A stretch of DNA of 57,728 nt from a virus. Where the stretch lies: IMG/VR virus record IMGVR_UViG_3300025151_004898, positions 1 through 57,728 of that record; one strand, 5' to 3'. This document shows positions 1 to 57,728 of this stretch, piece by piece; position 1 is the first letter of the stretch; the number at the start of each line of letters is the position of its first letter. The translations under genes were made by a program, and so were the position numbers. The notes under the pieces are model-generated. The model did not search any database. It worked only from the letters and a program-made list of their open reading frames with translations, and was not told the origin of the DNA.

Positions 1-40
1 AATCTCCTTCCGAAGCCAAAAAATACATTACCAATTTAAG

Positions 41-59
41 TACAGGGGAGTTCCCTGTG
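41..59 (+). promoter_or_regulatory. Leader hairpin 1 upstream of gene 32
   Basis: A perfect 6-bp stem (ACAGGG at 42-47 with CCCTGT at 53-58) closes a five-base loop GAGTT; bases 41 and 59 add a U-G wobble pair. It is the first of two hairpins of the same build in the gp32 leader. Gene 32 of T4 is autoregulated through a structured leader, so a translational operator is a reasonable inference, but binding is not shown by sequence. Confidence 0.6.
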
Positions 60-67
60 AAATTTAG

Positions 68-86
68 TCCGAGGTAGTTCCTCGGG
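68..86 (+). promoter_or_regulatory. Leader hairpin 2, abutting the gp32 ribosome binding site
   Basis: A perfect 6-bp stem (CCGAGG at 69-74 with CCTCGG at 80-85) closes the loop TAGTT, again extended by a U-G wobble (68 with 86). The loop differs from hairpin 1 only in its first base, while the stem sequences are unrelated, so shape and loop look conserved. The Shine-Dalgarno AAGGA (88-92) follows at once and the ATG is at 100, so folding or protein binding here could control gp32 translation. Confidence 0.6.
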
Positions 87-99
87 AAAGGATACTGAT

Positions 100-972
100 A
101 TGGATTTTTCAGATTTTAAACGTAGGTCAAAGAGCAATCTTGACGAGCTTTCCAAGAAGATTCAGGAGAGTTCGGGTAGCAAGGATTCGTACAAGGATGA
201 TCGCTTCTGGCGACCAGAACTTGACAAGTCGAGCAATGGGTACGCAGTGATTCGTTTCCTGCCTGCTCCCCCGAACGAAGAACTTCCTTGGGCAAAGCTG
301 TACTCGCACGCATTCCAAGGTAAGGGTGGTTGGTTCATTGAGAACTCTCGTACCACTCTTGGTGAGAAGGATCCGGTTTCGGAGATGAACTCTGAACTCT
401 GGAACAGTGGTCAGGATACTGACAAGGATATTGCGCGTGCTCGTAAGCGTAAGCTCCAGTACATCTCCAACATTCTCGTGATTAGCGATCCAGCCAATCC
501 TCAGAATGAAGGTAAGGTGTTCCTCTACAAGTATGGTAAGCGAATCTTCGATAAGATTCAGGAAGCCATGGAACCTGAGTTCGCAGACGAAGAGAAGATC
601 AATCCGTTTGACTTCTGGTCTGGTGCGAACTTCAAACTGAAGGTCCGTAAGGTCGCTGGGTTCATCAATTATGACAAGTCTGAGTTCGATTCGCTGTCGG
701 AACTGTTTAGTGGGGACGATACGCAACTGGAAGAACTCTGGAAGAAGCAGTACCCCCTTAAGCCGTTTACTGATCCTTCCAACTTCAAGTCATATGACGA
801 ACTGAAGGAGCGTCTGAGCACTGTCATTGGTGATGATATCCGATTCACTGATGTCTCTACAAACACCGTAGAGAGCGTTCAGATGGATCAGGAGGAAACT
901 CCTGCTTCTACTCCGGAGGTTGGACCAGAGACTGATGCCATGGATTACTTTGCGAAGCTCTCGCAGGAGTAA
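100..972 (+). CDS. 32: gp32 single-stranded DNA binding protein
   Basis: Coats single-stranded DNA during replication, recombination and repair. The core block FWRPELDKSSNGYAVIRFLP and the following HAFQGKGGW-FIEN stretch (about residues 36-82) match the T4-type gp32 OB-fold core. The N-terminus is basic, as in the cooperativity domain, and the C-terminus is acidic, as in the protein-interaction tail. The zinc-binding cysteines of T4 gp32 are absent: the equivalent segment reads SRTTLGEKDPVSEMNSELWN, as I recall for marine cyanophage versions. 290 aa, close to T4 (301). The start is fixed by AAGGA seven bases upstream. It is transcribed alone; its terminator lies inside the convergent neighbour. 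Confidence 0.95.
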   Translation: MDFSDFKRRSKSNLDELSKKIQESSGSKDSYKDDRFWRPELDKSSNGYAVIRFLPAPPNEELPWAKLYSHAFQGKGGWFIENSRTTLGEKDPVSEMNSELWNSGQDTDKDIARARKRKLQYISNILVISDPANPQNEGKVFLYKYGKRIFDKIQEAMEPEFADEEKINPFDFWSGANFKLKVRKVAGFINYDKSEFDSLSELFSGDDTQLEELWKKQYPLKPFTDPSNFKSYDELKERLSTVIGDDIRFTDVSTNTVESVQMDQEETPASTPEVGPETDAMDYFAKLSQE

Positions 973-1446
973 TCAAGCAAATCCGTAACGTGAATCTTTT
1001 AGATTTGCAGAAGAGGTTCTCAGAGTTGAGATACCGCCGGATGCACGAGGAATTGCCCCCGCAATGTTTGGGGGCAATTTTTCTGTTTCCATTTCACTTG
1101 GAAATCCGGGAGTTCCTTCTCGAATAAAGGCTTGTTCGCGGGATGTGATATCTGCTGCGTTGGGTGATGGTGGCTGAAGACCCATAGCATTCGCAGTCAA
1201 TACTTCTCTCATGGTTTCATTGAATCCGGTATTTGATTGTATTACTGTCTCCGATATCTTATCACTTGCAGAAAAATTAACTGCCTCATCTAATTCTTCT
1301 ATTGTTTCATTGAATGCAGGAGAAAAATCAGCGACATCTGGGGATTCTGTAGAAAGATCGGAAAATGAAATATTGTGATTTTCAATAGACAATGAACTTG
1401 ATATATCTTTAATGTCTACGTCATTTTCATTTTTTTCTTCTGCCAT
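973..1446 (-). CDS. Hypothetical protein, last gene of the minus-strand operon
   Basis: 157 aa, not recognised. It is acidic and Ser/Thr/Asn-rich with no cysteine and no membrane segment, and looks largely disordered; the C-terminal third is richer in Gly, Pro and Arg. The start overlaps the upstream 64-codon frame as TAATG, so it is translationally coupled to the gp26 region. Its stop abuts the gp32 stop, and its last third (around KLPPNIAGAIP) is written over the gp32 terminator hairpin. A tail or baseplate role is possible from position only. Confidence 0.6.
   Translation of the reverse strand: MAEEKNENDVDIKDISSSLSIENHNISFSDLSTESPDVADFSPAFNETIEELDEAVNFSASDKISETVIQSNTGFNETMREVLTANAMGLQPPSPNAADITSREQAFIREGTPGFPSEMETEKLPPNIAGAIPRASGGISTLRTSSANLKDSRYGFA
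1051..1082 (+). terminator. Rho-independent terminator for gene 32
   Basis: A perfect 10-bp stem, AATTGCCCCC (1051-1060) with GGGGGCAATT (1070-1079), nine-base loop, then a T run (78-82 of that line) on the + strand. There is no T tract on the opposite strand, so it serves + transcription from gp32. It lies inside the 3' part of the minus-strand gene 973-1446, because the two genes abut with no gap. Confidence 0.85.
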
Positions 1447-1640
1447 TAGTTATATCCTTTGCTTGCCAGTTTTTGTTGAATCTTTAAATTTTCATCCTGA
1501 ATATGTGTGTTTAGTAGGGACAAGAATATTTTTCTTTCCCATGGAATCATATTGTCGAGTTCAGTCAAGCTATATCCATGTATGTGCATTAACTGAAAAT
1601 TCAAAGCATAAAATGAGGCAATATTTACATTGCAAAACAC
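1446..1640 (-). CDS. gp26-linked C-terminal extension frame (gp51-like position), possible frameshift product
   Basis: 64 codons from a GTG at 1640. It contains YSLTELDNMIPWERKIFLSL followed by a charged helical end (HIQDENLKIQQ), the kind of 'short helix, PWER, then EEN/K-rich helix' seen in the downstream frame of phage tail assembly chaperones. It overlaps the end of gp26 by 16 bases in the -1 frame, and a T7 run sits 6 bases upstream of the GTG. It may be made mainly as a gp26-fusion (about 273 aa) rather than as a free protein. Position matches gene 51 of marine T4-like annotations, but T4 gp51 itself is much longer, so I do not assign the symbol. Confidence 0.6.
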   Translation of the reverse strand: MFCNVNIASFYALNFQLMHIHGYSLTELDNMIPWERKIFLSLLNTHIQDENLKIQQKLASKGYN

Positions 1641-2266
1641 AAGGTAAAAAAATCCTCTGCGCTCCTTATTGGAAGATTTCTTGTTTTATTTTCTGAAATA
1701 TAGTTCAGATTTTCTTCGTAATGTAATAACTCGTTACAACCATCAACAATGGCATTTCGAATGTTCAATGGGAGATTATCAATCATTGTTTCTTTTTGCT
1801 CTTCTGTCATTGTAGAAAAGTCTATTTTTTCGTTTGGGGTTTCTATGTAATCAATAGCAGAAGATAGACTCTCCTGCTTATCAGGAACTTTAACTTTTAT
1901 AGCATGATTCGATTCCTTTATTACATTTTCCCTCAAAGTACCTTTCAGTTTGAAGTTGTCTATGTTCAACTCCATTACTATGTTTTCATTGGTATACGGA
2001 CAAGTAAATTTTACCTTTACCTGTTCTCCGATTGAATATTTTCGTAGGTTCAAAATGCAATGAATTAGATCAGTCTGACTTAGATCTGACACTGGGACAT
2101 TTATTTTATTTTGCAATATATTCAAGAAAGTAATATACGAGTCAGTTTTTTTACCAGTTTCTCTTGCAGCAACGATTGCCTTTTCTTCTTTGACAATGAG
2201 GGGAGAAATTTCTATTCGTTTGTCTGTTGTGGGCAGAACCAGTTCATAAATTGGCAATTCAATCAT
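1625..2266 (-). CDS. 26: gp26-like baseplate hub assembly protein (T4 baseplate family)
   Basis: 213 aa, close to T4 gp26 (208). The start MIELPIYELVLPTTDKRIEI followed by a KEEK motif is the signature opening of this family (lysine-rich 'LVKEEKxLL' helix after a short beta region). The C-terminus carries RSAEDFFTLCFAM. In T4 gp26 takes part in baseplate hub assembly and is treated here as the likely tail assembly chaperone. The gene starts four bases after the stop of the tail-tube-fold gene, with an AGGAT ribosome site. Its end overlaps the next frame through the slippery T7, suggesting short and extended forms as in lambda G/GT. Confidence 0.8.
   Translation of the reverse strand: MIELPIYELVLPTTDKRIEISPLIVKEEKAIVAARETGKKTDSYITFLNILQNKINVPVSDLSQTDLIHCILNLRKYSIGEQVKVKFTCPYTNENIVMELNIDNFKLKGTLRENVIKESNHAIKVKVPDKQESLSSAIDYIETPNEKIDFSTMTEEQKETMIDNLPLNIRNAIVDGCNELLHYEENLNYISENKTRNLPIRSAEDFFTLCFAM
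1646..1652 (-). other. Candidate -1 ribosomal frameshift site at the end of gp26
   Basis: On the minus strand the heptamer T TTT TTT is in register with the gp26 codons (GAT TTT TTT ACC), fitting the X XXY YYZ rule. A -1 slip there enters the 64-codon frame with no intervening stop (next codons TAC CTT GTG). Twelve bases downstream there is only a weak 5-bp hairpin (GCAAT/ATTGC). Confidence 0.55.
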
Positions 2267-2270
2267 TACA

Positions 2271-2813
2271 CTATCCTATCAATGATCCATTAACTTCGTT
2301 GTCAAAGTATCTATAGCTGAATTGTACACTGTAGATGAACGGTGCAAAGTCTTCAACAGGCTTTAGTTCTATTGGGTATAGCACACGAGGATAGCATTCT
2401 TCGAAAATCCATTTTAGGTTGGGATTATCACCAACCGTAACCTCTAACCTAGAATCAAATAGATCATTGTATGGATTTAGTGGACCGTCTGGCTGAACCA
2501 TGCTATTACACCATTGATTTAAGAAATTATATATGGAGTTTCGGTTATTTTTTGTCATATAAAATGATATGAATAATCCTTGATTCCAGTTCTTTCTAAA
2601 CGGCATGTATTTTATAGAACTCATCACTCCAGTTTCTACCACAGTACCAATATCCCATCCGGGAATTCTTACTGCAAATGCAGGAACATTATTTTTGTTA
2701 CCAGAATGTGGACTATACATGTCAATAGTAAATCTGTTAGAACGCATAATACCATCTTTAAATCCGGTATGTACGTTATTCAGCATTTGATCGATACTTG
2801 ATGGTAGAGCCAT
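2271..2813 (-). CDS. Tail-tube-fold protein (gp19/gp54-like), baseplate or tail
   Basis: 180 aa. It shows the alternating strand pattern of the T4 gp19 family: SNRFTIDMYSP, PAFAVRIPGWDIGT, then KYMPFRKNW-GLFISFY, NFLNQW, IFEECYPRVLYPIEL and YSVQFSYRYF. The W-G-FISFY and ECYP-L-PIEL blocks are typical of tube and tube-initiator proteins. It is one of three such proteins in the window. Placed between gp4 and gp26, it may be the tube initiator (gp54 role) or another baseplate ring protein; sequence alone does not decide. Confidence 0.6.
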   Translation of the reverse strand: MALPSSIDQMLNNVHTGFKDGIMRSNRFTIDMYSPHSGNKNNVPAFAVRIPGWDIGTVVETGVMSSIKYMPFRKNWNQGLFISFYMTKNNRNSIYNFLNQWCNSMVQPDGPLNPYNDLFDSRLEVTVGDNPNLKWIFEECYPRVLYPIELKPVEDFAPFIYSVQFSYRYFDNEVNGSLIG

Positions 2814-2815
2814 GG

Positions 2816-3253
2816 TTATCCCCTAAATATTTCTTTTTCTGTTAACAGCGTAAATTTCCAATCATTATTCTCACAAAGTTCCCGCGCAGCTTTCCACTTT
2901 GCAGTATTTACTGCATATGTTTTCATGTTTATATGGTAAGTTTTAGTTTTCCTTGATTTTGCTACAGGAGGTTTAGTTTGTTTATATGGCTTCACTTCTA
3001 TCAGATACTTCTGAATTTTACCATCCTTTGTCTTTATTTCTGCTAGAAAATCAGGATAATATTTGTGTGGCTTATTGTCCACTGGAGAGATGTATGGAAT
3101 TGCAATTTCTTCACTTGCCCATCTAAGTACATTTTCATTTTTATCCATGTACTTGCACATCTTCCGTTCCCATGTCGAACGACATATTATTTTGGTGGGA
3201 TCTCCAACATACTTGCCTGGATTTTCTGGTCGGTATTTGCTCTTATATGCCAT
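2816..3253 (-). CDS. 4: gp4 head completion protein
   Basis: 145 aa, the size of T4 gp4 (also called gp50). It protects packaged DNA ends and finishes the head before tail joining. Recognised by KYVGDPTKIICRSTWERKM, then WASEEIAIPYISP, HKYYPDFLAEI and YLIEVKPYKQT. The E...D...ExK arrangement is the TnsA/PD-(D/E)xK nuclease-like core of the family. It is the first gene of the minus operon; the ATG lies only 34 bases from the divergent gp48 start and has no clear Shine-Dalgarno, so a leaderless or very short leader is possible. Confidence 0.9.
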   Translation of the reverse strand: MAYKSKYRPENPGKYVGDPTKIICRSTWERKMCKYMDKNENVLRWASEEIAIPYISPVDNKPHKYYPDFLAEIKTKDGKIQKYLIEVKPYKQTKPPVAKSRKTKTYHINMKTYAVNTAKWKAARELCENNDWKFTLLTEKEIFRG

Positions 3254-3255
3254 AG

Positions 3256-3263
3256 TATAAATA
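3256..3263 (+). promoter_or_regulatory. Late promoter element TATAAATA upstream of gp48
   Basis: Exact match to the T4 late -10 box TATAAATA, 24 bases before the ATG at 3288. A GGAGG ribosome site follows at 3277-3281. It lies in the divergent gp4/gp48 gap and would start the baseplate operon under gp55 control. Confidence 0.75.
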
Positions 3264-3287
3264 TATATAATTGCTTGGAGGTAATTT

Positions 3288-4112
3288 ATGGCAGACTACG
3301 AATGGGGTTTTTCAAACAATGAGGCTCAAGCACCATATTATCTGTACTTTGAATGCTATCCATATCCCAGAACTTCACGAGAACGAGCCAATATAGGCAG
3401 TACACCAGTTGCTACATTTATATTACCCGGTGTTTCTGTAAATAGAGGTACTTCACATAGGTACTCTGAAGATGCACCCATGATGGAAAACATGGCCCAG
3501 GCACTTGGAACTGTATCCAATGCGTTTGATGTTACTGAGTTAGCTGGAATTAAGGATTTTGGTACATTGATGGCAAAGGTTGAGGATACATTCACTAAAC
3601 TTGGTTCTAGATACCAGCAGGATGCATTTGGTCAAATCACATCTACAATGGGTAGGTTGGAATTGCTCACCACAGAATCCGGATTTTTAGGATCTTCTAA
3701 GAGAAAATACAATTTTAACTGGAATCTAAAAAGTACTGGCGACAAGGCAAATACTTACTACGCAAGAAACCTTGCAAATGCACTAGAAACTTTCTCCATG
3801 CCAGTTGTTGGTGGGTTTGCTGGAGAAGGTAACATTGCCCAGGCAACAAGAATGAGACCTCCAAATGTATGGAAAATTTCAGCTTTTACTTTTGGTGGGG
3901 CAGACGTTACTCCCATGTGGTTGGGGAATCCAAAACTATGTGTGTTGATGCAGGTGTTACATGCATTAGATAACCAATCGTTTATTGATGCTGACGGAAC
4001 TCCATTTTCATATAACATAGTAGCCAACTTTGTTGAGTTGGAAAATGTGTTCAACTACGGTGGAGAAATTACTAGTAGGTCAGAATTCTTTAATGATTTG
4101 GGAGGTGGCTGA
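3288..4112 (+). CDS. 48: gp48 baseplate tail-tube cap
   Basis: 274 aa baseplate protein of the gp48 type, which caps the hub and nucleates the tail tube with gp54. Features: an N-terminal YYLYFECYPYPRTSR segment, a central alpha region, and a tube-like C-terminal half (KRKYNFNWNL, ARNLANALETFSMP, PPNVWKISAF, VLHALDNQSF). The ribosome site GGAGG is seven bases before ATG, and it is the first gene after a late promoter. It overlaps gp53 by a TGATG-type junction. Identification rests on family pattern and on position next to gp53; gp54 is the main alternative. Confidence 0.7.
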   Translation: MADYEWGFSNNEAQAPYYLYFECYPYPRTSRERANIGSTPVATFILPGVSVNRGTSHRYSEDAPMMENMAQALGTVSNAFDVTELAGIKDFGTLMAKVEDTFTKLGSRYQQDAFGQITSTMGRLELLTTESGFLGSSKRKYNFNWNLKSTGDKANTYYARNLANALETFSMPVVGGFAGEGNIAQATRMRPPNVWKISAFTFGGADVTPMWLGNPKLCVLMQVLHALDNQSFIDADGTPFSYNIVANFVELENVFNYGGEITSRSEFFNDLGGG

Positions 4113-5119
4113 TGTACTTCGCAAACAAGGCAAAAATTAAGTATGATTTTGGACCCAGCAATACTTCAAATGTGCATACAGTGGTTGATTTATTTAATCG
4201 TATAGTATTAAACGAACCCAAAAGTAATTACACATATACACAAATAACCACAACCCCAGATACGTTAGCGGGGGAGTTGTATGGTGATAATACCTTATTC
4301 TATACTAATTTATTACTAAACAACACATTATCCAAGAACGATTTACCCATAGATCAAGTTCGGTTTGAAACTGAAATAAATTCTTACCACTCCGGATTTG
4401 TATTTCATATATTAGAAGAACCAGAACAAACACTGAATCGTGGAGATATTATAGTCTTAACCTCTGATTTGGCTCTTGATTCGTGTACAAATCCAGATGA
4501 TTTGAACTGTCACATTAGCTATGCAGTAATAGAGGAGTGGGATCCTATTTTAAAGAAAATATGGTGCAAATATTATGCATTCGGTGCAGGAGGATCGAAG
4601 AGTGAGGATGAGTTATTTAGAAATCAAAATAAATTTAAAATATTCAAACAAGATACAATGGGAAGATTTGATTTAGACGGTGTACAGATTAAAAATGAAA
4701 GTGCTTTTAGTAGAGCAGTGACAGATAAGAAATACACATTTCAAGATGGAATTTTTACAATGAAGCGTGTTTCTAAATTTAGTAGCTCATTGGATTCATT
4801 TTATACTGAAGACGGAAACTATGTTATAAATCCACATGCTCTTAATGTCTCCAGTTCGGCTGGATCTAATATAGAACAGTTTGCACCAACATATAGTTCA
4901 AGTTTACTAAACACAGAGTGCTCTATTTTAGATGCTTATATACTTTCAGCAGCGAGCGAAAAGGATTACTCTAACACAAACTATAGAGTAAATTCTGATA
5001 TTCTGTTTAGATCGAGAATCAACCAATTCATGATAGATAATGATGATAAGAAAGAAATTAAGGTACTCAAGAAAAAAGCAGTAGGTAATGTTGCACAGAG
5101 TGTGTCAAGGTATAAGTAA
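4112..5119 (+). CDS. 53: gp53 baseplate wedge protein
   Basis: Opens with MYFANKAKIKYDFG and VVDLFNRIVL, the recognisable start of the gp53 family; the next block TLAGELYGDNTLFYTNLLLN corresponds to the LysM-like 'A-LYGxPxYxWxILLxN' region. In T4 gp53 clamps wedges together into the hexagonal baseplate. At 335 aa it is much longer than T4 gp53 (196 aa); the extra C-terminal half (after about residue 180) is Ser/Asn-rich and unrecognised. Start and stop overlap both neighbours by one base or a few bases, so it is translationally coupled. Confidence 0.8.
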   Translation: MYFANKAKIKYDFGPSNTSNVHTVVDLFNRIVLNEPKSNYTYTQITTTPDTLAGELYGDNTLFYTNLLLNNTLSKNDLPIDQVRFETEINSYHSGFVFHILEEPEQTLNRGDIIVLTSDLALDSCTNPDDLNCHISYAVIEEWDPILKKIWCKYYAFGAGGSKSEDELFRNQNKFKIFKQDTMGRFDLDGVQIKNESAFSRAVTDKKYTFQDGIFTMKRVSKFSSSLDSFYTEDGNYVINPHALNVSSSAGSNIEQFAPTYSSSLLNTECSILDAYILSAASEKDYSNTNYRVNSDILFRSRINQFMIDNDDKKEIKVLKKKAVGNVAQSVSRYK

Positions 5120-7686
5120 TGAAAAATGATATTAGATTCAATGATATTTCAATAAAGCCTGTAAATGGATCTGAATTCGTAAGTATAATGGAAGACAACT
5201 CACAGGCAGCCAGTATGTTTGGTGGGATGTCGATAACCGAGGGATTATTTCATGGTGGTATCAGTGGATTTATAATTCTAAATGATCCGAATCCAGCCGA
5301 CGCAGCAGTTCGCTTGATTTCATTATCTGAACTATTAGATTCTGGCTCGATGATAAAATTTTCATTTTCTACTGATATGGAATTTGAGGGTCGTACAACG
5401 ACAACTAATGTTGAAGATTTAATCTTTTATGTTTATAATGTATCCATAGTCAGTAATATTGCTCCTGGCATAGCAAAATTAGGATCATCACAAGCAGTTA
5501 CATACCGAGTTGAATTTGCTTCTTACGAAGGTTCAGCCCTAAATTATCAACAATTTCCACTCATAGAAAATTCTGATTATGTCGCATCAATTAGCAATTT
5601 CTTTACAGATCTCACTGATAATGGTGGAGTAATGTCTCCACCAGCGCAGACAGAAGAGGATGATTCTGAAGTAAATATTGAAAATACTGCCCAGATAGCC
5701 CCTAACATTGTACCAACGCATAATGGAGTTTGGTTCAAGAGAAAACAATCACACTATCCATGGGGCAAGGAATCCTCAATGCCCGGAATAAATGGTATGA
5801 TATTGAGTTCTTTGAATTATGCTATTCCTGAAATTGTTCCCGATGATGATGATGATAATATATCACCTTCTGCCGGAGAAGAAAATAATCCGTCATACGT
5901 ATTCTTTCAGTCATTACCATATGGACAATGGAATTTTACTCCCATCGGAGGATCTCTTGGGTTATATGGACAAAGATTAACTGGTGATTCTGCACTAGAA
6001 TCTGAAACTTGGCATAACTATAACTTCACGATGGATGAAACTGTCAGTAATCGAGTAGAAAAATTTAAGATTGTTAAAAATGCTGATATACTTGAAATGG
6101 AAGAGGCTGGAGTTTTTGGATCTAGCTATACGTTAATAGAACCAAATTGGAAAGGTATATACAACGGTATAGTTGTAGAACCCAGTGAAGATGACGATCA
6201 GACAGCCGCAGACAACATCAATACATTGGGAATGAAACGAACTGCATACTATCATGATTTTATGAGTATATCTTCTCATCTGAGAATGGAACAAGTAAAT
6301 TATCATTACACTGATTTTTTCCCAGAGACAGAGGAGGAAGAGTCTGAAGATATTGTGCGGGGACCATTGCTGGGAGATAACCCACCAAATATAGGAAACA
6401 GCAATCCATCATTCAGTACTATAACTGATCCTGTTTACGGATATTTTGATGAGAGATATCTTAATCGCCCGACACCCACTATCGTTGATGATTACGCATC
6501 TTCCCGTGGAGATGAGTACATGTGGCAAACAATGTTTGACATGACAGAATTGCCATATTCTGATCAGGTTAACGAATCAGGTGAAATTGGAATAAAATAT
6601 ATTGTTGACAGCATAAGAGAACCACGCAGAAAAGCAAAAATGGCATATTCATTGTTGCATGATCTTAAGGAACAGTGGAATAGATATAGGCATTCAATTT
6701 GCTGTGGAACAGATCCAACAGATTTCTTTGCAATGATAGTCGGGTTCACTGGAGGAAATACAGCAGATCCAAACTACCTACCATATGGAATAACGGGATC
6801 TACGATGAATAATTTTCATAGGTATTCTTTTGTTGAGGTTGAGGTTTGGCCAAAAGTTCTACTTCCTCATGGTATTTCTGCGAGCGAATTTATTGAGGGT
6901 GCTGATGAAGAATTAGAATATTATGATTATATTCTGGGTAGCGCGGATATAAATCCAGCATCGGGAGAGCATGAGATATTCATTGCCGGCAATTCAGCAG
7001 AAAGTCGTGCAGATGGTATTACCTTTAAATTTGGGTTGGAAGAATCCAGTGCAACAAATCAAGATCAAGAGTTTGTTGTAATTCCTATTAAGGGTGGTAA
7101 ACGAGGTATGTTCACTGCGTATAACACAAATGAATTAACAAACAGTAAAATGTTTGCTGGTGCAGGAGTAAATACAGATGGATACAATTATCCATCCGGA
7201 TTCCAATTAATGCCTATTGGTGGAATGACTGCTGGTATAAGTGAAGAAGGCACAGCGGTGGCACCAACGTTCATGGGGTCGGTTGTTAAGATGTCAAGTT
7301 ACAATTCCAACCAGCTAATGGAACTGAAAACCAGAGACGATCTCATTGGTATTACTGGAGGATACACTGGACCGGCCGGTATAACTGGAGATGGTGCAAT
7401 GCAAGTGATAGGACTACTCAATACAATAATGGGAACCAAGAATTTACCAATACCATTCGGTGGCAGCACTCTTGATATTTCATATACCGAAACAGTAGAA
7501 AATGAAGATGACACAGAAAAAGATGAAATAGAATTTGTGTCGATAGATAGAGACGATTCTGATGTGCGACCTGATATCACAACAAACGCGGCCCCAATCA
7601 CCGGAAAATTGGGAGCAACAGCGAGTAATCAAACAATATACTTATTCTCTGCGGAAAATGATCACGATGGAAGGTGTTCTACATGA
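5119..7686 (+). CDS. Large baseplate structural protein, possibly hub-like
   Basis: 855 aa, unassigned. The N-terminal 150 residues (FNDISIKPVNGSEF, then SMFGGMSITEGLFHGGISGFI and LLDSGSMIKFSFSTD) follow the beta pattern found in phage hub proteins of the gp27/gp44 type: a short strand, 'I-E-LF-ISGFI', then a polar strand. The middle is acidic, with runs of Asp at about residues 238-243, and Asn/Tyr-rich. The C-terminal region has Gly-rich repeats. It lies between gp53 and gp25, and no separate gp27 or gp5 is in the window, so a hub role is inferred. No lysozyme motif was seen. Confidence 0.5.
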   Translation: MKNDIRFNDISIKPVNGSEFVSIMEDNSQAASMFGGMSITEGLFHGGISGFIILNDPNPADAAVRLISLSELLDSGSMIKFSFSTDMEFEGRTTTTNVEDLIFYVYNVSIVSNIAPGIAKLGSSQAVTYRVEFASYEGSALNYQQFPLIENSDYVASISNFFTDLTDNGGVMSPPAQTEEDDSEVNIENTAQIAPNIVPTHNGVWFKRKQSHYPWGKESSMPGINGMILSSLNYAIPEIVPDDDDDNISPSAGEENNPSYVFFQSLPYGQWNFTPIGGSLGLYGQRLTGDSALESETWHNYNFTMDETVSNRVEKFKIVKNADILEMEEAGVFGSSYTLIEPNWKGIYNGIVVEPSEDDDQTAADNINTLGMKRTAYYHDFMSISSHLRMEQVNYHYTDFFPETEEEESEDIVRGPLLGDNPPNIGNSNPSFSTITDPVYGYFDERYLNRPTPTIVDDYASSRGDEYMWQTMFDMTELPYSDQVNESGEIGIKYIVDSIREPRRKAKMAYSLLHDLKEQWNRYRHSICCGTDPTDFFAMIVGFTGGNTADPNYLPYGITGSTMNNFHRYSFVEVEVWPKVLLPHGISASEFIEGADEELEYYDYILGSADINPASGEHEIFIAGNSAESRADGITFKFGLEESSATNQDQEFVVIPIKGGKRGMFTAYNTNELTNSKMFAGAGVNTDGYNYPSGFQLMPIGGMTAGISEEGTAVAPTFMGSVVKMSSYNSNQLMELKTRDDLIGITGGYTGPAGITGDGAMQVIGLLNTIMGTKNLPIPFGGSTLDISYTETVENEDDTEKDEIEFVSIDRDDSDVRPDITTNAAPITGKLGATASNQTIYLFSAENDHDGRCST

Positions 7687-8342
7687 CCAAAAAATATCCA
7701 AAAATTAGAGCCGAAACTAGGCATATAGAAGGAAACGCTAGAGAAAGAAGTAATCTTAAATACATGGATTACTTTGATTGTGTGAATATTAATGGTCCGG
7801 TAGATAATAGTGATTGTGATTCTGAAAACTCGCTGTGCAATTGTCCATGCACAGGAGAAAATGGTGCGTCAGCAGTTCCTCTGTTTCGGGAACCAACAGA
7901 CGAAGAAATGCAATTTGCAAAAAATGCATTAAAACAATGCCAAACAAATGGTGATGATTATGATGGCTACTTTACTATAAACCCAGATGCATTGACCAGT
8001 AGTTGCGGGGTCCAGTGTCATGGTGATTACTTCTATAATGTGTTTCAAGTATCCAGAACATATTCTACCTTTTGGAAAACACCAAAGAAAGTTCCTCTGT
8101 ATAGAAACGCTCTCATAAATTTATACACCACAGAGCAAGCAGTAGCAATTATACCGGGAAACCTCCGTGTCAATGTAGGTGATTTTATATTTTTCCCTGA
8201 AGATGGAACACAGATAAATGCGAAGTATAGTGGTGGTTGGTTAGTTGCGAATATCGTACATGCTATTCCATCATTGCAGCAATATAAAATGATTTTAACC
8301 TTAATCCGAGACAGTAAAATAAACCACCCAGAAGGAAACTAG
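7683..8342 (+). CDS. Cysteine-rich baseplate-operon protein
   Basis: 219 aa from the ATG at 7683, which overlaps the previous stop as ATGA (an upstream GTG at 7674 is less likely). It carries clustered cysteines: C-D near residue 40, CNCPC at about 50-54, then ALKQC and SSCGVQC. Such spacing suggests metal binding or disulfides. The C-terminal half (VNVGDFIFFPEDG, WLVANIVHAI, YKMILTLIRDS) is beta-rich. The place between the hub-like protein and gp25 would fit a spike or tip component, but no PAAR motif was recognised. Function unknown. Confidence 0.6.
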   Translation: MTKKYPKIRAETRHIEGNARERSNLKYMDYFDCVNINGPVDNSDCDSENSLCNCPCTGENGASAVPLFREPTDEEMQFAKNALKQCQTNGDDYDGYFTINPDALTSSCGVQCHGDYFYNVFQVSRTYSTFWKTPKKVPLYRNALINLYTTEQAVAIIPGNLRVNVGDFIFFPEDGTQINAKYSGGWLVANIVHAIPSLQQYKMILTLIRDSKINHPEGN

Positions 8343-8343
8343 T

Positions 8344-8763
8344 ATGTCTGAATATACATTTCAAGACTTGGATTCGCAGTGTAGGATCAACTCATTTACA
8401 GAAGATATTTCTGTTCAGAGAGACTTACAAGCAATTAGACAATCAATTACAAATTTGGTACTGACCAGAAAAAACGAACGACCATTTGCACTATCTGGTG
8501 CCGGGGTTGGTCTTCAAGATTTATTTTTTGAATTATCCAGCAACGAGATGACTCCAAAGAAGGTATACATCAGAGAAGAGGCGAAAAGAATCATAAATAG
8601 GTATGAACCCAGAGTCAAATACAAGGATTTTACCATTACAAAGTCACCAAATTCGCATGATGCAATTAATGTAACAATATCTTACACTGTAACTGCGTTC
8701 GATGTTGATTCTCGTTTGTCAGATGAAGTTGTCGATGGGGTCAGCCTAAACCTAGAAAGATAG
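8344..8763 (+). CDS. 25: gp25 baseplate wedge protein
   Basis: 139 aa, matching T4 gp25 (132). It belongs to the gp25/lysozyme-like family, conserved from phage tails to type VI secretion (TssE), and joins gp6 and the sheath-initiating ring. Diagnostic blocks are INSFTEDISVQRDLQAIRQSI, NLVLTRKNERPF and GLQDLFFE, the last including the expected hydrophobic helix; a conserved E-AKRIINRYEPRV follows. It is not expected to have lysozyme activity. Followed by gp6 at four bases. Confidence 0.93.
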   Translation: MSEYTFQDLDSQCRINSFTEDISVQRDLQAIRQSITNLVLTRKNERPFALSGAGVGLQDLFFELSSNEMTPKKVYIREEAKRIINRYEPRVKYKDFTITKSPNSHDAINVTISYTVTAFDVDSRLSDEVVDGVSLNLER

Positions 8764-8767
8764 TCCA

Positions 8768-10402
8768 ATGATCAATAAAAAGCTAACTGAATTAGATTTT
8801 ACTGAAGTTAAAAGCAATTTGGCTGAATACATGCAGTCCAAAGAAAATACATTAGATTTTGATTGGACAGCAGATGGTTCTGTTGCAAATACTGTATTAG
8901 ATCTACTTGCATACAATACAATGTATTATGCATTCTATTCCAATATGCTTATCAATGAATCTTTTTTAGATACAGCACAGAGATTAGATAGCATTATATC
9001 CCTATCAAAACCATTAGATACTGAACTATCACATCGATTATCTGCGTCAGCAACACTGAATCTAGTAAATAATTCCTCTTCCACTATCACAATGCAACCA
9101 TACAAGACAACCTTTACCGGAGTTGCTCCAAATGGACTTACGTATGTGTTTTATTATACCGGAGGTGCCACAAATGAAGTTTTAGATCCTGACTTTGATC
9201 GGAATCAGTCATATAATCAGGTTGATGTTGCGCCAGATGAAACAATATCAGTAACAGTATACCAAGGGCAGAGAGTGTATTTAAATGTACCTGCTACTAA
9301 TTTTGACTATACCAATCAATATTTTTCTATCAATGATAAATCAATGGATCCACGCACACTGAGAGTATATGTCCAAGAAACATCTGATGGAACAAAGCAA
9401 TATTACAAAACAATTCAACAAGCAGATACAACCGCGAGCAGCAGAGTATATACTTTATCAACTACTCAAAAAGGTTATAATGTATTTTTTGGTGGGGAAC
9501 AATCATCTAGCGGATCTTACATAGGTCGAGGCGTTGGACCAGAGGAAACGGTATATTACAGCTATGTTTCCACGAGTGGTACAGTTGTTAATGGAGCACA
9601 AAAGTTCAAGTCAGGCAGTCTATTACAAGTAAAAAACCCGAACGTTATTGCTCGCGGAGGATACTCTACGCTTGATACAGAAACTGCTCGATTTATGGCA
9701 ATCCGTGGAGGAAAGGCACATAATGATAGACTGGTAACTGTATCTGATTTTTTATCCTACATTCTAGATTTAGGAAAAATAAACACAAATCCAAAGAAAC
9801 CAAATGCTAACATTTCTGTATACGGTAGTCCAGAATCCGCAGAAAAAACTAGCGGCACTATTTACTGGAGTGCTTATGATCAGATCACAGGAATAATCCC
9901 ATCAACATCTTCAGTTGTTACTGATATAGTTTCGGACATTGAAGACAAGGTAATGGCGGGACTAAAGTTTGAATATAAAGCACCAACAGAAATTAATTGG
10001 ACAATAACTCTGGTAGATAAAACTCAGCTATCAAAATTGTATGCCCAGTATCAGACTGGATTCAATTCCGTGCTAGTGGGAAGTGATATTGGTTGGAGTG
10101 CAGCAGCATTTAGTATCACGAAGATAGCATCAACACAAACAAAATTTGATATAAAAAATCCACTTAGCACGCTTGTAGTGACCGTACTAAAAGACGGAAC
10201 AAATCAAGAAGCTACGTTAAGTGGTGGCAATTTAGTTGTAGATGGAACAACAATCGGCACATATAGTTTGACTGCCGGTACTATTAGTCTTGATTCCACT
10301 ACGTTTACCTCGTTAGTCAGTATAACAGGAACAGCAGATCCAACACAATCAAATCTCAACGTTGCAAAACATGAAAATCTTGCAACAATCGCAGGTAATT
10401 AA
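8768..10402 (+). CDS. 6: gp6 baseplate wedge protein
   Basis: 544 aa baseplate J-type wedge protein that forms the inner baseplate ring. The N-terminal region LTELDFTEVKSNLAEYMQSK with DWTADGSVANTVLDLLAYNT and the NMLINESFLDTAQ helix is the clear gp6/baseplate J signature. A second helical block, ARFMAIRGGKAHNDRLVTVS (about residues 307-326), is the usual 'A-exxR-RAVT-xDY' segment. T4 gp6 is 660 aa, so this version is shorter. It overlaps the next gene by one base (TAATG). Confidence 0.9.
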   Translation: MINKKLTELDFTEVKSNLAEYMQSKENTLDFDWTADGSVANTVLDLLAYNTMYYAFYSNMLINESFLDTAQRLDSIISLSKPLDTELSHRLSASATLNLVNNSSSTITMQPYKTTFTGVAPNGLTYVFYYTGGATNEVLDPDFDRNQSYNQVDVAPDETISVTVYQGQRVYLNVPATNFDYTNQYFSINDKSMDPRTLRVYVQETSDGTKQYYKTIQQADTTASSRVYTLSTTQKGYNVFFGGEQSSSGSYIGRGVGPEETVYYSYVSTSGTVVNGAQKFKSGSLLQVKNPNVIARGGYSTLDTETARFMAIRGGKAHNDRLVTVSDFLSYILDLGKINTNPKKPNANISVYGSPESAEKTSGTIYWSAYDQITGIIPSTSSVVTDIVSDIEDKVMAGLKFEYKAPTEINWTITLVDKTQLSKLYAQYQTGFNSVLVGSDIGWSAAAFSITKIASTQTKFDIKNPLSTLVVTVLKDGTNQEATLSGGNLVVDGTTIGTYSLTAGTISLDSTTFTSLVSITGTADPTQSNLNVAKHENLATIAGN

Positions 10403-11847
10403 TGACACTACAATTCTACAATTCATTAGGATTTGATGGTAGCAATCCAGACGGTTCAGATGGGACCAATGAAAATACATCTGATAAGTTGTTACGAATT
10501 TCTAATAATCTTCCTAAAGAATATAACAATGCAGAATTCATAGAACTCCCAGTCATCAATAAGTATATTAGTGTAGAAACTCAATTACCACAATGGTTAG
10601 TAGAATCTAATAGAAATATTGACGCATTTCTTACTCAGATATTGCAGAATTATTATGATTGGTTATATGATAGCAATACTGGTAGTGGTTATTATCTAGA
10701 TGATAAATTTGCCACAATAAAGGATATTGAAGATATACCACCAGAATTAGTGGGGTATATTTTATCGAACTATCTTGCAGAATCTAGCTCACTAATGGAT
10801 GTGTATGTGCTGAGTTCAGAATTAAAGTTGGGAACTGTTTCTCTAAGAGAAGGTACAGTATTAATTGATCGCGGCGATACTGGCGTGGAGGTCATGGAAC
10901 ATGGTCTGATTATAAATGGTAATGTGCGAAATACGAAGGATGGTGGAATTTATTCTGCTCCGACGCAATCGACACAGGAAAGTGTATTAGTAATTTCTGA
11001 TATAAACTCACCATATGTTAATACCAAAACAAATCTATCGATTAATTCTTTTGGAAGAATAGTAGATAATTCAAATACTTCTGTGGAAGATAGTTTGGAC
11101 TCAGCGACGACTGATACTGCTCCAGTGGAAGTTGAAATATTACCACTAGTAACAACACAATCTGCTAGACGTTTTATGCTTAATATTACTGAGCAATTTT
11201 ATAATAACAAAGGAACGGCAAAAGGAATTTCATATTTTTTCAATACCTTGTTAGGAACAGAATCAGTTGAAGTCGTTTATGATGGAAAATCATCATACGA
11301 ATTAGTTCTGAATTGGAAAAATTATACTATACCCAAACACTACTATGAAGATTTCTACCTCACATATGTTCACCCCGTTGGTACTGCATATACACTAAAC
11401 CAACAGGTGTCTACAGACTTCCCATCAAGACCGGCACTTGGTGGTGGGGATTCTGGAGGCAATTCTGGTGATATACCACAATTTAGTGCATGGGAAGAAT
11501 TGACGTATGGAGACGGTGCATACGATACTACAGGCACAGGACAAGAAATTTCTGTTATTGGTAATTATTTCCCCTATACATTAGGGGATACTGGAGACAT
11601 AGCCGTTACAGCAGGTTGCTCCGGAGCAACCGTGAGTGGAATCACCAATGGTGCAACAGGTAATACGTATACAAATATGATAACATTTGCTTTCCCTGAC
11701 TGGAGTACCGCAGTTGAAATTGCTGGTTCAACCTTTGGTTTGATAAATATATACGAGTTTGCACACTTAGATGCAGCTTCAGGAAGCACTTCTCCAAATG
11801 ATGGACGAGTAGCAAATTATAGTTGTCCAGTAGGAGGATACACTTAA
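10402..11847 (+). CDS. Baseplate wedge protein, gp7/tail protein I-like
   Basis: 481 aa. The N-terminal half resembles the tail-protein-I core: a helix LPQWLVESNRNIDAFLTQIL, a YYDWLY segment, then later ITEQFYNNKGTAKGISYFFN and the LGTESVEVVYDG strand, finishing with DFYLTYVHPVGTAYTL. In T4 the equivalent module is within gp7 (1032 aa); here the protein is less than half that length. The C-terminal 140 residues (after GGGDSGGNSG) are a Gly/Thr-rich separate domain. Position between gp6 and gp8 supports the gp7 role. Overlaps gp8 by TAATG. Confidence 0.6.
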   Translation: MTLQFYNSLGFDGSNPDGSDGTNENTSDKLLRISNNLPKEYNNAEFIELPVINKYISVETQLPQWLVESNRNIDAFLTQILQNYYDWLYDSNTGSGYYLDDKFATIKDIEDIPPELVGYILSNYLAESSSLMDVYVLSSELKLGTVSLREGTVLIDRGDTGVEVMEHGLIINGNVRNTKDGGIYSAPTQSTQESVLVISDINSPYVNTKTNLSINSFGRIVDNSNTSVEDSLDSATTDTAPVEVEILPLVTTQSARRFMLNITEQFYNNKGTAKGISYFFNTLLGTESVEVVYDGKSSYELVLNWKNYTIPKHYYEDFYLTYVHPVGTAYTLNQQVSTDFPSRPALGGGDSGGNSGDIPQFSAWEELTYGDGAYDTTGTGQEISVIGNYFPYTLGDTGDIAVTAGCSGATVSGITNGATGNTYTNMITFAFPDWSTAVEIAGSTFGLINIYEFAHLDAASGSTSPNDGRVANYSCPVGGYT

Positions 11848-13724
11848 TGTCTAATATCAGAAAAATATTGAACACCGGAACAAATAAGTACCAAAATGCC
11901 GTTAGAGAAATGAAACGAGCAATCTATTCTGATAATGTGTATGTGTCATTGCACGCAAATAGTCTGTCATCAAATGTTGACAATACATTAGAAAGTTTGA
12001 ATGAGTTCTGGATGTCTTCTGTTTTTATGCAAAGAGTAGTCCGTGATAATTATAGACTGTGCTTTCCTCGTGTAAATTGGACAAAATCAGAGCAATATGA
12101 TCGATATAACCCAGAGGAAAATCCCCAAACACAGAATTGTGTGATATTTGACGATAAAATCGGCAACGGTGTTTTGTTTTTGTGTGTAGGAAATAATATC
12201 CACAATAGAACCGATTATGCTAATTCTTCTGTATACAGACCTAGCTTTGGGTATACTAGCGTTGCAGATTTACCCTCGGGGGTAATAGAACATGCTGATG
12301 GGTATAGATGGATACCACTGGCGCAGACTGATGTTCGTTTTACTGATAGTGCATGGGTGTCATTGGAGGTTCGTGATGGTATCAGCTTCTTCGGTTCCGA
12401 TGAAGGTAATTACATTGATGATGGTGTCACCCTTCTAGATTTTAAAACAGCAGTTGCTGGAGGATCAGCCAGTGGTATTTCCTTTGGTCAAACTGGTGCC
12501 GTAAACTTTTATGCAGTAAATAACGAATATGACCAGACAGCATCGTCGGAAGTTCCGTCCGGATCAGTACTGTTCTCAACACAGAACATGGAAAGATATG
12601 ATGCCTTCCTGTTCCAACAAGCACTAAAGTTAAAAGGAAATGATACGCAGATCAGGTTTGATTCTGGTAATTCCTCTGGAGCATTGCCTTCCAGTATTAC
12701 CCCAGTACCACTTTATGATCAAATTGTAAATTCGCCATTTAGTGTAACATCACCTGTTGGTTGGTATAATAAACGAGTACGTGAATGGGAAGATAAAGCT
12801 GGATCTGTTGAGATGATCTACTTAGATCCCAAGGCTGGTAATTTGTCAGGTACAGATTTTAGATTTACTGGTTTAACAGCCCCATCAATAGAAGCAAAGG
12901 GAAATGGAACTTCACCTGTCGTAGATTTTATTACCACAAAGATAAATGATAATACATGGGAGATTAGAGGTGTTGAAGTTACAACCAATCTATCTACAAA
13001 CGAAAGAAACGTAGGTGTTGGTAATACTCGAATTGAGTTTGTAGTAGAAAATACTGATAATAATCTTGGGTTTGAAAATTCTATTAAGTATTTGCTCACA
13101 CCGTATGGTGGACTATTAAAGGAAGAAAACCTATATGGTCCAGTCATTCCGATAAACTCATTCATGATGAATGTAACCATAGACGAGAATGATATAGAAA
13201 CTACACTTGATAGAGCAGCAAGTAATATTAGTAGCCCAACACAGTTTGATGCATATTCTCTCATTGTTGACGCTAAAAATTATGCAAATGATAGAGAATT
13301 GGGAATGGATCTTCCTGCAAATAAAACAGAATTTTTAGATCAAACTCTGGTTGCAGACTTTTCGTTCAGTGGAGTAACAATTCCTGCTGCTGGAGATTTG
13401 ATTTATGAAGGCAACCCAAAGATAGGAACAGGGGTATCCCGTGGTTCTTTATTGGGTGTAGTACAAACCATAGAGTCTCCGGCACCCCCATTGAGTCCAT
13501 ATAACATTCAATTTACCACATCGCAACCTAGTGCATTTGGTTCTGGTAAAACTTTTTATATTGGATCAGGAACTTCTTTCAAAGAATACACCCAAGTCAC
13601 AACGACAAAAAATCCAGATGTCAAAGCCCTAACTGGAACGGTTGTTCATATGGGCAAATCAAGTTTTGATCTCAGTTCAGCAACAACTAAAAGAATAACA
13701 ATTAAATATATAACAAGGGTATAA
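11847..13724 (+). CDS. 8: gp8 baseplate wedge protein (enlarged)
   Basis: 625 aa from the ATG at 11847, chosen because it overlaps the previous stop as TAATG; an ATG at 11823 would overlap by 25 bases. The block YVSLHANSLSSNVDNTLESL, then NEFWMSSVFMQRVVRDNYRL and CFPRVNWT corresponds to the gp8 pattern 'W-xM-xxRVxxxDxxLVIPRxDW'. T4 gp8 is 334 aa; here the beta-rich second half is long (NNIHNRTDY through LTGTVVHMG). gp8 bridges gp7 and the fibre-bearing gp10/gp11 parts of the wedge. Confidence 0.75.
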   Translation: MSNIRKILNTGTNKYQNAVREMKRAIYSDNVYVSLHANSLSSNVDNTLESLNEFWMSSVFMQRVVRDNYRLCFPRVNWTKSEQYDRYNPEENPQTQNCVIFDDKIGNGVLFLCVGNNIHNRTDYANSSVYRPSFGYTSVADLPSGVIEHADGYRWIPLAQTDVRFTDSAWVSLEVRDGISFFGSDEGNYIDDGVTLLDFKTAVAGGSASGISFGQTGAVNFYAVNNEYDQTASSEVPSGSVLFSTQNMERYDAFLFQQALKLKGNDTQIRFDSGNSSGALPSSITPVPLYDQIVNSPFSVTSPVGWYNKRVREWEDKAGSVEMIYLDPKAGNLSGTDFRFTGLTAPSIEAKGNGTSPVVDFITTKINDNTWEIRGVEVTTNLSTNERNVGVGNTRIEFVVENTDNNLGFENSIKYLLTPYGGLLKEENLYGPVIPINSFMMNVTIDENDIETTLDRAASNISSPTQFDAYSLIVDAKNYANDRELGMDLPANKTEFLDQTLVADFSFSGVTIPAAGDLIYEGNPKIGTGVSRGSLLGVVQTIESPAPPLSPYNIQFTTSQPSAFGSGKTFYIGSGTSFKEYTQVTTTKNPDVKALTGTVVHMGKSSFDLSSATTKRITIKYITRV

Positions 13725-13736
13725 AAGGAAAACCAA

Positions 13737-14387
13737 ATGGGCGTAGAAGACAATCAATATCAAATCCCTAATCTAGATGCAAACACATCATTCTTTGCGT
13801 GGTATACCAAAGAAAATGATGAAGTCATTGCAAAGCTCAATAAACTTAAGTTATATGACATTGACATACCCGGTTCTCTTGCACAGGGCATCAGTGCTCA
13901 ACGTGGATCATCTGGCGGACAAACTTCTGGGTTCGTAGGATTTGCAATTGCCGGTTCAATTCCTCATGGGATAACACTTCAAGGTAATTTGGTGGTAACC
14001 GGAGATAATCTATTCACTGTAGAACACAAGACAGCATCAGTTACTGCTGGTATAACAAAAGGTAAGTTTGTATGTTTTGATCAATCTGGAGGAATAACAC
14101 TCACAAATGGAGCAACTTCCGGGATCACAACATCACCTTTCCATAAGAACGAAACAATTGGTGTTGTACACTCTATTGTAGGGAATACAGTTACTATTGC
14201 TGGTTCTGGTAAATATTCCGGCTTTACTGGATTAACCGTAGGTCAGGCATATTATCTTGACCCAACAACACTGGGCGGGTATACTACGAATGTACCAACA
14301 AACTCAGGCGAAACAAAGAAGAAATTATTCCTTTCAACAGGAACGGCAGAAGCTGTAATTCAAATTGGAGATTCTGACATAGTATAG
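13737..14387 (+). CDS. Putative virion structural protein
   Basis: 216 aa, unrecognised at family level. It has a short N-terminal helix (SFFAWYTKENDEVIAKLNKL), a Gly/Ser linker, then a beta-rich part with SVTAGITKGKFVCFD, IGVVHSIVGNTVTIAGSGKY and VGQAYYLDP, a pattern common in small decoration or fibre-head proteins ('GxxVxxxD... G xVxVxG... G..YYLD'). Preceded by an AAGGAAAA ribosome site (13727-13734). It follows gp8, where T4 has gp9 to gp12 attachment and fibre proteins, so attachment of fibres is a positional guess. Confidence 0.6.
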   Translation: MGVEDNQYQIPNLDANTSFFAWYTKENDEVIAKLNKLKLYDIDIPGSLAQGISAQRGSSGGQTSGFVGFAIAGSIPHGITLQGNLVVTGDNLFTVEHKTASVTAGITKGKFVCFDQSGGITLTNGATSGITTSPFHKNETIGVVHSIVGNTVTIAGSGKYSGFTGLTVGQAYYLDPTTLGGYTTNVPTNSGETKKKLFLSTGTAEAVIQIGDSDIV

Positions 14388-14388
14388 T

Positions 14389-14919
14389 ATGAATAGATCG
14401 TGTAAGCAGTGTAGCTCAAGAAAAATTACTTATTCCTTAGATGATGATTCGGGCAGACCGCCCGTAGATACGGAGATTAATAATATGGTTCGAAAAGGTT
14501 TTAGTATGGTGCAATCGTTTGCAACTTCGATGATTTCTCGTGGATTATCAAATAAGAAAACAAACAGACCCACAAAAAGACTTAGAGTTATTAGTTGCTT
14601 TGGTGATAGCTCAATTGGTGGGAATATCTCCCCGTGTGCAGGATTAATGTCAAGCAATGTAGAAAAAGGTAAATTCTACTGCGGTAAGTGTGGGTGTGGT
14701 GACAGAAAACAAACTTGGTTGATTGCTGATGGAGAATCATATTCAAAATTAGATTATCCCAAACTAAATTGTCCGCTATCCATGCCAGGATTTACTAACT
14801 ATAAACCATCAGAAAATAAAACAGACGATTCACGAAAGCGTGAAATTGAGCAATATGATATGGAAAAACTACAACAAATCACCATTAGCCTTCCATCCAA
14901 TGATGATATTGTAAAATAA
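14389..14919 (+). CDS. Cysteine-rich, likely zinc-binding protein before gp13
   Basis: 176 aa. Cysteines: RSCKQCSS near the N-terminus, ISCFGDSS, SPCAG, FYCGKCGCGDRKQTW and KLNCPLSMPG. The CxxC at the start and CGKCGCG in the middle read as a split zinc ribbon with a basic surround (KKTNRPTKRLRV). The C-terminus is acidic and helical. It starts one base after the previous stop and is the last gene before the gp13 late promoter. I do not recognise a named T4 homologue; a nucleic-acid or structural zinc protein is possible. Confidence 0.6.
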   Translation: MNRSCKQCSSRKITYSLDDDSGRPPVDTEINNMVRKGFSMVQSFATSMISRGLSNKKTNRPTKRLRVISCFGDSSIGGNISPCAGLMSSNVEKGKFYCGKCGCGDRKQTWLIADGESYSKLDYPKLNCPLSMPGFTNYKPSENKTDDSRKREIEQYDMEKLQQITISLPSNDDIVK

Positions 14920-14941
14920 AAATATTTGCACATCTAGATTC

Positions 14942-14949
14942 GATAAATA
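14942..14949 (+). promoter_or_regulatory. Late promoter element GATAAATA upstream of gp13
   Basis: Seven of eight bases match TATAAATA. It ends 15 bases before the gp13 ATG and lies in the 45-base gap after the Cys-rich gene; an AAGAGGTG ribosome site lies between. Likely start of the neck/packaging transcript. Confidence 0.55.
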
Positions 14950-14964
14950 TCTAAGAGGTGTAAA

Positions 14965-15777
14965 ATGACAACAAGACCAAATTCCAGAGAAACTCTAATA
15001 GATTATGCTTTTAGAAGACTAGGTTCACCTGTGGTTGACATAAATGTTGACTATGCACAGGCAGAAGAAAGATTGGATGATGCACTAGAATACTTCGCAG
15101 AAAGACACTTTGATGGTGTAGAGCGTTGTATTTTCTCATATCAAGTACAGGATGAAGATATAGCAAATCAATATATTGATACAAAAAATATTGGTTTAGC
15201 GATGGGATTTACTGGAGCAGCCAGCCCAACTGGAAAGGATATGCTTTCCGTAACACGAGTATATAAGTTTGGCGCATTAGCAAATCAAAATATGTTTGAC
15301 ATTAGATATCAGTTAGCATTGACTGATTATTTTGGAATAAACAGGGGTCTTGGTTATAGCAGTTCTCTTGGCTTAGCTGGATACGATAGTACAATGAGAT
15401 ATATCAAGATGGTAGAACAGTTCTTTAATCCAGAACATGTGCTGCACTTTAGTAAAGTTACTGATAGATTAATAATGGACACAAAGTTAAGTAGTGAATT
15501 GACCCCCGGAAATTTCATTGTGATAGAGGGATATGCGGCATTAAATCCGACAGATTTCCCAAAGATTTTCAATGATCGTTACCTGAAAGAATATGTTACT
15601 GCCTTAATAAAACGTCAGTGGGGACAGAATTTATCCAAGTTTGATGGTGTCCAATTGACAGGTGGAGTTACATTGCGAGGTGGTCAGCTATATCAGGAAG
15701 CTCTTGCTGAAGTGGCACAAATAGAACAGAAAATGCAATCGGAATACGAACTACCAATCAACTTCATAACGGGATAA
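14965..15777 (+). CDS. 13: gp13 neck protein
   Basis: 270 aa head-completion (neck) protein that, with gp14, seals the filled head and forms the tail docking site. The opening RETLIDYAFRRLGSPVVDIN, followed by DYAQAEERLDDALEYFAERH and FDGVER, is the standard gp13 signature; later blocks FGINRGLGYSSSLGLAGYDS and ALIKRQWGQNLSKFDGVQLT-GGV also fit. T4 gp13 is 309 aa. Start fixed by the GAGGTG ribosome site. Two bases separate it from gp14. Confidence 0.93.
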   Translation: MTTRPNSRETLIDYAFRRLGSPVVDINVDYAQAEERLDDALEYFAERHFDGVERCIFSYQVQDEDIANQYIDTKNIGLAMGFTGAASPTGKDMLSVTRVYKFGALANQNMFDIRYQLALTDYFGINRGLGYSSSLGLAGYDSTMRYIKMVEQFFNPEHVLHFSKVTDRLIMDTKLSSELTPGNFIVIEGYAALNPTDFPKIFNDRYLKEYVTALIKRQWGQNLSKFDGVQLTGGVTLRGGQLYQEALAEVAQIEQKMQSEYELPINFITG

Positions 15778-15778
15778 C

Positions 15779-16762
15779 ATGCCAAGAAATCCATACATCC
15801 GAGATAACCAACGAGAACAGAAACTTCTTGAAGATCTTAACGTTGAAACAATACGTTCAATGGGGAGAGATGTATATTATATACCAAGAACGCTTAATGA
15901 CCAAGATAAAATTCTTGGTGAAGATAGCACTTCATCATTCAATTCTGCATACTTGATTGATATGTATCATGAGGATTCGCAGGCGTTTGGTGGAGAGGGT
16001 GATATAATTGGTAAATTTGGTATTGATGTAAAGGATCGGGCTTCTTTTAGGGTTGCACGAAGAACTTTCATGCAGGAAGTTACAAAACGCAATAGTTTCA
16101 TTGATCGTCCACGGGAGGGCGATTTGATCTATTACCCCCTCTCTGGTAGTTTGTTCGAAATAACATTTGTTGAGCATGAGAACCCACTATACCAACTAGG
16201 TCAATTGTATTCGTTCGTTCTGTTTGTTGAGACATTTGCATACAATAATGAAGATTTTGCAACTGGGATATGTGATATTGATGAATGCTTTGAAGCTGCA
16301 AGGAAACAACGAGCGCAGGTACTTACTCTTGGGGAGTTTACTAACATTCCCGGATACACAGAGAACTACTTTAAAGGTGAAATTGTATATCAAGTTGATG
16401 GAGCATCGGGTACTGATGAAGATGCCATTATAGGAAATGCAACCGCAACAGCAGAGGTTATTGATTGGAATCCAGAGACACTAGAACTTACTGTTGGCAA
16501 TATTGATGGTACATTTAAGCCAACTGATGATGGTGGTATTGGGATTCCAAAACCCCAAACGATTAGAGGCAATAGTAGCAATGCGGAAAGAGTCTTACCA
16601 GCAGCCGGACTTGAACCGATAGCTGATGCAGACTTCTTTACTCAAATCAATACTGTTACTGATGAACTAGATGGTGATAATGAAGAAATTAATTTGGAAA
16701 TAGAAAAAGATGATTTGGTTGATTTTGATGATAACAACCCATTCTCGGAAGGTAGCTATTAA
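15779..16762 (+). CDS. 14: gp14 neck protein
   Basis: 327 aa, larger than T4 gp14 (256). Diagnostic opening MPRNPYIRDNQREQKLLEDL, then MGRDVYYIPRTL and the FASAY-like helix region SAYLIDMYHEDSQAFGGEGD. The YPLSGSLFEITFVEHENPLY segment is the conserved beta core. gp14 partners gp13 in the neck; tail attachment fails without it in T4. The C-terminal extra 70 residues are acidic (DGDNEEINLEIEKDD). Overlaps gp15 by one base (TAATG). Confidence 0.93.
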   Translation: MPRNPYIRDNQREQKLLEDLNVETIRSMGRDVYYIPRTLNDQDKILGEDSTSSFNSAYLIDMYHEDSQAFGGEGDIIGKFGIDVKDRASFRVARRTFMQEVTKRNSFIDRPREGDLIYYPLSGSLFEITFVEHENPLYQLGQLYSFVLFVETFAYNNEDFATGICDIDECFEAARKQRAQVLTLGEFTNIPGYTENYFKGEIVYQVDGASGTDEDAIIGNATATAEVIDWNPETLELTVGNIDGTFKPTDDGGIGIPKPQTIRGNSSNAERVLPAAGLEPIADADFFTQINTVTDELDGDNEEINLEIEKDDLVDFDDNNPFSEGSY

Positions 16763-17430
16763 TGTTTGAGTTTTTTAGTAACGAATCTTTGAGAAAACTG
16801 GTAGTTGGATTTGGAAACCTATTCAACGATGTGTATGTCGGAAAATTTAACGATAATGGTGAACTTCTGGAAAAAAATAGAGTACCTATCACATATGGTC
16901 CAAAAGAGAAGTTTATCAGAAGAATACAGGAGCCAAGTACGATTTCTGAAGATGTTAGAGTCGAAGTAACATTGCCTAGATTGGGATTTGAAATGCTAGG
17001 AATGAACTATGATCCAACAAGAAAAGTCAATAAACTGAGGCAAACATACTTATTGGATGATAATGGAAATCCAGTCATTGATGAAAATGGTATGCTGGCA
17101 TTTAATTATTCTGAGGTTCCTTATTTGGTAAATTTTGGACTATACGCATTTACCAGAACAATAGAAGAAAACTTGCAAATAGTTGAACAGGTTGCTTCTA
17201 TATTCTCTCCAGAATTTGTTATTTCTTTAAATTTCAATAAATTGAATAGAGGAGTAAATGTTCCTGTAATATTGACGAGCACTGGCATGTCAGAGTTATA
17301 CGAGGGTAGTTTTTTAGAAAAGCGTCTTGTAACAACTAGTTTTAGTTTTCTTGCAAAGAGCTTCATCTATGGCGAGGAAAAAACGAAACCAGCAATAGAG
17401 AATCCATTAATAAATCTTGACGGTGAATAA
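16762..17430 (+). CDS. 15: gp15 tail terminator / sheath stabiliser
   Basis: 222 aa. Forms the hexameric ring at the head-proximal end of the tail that stops sheath and tube growth and joins the neck. The pattern LFNDVYVGKFNDNGE, RVPITYGPKEKFIRRIQE, VEVTLPRLGFEMLGMNYDPT-RKVN and the later NFGLYAFTRTIEENLQIVEQ with FSPEFVISLN is the standard gp15 set. T4 gp15 is 272 aa. Position in the 13-14-15-16-17 run supports it. Confidence 0.92.
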   Translation: MFEFFSNESLRKLVVGFGNLFNDVYVGKFNDNGELLEKNRVPITYGPKEKFIRRIQEPSTISEDVRVEVTLPRLGFEMLGMNYDPTRKVNKLRQTYLLDDNGNPVIDENGMLAFNYSEVPYLVNFGLYAFTRTIEENLQIVEQVASIFSPEFVISLNFNKLNRGVNVPVILTSTGMSELYEGSFLEKRLVTTSFSFLAKSFIYGEEKTKPAIENPLINLDGE

Positions 17431-17435
17431 AAATT

Positions 17436-19596
<2,161 letters not shown>

Positions 19597-19632
19597 ACAT
19601 AGACAAAAGTATCTTCTCTGGTAGGGAATAAA

Positions 19633-20862
19633 ATGGCAATAAATATCACACAGAACTTTTCGACTGAATCTAATCTTAGAATAGCACCCACCACAACAGC
19701 AGCACCCAGTCCATTCATGGCAGCTCTTGTTGGACCTTCATCATCGTCATTTGTAAATGCAGTCGGAACAAAAGAAGAAAAATCAGAAAATATTGTTAAA
19801 ATTGGTAGTATTACTGAATTATATTCTAGATTGAGTGAGAATAATGTAGATCCAACCACTGCTGATTGGGGTGGGGTTTTTTATTCCGCACTAAGTTATT
19901 TGATGTATGGTGGAATACTTTATGTTATCGGTTCCGGAGATCCGTATTCCCTATTAGAACGAAGTGATTTGTCCGTTCAGGCAGTGTTTAGTCATGATGC
20001 ATCATCAAATATCAATAACAGAATACAGCAGATTGCAACAGCAAAAAGAATAGTGGGTATATCTGCCCACTATCAGACCGAGTATATTGGGGATACTCCA
20101 AATAGTAAAAATTCTTTAAACCCAACAACCCCATCAGTTACTTCCGGTGATATGTACGGAACCCATGTAGTTGGTGAGAAAAACCAAACTTCATATAATG
20201 GAGCAACAACTGTATCTTCTCTATTATCAGCAGATTTTGCTGGGTTAATGGCAGAAAAGCAGCAGAAGTCTAATGTTGCAAGTTCTCCCGCAGGAATAGA
20301 ATCGGTATTGAGAAATGGTCAGTTAAAGTTCACCATCGATCCAGTAACTGAAAATTACCTATCAAATCAGAAGATAAATTATTTTAAAACCATAGATGGA
20401 AATGCAGTTCTATGGGGAGATACAACGAGAAATCCACAGGCAAACACACCATTGTCCCATGTTGGTGGTGTGCGTACTTATATGGAGATATCTAGGGGGT
20501 TAGAAAAAATCTCTGATGAAGCTATGTTTAAAGCAAATGATAGCCAAGTTCGAACAGTATGGTCAACTAAAGCAAATTCTATGCTAAAACGAATGCTCAA
20601 TTCGAATTTACTTACCGGATACAATGTTGTGTGTGACGAAACAAATAATCCTCCCAATATAGTTAATAGCAACCTATTAAGAGCATTTGTTTCGTTTACT
20701 CTTAGTGGATATGTTACATCAATCGAGTTGCTTATGAATACCAATACAAGAAATACTACAACAACAATAACACCCACAACCACATCCACATCTAGCACAA
20801 CGACATCTACCAGATCGACATCTACCAGATCGACATCAAGTAGCTCTGGATCATCATACTAG
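19633..20862 (+). CDS. 18: gp18 tail sheath protein with Ser/Thr-rich C-terminal tail
   Basis: 409 aa contractile sheath subunit, shorter than T4 gp18 (659) because the surface protease-resistant domains are reduced. Family features: ITELYSRLSENN...DWGGVFYSALSYLMYGG-ILYVI in the N-terminal part and, near the C-terminus, VRTYMEISRGLEKISDEAMF, NSMLKRMLNSNLLTGYNVVCD with FVSFTLSGYVTSIELLMN. The last 32 residues (after NTNTRN) are almost only Thr and Ser with three Arg, followed by SSSGSSY: an added low-complexity tail not expected for a sheath. It is encoded partly by a 15-base tandem repeat. Confidence 0.93.
   Translation: MAINITQNFSTESNLRIAPTTTAAPSPFMAALVGPSSSSFVNAVGTKEEKSENIVKIGSITELYSRLSENNVDPTTADWGGVFYSALSYLMYGGILYVIGSGDPYSLLERSDLSVQAVFSHDASSNINNRIQQIATAKRIVGISAHYQTEYIGDTPNSKNSLNPTTPSVTSGDMYGTHVVGEKNQTSYNGATTVSSLLSADFAGLMAEKQQKSNVASSPAGIESVLRNGQLKFTIDPVTENYLSNQKINYFKTIDGNAVLWGDTTRNPQANTPLSHVGGVRTYMEISRGLEKISDEAMFKANDSQVRTVWSTKANSMLKRMLNSNLLTGYNVVCDETNNPPNIVNSNLLRAFVSFTLSGYVTSIELLMNTNTRNTTTTITPTTTSTSSTTTSTRSTSTRSTSSSSGSSY
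20801..20837 (+). repeat. 15-base tandem repeat (2.5 copies) in the gp18 3' end
   Basis: The unit CGACATCTACCAGAT occurs at 20801-20815 and 20816-20830, followed by a 7-base partial copy. Fifteen is a multiple of three, so copy number can change without frameshift; it codes the TSTRS repeats of the sheath tail. Confidence 0.85.
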
Positions 20863-20873
20863 GAGACAGTAAC

Positions 20874-21404
20874 TTGGGAAGTAACAGCCTACAAGACTTT
20901 ATAAATGACTTTAAGGGCGGTAATAGAGGTCACCGTTATGATGTGGTAATGGATTATCCTACACAGATTACTGGGACTAGTGCTACTGATTTGAATAGAT
21001 TTTTTGTTCGGTCTGCTGCATTACCAGCAAGTCAAATAAATCCAATAAGGATACCATATAGAGGAAGAGTTTTAAAGTACCCTGGCGATAGGATTTTCTA
21101 TCCATGGACATTTAGGGTTCTAGATCAAAATGACGGTGAAAATAAATCCATATGGAATAATTTTAATGCATGGAGCAATTACATCAATGAATACGAAGCA
21201 AATACGCATAATGATGACTGGGATAGCATCACTACTGAGTGGAAAATAAAACAAACAGATGCACAGGGTGAAGATGCAAAAACTGCAACACTTTACGGTT
21301 GTTGGCCAACAGTCGTTGGACCAATAACGCTCGATTCTAACGCCATAGATACTTTAGTAGAATTTACAGTAACTGTAGAATATCAATGGGCAGAAATCGA
21401 TTAA
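20874..21404 (+). CDS. 19: gp19 tail tube protein, TTG start
   Basis: 176 aa, about the T4 gp19 size (163). Forms the hexameric rings of the inner tube through which DNA passes. Pattern: LQDFINDFKGGNRGHRYDVV, FVRSAALPASQINPIRIPYR with GRVLKYPGDRIFYPWTFRVL, IWNNFNAWSNYINEYEAN, and TLYGCWPTVVGPITLD leading to the final TVEYQWAEID. The start is a TTG at 20874, supported by AGGAGA at 20861-20866 with a seven-base spacer; no in-frame ATG gives a complete protein. The weak start codon after a strong ribosome site is unusual for an abundant protein. Confidence 0.93.
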   Translation: MGSNSLQDFINDFKGGNRGHRYDVVMDYPTQITGTSATDLNRFFVRSAALPASQINPIRIPYRGRVLKYPGDRIFYPWTFRVLDQNDGENKSIWNNFNAWSNYINEYEANTHNDDWDSITTEWKIKQTDAQGEDAKTATLYGCWPTVVGPITLDSNAIDTLVEFTVTVEYQWAEID

Positions 21405-21425
21405 TATTATGGAGAACGATAAAAA

Positions 21426-22961
21426 ATGGCATTAAATATACTCGGATTTACAATAGGTAGAACCCCTGATGGAGAAACTGTCGAACCAATAAAGGAGACA
21501 GAAAAATCTCCAATTGTACCGGATGAATATGATGGCTCGTATATGTACGAAACAGGAGGAATCCTTGGTACATACGTAGATTTTAGTGGTGCAGTACGTG
21601 ATGAAAATGCACTTATTCAGCAGTATAGAGGAATTGCGCTTTACCCAGAAGTAGATAATGCCATCGAAGACATCTGCAATGATGCTATTGTTATGGGTAG
21701 TGATAGAAAACCCGTTAAACTGAGTCTAGATAAGACAGATCTGTCAGATACAATCAAAAACAAAATATACAATGAATTTGATTATGTTCTAAGGTTGATG
21801 GATTTCCATACAAAGGCATATGAAATATTTAGACGTTGGTACGTCGATTCTAAATTGTTCTATCATATGGTAATTGATGACGAAAATCCTATAAGGGGTA
21901 TTACAGAATTGCGTCCGATTGATCCTACCAAGATTAAGCGGGTAAGAAAAATAATCAAAGATAGAAAATCACCGAATAGTACTGAGACACCTATGGTTTC
22001 TGCTATCGAAGAATTTTTCATGTACACGAACACGGATAAGGATTCAATTTACCAAACACCATCTTCCGGTTTGAGAATTACGAAAGATTCTGTTGCATAT
22101 GCAAACTCTGGCTTAGTTGATGCAAATTCGAAGCGTGTTGTTGGGTATCTTCAAAAGGCAATTCGACCTGTAAACATGCTTCGTCAAATTGAGGATGCTG
22201 TTGTTGTCTATAGAATTTCTCGCGCACCGGAAAGAAGAATATTTTATATTGATGTGGGTAACCTCCCCAAACAAAAGGCAGAGCAATATCTTCGCGAGAT
22301 CATGCAAAGATACCGAACGAAGATGATTTACGATCAGTCTACTGGACAGATTCAAGACAGCAGAAACCACATGTCCATGCTCGAAGACTATTGGCTTCCT
22401 CGTAGAGAAGGTGGTAGAGGAACGGAAATTAGTACTCTATCCGGGGGACAGAATCTCGGTCAGATGGAAGATGTAGAATACCTTCTTCGCAAGGTGTATA
22501 ATGCATTGAACGTACCAGTGACTAGAATGCTTCCGGACAGCGGTTTTAACATGGGCAGAGCAGCAGAAATTACCCGTGATGAAGTTAAGTTTTATAAGTA
22601 CATTGAACGACTTCGAAGTAGATTTGGTACAGTTTTCCTTTCTATACTACGAGTACAGTGCATTCTAAAGGGTATTATCACAGAAGAAGATTGGAATGAA
22701 CTGAGTCCAACTATAGAGCTGGAATTTAATAGAGATTCCTACTTCACCGAACTAAAAGAAAATGAAATATTAACTAATAGACTACAGATGCTCAACAGCA
22801 TTCAGCCTCTTATTGGGCAGTATTTCTCAAATAATTATGTGAAAAAGAATATCCTTCGTATGTCTGATGAAGAAATAATCAAGATGGATAACGAAATACA
22901 AGTAGAAATGGCACAGCAACCACAACAATTCGCAATGCCACCAGAGGAAATACAAGGATGA
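21426..22961 (+). CDS. 20: gp20 portal protein
   Basis: 511 aa (T4 gp20 is 524). Twelve copies form the DNA gate of the prohead and the neck docking site. Markers: LIQQYRGIALYPEVDNAIED, the wing/stem helices, IKRVRKIIKDRK, AIRPVNMLRQIEDAVVVYRI with SRAPERRIFYIDVGNLPKQK, YDQSTGQIQDSRNHMSMLED-YWLPRREGGRGTEI-STL and NVPVTRMLPDSGFNMGRAAE. All are standard for T4-type portals used in phylogeny. Ribosome site GGAGAAC upstream. The stop overlaps the next start as ATGA. Confidence 0.97.
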   Translation: MALNILGFTIGRTPDGETVEPIKETEKSPIVPDEYDGSYMYETGGILGTYVDFSGAVRDENALIQQYRGIALYPEVDNAIEDICNDAIVMGSDRKPVKLSLDKTDLSDTIKNKIYNEFDYVLRLMDFHTKAYEIFRRWYVDSKLFYHMVIDDENPIRGITELRPIDPTKIKRVRKIIKDRKSPNSTETPMVSAIEEFFMYTNTDKDSIYQTPSSGLRITKDSVAYANSGLVDANSKRVVGYLQKAIRPVNMLRQIEDAVVVYRISRAPERRIFYIDVGNLPKQKAEQYLREIMQRYRTKMIYDQSTGQIQDSRNHMSMLEDYWLPRREGGRGTEISTLSGGQNLGQMEDVEYLLRKVYNALNVPVTRMLPDSGFNMGRAAEITRDEVKFYKYIERLRSRFGTVFLSILRVQCILKGIITEEDWNELSPTIELEFNRDSYFTELKENEILTNRLQMLNSIQPLIGQYFSNNYVKKNILRMSDEEIIKMDNEIQVEMAQQPQQFAMPPEEIQG

Positions 22962-23371
22962 ATTCACTCAAAGCAATACAGAGTTTACTAGAGGAAAATC
23001 TTGATGAATTCAAGAATAATGTAAATTCCATTATCAAAAATAAAATGAAAGAGAACGCCGTACATTCTTCATTTGAGATTGTCGAAGGCATTTTTAAAAA
23101 TGAAAATAATCTAAATAATGATGGAATACTGCATTTAAATGTGGTTGAGGTATTACAGGAAAGTATTAGACAGAAATCTAATATTACTTTAGAACTATCT
23201 GATCTATCCGAAGTAACACTTAAGCCATATCAAAGTGAAAAGGTATTGCGAGTATTCGATGATGTAAACGAAGAAAATCAAAAATCTCTTATAGAGAATT
23301 TGATTTCTTCAAAAATTGGTTTCGAAAAATCAATAGATTTCTGTTCTAAGTACAAGAGAAAGGCAAACTAA
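22958..23371 (+). CDS. Prohead core protein candidate (gp68-like position and size)
   Basis: 137 aa, charged and helical, with long helices such as SLKAIQSLLEENLDEFKNNV and later KSLIENLISSKIGFEKSIDF. T4 has genes 67 (80 aa) and 68 (141 aa) between 20 and 21; this one matches gp68 in length but the order here (long, then short) is reversed relative to T4. Starts by ATGA overlap with gp20 and ends by TAATG overlap with the next small gene. Function as prohead core component is inferred from place. Confidence 0.65.
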   Translation: MNSLKAIQSLLEENLDEFKNNVNSIIKNKMKENAVHSSFEIVEGIFKNENNLNNDGILHLNVVEVLQESIRQKSNITLELSDLSEVTLKPYQSEKVLRVFDDVNEENQKSLIENLISSKIGFEKSIDFCSKYKRKAN

Positions 23372-23544
23372 TGTCGCACAGTTTAGATATAATCAAACAC
23401 ATTCTTGATGAAAATCTTATCGATGCAAAAAGAGCAACCGAGGATTATCTCAATGATATTCTTTCCGGTTCATTAAAAGAGCAATACAAAGAAGTTGCTC
23501 CCGAAATGTTCAACGATGAAGTTGAGCAAGAAGTCGAAGATTAA
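23371..23544 (+). CDS. Small acidic prohead core protein candidate (gp67-like)
   Basis: 57 aa starting at the ATG of a TAATG overlap. Reads MSHSLDIIKHILDENLIDAK at the N-terminus and ends with an acidic stretch (FNDEVEQEVED). Acidic, helical, and placed between gp20 and gp21 like gp67 of T4, a prohead core protein cut by gp21. It begins with the same 'S-L-I-ILxENL' helix motif as the preceding gene (SLKAIQSLLEENLDE), hinting that the two share a common N-terminal helix. Confidence 0.7.
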   Translation: MSHSLDIIKHILDENLIDAKRATEDYLNDILSGSLKEQYKEVAPEMFNDEVEQEVED

Positions 23545-23564
23545 AGAGAAAGGTAAGCATAAAG

Positions 23565-24206
23565 ATGAAACTCATCACGGAAATGGTAGAAGACGTAGAG
23601 TGTCTTGTTGAGGGTAAAAACGACTCAAAGGAGTATTACATTCAAGGCATCTTTATGCAAGCTGAACAAAAGAATCGTAATGGTAGGATTTATCCAATGA
23701 AACATATTAACCCTGCCATTGAAAAATACATTACTGAATATGTAGACCAAAATCGTGCTCTTGGGGAATTGAATCACCCATCAGGACCAACGGTAAATCT
23801 TGATAAAGTGTCACACATCATCAAAGAACTGCATTCTGATGGTAATAATTTTATGGGTAAGGCAAAAGTTATTGACACCCCCATGGGCAGAATTGTAAAG
23901 AATTTGATCGAAGAGGGAGCAAAACTTGGTGTTTCCTCTCGCGGTATGGGCTCACTCAAGAAAACAGGTGGTTTAAACGAAGTACAAAATGATTTTATTC
24001 TTTCTGCGGTAGACATTGTTGCAGATCCATCAGCTCCTGATGCCTTTGTTAATGGTATTTTAGAGGGAAAGGAATGGATATGGGATAACGGATTACTACG
24101 TGAACAAGAAATTGCTCGATATGAAAAACAGATAAAAGAATCGTCACGTAGAAAACTAGAAGAAACAACTCTGAATGCGTTCAGAGACTTTATCTCAAAA
24201 TTATAA
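23565..24206 (+). CDS. 21: gp21 prohead core protease
   Basis: 213 aa serine protease (T4 gp21 is 212 aa), herpesvirus-assemblin-like fold. It removes propeptides and scaffold after prohead assembly. Catalytic motifs: the His in LGELNHPSGPTV (about residue 68-70) and the Ser in GVSSRGMGSL (about residue 127). The NRNGRIYPMKHINPAIEKYI and VDIVADPSAPDAFVNGI blocks are diagnostic. Ribosome site GAGAAAGG upstream. The late promoter for gp22 follows at four bases. Confidence 0.96.
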   Translation: MKLITEMVEDVECLVEGKNDSKEYYIQGIFMQAEQKNRNGRIYPMKHINPAIEKYITEYVDQNRALGELNHPSGPTVNLDKVSHIIKELHSDGNNFMGKAKVIDTPMGRIVKNLIEEGAKLGVSSRGMGSLKKTGGLNEVQNDFILSAVDIVADPSAPDAFVNGILEGKEWIWDNGLLREQEIARYEKQIKESSRRKLEETTLNAFRDFISKL

Positions 24207-24209
24207 TTT

Positions 24210-24217
24210 TATAAATA
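24210..24217 (+). promoter_or_regulatory. Late promoter element TATAAATA upstream of gp22
   Basis: Exact T4 late consensus in the 39-base gap between gp21 and gp22; ends 28 bases before the ATG at 24246, with an AAAAGGAGC ribosome site between. Confidence 0.8.
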
Positions 24218-24245
24218 GGAAGAATAGGCTAAAAGGAGCTTTCTA

Positions 24246-25193
24246 ATGCCAGAAGAAACAAACACAGAACTTACAGAAAATGTAGAGAACTACGGTTCAG
24301 AAGATTACGATACCTCTGGTAGAGGCTCACACGACGCCTCTGGTAAGGGTGATATGACCGCCGGTACGGAAGTAATTCCTGATGGTGTCGCACAGGGTAA
24401 TATGGCTTCGGTTGCTGCAAAGGCACCAGCATATGATCCCGCTACTGTTTACGTCCCAACCATGGGTGCAGAAGAAGTAGCAGAACATCTTGATGCCATG
24501 TTTGATGGTCAAGAGCTTTCAGAAGAATTTATGACAAAGGCAGGAACCATTTTTGAAGCTGCTGTTAACAGCAAAATCAATGAGGTTGCCGAACAACTCG
24601 ACGAGACTTATCGTCAAATCCTCTCGGAACAGCTAGAAGAAGTAGTTGGTAATCTTGCTGAGAAGCTCGATGAATATCTCAACTATGTTGTTGAAGAATG
24701 GATGGATAAGAATGAGGTCGCTGTTGAGCGTGGGATTAAGACTGATGTTGCTGAGTCATTCATCAAGGGACTCAAGAGTCTCTTCGAAGCTCACTATGTC
24801 AACATTCCTGACGAACGGTATGATGTTCTTGACGAACTTTTTGAAGCCAATGAACAGCTACAGAAAGAACTCAATGAGCAGATCGAAACCAATGTTGGAA
24901 TGCGTGGTCAGTTAAATGAAACTGCAAAGCATCAGATTTTCAATCACTATGCTTCAGATCTAGCTGATACTGAAATTGAAAAGTTTTCAGTATTAGCAGA
25001 AAACGTTTCGTTTGATGATGCTGAGTCATTTGCAAATAAACTTGCAACAATCAAAGAGTCGTACTTCCAAGGAAATGTACTAGTATCACAACCTGTAGAA
25101 CTAATCGAAGAAACTACTAACCCAAGAATTTCAAATGGTTCGGTAATGGACAACTATGTTGACACTGTTGCTTTCCAGATGAGAAATAAATAA
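24246..25193 (+). CDS. 22: gp22 prohead scaffold protein
   Basis: 315 aa main scaffold (T4 gp22 is 269 aa), degraded by gp21 before DNA packaging. Very acidic and helical. It has a Gly/Ser-rich acidic first 70 residues, then long Glu/Leu coiled-coil-like helices (EEVAEHLDAMFDGQELSEEF, EQLEEVVGNLAEKLDEYLNY, VEEWMDKNEVAVERG, VLDELFEANEQLQKELNEQI). The SFIKGLKSLFEAHYVNIPDE block is the conserved centre. Placed directly before the capsid gene. Confidence 0.93.
   Translation: MPEETNTELTENVENYGSEDYDTSGRGSHDASGKGDMTAGTEVIPDGVAQGNMASVAAKAPAYDPATVYVPTMGAEEVAEHLDAMFDGQELSEEFMTKAGTIFEAAVNSKINEVAEQLDETYRQILSEQLEEVVGNLAEKLDEYLNYVVEEWMDKNEVAVERGIKTDVAESFIKGLKSLFEAHYVNIPDERYDVLDELFEANEQLQKELNEQIETNVGMRGQLNETAKHQIFNHYASDLADTEIEKFSVLAENVSFDDAESFANKLATIKESYFQGNVLVSQPVELIEETTNPRISNGSVMDNYVDTVAFQMRNK
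25185..25192 (+). promoter_or_regulatory. Possible late promoter element AATAAATA before gp23
   Basis: NATAAATA with A at the first position, overlapping the gp22 stop; ends 21 bases before the gp23 ATG, and AAGGAGAAA lies between. Weaker than the exact elements and in part dictated by gp22 codons. Confidence 0.4.
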
Positions 25194-25213
25194 ACACTAA
25201 GGAGAAATCTAAA

Positions 25214-26707
25214 ATGGATTTTGATAACACAACACCATATGATGCTCTCTGCGAAAAGTGGGATCCCCTACTAGAGCACGAAGCATTACCAAGAATCGAA
25301 GATTCTTATAAGAAGAAGGTCACTTCTGTCCTTCTAGAAAACCAAGAAAAGGCTCTTCGTGAGCAGTACATTACCGAAGCAGGACCCGCCAACCAAATGG
25401 GCGGCAACTTCTCTGATCCACAAGTTGGTGCAGTAGCAGGTAAGCTCGCTGGTTACGATCCCGTCCTTATCAGCCTCGTTCGTCGTGCTATGCCAAACCT
25501 AATGGCTTACGACATTGCTGGTGTTCAGCCCATGAGCGCCCCCACTGGACTCATCTTCGCGATGCGTGCTCGTTACACTGAGCAAGCAGCAGCAGGATCC
25601 GGTGTCGGACAGAACGTCACTCCAGATAGTAGTGATGGTCAGGAAGCTCTCTTCCAAGAAGCACAGACTATGTTCGGTGGTTCGGGTAACACTTCGGGTA
25701 ACAAGGCAGCATTCAGTGCAACTGGTGGTGTAAACCCATCTGGTATTACTGGTGGCTTTACTGGTGCTACATTCGGATCTGATCCCCGTGCTGCAAACAC
25801 CCCTCTTGCTAACACCATGCGTGGAATGCTTACTGGTACTGCCGAGCTTCTCGGTACTGATGGACAGAACAACTTCCAACAGATGGCGTTCAACATTGAT
25901 CGCGTTGCTGTTGAAGCACGTTCCAGAGCACTCAAGGCTGAGTACACCACTGAGCTTGCTCAGGATCTCAAGGCTGTTCACGGACTTGATGCAGAGACTG
26001 AACTTGCTAACATTCTTAGCACCGAAATTCTCTCCGAAATCAACCGCGAACTCGTTCGTAGTATCTACTACAACGCAGAACTTGGCGCACAGCAGAGAGA
26101 CCTTGCTGGTAGGAACGGCGCAGACATCACCCTCGCAGCCGGTGGTATCTACGACCTCAACGCTGACTCTGACGGTCGATGGAGCGCAGAACGCTTCCGT
26201 GGACTCATGTATCAGATTGAGCGCGAAGCCAACATTATCGCCAAGGAAACTCGCCGTGGTAAGGGTAACTTCATCATCTGCTCGTCTGATGTTGCAAGTG
26301 CTCTCGCAATGGGTGGCTTCCTTAACATCTCACCAGCCCTCAACACTCAGCTCGATGTTGATGACACTGGTAACACCTTTGCTGGTGTTCTCAATGGTAA
26401 GATGAGAGTCTACATTGATCCTTACTCCACCACAACTGGTACTGACTTCGTTTGTGTCGGTTATAAGGGTGCGAGTCCATACGACGCTGGTATGTTCTAC
26501 TGTCCCTACGTCCCACTCCAGATGGTACGTGCGGTTGGTCAAGACACCTTCCAGCCCAAGATCGGATTCAAGACTCGGTACGGAATGGTCAACAACCCAT
26601 TCGCTCGTTCCGATGGTTCCGGTGAAGTCTTCAACACCTCTGCCGGTGGTAACTTCTACTACCGTCTCTTCGGTGTTACTAACCTTCACGGTAACGCACC
26701 TGTCTGA
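25214..26707 (+). CDS. 23: gp23 major capsid protein
   Basis: 497 aa HK97-fold capsid subunit (T4 gp23 is 521). N-terminal propeptide of about 65 residues is rich in Glu and Lys and is expected to be cut by gp21. Core blocks: YDPVLISLVRRAMPNLMAYD, GVQPMSAPTGLIFAMRARYT, FQQMAFNIDRVAVEARSRAL-KAEYTTELAQDLKAVHGLDA and RFRGLMYQIEREANIIAKET-RRGKGNF. Codon choice shifts strongly to C-ending codons (AAC, CTC, TTC) compared with the AT-rich baseplate genes, as expected for the most expressed gene. A strong terminator follows. Confidence 0.98.
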   Translation: MDFDNTTPYDALCEKWDPLLEHEALPRIEDSYKKKVTSVLLENQEKALREQYITEAGPANQMGGNFSDPQVGAVAGKLAGYDPVLISLVRRAMPNLMAYDIAGVQPMSAPTGLIFAMRARYTEQAAAGSGVGQNVTPDSSDGQEALFQEAQTMFGGSGNTSGNKAAFSATGGVNPSGITGGFTGATFGSDPRAANTPLANTMRGMLTGTAELLGTDGQNNFQQMAFNIDRVAVEARSRALKAEYTTELAQDLKAVHGLDAETELANILSTEILSEINRELVRSIYYNAELGAQQRDLAGRNGADITLAAGGIYDLNADSDGRWSAERFRGLMYQIEREANIIAKETRRGKGNFIICSSDVASALAMGGFLNISPALNTQLDVDDTGNTFAGVLNGKMRVYIDPYSTTTGTDFVCVGYKGASPYDAGMFYCPYVPLQMVRAVGQDTFQPKIGFKTRYGMVNNPFARSDGSGEVFNTSAGGNFYYRLFGVTNLHGNAPV

Positions 26708-26740
26708 TCTTGATCTTAGGATCTCAATTAGAATAAGCAG

Positions 26741-26770
26741 CGAGGGTCTTCGGACCCTCGTTGTTTTTTT
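26741..26770 (+). terminator. Rho-independent terminator after gp23
   Basis: Perfect 8-bp GC-rich stem CGAGGGTC (26741-26748) and GACCCTCG (26753-26760) closed by the very stable TTCG tetraloop, followed by TTGTTTTTTT. It ends the head gene transcript; a late promoter begins two bases after the T run. Confidence 0.95.
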
Positions 26771-26771
26771 A

Positions 26772-26779
26772 TATAAATA
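26772..26779 (+). promoter_or_regulatory. Late promoter element TATAAATA with near-zero leader
   Basis: Exact late consensus directly behind the gp23 terminator. Only five bases separate it from the ATG at 26785, so initiation at the usual distance would place the RNA start at or next to the ATG. No Shine-Dalgarno exists between them. Confidence 0.7.
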
Positions 26780-26784
26780 CTAGT

Positions 26785-27282
26785 ATGAGCGATCAACCAA
26801 GAACAAATAACTATCTCGCAACCAACTTTTTTCAGTTGGAAATTACCAATTTCCCAACAGTGACATATTTTTGTCAATCTGTAAACTTACCATCGTTAAC
26901 GGCATCAGTCGTGGAAGTTCCTGTTGTTGGTATGGGATTACCAGTAAAATCCCCTGTTGGTAGATATTCGTATGAGAATATGTCTGTATCTTTCCTTGTT
27001 GATGAAAACATGGAAAATTGGTTGGAAGTGTATAATTGGATGACAGAAATGCGAGCATTTGATACTGATTGTGCAGAAAAAGATTATGAAGACTTGTTTT
27101 CTGATGCAACTTTAAAGATAATGGACGGATCGTATACACCAATTAAAACGGTAACAGTGCAGGACATGTTCCCAGTTGGTATTAGTGGTGTACAATTTTC
27201 ATCAGTTGTTGTTGATACTGAACCAGTTATCGCAACAGCAACATTTGCTTTCACAAAATATGAAATAGAGAATGCTACATGA
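26785..27282 (+). CDS. Tail-tube-fold protein downstream of gp23
   Basis: 165 aa from the ATG at 26785 (a TTG in the terminator T run at 26761 is rejected). It shows a tube-like pattern: NFFQLEITNFPTVTYFCQSV, NLPSLTASVVEVPVVGMGLP, GRYSYENMSVSFLVDENMEN with WLEVYNWMTEM, then ISGVQFSSV and ATATFAFTKYEI. Marine T4 relatives often carry a tail completion or tube-like gene between 23 and uvsY, sometimes annotated gp3; I cannot separate these. It would be transcribed from its own late promoter with almost no leader, and overlaps uvsY by ATGA. Confidence 0.7.
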   Translation: MSDQPRTNNYLATNFFQLEITNFPTVTYFCQSVNLPSLTASVVEVPVVGMGLPVKSPVGRYSYENMSVSFLVDENMENWLEVYNWMTEMRAFDTDCAEKDYEDLFSDATLKIMDGSYTPIKTVTVQDMFPVGISGVQFSSVVVDTEPVIATATFAFTKYEIENAT

Positions 27283-27713
27283 ATCTAAATGATCTATATG
27301 AGATGGTACAGCAAGATTTAGACATTGATAAAACAGAACTTGACACAGAATCACTAAAGACTCCACAACTACATAACAAATACCTAATTCTACATAGCCA
27401 AGAAAAGCTAAAGCTAGAGCAATTGTTTTCTGAGAAGAAAATTAAAAGAAAGAATAAATGGTTATATTACACTGGCAAAATGTCAGAAGAACAGTTACGA
27501 TTTCATGGCTGGGAGCCATTCGATCTAACTATTCTAAAAACCGATGTAGATCGGTTTATTGATGCTGATGATGATATGATCAAATTATCAGCTAAAATAA
27601 CATTACAGCAAGAAGTGGTAGATTACCTAGAGAGTGTTGTAAAACTTATATCAAACAGACAGTGGAATATCCGAGCTGCATTAGATTGGATCAAATTCAC
27701 ACAGGGTGTATAG
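27279..27713 (+). CDS. uvsY: UvsY recombination mediator
   Basis: 144 aa (T4 UvsY is 137). It loads the UvsX recombinase on gp32-coated single strands. Recognised by the N-terminal LYEMVQQDLDIDKTELDTES, the LHNKYLILHSQEKLKLEQLF helix with KKIKRKNKWLYYTGKMS, then ILKTDVDRFIDADDDMIKLS and the final NRQWNIRAALDWIKFTQGV. The order and the uvsY-uvsW adjacency match T4. It overlaps the preceding gene by four bases. UvsX itself is not in the window. Confidence 0.9.
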   Translation: MNLNDLYEMVQQDLDIDKTELDTESLKTPQLHNKYLILHSQEKLKLEQLFSEKKIKRKNKWLYYTGKMSEEQLRFHGWEPFDLTILKTDVDRFIDADDDMIKLSAKITLQQEVVDYLESVVKLISNRQWNIRAALDWIKFTQGV

Positions 27714-27716
27714 TGA

Positions 27717-27724
27717 CATAAATA
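27717..27724 (+). promoter_or_regulatory. Late promoter element CATAAATA before uvsW
   Basis: NATAAATA in the 15-base gap between uvsY and uvsW. Like the element at 26772 it lies only a few bases from the ATG (four here); the downstream contexts also match (AGTATGAGCGAT at both). In T4 uvsW is a late gene, consistent with this. Confidence 0.55.
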
Positions 27725-27728
27725 AAGT

Positions 27729-29210
27729 ATGAGCGATATATCGGTATCTAAAATTGATGCGGTGGATTTAAAGATTGAGTGTGATGACTCGATAGCAAAA
27801 GAACTAAATCAATTTTTCACTTTCTATGTGCCTAATTATGAATTCACACCCGCATACAAAAATAAAAAGTGGGACGGTAAAATACGACTGTTCAATTTGT
27901 ATTCTCGAAAGTTGTATATTGGACTATTAGATTATCTAGTACAATTTGCAAAAGATAGAAAATATACCATTGATCATGAAATAGTAAACGATGATGCAAT
28001 AACAATTGATGATGTATCTGCAATTGTATCTGAATTACAAATTGAATCAAGAGGTAAGCCTATCACACCACACGATTATCAAATTGATGCCATATTACAC
28101 GCCATTAAGAAAAAACGAACTCTTCTTCTCTCACCAACAGGTAGTGGAAAATCTTTAATAATTTATTCACTTGTTAGATATCATCTAAGCCAATTGCAGC
28201 AAGATGAAAAGATTTTAATTGTTGTGCCTACCACTGGTCTTGTGTCGCAGATGTATAATGATTTTCGAGACTATGCAGGAAAAAACTGGGACGTAGAAAA
28301 AAACTGCCATGTTATATTCTCTGGTCAAGACAAGATCACACACAAACAGGTAGTAATTTCTACATGGCAGAGTATATACAAAATGCCCAAAGATTTCTTT
28401 AATAGCTATAAAGTGGTATTTGGTGATGAGTGTCATTTGTTCAAAGCAAAATCCCTAACAACACTAATGACAAAATTAACAGAGGCAGATGTTCGAATAG
28501 GGACAACAGGTACTCTGGATGGAACTCAAGTACATAAACTAGTGATTGAGGGATTGTTTGGTAGAGTTCGTAATGTGACAACCACCAAGACATTGATGGA
28601 AAGGCATGTTCTTTCTAATTTACAAATAGATTGCCTTGTGTTACAATATAGCCAATCAGAAATACAAGAAATAAAAAGAGCTTCGTATATGGATGAAATG
28701 AAGTGGATAATCGCAAATCCAAAAAGAAACAAATTTATAACGGATTTATGTGGAAAGATTCAAGGAAACACGTTAGTACTATTTAACTATGTGGAACTCC
28801 ATGGAAAACCTCTTTATGAGATGATAACAAAAACATATCCAGATAAAAAGGTATTTTTCATATACGGAGGAACAGATGCCGATCAAAGAGAAAAAATCCG
28901 ACAAATCGTCGATAAAGAAAAGGAAGCTATTCTTGTCGCTTCTTATGGAACCTGCTCTACCGGGATTAATATTCGCAACATTAATAACATTGTTTTTACT
29001 TCACCATCTAAATCAGTGGTTCGAGTCCTACAGTCGATAGGAAGAGGACTCAGACGCTCTGAGAGCAAGGACAGCGTAAAGCTGTATGACATTGCAGATA
29101 ATCTTTCTCATAAAAAATACAGAAACCATACAATGAAGCATTTAGACGAAAGAATCAAAATATATACTAATGAACATTTTGATTATAAATTGATTCCCAT
29201 TACGCTATAA
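27729..29210 (+). CDS. uvsW: UvsW DNA helicase
   Basis: 493 aa superfamily 2 helicase (T4 UvsW is 503). It unwinds branched and R-loop structures and shifts replication from origin- to recombination-dependent. Start region IECDDSIAKELNQFFTFYVP and NKKWDGKIRLFN match the T4 N-terminal domain. Motifs: PHDYQIDAI, Walker A SPTGSGKSLI (about residue 138), DEAD variant GDECHLFK, IGTTGTLDG, ASYGTCSTGINIRN, and motif VI QSIGRGLRR. No Shine-Dalgarno; the late promoter element is almost adjacent to ATG. Confidence 0.95.
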   Translation: MSDISVSKIDAVDLKIECDDSIAKELNQFFTFYVPNYEFTPAYKNKKWDGKIRLFNLYSRKLYIGLLDYLVQFAKDRKYTIDHEIVNDDAITIDDVSAIVSELQIESRGKPITPHDYQIDAILHAIKKKRTLLLSPTGSGKSLIIYSLVRYHLSQLQQDEKILIVVPTTGLVSQMYNDFRDYAGKNWDVEKNCHVIFSGQDKITHKQVVISTWQSIYKMPKDFFNSYKVVFGDECHLFKAKSLTTLMTKLTEADVRIGTTGTLDGTQVHKLVIEGLFGRVRNVTTTKTLMERHVLSNLQIDCLVLQYSQSEIQEIKRASYMDEMKWIIANPKRNKFITDLCGKIQGNTLVLFNYVELHGKPLYEMITKTYPDKKVFFIYGGTDADQREKIRQIVDKEKEAILVASYGTCSTGINIRNINNIVFTSPSKSVVRVLQSIGRGLRRSESKDSVKLYDIADNLSHKKYRNHTMKHLDERIKIYTNEHFDYKLIPITL

Positions 29211-29219
29211 GGAGATCCA

Positions 29220-29843
29220 ATGAATTCATCATACCGTGTTCTTAAACTTCAAAGTGGTGAAGAAATTATTGCAAAAATAAAAGGACGAGAAAAAGGAAGA
29301 ATCATTCTTGATAGTCCCATGATATTTCAAACAACTTCTCGTAGTGATGCATTTGGTCAAACTAAAGAGATTACATTTTTAAAGGATTGGTTATCTAATA
29401 CATCTGAAAATACTATTGATATTCCAGAAAACTTTATTATCAGTTGGTTAAAACCATCTCAGAATGTTACTAAGTTATATGATATTGAAAGAAAGCTGAA
29501 ACAAGAAGATAATTTGCAAAATAAGTTTCATCCACCCACCAAAAAACCACCAACACCACCATTTAATATGGACAAGTTAATGGAAGCAATGGATGCCCTT
29601 GATAATGATAATGATGAAGACAAACCTCTTTTCATGCACATGATGATTCCTCCGGACATGGTAAAGGAACTCTTTGAACAGGGTTTATTAGATGATATTG
29701 AAGATGAACTGGAGGATGCCTTAGATGGGTTCTATGAAGAAATAAATGATCACAAGTATACAGGTGATGAAAAAGATGACCCAAACTATGGCAATAGGTG
29801 GACTGATTGGAACCCAGATCCTCGTGATGATGAGTACCTTTAA
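29220..29843 (+). CDS. LSm/Hfq-like domain protein with acidic tail
   Basis: 207 aa. The N-terminus YRVLKLQSGEEIIAKIKGRE-KGRIILDSPM is built like an Sm1 motif of phage LSm-like proteins ('V-KL-SGEEIIA-I-...-I-L-nP'). After about residue 70 there is a helix, a Pro-rich linker (HPPTKKPPTPPF), and a very acidic C-terminal half with DALDNDNDEDKP and DDIEDELEDALDGFYEE. Preceded by an AAGGAG ribosome site. It lies between uvsW and gp55; RNA binding or interaction with the transcription machinery is possible but unproven. The Sm similarity was judged by eye. Confidence 0.6.
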   Translation: MNSSYRVLKLQSGEEIIAKIKGREKGRIILDSPMIFQTTSRSDAFGQTKEITFLKDWLSNTSENTIDIPENFIISWLKPSQNVTKLYDIERKLKQEDNLQNKFHPPTKKPPTPPFNMDKLMEAMDALDNDNDEDKPLFMHMMIPPDMVKELFEQGLLDDIEDELEDALDGFYEEINDHKYTGDEKDDPNYGNRWTDWNPDPRDDEYL

Positions 29844-29951
29844 GTAACTTTATATTATCCTTTTCTCCCCCTACACAGGGGATTATAAGGGTGTTTTGTA
29901 TTTTGTCAAATAAAAAATTGTATTTTGTAGGAAAGTAGTTATACTCATAGC
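29844..29951 (+). promoter_or_regulatory. Intergenic region before gp55 with hairpin and -10-like box
   Basis: 108 bases, AT-rich, the longest gap in this part. A stem TCCCC/GGGGA (about 29865-29881) with a CTACACA loop could be a weak terminator or processing site, since T-rich sequence flanks it. TATACT at 29940-29945 is a sigma70-like -10 box but lies just six bases before the gp55 ATG, and only a poor -35 (TTGTAT, 16-base spacing) is seen. The nearest AGGAAAG is too far upstream to serve the ATG. Confidence 0.4.
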
Positions 29952-30482
29952 ATGTCAAAGAAAAAGAATCATTACATAGACAACAAAGAGTTTTATGAAG
30001 CAATGTGTCAGTGGAAATCTGAAATACATGAGGCGGAAGATCAAGGTGATAAACGTCCTCCAATATCAGAGTACATAGGATCATGCTTTATCAAGATAGC
30101 AGAGCACTTAGCACAGAAGCCAAATTTTACAAATTATCCATATAAGGATGAAATGATAAATGACTCTATTGAAAACTGCTTGATGTATGCTCATAATTTC
30201 GATCCAGAAAAATCAAAAAATCCATTTTCATATTTTACTCAGATAATATATTATGCTTTTTTGCGAAGAATAGAGAAAGAGAAGAAGCAGAATTATATAA
30301 AATATAAATTAGCTGAAATTCAAGATGATGGTAGCATGAGCACATGGTTCAAAGAAAACTATTTTGAGAAAGATAATGTTCGCGTTGCAATGAGAGAACA
30401 TTTTAATCTGTCCGAGGAGGATGTTAAAAGAATGACTCCAAAGAGCAAGTCAAAAAAAGGAACCACGGGACCATTTGAATGA
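29952..30482 (+). CDS. 55: gp55 late-transcription sigma factor
   Basis: 176 aa (T4 gp55 is 185). It binds host RNA polymerase and recognises the TATAAATA late promoters; with gp33 and the gp45 clamp it couples late transcription to replication. The conserved region is SFIKIAEHLAQKPNF-like, then YKDEMINDSIENCLMYAHNF with DPEKSKNPFSYFTQIIYYAF-LRRIEKEKKQ, the sigma region 2-like core. The C-terminal end is basic and finishes GTTGPFE, where T4 gp55 has its clamp-binding motif. No gp33 was recognised in the window. Overlaps gp47 by ATGA. Confidence 0.93.
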   Translation: MSKKKNHYIDNKEFYEAMCQWKSEIHEAEDQGDKRPPISEYIGSCFIKIAEHLAQKPNFTNYPYKDEMINDSIENCLMYAHNFDPEKSKNPFSYFTQIIYYAFLRRIEKEKKQNYIKYKLAEIQDDGSMSTWFKENYFEKDNVRVAMREHFNLSEEDVKRMTPKSKSKKGTTGPFE

Positions 30483-31534
30483 AGATAGCAATTCTAAATG
30501 ACACCCATTTTGGTGCAAGGAATGATTCTTCTATATTCTTAGATCACTTTCTAGACTTTTTTGAAGATCAATTTTTTCCATATTGTGTAAAAAACAATAT
30601 AGATCAGATCTTACATCTTGGCGATTTAATGGATCGTCGGAAATATGTAAATTTCAATACTCTCCGTGAGGTCAGGAAAAGATTCTTTGAGCACCTTGAG
30701 TCTAATAGATTGCACATGCATTGTATTGTGGGTAATCATGATACATTCTATAAAAACACAAACGAGGTTAATTCACTAAAGGAATTATTCACTGGTAAAA
30801 ATGAATACTTTCATTTATATGAGCGACCAACAGCGGTAGAATTTGATGGACTTTGCATTGGACTTGTGCCATGGATGTCTCCGGAGATGCAGGAAGAATG
30901 TACAGAGTTTTTAAAAACTTGTAGTTGTCCGATCATTGGTGGTCATTTTGAATTGAACGGATATGAAATAATGCGCGGCGTTAAGTTCAAACATGGTATG
31001 TCAGATGAGTTATTGCAACGATTTGAAATGGTATTGTCTGGTCACTTTCATAGTAAGAGCACAAAGAAAAATGTGCATTACTTAGGAACCCAATATCAAA
31101 TCACCTTTAGTGACTTGCACGACAAAAAGGGGTTTCATGTTCTCGATACAGAAACTCGCGAATTAGAATTTATAGAGAATAAGCGACGTAAATTCTACCA
31201 CATAGAATATGATGATGAGAATCCGGAGATGTTAGTCAATCTAGATTTCAAACAATATAAGGATTGTTATCTAAAGATCATTATCAAGAACAAAACAAAG
31301 AGAAAATTGTTTGATGCTTTCCTTGATACTCTATACAAGCACAAGGTAGTTGATGTCACTGTTGTGGAAGATATGACTGATTTCACAATCGAGGAGTCTG
31401 ATATTGACATGGCTAAAGATACTCTTACAATCATTAATGATGAAGTTGATTCCGATACCGAGATTAAAGATAAATCAGAAATCAAACAAATTATTCGTGA
31501 CTTGTACATGGAAGGTTTGAGTAGCTGGGAATAG
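30479..31534 (+). CDS. 47: gp47 recombination nuclease subunit (Mre11/SbcD-like)
   Basis: 351 aa (T4 gp47 is 339). Metallophosphoesterase that with gp46 resects DNA ends and degrades host DNA. All motifs are present: AILNDTHFGARND (I), LHLGDLMDRR (II), CIVGNHDTFY (III), IIGGHFE (IV) and LSGHFHSK (V). The C-terminal 100 residues form the helical gp46-contact region. Translationally coupled to gp55 and one base from gp46. Confidence 0.96.
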   Translation: MKIAILNDTHFGARNDSSIFLDHFLDFFEDQFFPYCVKNNIDQILHLGDLMDRRKYVNFNTLREVRKRFFEHLESNRLHMHCIVGNHDTFYKNTNEVNSLKELFTGKNEYFHLYERPTAVEFDGLCIGLVPWMSPEMQEECTEFLKTCSCPIIGGHFELNGYEIMRGVKFKHGMSDELLQRFEMVLSGHFHSKSTKKNVHYLGTQYQITFSDLHDKKGFHVLDTETRELEFIENKRRKFYHIEYDDENPEMLVNLDFKQYKDCYLKIIIKNKTKRKLFDAFLDTLYKHKVVDVTVVEDMTDFTIEESDIDMAKDTLTIINDEVDSDTEIKDKSEIKQIIRDLYMEGLSSWE

Positions 31535-31535
31535 T

Positions 31536-33251
31536 ATGCTAACATTTGAAACTGTGAGATTTAAAAACTTTGGTTCATTTGGTAATGTGTTTACAGAAAT
31601 AAAAATGAACAAGCATAATACTGTGTTGGTATCAGGAAGGAATGGTCATGGTAAATCATTCGCGCTTCTTGATGCTATTACCTTTGGTCTATTTGGTAAA
31701 CCATTTCGTAAGGTGAATATTCCACAGTTAGTGAATACGGTTAACCAAAAGGATTGTTTGGTTGAGGTTGAATTCTCTACACCCAAACATAAGTACAGAG
31801 TTGTTCGTGGATTGCAACCAAAGGTATTTGAGATCTACAAGGACGGGGATCTTCTTCCACAGAATGCAAAGGCAAAAGATTATCAGCGACTGCTAGAAGA
31901 GCAGATTCTGAGAATGAACTATAAGTCGTTCACTCAGATTGTTATTCTAGGATCTTCGTCCTTTGTCCCATTCATGCAGCTTACTCCTGCGGATCGTAGG
32001 GAAGTTATTGAGGATATTCTTGATATCAAGATCTTTAGTGTGATGAATGGATTACTGAAGTCAAAGGTGTCTGAACTCAAAGAGAATTTGAATATTATTC
32101 AGAATAAAATTGATATTGCAAATGAGAAAATAACTCTTCAAGAGAGTCATGTTGATACGCTTGAGATGAAGAGTCAGGAACGAATCGATAAAAATAGGAA
32201 CAAAATAGAATCTTTGATTGAAGAAGGAAAATCTACACAGAATAGTATAACGAAGATAACAGATCATATTGACATTCTTCAAAGTAAACTTCCACAAAAA
32301 GAGCAGTTTATGGTTAGTTTAAAGAATGTTGAAAAAACTGAAAGTACACTTGAAGGTGATCTGAAACGTTTGCGTAAGGATATTGCTTTCTATACTTCTA
32401 ACACAAGCTGTCCTTCTTGTAGACAGGATATTGATGAGGATTTTAGACAAAGTATCCTTAATCAACGAGCAACAGAAAAGATAAATCTGGAGGAGCGGTT
32501 AGAGGGTGTTGGAGTGCTCATACGGGATACTCTCGACAAGATAAATTCTATTCAAGATGTGGAGACTGACATTCAAAAGCAGGAGAAGAGAATCATTGAA
32601 CTAGAAAGTACGATGAAATCTTTGTATTCTCAGATTCAGTATATCGAGCAAGAGATAAATGATCTAGAAACGAATAGAGGTAATATTGATGATGAGAAAT
32701 TAAAGCTACAGGAATTCTTACATAATAAAGAGGAATCTTTGGCTGAGAAGGAACAAGTTCTTAATCAGAAATATAATTATGACATCGTTCATGATCTACT
32801 GAAGGATGCAGGAATCAAGTCGAAGATTATTAAGTATTATCTTCCTATCATGAATAAGTTGATCAATAAGTATCTTTCCTCAATGAACTTCTTTGCAAAC
32901 TTTACTCTCGATGAAGAATTCAATGAGACGATTAAAAGTAGGCATAGAGACACGTTTAGTTACATGAGTTTTAGTGAGGGTGAAAAACTACGAATCGATC
33001 TTGCTTTAATTCTATCGTGGAGAGAGATTGCAAAGATTAAGAACAGTGCAAACTGCAACCTACTTATTTTAGACGAAGTGTTTGACTCCTCCCTTGACTC
33101 CATGGGTACTGATGATCTTATGAAACTACTAGAGGATCTTTCTATAAATACTAATATATTTGTTATTAGTCACAAGTCAGATCAGTTAGCAGATAAGTTT
33201 TCGAACTATCTGGTTTTTGAAAAGAAAAATAATTTTAGTAGAATAAAGTAA
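31536..33251 (+). CDS. 46: gp46 recombination nuclease ATPase (Rad50/SbcC-like)
   Basis: 571 aa (T4 gp46 is 560). Walker A SGRNGHGKSF (about residue 34), long coiled coils with a zinc hook CPSC (about residue 296) in the middle, ABC signature FSEGEKLRID and Walker B LLILDEVFDSSLD near the C-terminus, then the His switch VISHKSD. It powers gp47 in end resection. Its stop overlaps the PLP-enzyme start (TAATG), so the accessory cassette that follows is attached to the recombination operon. Confidence 0.96.
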   Translation: MLTFETVRFKNFGSFGNVFTEIKMNKHNTVLVSGRNGHGKSFALLDAITFGLFGKPFRKVNIPQLVNTVNQKDCLVEVEFSTPKHKYRVVRGLQPKVFEIYKDGDLLPQNAKAKDYQRLLEEQILRMNYKSFTQIVILGSSSFVPFMQLTPADRREVIEDILDIKIFSVMNGLLKSKVSELKENLNIIQNKIDIANEKITLQESHVDTLEMKSQERIDKNRNKIESLIEEGKSTQNSITKITDHIDILQSKLPQKEQFMVSLKNVEKTESTLEGDLKRLRKDIAFYTSNTSCPSCRQDIDEDFRQSILNQRATEKINLEERLEGVGVLIRDTLDKINSIQDVETDIQKQEKRIIELESTMKSLYSQIQYIEQEINDLETNRGNIDDEKLKLQEFLHNKEESLAEKEQVLNQKYNYDIVHDLLKDAGIKSKIIKYYLPIMNKLINKYLSSMNFFANFTLDEEFNETIKSRHRDTFSYMSFSEGEKLRIDLALILSWREIAKIKNSANCNLLILDEVFDSSLDSMGTDDLMKLLEDLSINTNIFVISHKSDQLADKFSNYLVFEKKNNFSRIK

Positions 33252-34000
33252 TGCCAAGTCTTTTTGATTATGATCTGGGCGATTGGAAAGATCCATACCC
33301 CCCACCTGTGATGGAGGAGCACGAAGAATTTATCATTGTTCGTGATGATTTTCTTGATGGTGGATCAAAGATGCGTTTTGCAGATTATTTAATACACAAT
33401 GAAACGGAGATAGAAGAATGGGTATATGGGAGTTCTCCCGCAACTGGGTACGCACAGATTTCTCTTTCGTGCTTATGCCGCAAATATGGTAAGAAGTCAG
33501 TAATTTTTATGGCTGATCGTGCGAAGGATAAATTACATGAATATCAGTTGCGTGCTATAGATAGTGGAGCTACAATGAAATGGGTTCCAAATGGTATGCT
33601 GTCAGTGACAGAGAAAAGAGCAAGAGATTATGTGCAAGAAGATCCTATCAAGCGTAGATTACTTCCTATTGGTTTTGATCATCCTAGTGTTATCGCTTCC
33701 GTTACTAGGGTTGCTCGCAATATGGATGTCTCCCCAACCGAAGTATGGACAGTTGGATCTTCCGGAACCCTCACTAGAGGATTACAGCAAGCATGGCCAG
33801 ATGCATCGTTCCATTGTGTTTCTGTTGGACACAAGGGAGACTACGGAAGAGCAAAAGTCTACAGATGCGAAATCCCCTTCAACAGAGAAACAAAAGTAAA
33901 ACCTCCCTTTCCCTCTGCACCAACGTATGATGCAAAGGCGTGGGAATTCATGAAAGAACATGCTTCACCCGGAGCATTATTTTGGAACGTAGGAGCTTAG
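33251..34000 (+). CDS. PLP fold-type II enzyme (ACC deaminase/cysteine desulfhydrase-like)
   Basis: 249 aa. The segment FIIVRDDFLDGGSKMRFADY carries the GGxKxR PLP-lysine motif (Lys about residue 40) of the fold-type II group including ACC deaminase and D-cysteine desulfhydrase. It goes on with YGSSPATGYAQISLSCLCRK, which resembles the cofactor phosphate/substrate loop, KSVIFMADR and EVWTVGSSGTLTRGL. At 249 aa it is shorter than free enzymes of the group (about 330), so it may be trimmed. Substrate unknown. First gene of a three-gene cassette with glutamine synthetase and a methylase-like protein; three bases from the glutamine synthetase gene. Roles in amino-nitrogen metabolism or base modification are both possible. 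Confidence 0.75.
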   Translation: MPSLFDYDLGDWKDPYPPPVMEEHEEFIIVRDDFLDGGSKMRFADYLIHNETEIEEWVYGSSPATGYAQISLSCLCRKYGKKSVIFMADRAKDKLHEYQLRAIDSGATMKWVPNGMLSVTEKRARDYVQEDPIKRRLLPIGFDHPSVIASVTRVARNMDVSPTEVWTVGSSGTLTRGLQQAWPDASFHCVSVGHKGDYGRAKVYRCEIPFNRETKVKPPFPSAPTYDAKAWEFMKEHASPGALFWNVGA

Positions 34001-34003
34001 GAA

Positions 34004-35065
34004 ATGTATAAACTCGATTATGTGTGGTTAGATGGATACGATGTAAAAAACATGCGAATGAAGACTCGTTATTTTAATGGGTATGAATTGGACATGTCAG
34101 ATCTTCCTGTGTGGGGGTTTGATGGTTCTAGCACTAAACAAGCAGAAGGACATTCTAGTGATTGTGTTCTAGAACCAATTAAGTTATATAAGAATCCACT
34201 AGATCCAATGGGAATGTCTAATATTGTTCTTTGTGAGGTAATGAATCCTGATGGGACTCCTCATGCATCAAACACTCGCGCACAGCTTAGATCAATAATT
34301 GATAATTGTGGTGGGTTAGAAACTGTTGCCAAGGATATGATGTTTGGTATCGAACAGGAATATGTCATTTTTGACAAGAATACGGGTAGACCTAGTGGAT
34401 GGCCATCTAATGGATTTCCCCCACCACAAGGAAGATATTACTGTGGTGTTGGTGGAGATGTCGTAGAGCATCGTGACTTGGTAGATGAACACGCTGAAAT
34501 GTGTAATCGCATTGGTATTCCTGTACAGGGAACTAATGCCGAAGTAATGCTTTCTCAGTGGGAATATCAAGTTGGTCCTTCCAATGTTATTGATGTTTGT
34601 GATCATTTGTGGACGGCAAGATTTATTCTAGAAATGCTCGCAGAGAAGAGGGGTCTTTATATTAAATTTGACCCTAAGCCTGTTGCTGGTGACTGGAACG
34701 GGTCTGGTGCTCATATCAACTTCTCTAGTAAGTTTATGCGGGAAGAAGCTACCATCGATGATATTGATGATATTTGCAGAGAGATCGGTAAGTATGGACA
34801 TGAAATGCTTTCTGTGTATGGTAAGGACAACGACAAGCGGTTGACAGGCAGTCATGAAACTGCTCATATTGAAGACTATACATGGGGAGTTTCTGATAGG
34901 AGTGCTTCTATTCGTATTCCTATGTCAACGGCAAATAAGGGAAGAGGTCATCTAGAAGACAGGCGACCGGCAGCAAATATTGATCCGTATGAGGCTGTCG
35001 GGGTTATTACCAAGTACTTGAATATTATTGAAAAAGAAGTTGCACAACCTTCATTGTTCGTGTAA
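34004..35065 (+). CDS. Glutamine synthetase, type II (eukaryote-like)
   Basis: 353 aa, full length for GSII. It joins ammonia and glutamate using ATP. The family motifs are all present: PVWGFDGSSTKQAEGHSSD, MMFGIEQEYVIFD (metal-binding Glu pair), GWPSNGFPPPQGRYYCGVGG, GDWNGSGAHINFSS, and the ATP/glutamate region DRSASIRIP with LEDRRPAANIDPYEAV. This is closer to eukaryotic, Rhizobium and Streptomyces GlnII than to the long bacterial GlnA, and it lacks the adenylylation region of GlnA. As far as I know a GSII in a T4-type phage is rare. It may supply glutamine for nucleotide synthesis or take part in amide transfer with its neighbours. Codon use is similar to adjacent phage genes. Confidence 0.95.
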   Translation: MYKLDYVWLDGYDVKNMRMKTRYFNGYELDMSDLPVWGFDGSSTKQAEGHSSDCVLEPIKLYKNPLDPMGMSNIVLCEVMNPDGTPHASNTRAQLRSIIDNCGGLETVAKDMMFGIEQEYVIFDKNTGRPSGWPSNGFPPPQGRYYCGVGGDVVEHRDLVDEHAEMCNRIGIPVQGTNAEVMLSQWEYQVGPSNVIDVCDHLWTARFILEMLAEKRGLYIKFDPKPVAGDWNGSGAHINFSSKFMREEATIDDIDDICREIGKYGHEMLSVYGKDNDKRLTGSHETAHIEDYTWGVSDRSASIRIPMSTANKGRGHLEDRRPAANIDPYEAVGVITKYLNIIEKEVAQPSLFV

Positions 35066-35066
35066 T

Positions 35067-36656
35067 ATGTCTGATATGAAAAAGTTCTACGAACGAAACG
35101 ACCATGTTATCAATAGCGATGTGAATGTCTTGTTCGAAGAGCTATTAGATATGAATCCCCAGAAGTTCGAGGAATGGGTCATCCGTATGCGGAGAGAGAT
35201 AACACGCGCATGGGATGCATACGGATGCCCTCCTCGAACGGGGAAAAACGAAAAAGATATTATAGATTCTTTTAACAGATTGGAATCTTACCCAGTTCAT
35301 CAGTTCACCCATACTGATGAGCTTTCTGACGTTGATAATGATGTTATAATTAATAAGTCTCGTGCCGGTGTAGAGGTGGATCAATGGTTCTCTAATATGT
35401 TTAAAACGAGAATTAATTACAACGAAAAGGATGATGGGTATTCAATATATGACCTGGTCGCAGATTCAGACTATTTATCTCGTGTTGTGCGCGGTGCAAG
35501 TCGCCACCTTCGTCGCGATTCCTTCTATTCTCATGCTCTTTCTGCTATTAAGCACAGTAAAAAGTATTCTATCGTCGATGTTTCTTCGGGTGACGAATGG
35601 ATGGATGCGTATTTTAAAAACCCTGAGTTGTTTAAGGGATATGATTTCATGCTCGAAGAGGTCAAGATCCGAGATGGACTGAACAGTAGTTATTTCCAAC
35701 TTGAGCAGTCCGACATTCTACAGCTAACAGATTACCAAGTAGAGATGTGGAAAGATTTACTTTCCTATAGACATCATTCTACCTTTGATATTGAGAACAT
35801 GTCCAATGAAAAACTCTATGCCATCCGTATTTACAAAAAGGGAAATCGGATATTTCCTTCTGGCTTTAAATGCTTTAGAATTGGTTATATACAGCCTGCT
35901 GTTAATTTTCCTCCAATGACAGCTAAATATCTCTATGAGAGGTTTACTGATGATATCAAGTCACAAGAAACAATTAAAATCTTTGACCCCAGTTCAGGCT
36001 GGGGTGGTAGAATTCTTGGCGCTATGTGCTGTCGGGATGATCGCAATATTCTTTATATTGGTACTGATCCCAATCCTGATAATTTCTACAGTGATCGTAG
36101 CTCTAAGTATGGTGATGTTGCCGATTTTTACAATACTAGAACGTATCGGGGTAATCCCTTCTTCAGTTCTACAAACAATTACGAGATTTATCAGTTAGGT
36201 TCTGAGGAGATTCATAAAAATGAAGATTTTCAAAAACACCGGGGATCGATTGACTTGGTTTTCACTTCACCTCCTTATTTCAATAGAGAGGCGTATAGTG
36301 AAGATGCGAATCAGTCTTACAAAAAGTATGGATCGTCGTATCAATCATGGAGAGACGGATTTCTTCGTCCTACCTTAAAGAATTGTGTTGACTGGTTGCG
36401 TCCTGATCGGTATCTTCTTTGGAACGTAGCAGACATCAAAGTGAAAAATGATTATCTGCCACTAGAAGAAGATTCAAAAAATATTCTTGAAGAGTATGGA
36501 ATGGTATATAAATATACACTGAAAATGGCAATGGAATCCATGCCTGGTCAGAACAGACTTGATGAGAATGGAATTCCTAAGTGTAAGAATTTTTGTAAAG
36601 TTGACGGACGTTATCTCAAATATGAACCTGTGTTTGTTTTTTGGAAACCAAAATGA
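35067..36656 (+). CDS. DNA methyltransferase-like protein with long N-terminal domain
   Basis: 529 aa from the ATG at 35067 (an ATG at 35028 would overlap glutamine synthetase by 38 bases). The C-terminal half is a class I methylase: motif I FDPSSGWGGRILG (about residue 306-318) and motif IV FTSPPYF (about 399-405), the (S/T)PPY signature of amino-methylases. The N-terminal 280 residues are unrecognised, with FKCFRIGYIQPAVNFPP before the methylase. The adjacent glutamine synthetase and PLP enzyme raise the possibility that the transferred group is not simply methyl. Overlaps the next gene by ATGA. Confidence 0.75.
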   Translation: MSDMKKFYERNDHVINSDVNVLFEELLDMNPQKFEEWVIRMRREITRAWDAYGCPPRTGKNEKDIIDSFNRLESYPVHQFTHTDELSDVDNDVIINKSRAGVEVDQWFSNMFKTRINYNEKDDGYSIYDLVADSDYLSRVVRGASRHLRRDSFYSHALSAIKHSKKYSIVDVSSGDEWMDAYFKNPELFKGYDFMLEEVKIRDGLNSSYFQLEQSDILQLTDYQVEMWKDLLSYRHHSTFDIENMSNEKLYAIRIYKKGNRIFPSGFKCFRIGYIQPAVNFPPMTAKYLYERFTDDIKSQETIKIFDPSSGWGGRILGAMCCRDDRNILYIGTDPNPDNFYSDRSSKYGDVADFYNTRTYRGNPFFSSTNNYEIYQLGSEEIHKNEDFQKHRGSIDLVFTSPPYFNREAYSEDANQSYKKYGSSYQSWRDGFLRPTLKNCVDWLRPDRYLLWNVADIKVKNDYLPLEEDSKNILEEYGMVYKYTLKMAMESMPGQNRLDENGIPKCKNFCKVDGRYLKYEPVFVFWKPK

Positions 36657-37336
36657 TCTCTGAAACAGCGTGTATTGTGGAAAAGTGGATTGATGAGTAC
36701 ATCCAAGCTCTTCAGTCCAATGATAGTGTAGTAAGAAGAAACGTAAAGGCTCTTATAGCAACCAATCAAGTAAAGCCACGAGAAGCAAAGCAAATTGCAA
36801 ATCATTTTGATGCTTTACTTTCCGAAATTAATGCTGTTCTGGGTAAGGTAGATGATGATCTGGTGGAAGGGTGGTCATACCTTAACACGACTAAACTCAA
36901 AAGGCTACAATCCTATCTAGAAGTGATTGTTAGTGAGTTTACTGCAAAGGGAACAATCAAGAGGCGAAAGCGTAAGATTAAACCAGAGCAAATGATCAAG
37001 AATCTAAAGTATCTCAGCGAGTTTGAAGGTATAGGTTCTAGTGTAGACCCAAAGAATATTATTGGGGCTAAACATGTTTTGTTGTATAATGTAAAGCAGA
37101 AGAAGATTGCATTGTATACGTCTACTTCTGGGATGCAAGTCAAGGGTAGTACCCTTAAGGGATATGATTCTGCTATAATCAAGACATGTGGTCGTAAGGG
37201 ATTTTCGTGGATACAGTCATTGGTTTCCTGTCCTATTGTTAGGGTGGTTAATGAAATAAATAATATTAGTTCTAAAGAGCAGGATTCTACAGGAAGAATT
37301 AACAAAGACACGCTAATATTAAGAGCAGTGAAATGA
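36653..37336 (+). CDS. Conserved hypothetical protein upstream of the clamp genes
   Basis: 227 aa from the ATG at 36653, which overlaps the methylase stop as ATGA. The N-terminal half is helical (NVKALIATNQVKPREAKQIA, LQSYLEVIVSEF) and very basic in the middle (KGTIKRRKRKIKPEQM); the C-terminal half is beta-rich with KHVLLYNVKQKKIALYTSTS, GMQVKGSTLKGYDS and RKGFSWIQSLV. I believe similar proteins of unknown function occur in marine T4-like phages. The basic linker suggests nucleic-acid contact. It precedes a fibre-type gene and then gp45. Confidence 0.7.
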   Translation: MISETACIVEKWIDEYIQALQSNDSVVRRNVKALIATNQVKPREAKQIANHFDALLSEINAVLGKVDDDLVEGWSYLNTTKLKRLQSYLEVIVSEFTAKGTIKRRKRKIKPEQMIKNLKYLSEFEGIGSSVDPKNIIGAKHVLLYNVKQKKIALYTSTSGMQVKGSTLKGYDSAIIKTCGRKGFSWIQSLVSCPIVRVVNEINNISSKEQDSTGRINKDTLILRAVK

Positions 37337-37650
37337 GCAATATCAATATCAGAGGAAATTTTACGTATAGGGGAGATTTTGAGGCTATGCTTCCTAGTGG
37401 CTCTCCTGTAAATTATGCTGTAAATGATTTGGTATTATTTGAAGGTAAATTGTTCATTGCAACGGCATCAATTTCTGGTCACTCTCCTGACACCAGCAGT
37501 GATTGGGTTCCATGGGGTAATTCTAGAATTTCTTTTAGATCCACGATTCCGCCAGAGGCAAAAGTTGGGGATACGTGGGTAAACACAAATACAGGTAGGT
37601 TTTACACATTTTTAAATGATGGTGATACAGAACAATGGGTTGAGTTATAA
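37333..37650 (+). CDS. Small fibre-module protein
   Basis: 105 aa, start overlapping the previous stop as ATGA. It has two virion-fibre-type modules. The first, FTYRGDFEAMLPSG, YAVNDLVLFEGKLFIATAS and SPDTSSDWVPWG, resembles carbohydrate-binding repeats of tail proteins. The second, KVGDTWVNTNTGRFYTFLND with QWVEL at the end, is the 'GD-WvnT-TG-fy-...WvEl' motif that also closes the collagen-like fibre at 56257. Such a free fibre module inside a replication operon is unexpected; it could be a misplaced fibre piece or a small structural protein. Confidence 0.7.
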   Translation: MSNINIRGNFTYRGDFEAMLPSGSPVNYAVNDLVLFEGKLFIATASISGHSPDTSSDWVPWGNSRISFRSTIPPEAKVGDTWVNTNTGRFYTFLNDGDTEQWVEL

Positions 37651-37832
37651 TGAAAAAAGAAAATAGTAAACGTCAGCAAAGATGGTATAATGAAGAACCA
37701 AAAATAAAAAAAGAGAAGAATGTCAAGAAAAAGAAACGACATTCATCGAAAGAAAATTTACGGGATATTGTACAAGGAAATCTAGATTATGATGAGTATA
37801 TGGAAATGGAAGACTGGAGTGATTCACGGTGA
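37650..37832 (+). CDS. Small basic/acidic protein before gp45
   Basis: 60 aa: a strongly basic first half (QQRWYNEEPKIKKEKNVKKK, KRHSSKEN) and an acidic end (LDYDEYMEMEDWSDSR). One-base overlap with the previous stop, and its stop overlaps the gp45 GTG as GTGA, so the three are coupled. T4 has small RNA-polymerase-binding proteins (RpbA, 45.1, 45.2) just upstream of gene 45; no sequence match can be claimed. The polarised charge would fit a small transcription or clamp accessory protein. Confidence 0.6.
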   Translation: MKKENSKRQQRWYNEEPKIKKEKNVKKKKRHSSKENLRDIVQGNLDYDEYMEMEDWSDSR

Positions 37833-38500
37833 AATTTAGCAAGAAGACATTTGAAATTCTTAAGAACTTTTCTACAATTAACTCAAATATTTTGGTCAAG
37901 CCTGGAAACAAGTTAGCTACCATAACTGGTGCTAAGAATGTTATGGCTGAAGCCGTGGTGAATGAGGAGTTTGATGTTGAGTTTGGTATTTGGGATCTTT
38001 CCAAGTTTCTTGGAACTATTTCTCTTTTTCAGGATCCAGAATTTGAATTTGAAGATAAGTATGTTCTAATCAAGAGTTCAACTGGATCATGTGTAAAATA
38101 CTATTACTCGGAACCATCGTTGCTGACGGTTCCTCAGAACCGTCTAACTATGCCCGAAACTGTAGTTTCTTTTGGGTTGACGCAGGCAGTCTTTAGTGAA
38201 ATTCAACGCGCTGCAAGCGTTTTGCAACTCCCCGATCTTGCTATTCGTTCAGTGGATGGTGCTATTGTTGCTACGGTTCTTGATATTAACGAACCAACGA
38301 GCAACGATTACGCGATTGTTGTTGGTGTAAACGACACTGGTGCTGAGTTTGATTTTCACTTTAAGATTGAAAACCTAAAGATTGTCCCCGGAGATTATAC
38401 TGTAAATATTACAGATAAGATTGTCAGTGAGTTTGTCAACACTGCTGTTGATGTGACTTATTGGGTTGCACTTGAGTCAACTAGTAACTATAGTGGATAA
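37829..38500 (+). CDS. 45: gp45 sliding clamp
   Basis: 223 aa (T4 gp45 is 228). Ring-shaped processivity factor for the polymerase and mobile enhancer of late transcription. Recognised by the start MKFSKKTFEILKNFSTINSN-ILVKPGN and blocks FDVEFGIWDLSKFLGTISLF, YYYSEPSLLTVP and the C-terminal YWVALESTSNYSG, matching T4 gp45 strand order. The start is GTG at 37829, overlapping the previous stop. Two bases separate it from gp44. Confidence 0.93.
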   Translation: MKFSKKTFEILKNFSTINSNILVKPGNKLATITGAKNVMAEAVVNEEFDVEFGIWDLSKFLGTISLFQDPEFEFEDKYVLIKSSTGSCVKYYYSEPSLLTVPQNRLTMPETVVSFGLTQAVFSEIQRAASVLQLPDLAIRSVDGAIVATVLDINEPTSNDYAIVVGVNDTGAEFDFHFKIENLKIVPGDYTVNITDKIVSEFVNTAVDVTYWVALESTSNYSG

Positions 38501-38502
38501 TC

Positions 38503-39435
38503 ATGCAAGGTCTACTCGTAGAAAAGTATCGTCCACGGACGATTGATGATTGTATTCTTCCTATTGCTTTGAAGTCTACCTTCAAGGACATTGTTAAGAC
38601 TGGTGAGTGTCAGAACCTGCTCCTGACGGGGGGAGCGGGGTGTGGTAAGACAAGTGTTGCTCGTGCGCTTTGCAATGAGCTTGGTGCAGATAATATTCTC
38701 ATTAACTGCTCTGAAGATGGAAACATTGACACGCTCCGGACTAAAATTAGAACTTTTGCGAGCACTGTTTCTCTGAGCGGTAACAAGAAAATTGTTATTC
38801 TTGATGAGTTTGATTACAGCAACGCACAGAGTATTCAGCCTGCTCTCCGTGGAGCAATCGAGGAGTTCGCAAACAACTGTCGGTTTATTATTACTTGTAA
38901 TTACAAGAATCGAATTATTTCTCCAATCCATTCTCGGTGTACAAACATTGAGTTTACTATTCCTTCAGAAGAGCGTCCGACTCTTGCTGGGGAGTTTATG
39001 GAGAGGGTTCGTTACATTCTTGACACGGAAAATATTCCATATGAGAGTGCGGTTCTTGCACAGTTGATTACAAAGTATTTTCCTGATTTCCGACGAGTTC
39101 TCAATGAGCTTCAGCGGTATTCGGTAGCTGGCATCATTGATGTTGGTATTCTTTCTCAAGTTGGTCAGGTGCAGGTCAAGGAACTTGCATCCGCCATGAA
39201 GAGTAAGAATTTCACCGAGGCTAGGAAATGGGTGGTTTCTAATCTAGATAACTCCCAGACAGAATTGTTCCGAAAAATATATGATGGATTGCATGACCAT
39301 GTACAGCCTTCGTCTATTCCGCAAGCAATTCTGATCCTAGCCGATTATCAGTACAAGTCTGCCTTTGTTGCAGATCAAGAAATTAATCTTACGGCGTGTA
39401 TCGTCGAACTTATGATGGAGTGTGAATTTAAATGA
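38503..39435 (+). CDS. 44: gp44 clamp loader ATPase
   Basis: 310 aa (T4 gp44 is 319). AAA+ subunit that opens gp45 and loads it on DNA. Motifs: EKYRPRTIDDCILP, Walker A LTGGAGCGKTSVAR (about residue 45), Walker B KIVILDEFDYS (about 108), sensor 1 IITCNYKN and the SRC finger IHSRC. The C-terminal helical collar follows. The stop overlaps the SET-domain gene as ATGA; in T4 gene 62 would follow directly. Confidence 0.96.
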   Translation: MQGLLVEKYRPRTIDDCILPIALKSTFKDIVKTGECQNLLLTGGAGCGKTSVARALCNELGADNILINCSEDGNIDTLRTKIRTFASTVSLSGNKKIVILDEFDYSNAQSIQPALRGAIEEFANNCRFIITCNYKNRIISPIHSRCTNIEFTIPSEERPTLAGEFMERVRYILDTENIPYESAVLAQLITKYFPDFRRVLNELQRYSVAGIIDVGILSQVGQVQVKELASAMKSKNFTEARKWVVSNLDNSQTELFRKIYDGLHDHVQPSSIPQAILILADYQYKSAFVADQEINLTACIVELMMECEFK

Positions 39436-39785
39436 CATATAAACCTTTACCGGATAATGTGACAATAAAGAATTCTGGAATTCATGGGTTGGGTCTATTT
39501 ACCACAGTGGATATTCAGAGAGGTCATAATTTTGGTATTTCTCATGTGAGTAGTGTTAGGTTTGAGAATGGATATATTAGAACTCCACTTGGTGGGTTTG
39601 TTAACCATTCAGAAGAACCAAATTGTGAATTCCAAAAAGAGGAATCTGGATTCCCGGCGGTATTTAAGGAGTGTGGTGATTTTCTTTATATGAAAGCAAT
39701 AAAGTTTATTCCTGCAAACACAGAACTGACTACAAAATATTTTATGTACAATATAGAAGATGGGAGCATAACAGTAGATGAGTAA
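39432..39785 (+). CDS. SET-domain protein (putative protein lysine methyltransferase)
   Basis: 117 aa, a minimal SET domain. Motifs in order: IHGLGLFTTVDIQRG (the 'GxG(L/V)FA' N-SET strand), GGFVNHSEEPNCEF (the NHxxxPNC cofactor/substrate motif), and IPANTELTTKYF, equivalent to GEELTxDY with the catalytic Tyr. It is inserted between gp44 and gp62 and overlaps gp44 (ATGA) and the co-chaperonin gene (8 bases), so it is expressed with the clamp loader. Target unknown: phage replication proteins or host proteins are possibilities. Confidence 0.85.
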   Translation: MTYKPLPDNVTIKNSGIHGLGLFTTVDIQRGHNFGISHVSSVRFENGYIRTPLGGFVNHSEEPNCEFQKEESGFPAVFKECGDFLYMKAIKFIPANTELTTKYFMYNIEDGSITVDE

Positions 39786-40071
39786 ATTTAAAGCATATGG
39801 TAATTGGGTGGCACTTAGAACGGTTTTTCGAGAAGAACATGTGAGTGAGGCTGGAATTCTTTATAAGGATGATCTCCCTGAAAACATGATGACATGGAGT
39901 GAAGTTGTTTCTGTTGGTCCTGATGTGAACGAGGACATTCTAGAGGGGGATCATGTATACTGGAAGTATGGAGCAGATCCCGGTTGCTTCTACAAGGACA
40001 ATGAGGAGTCTCTTGACCTTGTACAGGCCCATAATCTACTCGCAGTGAAACGTCCAGATGAAGCTAAGTGA
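39778..40071 (+). CDS. GroES/gp31-like co-chaperonin
   Basis: 97 aa, GroES size. Pattern: NWVALRTVFREEHVSEAGIL-YKDD (first strand and mobile loop, with the AGIL hydrophobic contact), WSEVVSVGPDVNEDILEGDH-VYWKYGA (the 'G-VvaVGpG...GD-V-f-kY' core), and LDLVQAHNLLAV (the final strand 'EyLiv-E-diLAv'). T4 uses gp31 in place of GroES to fold gp23; this would be the phage co-chaperonin. Its place inside the clamp loader operon, overlapping gp62 by 14 bases, is not the T4 order. Confidence 0.85.
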   Translation: MSKFKAYGNWVALRTVFREEHVSEAGILYKDDLPENMMTWSEVVSVGPDVNEDILEGDHVYWKYGADPGCFYKDNEESLDLVQAHNLLAVKRPDEAK

Positions 40072-40453
40072 ATATCTAAACGCGATTAATCATACAAAAA
40101 TCGACCTTCTTGACACTGAGGATGAGAGTGTCGAGAAGGGATATACTCCATTTGTAGTTAATCGTTGTCTTTCGTACTTTATCGATACTATTCTGTATGC
40201 CAATGAAATGAACCGTCTACCACATACAGATAAAAAGATGCAGTTTGACTATCTTTTGAAATCTATTAGAAAGAACAAGCGGTATAGTAGGTGGCTTAAG
40301 AGAGAATCTGAAGAAAATCTGGATCTAGTAAAGCAATTTTACAACTATTCTGACTCAAAGGCTCGGGATATTCTTGATATATTGACAGATGATGATATTA
40401 TCTGGATGAAACAGATGCTTGATAATGGGGGTGTGAGTAAGCCAAATAAATAA
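40058..40453 (+). CDS. 62: gp62 clamp loader small subunit
   Basis: 131 aa, shorter than T4 gp62 (187). It joins the gp44 tetramer as the fifth clamp loader subunit. Recognised by KLSEYLNAINHTKIDLL, YTPFVVNRCLSYFIDTILYA with NEMNRLPHTDKKMQFDYLLK, SIRKNKRYSRWLKRESEENL and DLVKQFYNYSDSKARDIL, the usual 'N-...-d...yL...rk-kR---W-K' pattern. Position before regA supports it. AATAAATA late-like sequences overlap its end (40445-40456). Confidence 0.88.
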   Translation: MKLSEYLNAINHTKIDLLDTEDESVEKGYTPFVVNRCLSYFIDTILYANEMNRLPHTDKKMQFDYLLKSIRKNKRYSRWLKRESEENLDLVKQFYNYSDSKARDILDILTDDDIIWMKQMLDNGGVSKPNK

Positions 40454-40488
40454 ATACCTGTGTATGTTATGATATACGGAGTAATTAG

Positions 40489-40887
40489 ATGGAAGATATT
40501 TTTAATGGTCATGGAATAGAGATCGATATAAAAGAAAAGGATGATTTCTTAAAAATACGAGAAACACTAACTAGAATGGGAGTTTCTTCTAGAAAAGAAA
40601 ACAAACTATTCCAATCTTGTCATATATTACACAAGCGCGGTCGATATGCTATCATGCACTTCAAAGAGCTGTTTTTGATGGATGGTCTACAGTCTGATAT
40701 AACAGATAACGATCTGGAAAGAAGAAATACCATTGTTGGTCTGTTAGAAGAGTGGGAATTGTTGGAAATACTCGATGAAAATTACGATGATCTTCCAAAG
40801 GCAAGTTTAGCTCAGATAAAAATTATTCCTCACAAAGAAAAGGCGGAATGGGAATTGATTCCAAAATACCATATAGGTAAAAAATAA
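40489..40887 (+). CDS. regA: RegA translational repressor
   Basis: 132 aa (T4 RegA is 122). RNA-binding protein that represses translation of early messages, including gp45, gp44 and gp62 in T4. Typical blocks: IEIDIKEKDDFLKIRETLTR-MGVSSRKEN, LFQSCHILHKRGRYAIMHFK and LERRNTIVGLLEEWELLEIL. Follows gp62 after a 35-base gap with a TACGGAGTAA ribosome site. In T4 gene 43 (polymerase) comes next; here the sugar island begins with a one-base overlap (TAATG). Confidence 0.92.
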   Translation: MEDIFNGHGIEIDIKEKDDFLKIRETLTRMGVSSRKENKLFQSCHILHKRGRYAIMHFKELFLMDGLQSDITDNDLERRNTIVGLLEEWELLEILDENYDDLPKASLAQIKIIPHKEKAEWELIPKYHIGKK

Positions 40888-41528
40888 TGAATTTTAAAGT
40901 GATTAGTTATTATTGTGATGTAGATGAATCTAAATATTACGAAAAATCATACCATAGACTGAAGAACAAATTGGATGAATATGGGTATGATTATCACATT
41001 GAGCATTTACAAAGTCTTGGTTCATATAAAGAAAATTGCAGAAGAAAAATAGACTTTATAATTGAAAAGATTAATCAATTCGATGAGAATTTATTGTGGC
41101 TCGATATTGATACCATACTACTCAAGCGAATGGAACAATTGGAGAGCTTGATTGAGGGACCTGATTTGGTTTTTGCTGGTAGTAGTAAAGATTTGATATC
41201 AATGAAAGCCTCGCCGATACTGTTCATTAATAATGAAAACTCCAGAAAGTTTCTACAGGGATGGAAATCTCTAATAGATATTACTAGAGAAAATGGTGAT
41301 GAGTGTTTTGATCATGAGGTTATGTTCAAATCAATTTTTGATGCAAAGGATTATTGTACATTTGCTGCTGTTGGTTATGAGTACTGCACATGGCCGGGAC
41401 ACGAGAATGAAGATACTGTGATATTGATGGGTCTTTCTGATGTTGATTCTAAGAAAGAGTCTCTACGAAAAATGGGCTTCCAAGAGGGAGCAATAGATTG
41501 GCAAACTGTGGGATTATATAATGAATGA
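40887..41528 (+). CDS. Putative glycosyltransferase (GT-A, DxD-type)
   Basis: 213 aa. VISYYCDVDESKYYEKSYHR, then KNKLDEYGYDYHIEHLQSLG and the acidic motif LLWLDIDTILLKRM (DxD within 'lwlDiDtiv'), typical of small nucleotide-sugar transferases that bind a metal through DxD. The later YEYCTWPGHENEDTVILMG fits the acceptor-side region. First gene of the sugar island, coupled to regA by TAATG and to the next gene by an eight-base overlap. Donor and acceptor unknown. Confidence 0.65.
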   Translation: MNFKVISYYCDVDESKYYEKSYHRLKNKLDEYGYDYHIEHLQSLGSYKENCRRKIDFIIEKINQFDENLLWLDIDTILLKRMEQLESLIEGPDLVFAGSSKDLISMKASPILFINNENSRKFLQGWKSLIDITRENGDECFDHEVMFKSIFDAKDYCTFAAVGYEYCTWPGHENEDTVILMGLSDVDSKKESLRKMGFQEGAIDWQTVGLYNE

Positions 41529-42348
41529 AATAATGTGTGTTGGTCAACCCTTTACTGTTAGTCACTCTTCTTGCTCTGACTTGACACCAGAGTTATTTCG
41601 ATGGACCAGTAAACCTAGTAATACCGATATTGTTGTGTGTATTGATGCTGCAATTGTTGGTGGCTTTGATAGTGATGATTTACCAGAAAATAGATTTGGT
41701 TGGTTGTGTGAGTCTCCGGTTATAATTCCGGACATGTATAGAACTGTGTCTGAGTACGCAGATGCTTTGCTCGAATACTATACCGCACTATTTACATGTG
41801 ATAGTGAGCTTGCTGACGAACACGATAGAATACATCTGATTTCTTCTGGTAGTAATTTGCCATGGACTAAAGATTTTAATGTATACGAAAAAAGTAAAAA
41901 TGTATCGTTGGTCGCTTCTCATAAAAACTTTACAGAGGGGCACAAGTTGCGACATGCATTAGTGGAAGAACATGCTGATGCATTTGATGTTATTGGATCA
42001 ATTAATGGTGAGCGTATTGGTGGTAGTTTGTTTGATAAGATGGAAGGATATCGTGACTATAGGTTCACAGTAGTTGTAGAGAACTGCAAACATGATACCT
42101 ATTATACAGAAAAACTAACTGATGCATTTGCAACTGGGACAATTCCTGTGTACTGGGGATCAGAGAAGGTGCGTGATATTTTTAATCCCGATGGTATTAT
42201 TATGCTAACAGATGATTTTGATTTCTCTCAACTAACAGAGGAACTTTATCAAGAAAAACTAGATGCAGTTAAAGATAATTTTGAACGTGTGAAAAACTTA
42301 AAAATGGCTGATGATGAACTCTACGAAATCATACAAACCTATTGTTAA
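41521..42348 (+). CDS. GT10-family glycosyltransferase (fucosyltransferase-like), copy 1
   Basis: 275 aa. The C-terminal donor-binding motif YRFTVVVENCKHDTYYTEKL-TDAFATGTIPVYWGS followed by FNPDGII is the hallmark of GT10 (alpha-1,3/1,4-fucosyltransferase) enzymes ('f-i-fENs---dYvTEKi-dal--G-iPVywG'). These transfer fucose or similar 6-deoxy sugars from a GDP donor. The N-terminal part includes WLCESPVIIPDM, also usual. It fits the 6-deoxy sugar chemistry downstream. Overlaps the second GT10 gene by 38 bases. Confidence 0.85.
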   Translation: MNEIMCVGQPFTVSHSSCSDLTPELFRWTSKPSNTDIVVCIDAAIVGGFDSDDLPENRFGWLCESPVIIPDMYRTVSEYADALLEYYTALFTCDSELADEHDRIHLISSGSNLPWTKDFNVYEKSKNVSLVASHKNFTEGHKLRHALVEEHADAFDVIGSINGERIGGSLFDKMEGYRDYRFTVVVENCKHDTYYTEKLTDAFATGTIPVYWGSEKVRDIFNPDGIIMLTDDFDFSQLTEELYQEKLDAVKDNFERVKNLKMADDELYEIIQTYC

Positions 42349-43180
42349 AAATGGTAATTACTTATTTTCCTCTAGTATAGAATTTCCGCAACCTGTTGAA
42401 ATTCATTTTGTTCGTATAGAGGAGTTTGACAATTCCGATGCATATAAGGTCTTAGTGCTCTCTAGTGAGAGCGTTCTTTCTCCAAACAGAGAGAGTCTTG
42501 CTTCTGTTGTAGAAAATGCTTCGCGTTATGATTTGATTTTGTGTGCAGATGATGAAATAGTTGATTCATGTCCTAATGCCATATTATTTCCATATGGTTC
42601 TACTTGGCTGAATCGTGGCGAACTTAATCACCCAGACGGGCTTGGATACTTTGATCCAGAAGTACCTACATTCCATAAGCGTGATAGAACAATAAATGAT
42701 GTTAGTTTTCTTGCGTCTTGGTATGATACGGATCGTCAGGGATACAATATAAGAAAAGAAATATGGGACAGACAGGAAGAAATTAATATTCCAATTATGT
42801 TCCATACAAGTAGAAAATCTTTCCTGAATGCCCCAAATCCATTACCCACAGGCGAAAAGGAAGATCTTTTTTATTCTATGTTCCACATCTGCATAGAAAA
42901 TCAATCCGTGCGACATTATTTCACCGAGAAAATTGTTGATGCATTTTTAACATATACAATTCCTGTGTATTGGGGATGTCCAAATATTGGCTCGTATTTT
43001 CATACAGAGGGCATGATTCTGTTTGATACGGTTGATGAACTTATACCAAAATTAAATGAATTGACATATGAATATTATTATGATAAACTAGCATTTGTGG
43101 AAAAAAATAGAAAGATCGCAGAGTCTTATGCCAACTTCGGTGAAAGAATAGCCGAAGCAATCAATACAAAATTAAATTGA
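42311..43180 (+). CDS. GT10-family glycosyltransferase, copy 2
   Basis: 289 aa. Motif FHICIENQSVRHYFTEKIVD-AFLTYTIPVYWGCPN with FHTEGMILFDT matches the GT10 donor site as in copy 1, though overall identity between the two is low (only the motif aligns by eye). It starts inside the end of copy 1 (ATGATG at 42311), so the pair is tightly coupled. Two different GT10 enzymes suggest two linkages or two 6-deoxy sugars. The TTG of a possible longer start of the next gene overlaps its stop. Confidence 0.85.
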   Translation: MMNSTKSYKPIVKNGNYLFSSSIEFPQPVEIHFVRIEEFDNSDAYKVLVLSSESVLSPNRESLASVVENASRYDLILCADDEIVDSCPNAILFPYGSTWLNRGELNHPDGLGYFDPEVPTFHKRDRTINDVSFLASWYDTDRQGYNIRKEIWDRQEEINIPIMFHTSRKSFLNAPNPLPTGEKEDLFYSMFHICIENQSVRHYFTEKIVDAFLTYTIPVYWGCPNIGSYFHTEGMILFDTVDELIPKLNELTYEYYYDKLAFVEKNRKIAESYANFGERIAEAINTKLN

Positions 43181-43197
43181 TATTTAGTGGGAATTTG

Positions 43198-43221
43198 TCA
43201 ATGGAAGAAATTCTAAAACTA
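43198..43221 (+). repeat. 24-base direct repeat, copy 1, over the E1-like gene start
   Basis: Identical over 24 bases to 44498-44521, exactly 1300 bases downstream, with weaker identity extending a few bases upstream. It begins TCAATGGAAGAAATT and contains the ATG of the gene at 43201. Here it is read as MEEILKL. Confidence 0.9.
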
Positions 43222-44535
43222 GTAGAAGAGTATATTACAAAAAAGAATAACGAGAAGACTTGGGTTCCCGGTAAAGATATAGTCCAATATGCTGGACCTT
43301 ATTTTGGTACTGAGGAGTACACCGAGTCAGTTAAGACTCTGTTGAATGGTTGGCTCGTTCTTGGTCAGTCTGGTATTAAGTTTGAAAGAAAGTTTCCTCG
43401 ATTGATGGGTAAGGATTTTGGTATTCTTACCAATAGTGGTAGTAGTTCCAATCTTCTTATGATGTCGGCTCTTACTTCGAAGCGTGGAGCCAATTTACCA
43501 AAGGGAACCAAGGTTATCACTCCCATTGCTGGGTTCCCCACAACAATCAATCCAATTTTTCAAGTGGGGTTCGAGCCAGCGTTTGTTGATATTGACATAG
43601 ACACATTGAACCTAAACTTAGATCAGGTAGAGGAGAGAGCAAAGGAGGGGTGTAAGGTTATTACGTTTGCTCACGTTCTTGGTAACCCACCAAACATGGA
43701 TCGACTCATGGAGATTGTTGATGAGTACGGGTTGATTCTTCTTGAGGACTGCTGTGATGCACTTGGTTCTACTTATCGAGGTAGACCTCTTGGTAGCTAT
43801 GGAGACTATGCATCATGCTCGTTCTACCCTGCCCACCATATCACTATGGGTGAGGGAGGTTTTGTTGCTTGTAATACAAAGAATCAGGAGATCGTTGCTA
43901 GGAGTTTCCGTGAGTGGGGTAGGGGATGTTACTGCGTTGGACAGAAGCAAGGTCTTCTCAAGAATGGTATGTGCAGAAATCGATTTTCTAACTGGTTACC
44001 CGCACTTCCTGATGAAATTTTTGACCATAAGTATGTCTATGATGAGATCGGATACAATCTAAAGCCTACAGATCTACAGGCAGCAATGGGACTTGTTCAA
44101 TTGGAAAGATTGCCTGAGATTATTGAGAAGAGAAAGTATAATCACAAGCGTCTTTGTGATATTTTCTCTCGGTACGAAGAGTACTTTATTATTCCGGAGA
44201 AGACCGATCATTCTGATCCAGCATGGTTTGCTTTTGCACTAACAATACGTGACGGCGCTCCATTTAAGAGAAGAGATATTATTGATTATCTAGAGAACAA
44301 TAAGATACAGACTCGTCCATATTTTGCTGGAAACATAATGTTGCAACCAGCTTACGAGGGATTGATGGATCAGAATGAGGTGATCGAGAAGTATCCCAAT
44401 GCTCGTAAGATTACAACTGATACGTTCTTTTTAGGAACAAGTCCAGTGATAACCGATAATCAGTTGGATTATATTTCTGACGTAATTGATGGATTTATCA
44501 ATGGAAGAAATTCTAAAACTAAAGGGGAGTTATAA
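43201..44535 (+). CDS. E1/RfbH-like PLP 3-dehydratase with Fe-S cysteines
   Basis: 444 aa from ATG 43201 (a TTG at 43177 is possible). DegT/AHBA-fold enzyme. Where aminotransferases have the PLP lysine it has FYPAHHITMGEGG (His-His about 212-213), as in E1/RfbH, which removes the C3 hydroxyl of CDP-4-keto-6-deoxyglucose. Four cysteines (about 185, 243, 245, 258) are spaced C-X57-C-X1-C-X12-C; the E1 [2Fe-2S] motif as I recall it is C-X57-C-X1-C-X7-C, so three of four spacings agree. The usual reductase partner (E3/RfbI) is not in the window. The gene is flanked by 24-base direct repeats, suggesting mosaic insertion. Starts the deoxysugar part of the island. Confidence 0.85.
   Translation: MEEILKLVEEYITKKNNEKTWVPGKDIVQYAGPYFGTEEYTESVKTLLNGWLVLGQSGIKFERKFPRLMGKDFGILTNSGSSSNLLMMSALTSKRGANLPKGTKVITPIAGFPTTINPIFQVGFEPAFVDIDIDTLNLNLDQVEERAKEGCKVITFAHVLGNPPNMDRLMEIVDEYGLILLEDCCDALGSTYRGRPLGSYGDYASCSFYPAHHITMGEGGFVACNTKNQEIVARSFREWGRGCYCVGQKQGLLKNGMCRNRFSNWLPALPDEIFDHKYVYDEIGYNLKPTDLQAAMGLVQLERLPEIIEKRKYNHKRLCDIFSRYEEYFIIPEKTDHSDPAWFAFALTIRDGAPFKRRDIIDYLENNKIQTRPYFAGNIMLQPAYEGLMDQNEVIEKYPNARKITTDTFFLGTSPVITDNQLDYISDVIDGFINGRNSKTKGEL
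44498..44521 (+). repeat. 24-base direct repeat, copy 2, at the E1-like gene end
   Basis: Same 24 bases as 43198-43221 but read in another frame (INGRNSKT), within the last codons of the E1-like gene. The pair brackets the gene nearly exactly, so it marks a likely recombination junction. Confidence 0.9.
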
Positions 44536-44537
44536 TA

Positions 44538-45458
44538 ATGAAAATTACATTTTACAATAGATTCCATCGTGGAGATATACACTTTTCTAGATCGTTTGTA
44601 GAACACACAATTCGTTCTTTGCATAATATTCGTGATGATATTGAGTTTTCGTATATACATGAAAACTCTGCCGATACATTGTCAGATATTCCAAACCTGA
44701 TAGAAATTCCTAACCAAACTATTACTTCAGACATCTGGCCAGATAAATGTATGATGGTTGTTAATAGATCAAATGAAGATGGTGAATTGAGTCTTGGTAT
44801 TAATACGTGGATTGCATCCAATGATCATATATTCAGATCGAATTGTGGCTGTTGTTTCGCTGGAAATTTGGTTATGTGGCAGATGATCTGGAAAATTCTT
44901 GACAATGACCATGGTTTGAAAGTGATGCCCCCAGAAAACCCTCATGATCTATTACCAAAGATTGATTATGATCATTACAATCATTGTTCATTCGTTGATG
45001 ATCATATTAAAAATACAGATGAAAAATATAGGAAACGTATTTTTGTCTCAAATGGTCCTGTATTATCAGGCCAAGCGATTAATTTTGATTTCGATCCAAT
45101 TATAGGTAAGGTTGTAGAAGAGAACCCAGACTGTGTATTTTATTTAACAGACAGTACTAGTCTAGAGGCACCAAATATATACAGTACAAGGGGGCTTATC
45201 AATAAAGACGGATGTGATTTAAATGAGAATTCATACTTGAGCACGTTTTGTGATGTTATTATCGGCCGAGCTTCTGGACCATTTGCATATTCTTGTTGTC
45301 ATACTAACTTCATGGATGAAAATAAAAAGTTTTGTATATTTACGAACGGGGTAGAAGAGGGTGCATGGTTTACTGGTGGTAAATGTAACTATGAATGGTG
45401 CAAGAGTGAAGATATTGCACAGGTAGAAAATATTATTAGAACTAGTATAGGAGAATAA
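44538..45458 (+). CDS. Putative GT-B-like glycosyltransferase or sugar protein
   Basis: 306 aa, not confidently recognised. The C-terminal half reads as a GT-B donor domain: KRIFVSNGPVLSGQAINFDF, VVEENPDCVFYLTDST, then STFCDVIIGRASGPFAYSCC, like the 'adviIgr-SGp---a' segment of GT-B enzymes that find a processed acceptor. The N-terminal half has KITFYNRFHRGDIHFSRSFV. Strong AAGGGGAG ribosome site at 44521-44528. Cysteine content is high for the area. Function in glycan assembly is inferred from the neighbours. Confidence 0.55.
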   Translation: MKITFYNRFHRGDIHFSRSFVEHTIRSLHNIRDDIEFSYIHENSADTLSDIPNLIEIPNQTITSDIWPDKCMMVVNRSNEDGELSLGINTWIASNDHIFRSNCGCCFAGNLVMWQMIWKILDNDHGLKVMPPENPHDLLPKIDYDHYNHCSFVDDHIKNTDEKYRKRIFVSNGPVLSGQAINFDFDPIIGKVVEENPDCVFYLTDSTSLEAPNIYSTRGLINKDGCDLNENSYLSTFCDVIIGRASGPFAYSCCHTNFMDENKKFCIFTNGVEEGAWFTGGKCNYEWCKSEDIAQVENIIRTSIGE

Positions 45459-45459
45459 A

Positions 45460-45807
45460 ATGGAATTTACTAATACACTTGAGGATTTAATTAAAGATCA
45501 TGTTGATGCAATTTGTTCTGAAAGAGCCATGGTGGAGCTACCAGATAATCTTATTGCAACAGATAATTTGGCGGAAGTGATTGAGAAACTTGTTATTCTT
45601 CATATCCGAACATGGATGTTGGAGGACAGAGTTGGTGTTGCGACTGAGGATTCTGAGGTTGCGTCACTTAAAAAGAAAATTGATATTTGTTTCAAACAGA
45701 AGCGTCCCTCCTATATTGAAGCAATCAATAGAATGATTGATGATGCCATCATTAATCGCACACCTTTAGTGGAGGACAGCGTAAAGTCATATGAAGGACA
45801 TGAGTGA
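45460..45807 (+). CDS. Small helical protein (weak DUF4254-like pattern)
   Basis: 115 aa, helical. LAEVIEKLVILHIRTWMLED, then VGVATEDSEVASLKKKIDIC with FKQKRPSYIEAINRMIDDAI recalls the DUF4254 pattern of surface-glycan clusters ('W-lED--r---a-D-eva--Kr-ID--NqkR---ie-iD'). Function unknown; similar small proteins accompany nucleotide-sugar genes. Starts one base after the previous stop and overlaps the next start by 17 bases. Confidence 0.5.
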   Translation: MEFTNTLEDLIKDHVDAICSERAMVELPDNLIATDNLAEVIEKLVILHIRTWMLEDRVGVATEDSEVASLKKKIDICFKQKRPSYIEAINRMIDDAIINRTPLVEDSVKSYEGHE

Positions 45808-46561
45808 TTGTTTAGTGGTAGGAGATACATCTCAGATATCTCACTGCCTTCCTTCTTCGTTTTCTCGTGTTTCTTCTAGAAATTTTGATGCAGATTTAGT
45901 TGATGATTATGATAGAATCTTTATCTGTTTTGCGGAGCAGAGAACATTTGACAACTCATTAGACTTCATGGAAGTAAACTATGATTATACTTTGTCAATG
46001 ATCGATGATTTATTGCCCAAGTGTAATGAACTAGTTTTTTATTCGACTGCTATGTTATGGGAAAAACGTAAATCATATTCGATTGATGATGATTATGCAT
46101 ATGATAAACGAAATAATTATTTGGTTTCTAAACAGAAGATAACAGATGAGTTGAAGGGGAAGGATAGTGTGTTGATTCATTATCCATGCAATTTCAATTC
46201 AACTAAACGTAAAGATGGATATTTGTTTTCTAAATTGATTGATGCGTGTGCAGGTAATCCCATAATAACGGGCAATCTGGATTTTAATCGAGAGCTAGTA
46301 CATGCCTCTTATGTTGCGAATACCTCATTGTATTCGGACGAATCTAGGATTATTGCTCCTGGCTATCTTACAAATGTACGTAAGTATTTTCATGATGTCA
46401 TGGAACATTTTGGTGCTTCTCCCGAACTAATAACAGAAAATGCATCGGCAAAGTATATGCCTAAACCAAATTCTATGCACTCGGTTGTTGATAAAACGTA
46501 TGGGTATGATAGACTAGTTGAAGATACAATCATAGACATTGGGAGACATCTTAGTGATTAA
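45791..46561 (+). CDS. Degenerate extended SDR (epimerase/reductase-like)
   Basis: 256 aa. Overall layout of an NAD-dependent epimerase: an N-terminal strand with DCLVVGDTSQIS in place of the GxxGxxG loop (mostly lost), FICFAEQRTFDNS, ELVFYSTAMLW in the position of the catalytic Ser strand, and NYLVSKQKI carrying the YxxxK pair. Lack of the glycine motif suggests weak or altered cofactor binding. The ATG at 45791 or at 45800 could be the start. It may be a structural partner or an enzyme with changed chemistry. Confidence 0.55.
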   Translation: MKDMSDCLVVGDTSQISHCLPSSFSRVSSRNFDADLVDDYDRIFICFAEQRTFDNSLDFMEVNYDYTLSMIDDLLPKCNELVFYSTAMLWEKRKSYSIDDDYAYDKRNNYLVSKQKITDELKGKDSVLIHYPCNFNSTKRKDGYLFSKLIDACAGNPIITGNLDFNRELVHASYVANTSLYSDESRIIAPGYLTNVRKYFHDVMEHFGASPELITENASAKYMPKPNSMHSVVDKTYGYDRLVEDTIIDIGRHLSD

Positions 46562-47705
46562 TCTTGTAGAAGATACAATCTGTTCTGACGATATACAGTC
46601 ATTGATATCGTGGTTAGAAACCAATCCTCGTTTGACAAAGGGTGAGCAGACAACTTTATTTGAACAAGAGTGGTCGGCGTTTACTGGAGTTAAGCATTCG
46701 GTTTTTGTTAATTCTGGTTCTTCTGCTAATCTTGGGATTATATCTGCCTTGGTTCAGTCTAATAAGTTAAAGAACAAAAAGGTTCTTGTGCCAGCAGTAT
46801 CTTGGTCAACTACAGTTGCTCCTGTAATACAGTGTGGACTTACACCAATTCTGGTTGATGCTGACGAGAATAATTTGGGTATTTGTATTGCTGATCTGGA
46901 AAGAAAACTCAATGAGCATGAGCCAGCGGCGTGTGTGCTTGTCCATGTACTTGGATTTCCTTGTCACATGAAAGAGATTATGTCTCTTTGTGAATATCAC
47001 GATACGCTTGTGATTGAGGACAGTTGTGAAAGTATTGGTTCTGTTTATCAGGGTAAGAAAACTGGGTGCTTTGGACTAGCATCTTCGTTTTCGTTTTACT
47101 TTGGTCACCATATGTCCACTATTGAGGGTGGGATGATATGCACGAATGATGATGAATTTTATGATTTACTAAAATCAATTCGTTCTCATGGTTGGGACAG
47201 GGACATCCATCCCACCAAACAAAAAGAACTTCGTCAAAAATATAATGTTGATGATTTTACTGCGCTGTATACATTCTATCACGATGGATTCAATCTAAGG
47301 TCAACCGATCTCCAAGCATTTATTGGTAGAAGGCAGTTAACTAAACTGTCCCACATAATTTCCAACAGACAACGAAATTTTTATTACTATGATACTATGT
47401 CCAATCAAGAGTGGAAACCCAAACCTGTTGGTGAAGTCATTTCTAATTTTGCATATCCAATAATTTCTAAGAACAAGAAACTTCTGATTTCAAATCTGAA
47501 GGAAGCAGGAGTGGAGTGTAGACCTCTTGTGTGTGGGTCCATTGGAAAGCAGCCATTTTGGGTGAATAAATATGGTGAATGCTCATTACCAGTGGCTGAT
47601 AGAGTTCATAAGTACGGTCTATATGTACCAAACCATCCGGGAATGTCATTGCATGACGTAGAAAAAGTTTGTGATGTTATTAATAAAACAGAAGGATGTG
47701 ACTAG
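46554..47705 (+). CDS. ColD-like PLP 3-dehydratase (His-type)
   Basis: 383 aa from a GTG at 46554, chosen for the GGGAG eight bases upstream; a TTG at 46539 is the alternative. T4-type phage genes rarely start so, but the overlap with the previous stop is short. DegT-fold enzyme: VNSGSSANLGIISALVQS, IEDSCESIGSVYQGKKTG, and at the PLP-lysine position SFYFGHHMSTIEGG (His-His about 185-186), the pattern of ColD, GDP-4-keto-6-deoxymannose 3-dehydratase of the GDP-colitose pathway. ColD is about 388 aa. It lacks the E1 cysteine set, so it differs from the enzyme at 43201. RLRSTDLQAFIGRRQL-type segment (FNLRSTDLQAFIG) is also conserved. Confidence 0.87.
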   Translation: MINLVEDTICSDDIQSLISWLETNPRLTKGEQTTLFEQEWSAFTGVKHSVFVNSGSSANLGIISALVQSNKLKNKKVLVPAVSWSTTVAPVIQCGLTPILVDADENNLGICIADLERKLNEHEPAACVLVHVLGFPCHMKEIMSLCEYHDTLVIEDSCESIGSVYQGKKTGCFGLASSFSFYFGHHMSTIEGGMICTNDDEFYDLLKSIRSHGWDRDIHPTKQKELRQKYNVDDFTALYTFYHDGFNLRSTDLQAFIGRRQLTKLSHIISNRQRNFYYYDTMSNQEWKPKPVGEVISNFAYPIISKNKKLLISNLKEAGVECRPLVCGSIGKQPFWVNKYGECSLPVADRVHKYGLYVPNHPGMSLHDVEKVCDVINKTEGCD

Positions 47706-47708
47706 ATT

Positions 47709-48662
47709 ATGAAAATTGTATACGTTACTGGATGTTTGGGCTTTATTGGTTCGTATGTAACTAGGATGTGTCTTGATCGTGGTTGGTATGTCAAGGGTGT
47801 TGACAGCATGACATATGCTGCTAATAATAATCTGCTCGACGAATTCCAGCAGTATGAAAATTTTTCATTCGTCCACTGCGACATAAATGAATTGAAGTTT
47901 TTGTATGATTGTGATTACATCATCAATACTGCCGCAGAAACACATGTAGGTAACTCTATTGCAAACAGTGATGATTTTGTAGCGTCGAACATCAACGGTG
48001 TTCATAATATTTTGGAGTTGATTAAAAACTATCGCCAAGAACATAGTAAGGTTCCAACCCTTTTACATTTTAGCACAGATGAGGTTTATGGTGATATTGT
48101 AGATGGGGCACATACAGAAACTGATGTGCTAAAGCCATCCAATCCATACTCCGCAACCAAAGCAGCAGCGGATATGTTGGTATTAGCATGGGCAAGAACA
48201 TATGATATTCCATATGTCATATTGCGTCCCACCAACAACTATGGTATCGGTCAGTATGTTGAAAAACTAATACCGAAAACCTGTAAGTTTCTTAAATTGG
48301 GAAGAAAGATTCCATTACACAACAATGGCACTCCAATACGAAATTGGTTACATGCCGAGGACACAGCGAATGCGGTAATTAAGATTATCGAAGCGGAAGT
48401 GACTAATGAAATTTACAATATCGCTGGTGGATTTGAACAAAGTAATATGGATACTGTTTGTAAACTTATTAGCGTGTTGACAGACGGTGCAGATTACGAT
48501 ATACTAGACTACGTTGATACCTCGTTCTCAAGGGTCGGTCAGGATTTGAGATATGCTCTCGATGACTCCAAACTAAGATCACTAGGATGGGAACCCAGCA
48601 AAGTTTTTGATGAAGAAATAATCGATATAGTAAATTACTATAAAAATAAGTTTATTTGGTGA
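47709..48662 (+). CDS. NDP-glucose 4,6-dehydratase (RmlB/RfbB-like)
   Basis: 317 aa extended SDR. YVTGCLGFIGSYVTRM is the NAD loop; STDEVYGDI holds the Thr-Asp-Glu active site of 4,6-dehydratases; NPYSATKAAADMLV holds YxxxK; LRPTNNYGIGQYVEKLIPKT and RNWLHAEDTANAV complete the RmlB pattern. It makes a 4-keto-6-deoxy NDP-sugar, the substrate of 3-dehydratases. The nucleotide (dTDP, CDP or GDP) cannot be told from these motifs. No nucleotidylyltransferase is present, so the NDP-sugar would come from the host. Confidence 0.92.
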   Translation: MKIVYVTGCLGFIGSYVTRMCLDRGWYVKGVDSMTYAANNNLLDEFQQYENFSFVHCDINELKFLYDCDYIINTAAETHVGNSIANSDDFVASNINGVHNILELIKNYRQEHSKVPTLLHFSTDEVYGDIVDGAHTETDVLKPSNPYSATKAAADMLVLAWARTYDIPYVILRPTNNYGIGQYVEKLIPKTCKFLKLGRKIPLHNNGTPIRNWLHAEDTANAVIKIIEAEVTNEIYNIAGGFEQSNMDTVCKLISVLTDGADYDILDYVDTSFSRVGQDLRYALDDSKLRSLGWEPSKVFDEEIIDIVNYYKNKFIW

Positions 48663-48666
48663 CCAC

Positions 48667-49692
48667 ATGTCAATTGATTTAAAAATTCTAGACTGCACTC
48701 TAAGAGATGGTGGTTATGTTAATAGTTTTTCGTTTGGTGAAGAAAACATAAGAAAGATTGTTGATGGATTAACTTCCAGTGGAGTAGACATTATTGAGAT
48801 TGGTTTTCTGAAAGACGGAAACCACGGTGCAAACCAAACACTATTCAATAGAGTTTCAGAAGCAGAAAAGTTTACTACAGACAATCAAGAATATTGTTTG
48901 ATGATTAGACCAGACTGGTATGACATTGAACAGTTGGAGTCTTGCACGGGAAACATTGCCAATCTTCGTTTTGCTTTTCATTATACAGATATGGAACTAG
49001 CATTAGACCACGCAAAGTTTGCTAGAGAACTCGGTTACAATATTTTCTTTAACCCTGTGTCTATTTTAAATTATAGCAAAGCAGAACTAAAAGATATGTT
49101 AACTCGTTTGAATGAGTTCTCTCCTGCCGGTGTTAGCATAGTAGATACATTTGGTTCTCTCGTTCCGTCTGATCTTCACGATATGTTTTCAACATTCAAT
49201 GAGTTTTTGGACGATCATATTGGTCTGGGGTTACATCTACACGAAAACCTCTCCTTATCGATGTCACTTGCCACGCACTTCATTGAGTTAATGAAAAACT
49301 CTATACGAACAGCATACCTTGACTCCTCCGTTCTTGGTATGGGGAGAGTTCCCGGTAACCTATGCACTGAATTACTACTACCATATGTGAACCGAGTAGT
49401 TCAAGATAAATATGACTTAAGTGAAATCTACAAACTAATAGATGATCCCATTTCAACTATTAGAGAAACTGTGTCATGGGGGTATATGCCAGCATATGCA
49501 ATCACAGGGTTCCTTAACATCCACAGATCATATGCAGAACATTTGATGGATAAACGAGATATATCTCTTGAATCTATTAATATTATTTTAGACAAAGTGG
49601 CAAGAAGCGGGAATGGTGAAAACTTTACTGAATCTCTGGTGGACGAGATCTATGAGGAATGTATGAATGAGAAAAACTGTCAAAGTATCTGA
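48667..49692 (+). CDS. DRE-TIM metallolyase/aldolase (HMGL-like)
   Basis: 341 aa. The opening KILDCTLRDGGYVN is the DRE-TIM metal/substrate motif of the 4-hydroxy-2-oxovalerate aldolase, HMG-CoA lyase and isopropylmalate synthase superfamily. LGLHLHENLSLSMSLATHFI holds the HxH metal ligands, and AYLDSSVLGMGRVPGNLCTE the 'D-S--GmGr-pGN--tE' segment. Such proteins occur with a thiamine-diphosphate enzyme in surface-sugar clusters, as here (overlap of 26 bases). Likely cleaves or joins a keto-acid-type unit; exact reaction unknown. Confidence 0.85.
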   Translation: MSIDLKILDCTLRDGGYVNSFSFGEENIRKIVDGLTSSGVDIIEIGFLKDGNHGANQTLFNRVSEAEKFTTDNQEYCLMIRPDWYDIEQLESCTGNIANLRFAFHYTDMELALDHAKFARELGYNIFFNPVSILNYSKAELKDMLTRLNEFSPAGVSIVDTFGSLVPSDLHDMFSTFNEFLDDHIGLGLHLHENLSLSMSLATHFIELMKNSIRTAYLDSSVLGMGRVPGNLCTELLLPYVNRVVQDKYDLSEIYKLIDDPISTIRETVSWGYMPAYAITGFLNIHRSYAEHLMDKRDISLESINIILDKVARSGNGENFTESLVDEIYEECMNEKNCQSI

Positions 49693-51457
49693 TTATATTG
49701 TTGACTTTTTTGTAAACAACAATATTAATAAATGTTTCGTCGTCACCGGAGGCGGTGCTATGCACATGAATGATAGTTTCGGACACAGTAAAGATGTTCA
49801 GTGTATTTACAACCACCACGAACAAGCGTCTGCTATGTCCGCTGAAGGATACACTAGGGTGTCGGGCAACCCCGCCATTGTATCTGTTACATCCGGACCC
49901 GGAACAACGAACGCACTAACTGGTGTTCTGGGTGCTTGGTTGGACTCTATTCCTATGGTGATTTTATCTGGTCAAATGAATTTTGACACTACGATTGAGT
50001 CAACACCAGTTCCACTTCGACAACTTGGATTCCAAGAATTCAACATTATCGATAGTGTTAAACCAATGACAAAATATGCAGAGATGGTAGAAGATCCCAG
50101 ATACATTGCCTATCATTTGGAAAAAGCACTGTTCTTATCACAGAACGGCAGGAAGGGCCCGGTGTGGTTGGACATTCCGCTCAATGTTCAGTCTGCTGTT
50201 ATTGATGTAGATGATCTCATTCATTATAAATCCCCTAGTTTATTTTCGGGTGATTTTGATATGGATTTAATTTTTGATAAACTTAATCAGGCAAAGAAAC
50301 CAGTTTTGTTTGCAGGGTATGGTGTAAGAATGTCTGATTCATATAAAACCTTCTTGAAGGTTGTGTCTAAACTTAAGATACCAGTCGTGACTGAATGGAA
50401 CTCGAATGATTTAATTTGGTCAGATCACGACTATTATGCAGGTCGAGCAGGAACAATAGGAGACAGAGGAGGAAATTTTGTGGTTCAAAATTCTGACTTA
50501 CTTCTTTGTGTTGGTTGTCAATTTTCTATAAGACAATTGAGTTATCGCTGGGAAAATTTTGCTAAGGGTGCATATAAGATAGCAGTAGATGTAGATGAGA
50601 ATGAACTCGTTAAACCAATTGTCAAGATTGATTATCCAATACACTCTGATGTTGGAGTCTTTTTGGATTCTGTTCTTCTCAGCGACAATTCCTCCGTTCA
50701 TGATTATTCATCTAAGTGGAATACATGGACAAGAGACATCAACAACAAATATCCTGTGGTTTCTGATAGACACCTTTCACAGAAGTCTCCTCTGAGTATC
50801 TACTCTTTTATGAAATCTTTATCTGAATGTCTTACCGAGGACGATGTTGTTGTTATCGCAAATGGTGCCGCTTGTGTCGCTGGTCTCCAAGCGATCAACA
50901 TAAAAGAGGGGCAACGGGTGTTCACAAATGCAGGGGCATCCAGTATGGGCTACGGCATCGCTGCGGCAATTGGTTCTTGTTACGCCAAAGAAAAGGTAAT
51001 CTGCATCGAGGGCGATGGTTCTATTCAGATGAATCTACAAGAACTACAGACTATCGCACACAATAATCTTAATGTAAAAATTATTTGGATTAACAACGAT
51101 GGGTATCAGTCCATCAAACAAACACAGGCATCTATGTTCGAGGCAGAAAAACGAGGTTATTGTGGGGCAAACTGCGACAGTGGAATTGGATTCCCTTCGG
51201 CGGAAAAGATAGCAAAAGCATATGGGTTGAATTTTTATAAGATAGATCATGTAGATGATATGAAATCTACCCTAGAAATATTTTACGATTCTGATGGACC
51301 AGCAATATGTGAGGTTGTCACTATCCCTGATGAAAAGTTTGAACCAAAGTTGCAGTCCAAACTCCTAAACGATGGTACATTCCAAACACCATCTCTTGAG
51401 GACATGTATCCGTTTCTGTCTAGAGATGAAATGGAAGAAAACATCTTCATTCCATGA
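49667..51457 (+). CDS. Thiamine-diphosphate enzyme, acetolactate-synthase-like
   Basis: 596 aa, complete three-domain ThDP enzyme. The active Glu is in YNHHEQASAMSAEGYTRVSG (about residue 52), SVTSGPGTTNALTGVLGAWL is the Pyr-domain helix, and GDGSIQMNLQELQTIAHNNL with WINNDGYQSIKQTQ is the Mg/ThDP site. In yersiniose synthesis a homologue (YerE) adds a two-carbon acetyl unit from pyruvate to a 4-keto 3,6-dideoxy sugar; with the dehydratases here a branched sugar is a plausible product, but true acetolactate or sulfopyruvate-type reactions are not excluded. The stop overlaps the next start as ATGA. Confidence 0.9.
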   Translation: MRKTVKVSDYIVDFFVNNNINKCFVVTGGGAMHMNDSFGHSKDVQCIYNHHEQASAMSAEGYTRVSGNPAIVSVTSGPGTTNALTGVLGAWLDSIPMVILSGQMNFDTTIESTPVPLRQLGFQEFNIIDSVKPMTKYAEMVEDPRYIAYHLEKALFLSQNGRKGPVWLDIPLNVQSAVIDVDDLIHYKSPSLFSGDFDMDLIFDKLNQAKKPVLFAGYGVRMSDSYKTFLKVVSKLKIPVVTEWNSNDLIWSDHDYYAGRAGTIGDRGGNFVVQNSDLLLCVGCQFSIRQLSYRWENFAKGAYKIAVDVDENELVKPIVKIDYPIHSDVGVFLDSVLLSDNSSVHDYSSKWNTWTRDINNKYPVVSDRHLSQKSPLSIYSFMKSLSECLTEDDVVVIANGAACVAGLQAINIKEGQRVFTNAGASSMGYGIAAAIGSCYAKEKVICIEGDGSIQMNLQELQTIAHNNLNVKIIWINNDGYQSIKQTQASMFEAEKRGYCGANCDSGIGFPSAEKIAKAYGLNFYKIDHVDDMKSTLEIFYDSDGPAICEVVTIPDEKFEPKLQSKLLNDGTFQTPSLEDMYPFLSRDEMEENIFIP

Positions 51458-52794
51458 GAAAAGATATAGACAATGATGTAAGATTGTTTTTCCCAAACAA
51501 GACTAGGTTATTGCTCTTTGGGGGGAACTGTTTACTTGCAAAACGATTATATGAAATCATTAAACGAGATCTATTTGTCAGAAGAATAGACTACAGCGAA
51601 AACAACTCCGTTACGAAAATAAAAAGTCTATTAGAATATCAGGATGGGGATACTCTGATTTTCACTAGTGAGTTATTGCTTTTTTTATCAGATGAGGAAT
51701 ACTTAAATTTTACGGAAACTCTTGTAGACATAAAAACAAACACTAATACTAAATTGGTTTTTATTTCTATTACCGATCCTCTCCACATGGAAAAGCAGGG
51801 TGATAGTTATCTGTTAAAAAATATGAGGTGTGATGAAACCTATGTATCCCGTGTGGATCGCATAACAGATACACTCAACGATACAGATCTTATCTATGAG
51901 GTTCCTTCTTACTACACATATGTAGAATCCAATTTACAAATCAATCCCGTAACATTTGAAGGTAACTTAATCACACCAGAGAAACACGCTAAAGCATCTT
52001 ATTTTTTCTTTAGTGATGATATCATATCTGATGTGGTAAAGAAAATAAATGATGTGGGGTGGACAACCCCCTATTGGGATTCACCAGATAAAATGACACC
52101 AAGTGAATTCATGCTCAAGTTAAATACACCTGATTCTGAATACTCAAAGGTTGTTAATCAAACAAAGTGTTCATTGACAATACTATATCGTAAAGATTCA
52201 TATGATATGTCTAACGGTGGAACTGTAGCAAACTTTAGAGTTAATCTTGGTAAGTCTCTATGTAAGAAAATACCATTCTCTATCAGAGAAAAACTCGATA
52301 TGATTATCCCTGTTCCAGAGACGGGTAAGTATTATGCACAGGGATTGGCATCAGAACTTAATAAAAATTATGTCGAAGCGATATACAAAAAGGTAGAAGT
52401 TGGTAGGAGTTTTGATGTCTCTGATGTAAGTAAAAGAAACAAAATAATTAAATCTAAACTGGGTTTACATAAAAATATGGTGAAGGGGAAAACAATAGGA
52501 ATAGTGGATGAGGCAATATTCACAGGTTCGACTTTAAAGATTGTAAGCGACATGCTGAGAGAAGCGAAGGCAAGAGAAGTTTATTTTTTCATACCAAGTC
52601 CCACCTGTAAGAGTAGATGTAAATACAACATGCAACCCGATAGAGAACTTCTTTTACAAAAAATAAATGAAAAGGATTTAATTTCCTACTTCAACGTGGA
52701 TGGTATATTTTTTCAAGACAGTGAAGCATATGATAGTTCCATATCAAAGACAAACTACACATGCTCCGAGTGTTTTCATAAAGAGCAATTATGA
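51454..52794 (+). CDS. Fusion: Rossmann-like N-terminus and PurF-like phosphoribosyltransferase
   Basis: 446 aa. The N-terminal 200 residues start RLLLFGGNCLLAKRLYEIIK, like a degenerate SDR/NAD domain, with no YxxxK seen. The C-terminal domain resembles amidophosphoribosyltransferase without its glutaminase: MIIPVPETGKYYAQGLASEL, VEVGRSFDVSD-SKRNKIIKSK, the PRPP-type loop IGIVDEAIFTGSTLKIVSDM and FFIPSPTCKSRCKYNMQPD. The loop reads VDEAIFTGST where PurF has VDDSIVRGTT. A fused, orphan PRTase in a sugar cluster is unusual; it may use PRPP to make a pentose-phosphate unit. Coupled to both neighbours by ATGA. Confidence 0.75.
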   Translation: MRKDIDNDVRLFFPNKTRLLLFGGNCLLAKRLYEIIKRDLFVRRIDYSENNSVTKIKSLLEYQDGDTLIFTSELLLFLSDEEYLNFTETLVDIKTNTNTKLVFISITDPLHMEKQGDSYLLKNMRCDETYVSRVDRITDTLNDTDLIYEVPSYYTYVESNLQINPVTFEGNLITPEKHAKASYFFFSDDIISDVVKKINDVGWTTPYWDSPDKMTPSEFMLKLNTPDSEYSKVVNQTKCSLTILYRKDSYDMSNGGTVANFRVNLGKSLCKKIPFSIREKLDMIIPVPETGKYYAQGLASELNKNYVEAIYKKVEVGRSFDVSDVSKRNKIIKSKLGLHKNMVKGKTIGIVDEAIFTGSTLKIVSDMLREAKAREVYFFIPSPTCKSRCKYNMQPDRELLLQKINEKDLISYFNVDGIFFQDSEAYDSSISKTNYTCSECFHKEQL

Positions 52795-53381
52795 ATTTAT
52801 TGAACGATAATTACTACAGGCATGTTATTTTTGATTTAGACGGAACCCTAATTAATTCCGCTCCCTCTATATTGAATTCTATGGGGTCAGCGATAAAGGA
52901 AAGTGGATATACCCCCCTGCTAAGTTTAGACTCGTCTTTAATTGGGCCACCGCTATATGAGACAATTGCAAATGTGACGGGGCTCACCGAGTCATGTGAA
53001 CTGAATTTAATTGTTGATAGATTTAAAAAGCAATACGACGAGAAAGATTGTTTAGATGTAACTTGTTTTTCTGGTGCTTCATCTATTTTGGAAAGAATTA
53101 AGTTGGACAGCAATCTAATCTTAGCAACAAATAAAAGATTAATTCCAACAGAAAAAATATTGAAACACTTGGAGTGGGATGATATGTTTAACTCCATCTA
53201 CACGCTCGATACATTCGATCCCCCCTTGAAAAATAAAACAGAACTTCTAAGAAAAGTTATTTCAGAGGAGGAGATAAATACAGATGAGGCGGTATACATT
53301 GGTGACAGATTAGATGACGAATTTGCCGCAAAAGAAAATAAAATTTCATTTATTATGGTTGATTGGAGTTATTCGATATGA
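52791..53381 (+). CDS. HAD-family phosphatase
   Basis: 196 aa, Gph-like HAD hydrolase. Motif I VIFDLDGTLINSAPS (nucleophile Asp), motif II ILATNKRLIPT, Lys in motif III region (PPLKNKTELLRKVI), and motif IV VYIGDRLDDEFAA. Acts on small phosphorylated metabolites, likely a sugar or pentose phosphate given the neighbours, especially the PRTase fusion before it. Both gene ends overlap neighbours as ATGA, so it is part of the same translational chain. Confidence 0.9.
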   Translation: MNLLNDNYYRHVIFDLDGTLINSAPSILNSMGSAIKESGYTPLLSLDSSLIGPPLYETIANVTGLTESCELNLIVDRFKKQYDEKDCLDVTCFSGASSILERIKLDSNLILATNKRLIPTEKILKHLEWDDMFNSIYTLDTFDPPLKNKTELLRKVISEEEINTDEAVYIGDRLDDEFAAKENKISFIMVDWSYSI

Positions 53382-54229
53382 TAGTACAAATTACTCTTAC
53401 CCGAGACGAATTGTTTTTAATTAAAGAGATGTTACCACAGTGGCAAAAGTACGCAGATGCTTTTGTTTTCATGGTTGATAGATCCGTTGATGGGACATAT
53501 GAGTTCTTAATGGAAAATAAAGAAAAGTACAATATTCTCAGTGTTCTACAAACTAACTGGGAGATGGATGGGTTAACTGTAGAAACTGATGAGAGGCAAA
53601 GATTATATGATGAAGCATTCAAACACAGTGGAAAAATCATATGTCTTGATACTGATGAATATATTGATGGTAATGTCACCAAGGAACAACTGGAAGGTGT
53701 CTTGGAACAAAATAAAAATTCTTTGTTTATGGCACCATGGATTCAATATACAGGAAAAAATAATATAAGAGTGGACGGTCCTTGGAGAACTAATTACAAG
53801 GATAGAATTGGTTCTTATGAAAAGAGAGGTGAGTTCGCAGACGCAGTACGTCACTCGGAACATATGCCATTGAGCGACAATACATACAGCTTTCAATATC
53901 CACAATTATTCATATCACATCTTCAGTGGTTAGATAAAGTTACCGTTGCTGTTAAGCAATATTATTGGAAGATTTCTGATTATGTTGCTAATCATGAGCA
54001 TGGAGCAGAAATAATTCCCTCTTACTTATATGATCAGTCCGTCAATAATTTTGAATGGGAATATGCAGAAATAGATTTTCCTTTGTTAGTTGACGAGCAC
54101 ATTTATGATAAGAATGATTTGGAAAATAGTTTTAAGTATCAATATATTAAAAATAATGTCGAGAAGTATGATATTCCAAACATGAATGATTGGGGACTAG
54201 GTATTCACTCTGGGGAGCTGTTCAAATGA
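53378..54229 (+). CDS. Glycosyltransferase family 2-like protein
   Basis: 283 aa from the ATG at 53378 (ATGA overlap; a TTG at 53363 is rejected). IVQITLTRDELFLIKEMLPQ-WQKYADAFVFMVDRSVDGTY is the start of a GT2-like nucleotide-sugar fold ('...D-S-DgT--'), and KIICLDTDEYIDGNVT holds the DxDE metal motif. The second half (RVDGPWRTNYKDRIGSYEKR, FISHLQWLDKVTVAVKQYYW) is similar to other phage and bacterial GT2 relatives. Acts on an unknown acceptor. Confidence 0.72.
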   Translation: MIVQITLTRDELFLIKEMLPQWQKYADAFVFMVDRSVDGTYEFLMENKEKYNILSVLQTNWEMDGLTVETDERQRLYDEAFKHSGKIICLDTDEYIDGNVTKEQLEGVLEQNKNSLFMAPWIQYTGKNNIRVDGPWRTNYKDRIGSYEKRGEFADAVRHSEHMPLSDNTYSFQYPQLFISHLQWLDKVTVAVKQYYWKISDYVANHEHGAEIIPSYLYDQSVNNFEWEYAEIDFPLLVDEHIYDKNDLENSFKYQYIKNNVEKYDIPNMNDWGLGIHSGELFK

Positions 54230-55014
54230 GAGTTTTAGTAACAGGAGCGAACGGGTATGTTGCTAGGAGTTTAATTCAAAATTTTTCCAACAAATATGAT
54301 ATGGTCGGGATATCAAGAGATGATTTTGATTTGACTGATACAAGAGCTACGTGTGAGTGGTTCGCAGATAATCATTTTGATGTAGTGCTGCACACCGCAA
54401 TTGTTGGTGGGAATAGATTGAATCAAGACACGCATGATGTTACTGATCAGAATTTGTTGATGTATTATAACTTACTGGGTAACAGAGAAAGCTATGGTAA
54501 GTTTATAAATTTTGGTTCTGGTGCAGAACAATTTCAACCACATTCTCCTTATGGAATAAGTAAAAAAATAATAGCCGATTCTGTTGCTAATACAGAAGAT
54601 TTTTATAACATACGCATATTTGGTGTTTTCGATGAGAATGAATTGGATCGACGTTTTATTCTTTCGAATATGCTTCGTTATCTCAATAAAGAGTCAATGA
54701 TTATTCATGAAAATAAGTTGATGGATTTTTTCTACATGAAGGATCTGGTTTCGGTAGTGGAGTATTACATCGAACACTCTCAGTTATCCAAGCAGGTTAA
54801 TTGTTGTTATAATGAAAAATATACTCTTTACTCCATAGCTCAGATGATAAATCAGTTGAGTGATTATGACGTTCCTATTGAGGTTCCGAGTAAGAGTGTG
54901 AGTAGCTATTACTGTGGAGAGTCTATTTTACCTCCTATAAATATTATTGGATTGCAGTCCGGAATACTAAATATGTTTGAACAATTACAAAAAGGATATA
55001 GTTATTATGAGTAA
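54226..55014 (+). CDS. NAD-dependent epimerase/reductase (GDP-fucose/colitose synthase-like)
   Basis: 262 aa from the ATG at 54226 (ATGA overlap with the previous stop). RVLVTGANGYVARSLIQNFS is a near-complete GxxGxxG loop; DDFDLTDTRATCEWFADNHF with DVVLHTAIVGGNRLNQD recalls GDP-L-fucose synthase ('D--D---v---f---k-d-v-h-AA-vGG'); FINFGSGAEQF gives the Ser strand, SPYGISKKIIADSV the YxxxK pair. ColC, GDP-colitose synthase, is of this type, so it may be the closing epimerase/reductase for a ColD product. Shorter than fucose synthase (about 320). Confidence 0.8.
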   Translation: MRVLVTGANGYVARSLIQNFSNKYDMVGISRDDFDLTDTRATCEWFADNHFDVVLHTAIVGGNRLNQDTHDVTDQNLLMYYNLLGNRESYGKFINFGSGAEQFQPHSPYGISKKIIADSVANTEDFYNIRIFGVFDENELDRRFILSNMLRYLNKESMIIHENKLMDFFYMKDLVSVVEYYIEHSQLSKQVNCCYNEKYTLYSIAQMINQLSDYDVPIEVPSKSVSSYYCGESILPPINIIGLQSGILNMFEQLQKGYSYYE

Positions 55015-56257
55015 ACCCACAGTTACATTGTGCATGATTGTAAAGGATGAGACACATGTTATTGAGCAGTGTCTTCGCTCCATGGCAAAATATGTGGATA
55101 GATATGACATCACTGATACTGGATCGACTGATGGAACACCAGAACTTATTGAGAAGGTAATGAATGAACTTGGAGTTCCCGGTAAGGTGTACCTTTCTGA
55201 CTGGAAGGGGTTTGGTGATCATGCAAATCGAATTGGTTCTAGAACAGAGGCATTCCATAATGCAGAAGCTGGTGGTGCGGACTATGCGTGGGTGATTGAT
55301 GCTGATGATTACATTGAGGGTGAGTTTCAGTATCCTGAAAACATGACATCTGATGGGTATACTCTATTAATCAAGCGGGGTGATTTCAGTTGGTGGAGGA
55401 ATCAGATTTTCCGGTTGGATCTTGGTTGGCGATATGTTGGCGTTCTTCATGAATATGCAGATGCAACCAAGAAGAGTCCTGCTGCATTTGCAAAGATAGA
55501 GGGGAACTATCACGTTACCGCCAGAACAGAGGGAGCAAGGAACGTTGGTATTACTCCTTTTGAGAAATATGCTAGGGACGCAGAATTATTGGAGAAAGCG
55601 TTAGAGGATGAGCCAGACAATGCTAGGTATCAATTCTATCTTGGGCAGAGTTATTTTGATTCTCAGCAGTGGGAAAAATCAAAGGAAGCATATAGGAAGC
55701 GGGTCGAGATGGGTGGTTGGCCAGAAGAGGTTTTCTATTCCCAGTTCCGAGTTGGTTTGTTGTGTGGGTTCACTAAGGATCCATTTGAGGTTATTGTCAA
55801 GGAATTGATAGAAGCATATAACATTCGCCCAACTCGTGCTGAACCGTTGGTTGAATTGTCGAGGATTTATAGGATGACAGATAAACCTTCTGCTGCATAC
55901 ATCTTTGCAAAACTTGCCGCCGAAACACCATATCCTGCGGATGATATTCTGTTTATAAGTGATGATGTTTATAGGTTTGGTGCTTTGGATGAGCTTGGTG
56001 CTGTTGCATATTATGCAGGGAGACCTCTCGAAGGATATAACGCATGTAAGATGCTCGTAGAAGAAAATAGAGCACCAGCAGACCATGCGGAAAGAGTCAA
56101 GACAAATCTAAAGCAGTATGAGGATGTTATTCAACAAATGGCACCAGCAAATCAACCAGAAGTCATACACAAAAAGCTAGATACTCTAAAGGAAAAACAA
56201 AAAGAGCTAAAAACTTCAGCTAAAAATTTTAAGAAAAAGAAAGTAAAAAGTAGGTAA
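55007..56257 (+). CDS. GT2 glycosyltransferase with TPR-like C-terminus
   Basis: 416 aa from the ATG at 55007, which overlaps the previous stop by eight bases (AAGGA upstream). VTLCMIVKDETHVIEQCLRS and DITDTGSTDGTPELIEKV are the GT2 nucleotide-sugar signature; YAWVIDADDYIEG is the DxDD metal motif. After about residue 200 TPR-like helices follow (NARYQFYLGQSYFDSQQWEK, SKEAYRKRVEMGGWPEEVFY). The C-terminus is basic and coiled. TPR-linked GT2 enzymes often modify protein chains; the adjacent collagen-like fibre is a natural candidate. Last gene of the island. Confidence 0.85.
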   Translation: MSKPTVTLCMIVKDETHVIEQCLRSMAKYVDRYDITDTGSTDGTPELIEKVMNELGVPGKVYLSDWKGFGDHANRIGSRTEAFHNAEAGGADYAWVIDADDYIEGEFQYPENMTSDGYTLLIKRGDFSWWRNQIFRLDLGWRYVGVLHEYADATKKSPAAFAKIEGNYHVTARTEGARNVGITPFEKYARDAELLEKALEDEPDNARYQFYLGQSYFDSQQWEKSKEAYRKRVEMGGWPEEVFYSQFRVGLLCGFTKDPFEVIVKELIEAYNIRPTRAEPLVELSRIYRMTDKPSAAYIFAKLAAETPYPADDILFISDDVYRFGALDELGAVAYYAGRPLEGYNACKMLVEENRAPADHAERVKTNLKQYEDVIQQMAPANQPEVIHKKLDTLKEKQKELKTSAKNFKKKKVKSR

Positions 56258-57525
56258 TGTCCGACATAGAAACTGAGTCATACATTATACTGGAGACTAT
56301 CCACAACGAACTGCAAGAGGGTACTGTTGTAGAGAAAGTTGAGGATTCTGTACGTGCAGATTATAATGTTGTACTTGGTGTCGGTCTGGATTCCGTTAAA
56401 TTTATAAGTGAAAATGGAAATGTTTTTAAATTATCTGGATCAAAACAAAAGATTCTATCCATAGCAGAGCCTCTAATATCAAATAAAAAGGAGGCCGCTC
56501 CTTCGCCTGTTATCAATATTCAAGAAGTTCGGGGAGTTGACGGTGCAAGAGGAAAACGTGGTTTGCAGGGACCGCCTGGTCCACAGGGTCCACAGGGTCC
56601 ACAGGGCGAGATTGGACCACAGGGCCCTCGTGGTGACCGTGGAGAACTTGGGGAATCTGGTTCTGATGGTGCATCTGGTGTCGGAGTTGGGTTTGTAGAT
56701 AATTTAGATCAGGATACAATGCTTGTTCGTCTAACGGACAATACTGTTTTTGAAGTCAAGCTACCCAAAGGGGCCCCCGGTCTAAACGGGGTTCCCGGTG
56801 TAGCTGGTCCAACTGGTGATAGTGGTTCGGACGGTAAAGATGGTAAAGATGGTAAAGATGGTGAACGGGGAATTGATGGTAAGCCGGGTAAGGACGGTAA
56901 GTCGGGTAAGGACGGTAAGCCGGGTAATGACGGTAAACCGGGTAACGCGGGTAAACCGGGCAAAGATGGTAAACCGGGGAAAGACGGCAAGAATGGTCTT
57001 GATGGTAAGGATGGTAAGGACGGGGATATTGGTCCCCAAGGGATACGTGGTGAACGCGGACCAGCTGGTGAGAAAGGTGAGCCGGGTGTTGATGGGAAGG
57101 ATGGCAATGATGGTTCCTCTGGTGTTGTTAGCGCAAGATTCCCACTGAAGTATGATGAAACAAAACAAGAATTAACTTTTGATTCTAAATCACTAGAAAA
57201 GGTTCTTTCAATACCAAATGTGGATCCCATGGCTATTAATAATTTACTTACAGCTATTGGTGGTGGTGGTGCTGTTGGAATTAAGCACGATGGTAGGATG
57301 TTAATTAAATCTGTTTCCGACATACAGGTGAAGCGAGGATTGGATGCTGTTCGTCGAGGTAAGAATGTAGATTTAGAATTGGATGTTGATGTACCTTTTA
57401 GTTTTTCTGGAACTACAATATCAGGACAAAAAAATGAATCTGAATTAGGTACTGGTGACTTTTGGTTTAATACCACTTTAGGCAAATTGTTTTTTAGAAT
57501 TGATGCTAGTTGGATAGAAGTATGA
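56257..57525 (+). CDS. Collagen-like fibre protein
   Basis: 422 aa. N-terminal 90 residues form a globular anchor ([20 protein letters not shown]). Then two Gly-X-Y collagen-like blocks: about residues 92-146 ([20 protein letters not shown] type) and 173-287 ([20 protein letters not shown] type), with a short non-collagen linker [20 protein letters not shown]. The C-terminal 135 residues are a trimer-forming tip ending in the [23 protein letters not shown] motif. It starts with a one-base overlap with the GT2 gene, so it is expressed with the glycosyltransferases. Phage collagen-like proteins are usually tail or head fibres. Confidence 0.9.
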
Positions 57526-57531
57526 TAAATA
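57524..57531 (+). promoter_or_regulatory. Late promoter element GATAAATA before the second fibre gene
   Basis: Seven of eight match to TATAAATA, overlapping the previous stop, with the next ATG 19 bases on. AAAGGA lies at 57536-57541, so the late transcript would have a short leader with a ribosome site. Confidence 0.6.
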
Positions 57532-57550
57532 CAATAAAGGATAAAATCAA

Positions 57551-57728
57551 ATGAGTGCGTATTTCCCTAAAAATCCATCAGACGGAGAAAAAGTTACCAT
57601 TGGATCAAAGCAATGGGAATTTTCATCAACTTATGGTGTTTGGAATAAGGTTGGTGGGGACGGTTCTACAGGAGCCACAGGAGCCGCTGGTGTCACAGGT
57701 GCCACTGGTGCCACGGGTGCAACTGGTG
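57551..57728 (+). CDS. Collagen-like fibre protein, N-terminal part (cut by window end)
   Basis: 59 complete codons are visible and the frame stays open. MSAYFPKNPSDGEKVTIGSK-QWEFSSTYGVWNKVGG is a short chaperone-free N-terminal module of tail fibres ('P-dg---t-g-----y-...gvW-kv'), then Gly-Ala-Thr repeats (GATGAAGVTGATGATGATG) begin, in contrast to the Lys/Asp-rich repeats of the previous gene. Partial at the 3' end. Preceded by a late promoter element. Confidence 0.85.
   Translation, partial: MSAYFPKNPSDGEKVTIGSKQWEFSSTYGVWNKVGGDGSTGATGAAGVTGATGATGATG

Follow-up and report, generated by a model that had tools for sequence, protein, structure and literature searches.

A putative modular island for glycan biosynthesis that separates regA from gene 43 in a marine T4-like phage

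Phage-encoded glycans are usually treated as modifications of DNA or of O-antigen. The island described here instead resembles the systems for yersiniose and erwiniose (DdhA-D with YerE/ErwE) in possessing a 4,6-dehydratase, an E1-type 3-dehydratase whose histidine and Fe-S cysteines are intact, and a YerE-like carboligase, and it also includes an aldolase, i10, of the right type for an ErwE-like donor. The island differs from those systems in residing in a phage, in lacking both a nucleotidyltransferase and an E3 reductase, in having a dehydratase that is dTDP-type by profile, and in carrying phosphoribosyltransferase (PRT) and HAD genes; moreover, its product is a predicted one.

Viral systems offer further parallels. 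In the cultured cyanophage S-B43 (MN018232), ~16 consecutive genes on one strand, sugar genes among them, connect the fibre genes with that for DNA polymerase and include an RfbH homologue (44%), a GT11 protein and epimerases, but homologues of the thiamine diphosphate (ThDP) carboligase, i15 and i16 were not found there, nor was a collagen-like run, and the genomic setting is different. The pelagimyophage host recognition cluster also is hypervariable and combines glycosyltransferases with collagen-repeat fibres in related phages, but is located between vrlC and gp14, whereas the present island follows regA; outside that cluster only sugar clusters of two to three genes are described, and the passages considered mention no branched-sugar pathway (PMC7029224). 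The fibril glycosylation clusters of Megavirinae are likewise virus-encoded, clade-specific sets of rare-sugar pathways and transferases acting on virion fibres, but belong to eukaryotic giant viruses, use unrelated enzymes and, in the passages considered, involve no carbon branching (PMC10117803). A search of open-access papers, with most subscription papers outside its scope, returned no branched-chain sugars in phages. Read as a whole, the locus may be a modular glycan-biosynthesis island, set between regA and gene 43, whose predicted product is a branched sugar placed on fibres, a reading that we consider evenly poised.

Layout and genomic position of the island

The window, which is the entire 57,728-nucleotide stretch that was analysed, is tiled from 40887 to 56257 by 16 plus-strand open reading frames (i01-i16) of 115-596 aa. 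The reading frames overlap by 4-40 nt at 11 of the 15 internal junctions and are separated by 1-4 nt at the other four, with 1-nt overlaps at both island ends (i01/regA and i16/collagen gene). Certain start codons are uncertain, including that of i16 for which the aligned start is ATG 55007 and not TTG 54977. The genes 5′ of the island are ordered clamp, gp44, SET, GroES-like, gp62 and regA. The flanking features are:

40489-40887, + strand: regA, left island boundary (PF01818, 139.5 bits; 63% identity to HTVC008M RegA)
56257-57525, + strand: collagen-like protein, candidate glycan acceptor (GXY; PF01391, 1.7e-28, four stretches)
57551-57728, + strand: start of a second collagen-like (GXY) fibre, truncated where the contig stops, whose G-A-T repeats are rich in Thr (read directly)

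The reading frames thus bear out the original observation of 16 genes, nearly unspaced and mostly overlapping, that extend from regA to collagen-like fibres, and the two GXY frames 3′ of the island justify the plural. No tRNA genes were found. A scan for sigma-70 promoters gave 66 matches, equal to the 66.2 in shuffled sequences, and a terminator scan (17 versus 8.8 in shuffles) was uninformative because nearly all of the sites lie inside genes.

The window is a metagenomic contig that terminates within a repetitive gene, as might be expected if phage and bacterial DNA had been joined in assembly. However, L082, L081, L083, L087, L056 and others possess the same island and junctions, and L082, an independent contig, aligns with the window in collinear blocks of 82-86% identity that begin before regA and continue through i09. 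This comparison of boundaries among relatives demonstrates that the island is not confined to one assembly, and an assembly chimera, whose probability is negligible, is refuted.

Gene 43 directly follows regA in HTVC008M. Four relatives (G001, G002, G005 and G007) share the order regA, island, i16, polB and uvsX, regA and polB being 14-31 kb apart, and the window stops within the fibre genes, short of where polB would be expected. Thus, the search for gene 43 outside the window located it beyond the island in relatives, and the island is an insertion that separates regA from gene 43. The claim that a sugar island stands immediately after regA, at the gene 43 site of T4 and HTVC008M, holds, but the polymerase gene is displaced rather than substituted; its loss or replacement was rejected as it is found downstream of the same kind of island in relatives. 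The view that sugar loci of this size are rare in such phages was not upheld: among 65 related loci that continue for at least 3 kb beyond regA, only one has a polB that starts <3 kb from it, the first position after regA is taken by a member of the i01 family in 43 of 83 related loci, and S-B43 has its own 16-gene run. Islands of this type are common in the clade of the virus, which is marine and T4-like (Kyanoviridae-like).

Deoxysugar enzymes and the exchanged carboligase module

The genes assigned to sugar synthesis, with their neighbors i06 and i07, are:

43177-44535, + strand: i04, RfbH/E1 NDP-4-keto-6-deoxyglucose 3-dehydratase (equivalog NF011936, 470.1 bits, above the cut-off of 423)
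45460-45807, + strand: i06, DUF4254-like (PF14063, 19 bits, below the cut-off of 27)
45791-46561, + strand: i07, partner of i08, no family assignment (the i07/i08 pair recurs in L082 and L031)
46539-47705, + strand: i08, ColD-like 3-dehydratase, DegT family (by alignment; closest PDB 2GMS and ColD 3GR9)
47709-48662, + strand: i09, NDP-glucose 4,6-dehydratase, dTDP-type by profile (TIGR01181, 290.7 bits, below the cut-off of 365)
48667-49692, + strand: i10, HMGL/4-hydroxy-2-oxovalerate aldolase-like, first gene of the module (PF00682; PDB 3DXI, 4LRS)
49667-51457, + strand: i11, YerE-like ThDP carboligase (closest PDB 8RPH, 1.4e-112, then 5AHK, 5.6e-75)
51454-52794, + strand: i12, PurF-like phosphoribosyltransferase-domain protein, module member (PF00156; also in L132 and L192)
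52791-53381, + strand: i13, HAD phosphatase, module member (PF13419; also in L132)
54190-55014, + strand: i15, NAD-dependent epimerase/dehydratase, candidate side-chain ketoreductase (PF01370, 4.3e-18; closes the carboligase slot in 51 loci)

The i04 protein matches E1 over its full length (closest PDB 3BCX/3BB8) with His-220, which replaces the PLP lysine, and four cysteines in register. His-220 and Cys-193, Cys-251, Cys-253 and Cys-266, the cysteines being the [2Fe-2S] ligands, are conserved in 85 of 85 viral and 51 of 51 cellular homologues. The dTDP-type profile scores better with i09 than does that for CDP-glucose 4,6-dehydratase (TIGR02622, 69 bits, below the cut-off of 278). E1 is CDP-linked in Yersinia, and this mismatch counts against the branched-sugar pathway. 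A further point against it is that i15 is placed no more closely than in a superfamily and i07 in no family. A domain search revealed no E3-type reductase among the 16 island proteins, and no NTP_transferase (PF00483) was detected in the record of the window or in six relatives; therefore, the pathway depends on the host. The predicted near-complete deoxysugar pathway accordingly stands in respect of the deoxysugar enzymes, but not of the nucleotidyltransferase step. Alignment of i08 places a histidine at the position of the PLP lysine and indicates that the Fe-S cysteines are absent; assignment as an aminotransferase, which would have lysine at this site, was rejected.

The second-ranked structure for i11, 5AHK, is P. 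protegens YerE. The ThDP residues Glu-52, G449DG and Asn-476 are present, with the catalytic glutamate conserved in 40 of 40 sequences. The closest structure, 8RPH, is the YerE-like enzyme JanthE (PMC12188165), and the CDG motif described for JanthE is present in four phage homologues of i11. Scores against the profiles for acetolactate synthase (i11, TIGR00118, 302 bits, cut-off 538), PRK08195 (i10, 94 bits, cut-off 229) and TIGR01134 (i12, 95 bits, cut-off 350) all fall below threshold. No YerE-like enzyme of the i11 type was found in annotated GenBank phage genomes, the best matches being ~30% identical and mostly in records titled bacterial chromosomes or in unannotated fragments. A single-protein scan of viral contigs with i11 also was blank, which reflects a limit of the method as relatives are present in loci fetched otherwise.

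All 51 viral loci with the interval (45 groups when clustered at 97% RmlB identity) have a ThDP enzyme between the i09 and i15 homologues, and a ThDP enzyme is carried by 62 of the 63 RfbH-centred loci that extend at least 6 kb downstream. These are not independent events, because the loci are related and were collected by gp44 or RfbH similarity, and the RfbH-centred sample presupposes RfbH linkage. By group, the enzyme is YerE-like in 29, a split E1-dehydrogenase-like protein in 10 and a split transketolase-like protein in six. Ketone-using ThDP enzymes are known only from the decarboxylase/YerE-like, transketolase and alpha-keto-acid-dehydrogenase-2 superfamilies, members of which branch sugars (PMC12247030), and the superfamilies in the viral slot are exactly these three. 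The partners of the carboligase also vary among viral loci: HMGL+PRT+HAD, PanB, HpcH, NeuB, or SDR with DHQ synthase. Of 80 bacterial loci with i11 relatives, 53 have RfbH and 48 have HMGL within 10 kb, and bacterial locus L192 has the arrangement HMGL-TPP-PRT. The L082 contig matches the window at 83% identity as far as 48660, two bases before i09 finishes and the exchanged module begins; its carboligase beyond this point is 43% identical. The carbon-branching step was absent from the first reading of the sequence, and is regarded here as the main point of the island.

Together, i09, i04, i11 and i15 fit the putative synthesis of a C-branched 3,6-dideoxysugar akin to yersiniose or erwiniose. 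Each step of the proposed pathway is drawn from sequence or predicted fold. The i09 protein would oxidise host dTDP- or CDP-glucose to a 4-keto-6-deoxy sugar, from which i04, as a PMP/[2Fe-2S] E1-type dehydratase, may strip O-3 with a host reductase to give a 3,6-dideoxy-4-ketose. Aldol addition by i10 would provide a 4-hydroxy-2-oxo acid, the aldehyde perhaps, and speculatively, coming from i12/i13. Aldolases that handle such acids form the superfamily of i10, and 4-hydroxy-2-oxo acids are the preference of ErwE (PMC12247030). Decarboxylation of this acid by i11 would transfer the acyl unit to the C4 ketone, generating a tertiary alcohol and a carbon branch, and the side-chain ketone may then be reduced by i15, a candidate for this role in superfamily and position. 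A second, colitose-like 3,6-dideoxysugar might derive from i07/i08.

Formation of a branched 3,6-dideoxysugar is probable. It is unlikely that the island specifies unbranched deoxysugars only, with an acetolactate-synthase-like i11 in another role among O-antigen fragments acquired passively at a recombination hotspot. The region clearly is such a hotspot and i11 does match TIGR00118, but one slot is occupied by three ThDP superfamilies beside intact RfbH and RmlB homologues, the catalytic residues of i11 are conserved and its closest structures are YerE-like.

Glycosyltransferases and the acceptor of the glycan

The transferase candidates, and i05, are:

40887-41528, + strand: i01, GT-A-fold glycosyltransferase (AlphaFold model pLDDT 92.3; best PDB match 2P6W, E 5.5e-8)
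41521-42348, + strand: i02, GT10 glycosyltransferase (PF00852, 4.4e-10)
42311-43180, + strand: i03, GT10-like glycosyltransferase (PF00852, 3.7e-5, at cut-off)
44538-45458, + strand: i05, no family match (orthologue in L082)
53363-54229, + strand: i14, GT2-like glycosyltransferase (profile-profile hhalign to i16, probability 95%, E 2e-8; DxD conserved)
54977-56257 (likely start ATG 55007), + strand: i16, GT2 + TPR, protein-glycosyltransferase-like (PF00535, weak TPR)

The expectation of at least five candidate glycosyltransferases is supported by i02, i03 and i16 from Pfam, i14 from profile-profile alignment and i01 from its predicted GT-A fold. No match to i01 emerged in Pfam, PHROG or GenBank phages, and i05 and i14 were without match in PHROG, as was the i14 profile in the PDB. 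The i01 structural match 2P6W is the PBCV-1 capsid glycosyltransferase, and the DxD motif (Asp-73/Asp-75) is conserved. The i14 gene usually adjoins RfbH in relatives, and i16 forms the right end of the island before collagen genes or polB, including in islands without RfbH. The six top-ranked PDB matches to the i16 model (pLDDT 86.5) all are SunS/ThuS, with which i16 shares a GT2 domain and a TPR-like C-terminal helical domain; however, at 16-19% identity and TM 0.5-0.65 the match is too distant to fix the substrate, and SunS/ThuS act on small secreted peptides. A late-promoter motif, TATAAATA, is located 71 nt before the likely i16 ATG. It was rejected as evidence for a late promoter, and hence for late expression together with the fibres, as total matches are at chance level (7 versus 6.0) and the motif precedes i16 in only 4 of 20 relatives.

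An oligosaccharide may be assembled by the soluble transferases i01, i02, i03, i14 and perhaps i05, and then coupled to protein by i16, for which the adjacently encoded collagen-like fibres would be the likeliest acceptors. If the glycan is made, the prospect that it is carried by a fibre or other virion protein is slightly better than even. Attachment to fibres, a candidate acceptor, is favoured over modification of the host O-chain by the SunS/ThuS fold and position of i16, the modelled fold of i01 and the absence of membrane segments and of Wzz. No long hydrophobic segments typical of a flippase or polymerase occur in the island (top 19-residue mean 1.81, in i11), so that it encodes no flippase, polymerase or Gtr-type membrane protein, and Wzz had no match in the record or six relatives. 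Counting against fibres, the GT-A match of i01 leaves its substrate unfixed, and no GXY run separates the island from polB in several larger relatives (G001, G002); collagen genes do so in G005 and G007.

It is possible, if rather doubtful, that the same branched sugar is added during infection to lipopolysaccharide or another surface polysaccharide of the host, so that competing phages would be kept from superinfecting the cell. LPS sugars are a known setting for YerE-like enzymes, and such pathways in bacteria normally serve LPS or capsule (PMC12247030), which favours this alternative, as does linkage of the pathway to RfbH and aldolase genes in bacteria. O-chain modification has been proposed for pelagimyophage glycosyltransferases (PMC7029224), and the 1-nt overlap of i01 with the regA operon makes early or middle expression plausible. 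Nevertheless, the membrane and Wzz functions noted above are missing, and i16, which is conserved as the terminal transferase, is folded like a peptide glycosyltransferase and directly adjoins the fibre genes. DNA glycosyltransferases are common in T4-like phages, and a gene resembling DNA methylases occupies 35028-36656 upstream, but glycosylation of the phage DNA, akin to glucosylation of hydroxymethylcytosine in T4, is very improbable: the Pfam scan, and the PHROG scan of i01, i05 and i14, linked none of the island transferases to a known family of DNA glycosyltransferases, i16 is protein-glycosyltransferase-like, and a PF00303 protein, from the superfamily of dCMP hydroxymethylase, is absent from eight relatives of up to 128 kb, all of which may be incomplete. 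The glycan role proposed originally is thus retained, and the choice then left open among fibres, host surface and DNA now favours fibres and disfavours T4-type hydroxymethyl-base glucosylation.

Implications for marine T4-like phages

The favoured reading, a branched sugar displayed on fibres, can be extended tentatively, at somewhat less than an even chance, to a plug-in system in which a fixed RmlB-RfbH-reductase chassis would accept a carboligase module from any of three ThDP superfamilies to produce a lineage-specific fibre coat, and jointly to an arms-race purpose for this display, for which the clade-specific coats of giant viruses offer a parallel. As the branching module is exchanged as a block among relatives, each phage would show a different rare sugar. 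Viruses have been named as an unexplored source of ketone-accepting ThDP enzymes (PMC12247030), and the loci provide dozens of candidate ketone-accepting carboligases for biocatalysis. The island genes point to phage-made C-branched deoxysugars, a class known from bacterial LPS and antibiotics, and phages seem to swap the carbon-branching enzyme repeatedly while the remaining pathway is kept. Why marine T4-like phages hold so many sugar genes is now directly testable.

The sugar island and its insertion site

The 57,728-base viral fragment encodes T4-like myovirus families (ssDNA-binding protein, baseplate, terminase, protease, scaffold, major head protein, UvsY, UvsW-like helicase and late sigma factor), and its RegA is nearest to that of Pelagibacter phage HTVC008M (63%). 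The sixteen-gene sugar island predicted after regA was confirmed: eleven internal junctions overlap, four are near-touching, and two collagen-like genes lie 3′ of the island, the second truncated at the contig end. A collinear match at 82–86% in the related locus L082 excludes misassembly as the source of the island.

33251–36656: consecutive PLP-enzyme-like (PALP/threonine dehydratase-like), glutamine-synthetase-like and N6/N4 DNA methylase-like genes
39432–40071: SET-domain and GroES-like proteins, encoded between the gp44 and gp62 genes of the clamp-loader operon
40887–56257, + strand: sugar island, genes i01 to i16 in order from regA

The trio at 33251–36656 is unusual and might serve to modify DNA bases or amino acids. 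Some relatives possess one, both or neither of the SET and GroES-like genes.

Only ~220 bases, with a single small ORF, separate regA from polB (gene 43, DNA polymerase) in HTVC008M. The sampled relatives comprised 80 RfbH loci and the 80 clamp-loader loci nearest to the window. Of these, 65 extend 3 kb or more past regA, and polB starts <3 kb from regA in only one (L103); an i01-family gene immediately followed regA in 43 of 83. The gene order in four longer contigs is regA, island, i16, polB and uvsX, with regA–polB distances of ~14 (G001), ~14.5 (G002), ~31 (G005) and ~28 kb (G007), and with collagen genes between i16 and polB in the latter two. The original prediction that the island occupies the T4 site of gene 43 stands as to its position after regA, but polB is located downstream in these contigs, which rules out replacement of the gene. 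The island thus marks a hotspot for insertion, with regA on one side and gene 43, 14–31 kb from regA, on the other.

A second phage group (L088, L091 and L116) has related RfbH-carboligase cassettes 3′ of uvsX, with gp41 on the other side in L088 and L116; the cassette thus moves from one insertion site to another. In 16 of 81 relatives the motif TATAAATA is found ≤130 bases 5′ of regA (ATAAATA in 36), a pattern not shared by most neighboring genes; a separate promoter may serve regA and the island. In tblastn searches of L099, several island genes were fragmented, as were those for the clamp, gp44 and RegA, suggesting frameshift errors in that assembly.

Predicted deoxysugar enzymes and the carboligase slot

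The i04 protein scored above the RfbH equivalog cut-off, and its catalytic His and C193, C251, C253 and C266 align in register with solved Yersinia E1 (3BCX); these residues are kept in all 85 viral homologues and all 51 cellular ones. The ColD-like i08 shares the replacement of Lys by His but lacks the cysteines. The island would therefore encode 3-deoxygenating enzymes of two different types, and two sugars probably are made. By profile, i09 is a 4,6-dehydratase (RmlB-like) of the dTDP type. The thiamine-diphosphate (ThDP) carboligase i11 matched generic acetolactate synthase profiles below cut-off, and its closest solved structures were 8RPH (1.4e-112) and 5AHK (5.6e-75), the former being JanthE, a YerE-like carboligase that accepts ketones (PMC12188165). 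The i10 protein falls in the same aldolase superfamily as 4-hydroxy-2-oxovalerate aldolase. Among phage i11 homologues in L001–L160, the ThDP motif GDG is replaced by the rare CDG described for JanthE in four and by GEG in five.

Ketone acceptance is restricted to three of nine ThDP superfamilies, decarboxylase/YerE-like, transketolase and alpha-keto-acid dehydrogenase 2; YerE attaches an acetyl group to CDP-3,6-dideoxy-4-ketoglucose, and ErwE prefers 4-hydroxy-2-oxo acids (PMC12247030). The content of the interval between RmlB and i15 (NAD epimerase/reductase family) homologues in viral loci was asked before this list was known. A ThDP enzyme occupied the interval in 51/51 loci (45 groups at 97% RmlB identity) and was present in 62/63 RfbH-centered viral loci extending 6 kb or more downstream; relatedness among the loci, and their collection by way of RfbH or gp44, mean that these counts are not independent. 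By Pfam, the slot enzymes were YerE-like (29 groups), E1-dehydrogenase-like split (10) or transketolase-like split (6), all within the three ketone-accepting superfamilies. Their partners vary: HMGL with PRT and HAD (the window and L132), PanB, HpcH/HpaI aldolase, NeuB, or SDR with DHQ synthase. Several of these partners have keto sugars or 2-oxo acids as substrates or products. That three different enzyme classes fill one slot is a strong argument for a single chemical role, probably carbon branching. In more distant viral loci (L147–L160) the same enzymes are arranged differently, with the ThDP enzyme usually directly after RfbH and the RmlB gene often placed apart.

The 83% DNA identity between the window and L082 ends at 48660, two bases before the end of i09, and the L082 carboligase past this break is only 43% identical, which indicates that the branching module was exchanged as a block. 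The module has bacterial counterparts: among 80 bacterial loci with i11 relatives (45–55% identity, mostly Clostridia and Bacteroidota), 53 had RfbH within 10 kb and 48 had HMGL.

The glycan acceptor

Activities, products and acceptor of the island are all inferred. No island protein has a strong transmembrane-like segment (the highest Kyte-Doolittle mean over 19 residues is 1.81, in i11), and Wzz and NTP_transferase were looked for but not found in the record and six relatives, a pattern suggesting that the sugars would be made from host NDP-glucose and the glycan built in the cytoplasm. T4-type DNA modification is an unlikely use of the glycan, as no PF00303 protein was found in eight relatives of up to 128 kb, whose records may be incomplete. 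Modification of the host O-chain is the serious rival, and PMC7029224 proposes it for related phages.

Glycosylation of the fibers is the preferred reading. The GT2-TPR transferase i16 is the right-most island gene and is kept at the island end even where RfbH is absent; its predicted structure (pLDDT 86.5) matched SunS/ThuS peptide glycosyltransferases at ranks 1–6, and GmaR was among its sequence matches. The top match of the predicted GT-A fold of i01 (pLDDT 92.3) was a PBCV-1 capsid glycosyltransferase, a fold-level likeness that does not fix the substrate. Collagen-like genes, some of them with Thr-rich G-A-T repeats, are directly 3′ of i16 in the window and several relatives. Precedents are the collagen-like glycoprotein BclA of the Bacillus exosporium, the glycosylated fibrils of Megavirinae (PMC10117803) and the glycosylation of mycobacteriophage virions (cited in PMC12619734). 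Together, the predicted i16 fold, the adjacent collagen-like genes and these analogies favor the collagen-like fibers as the candidate acceptor that the island would glycosylate.
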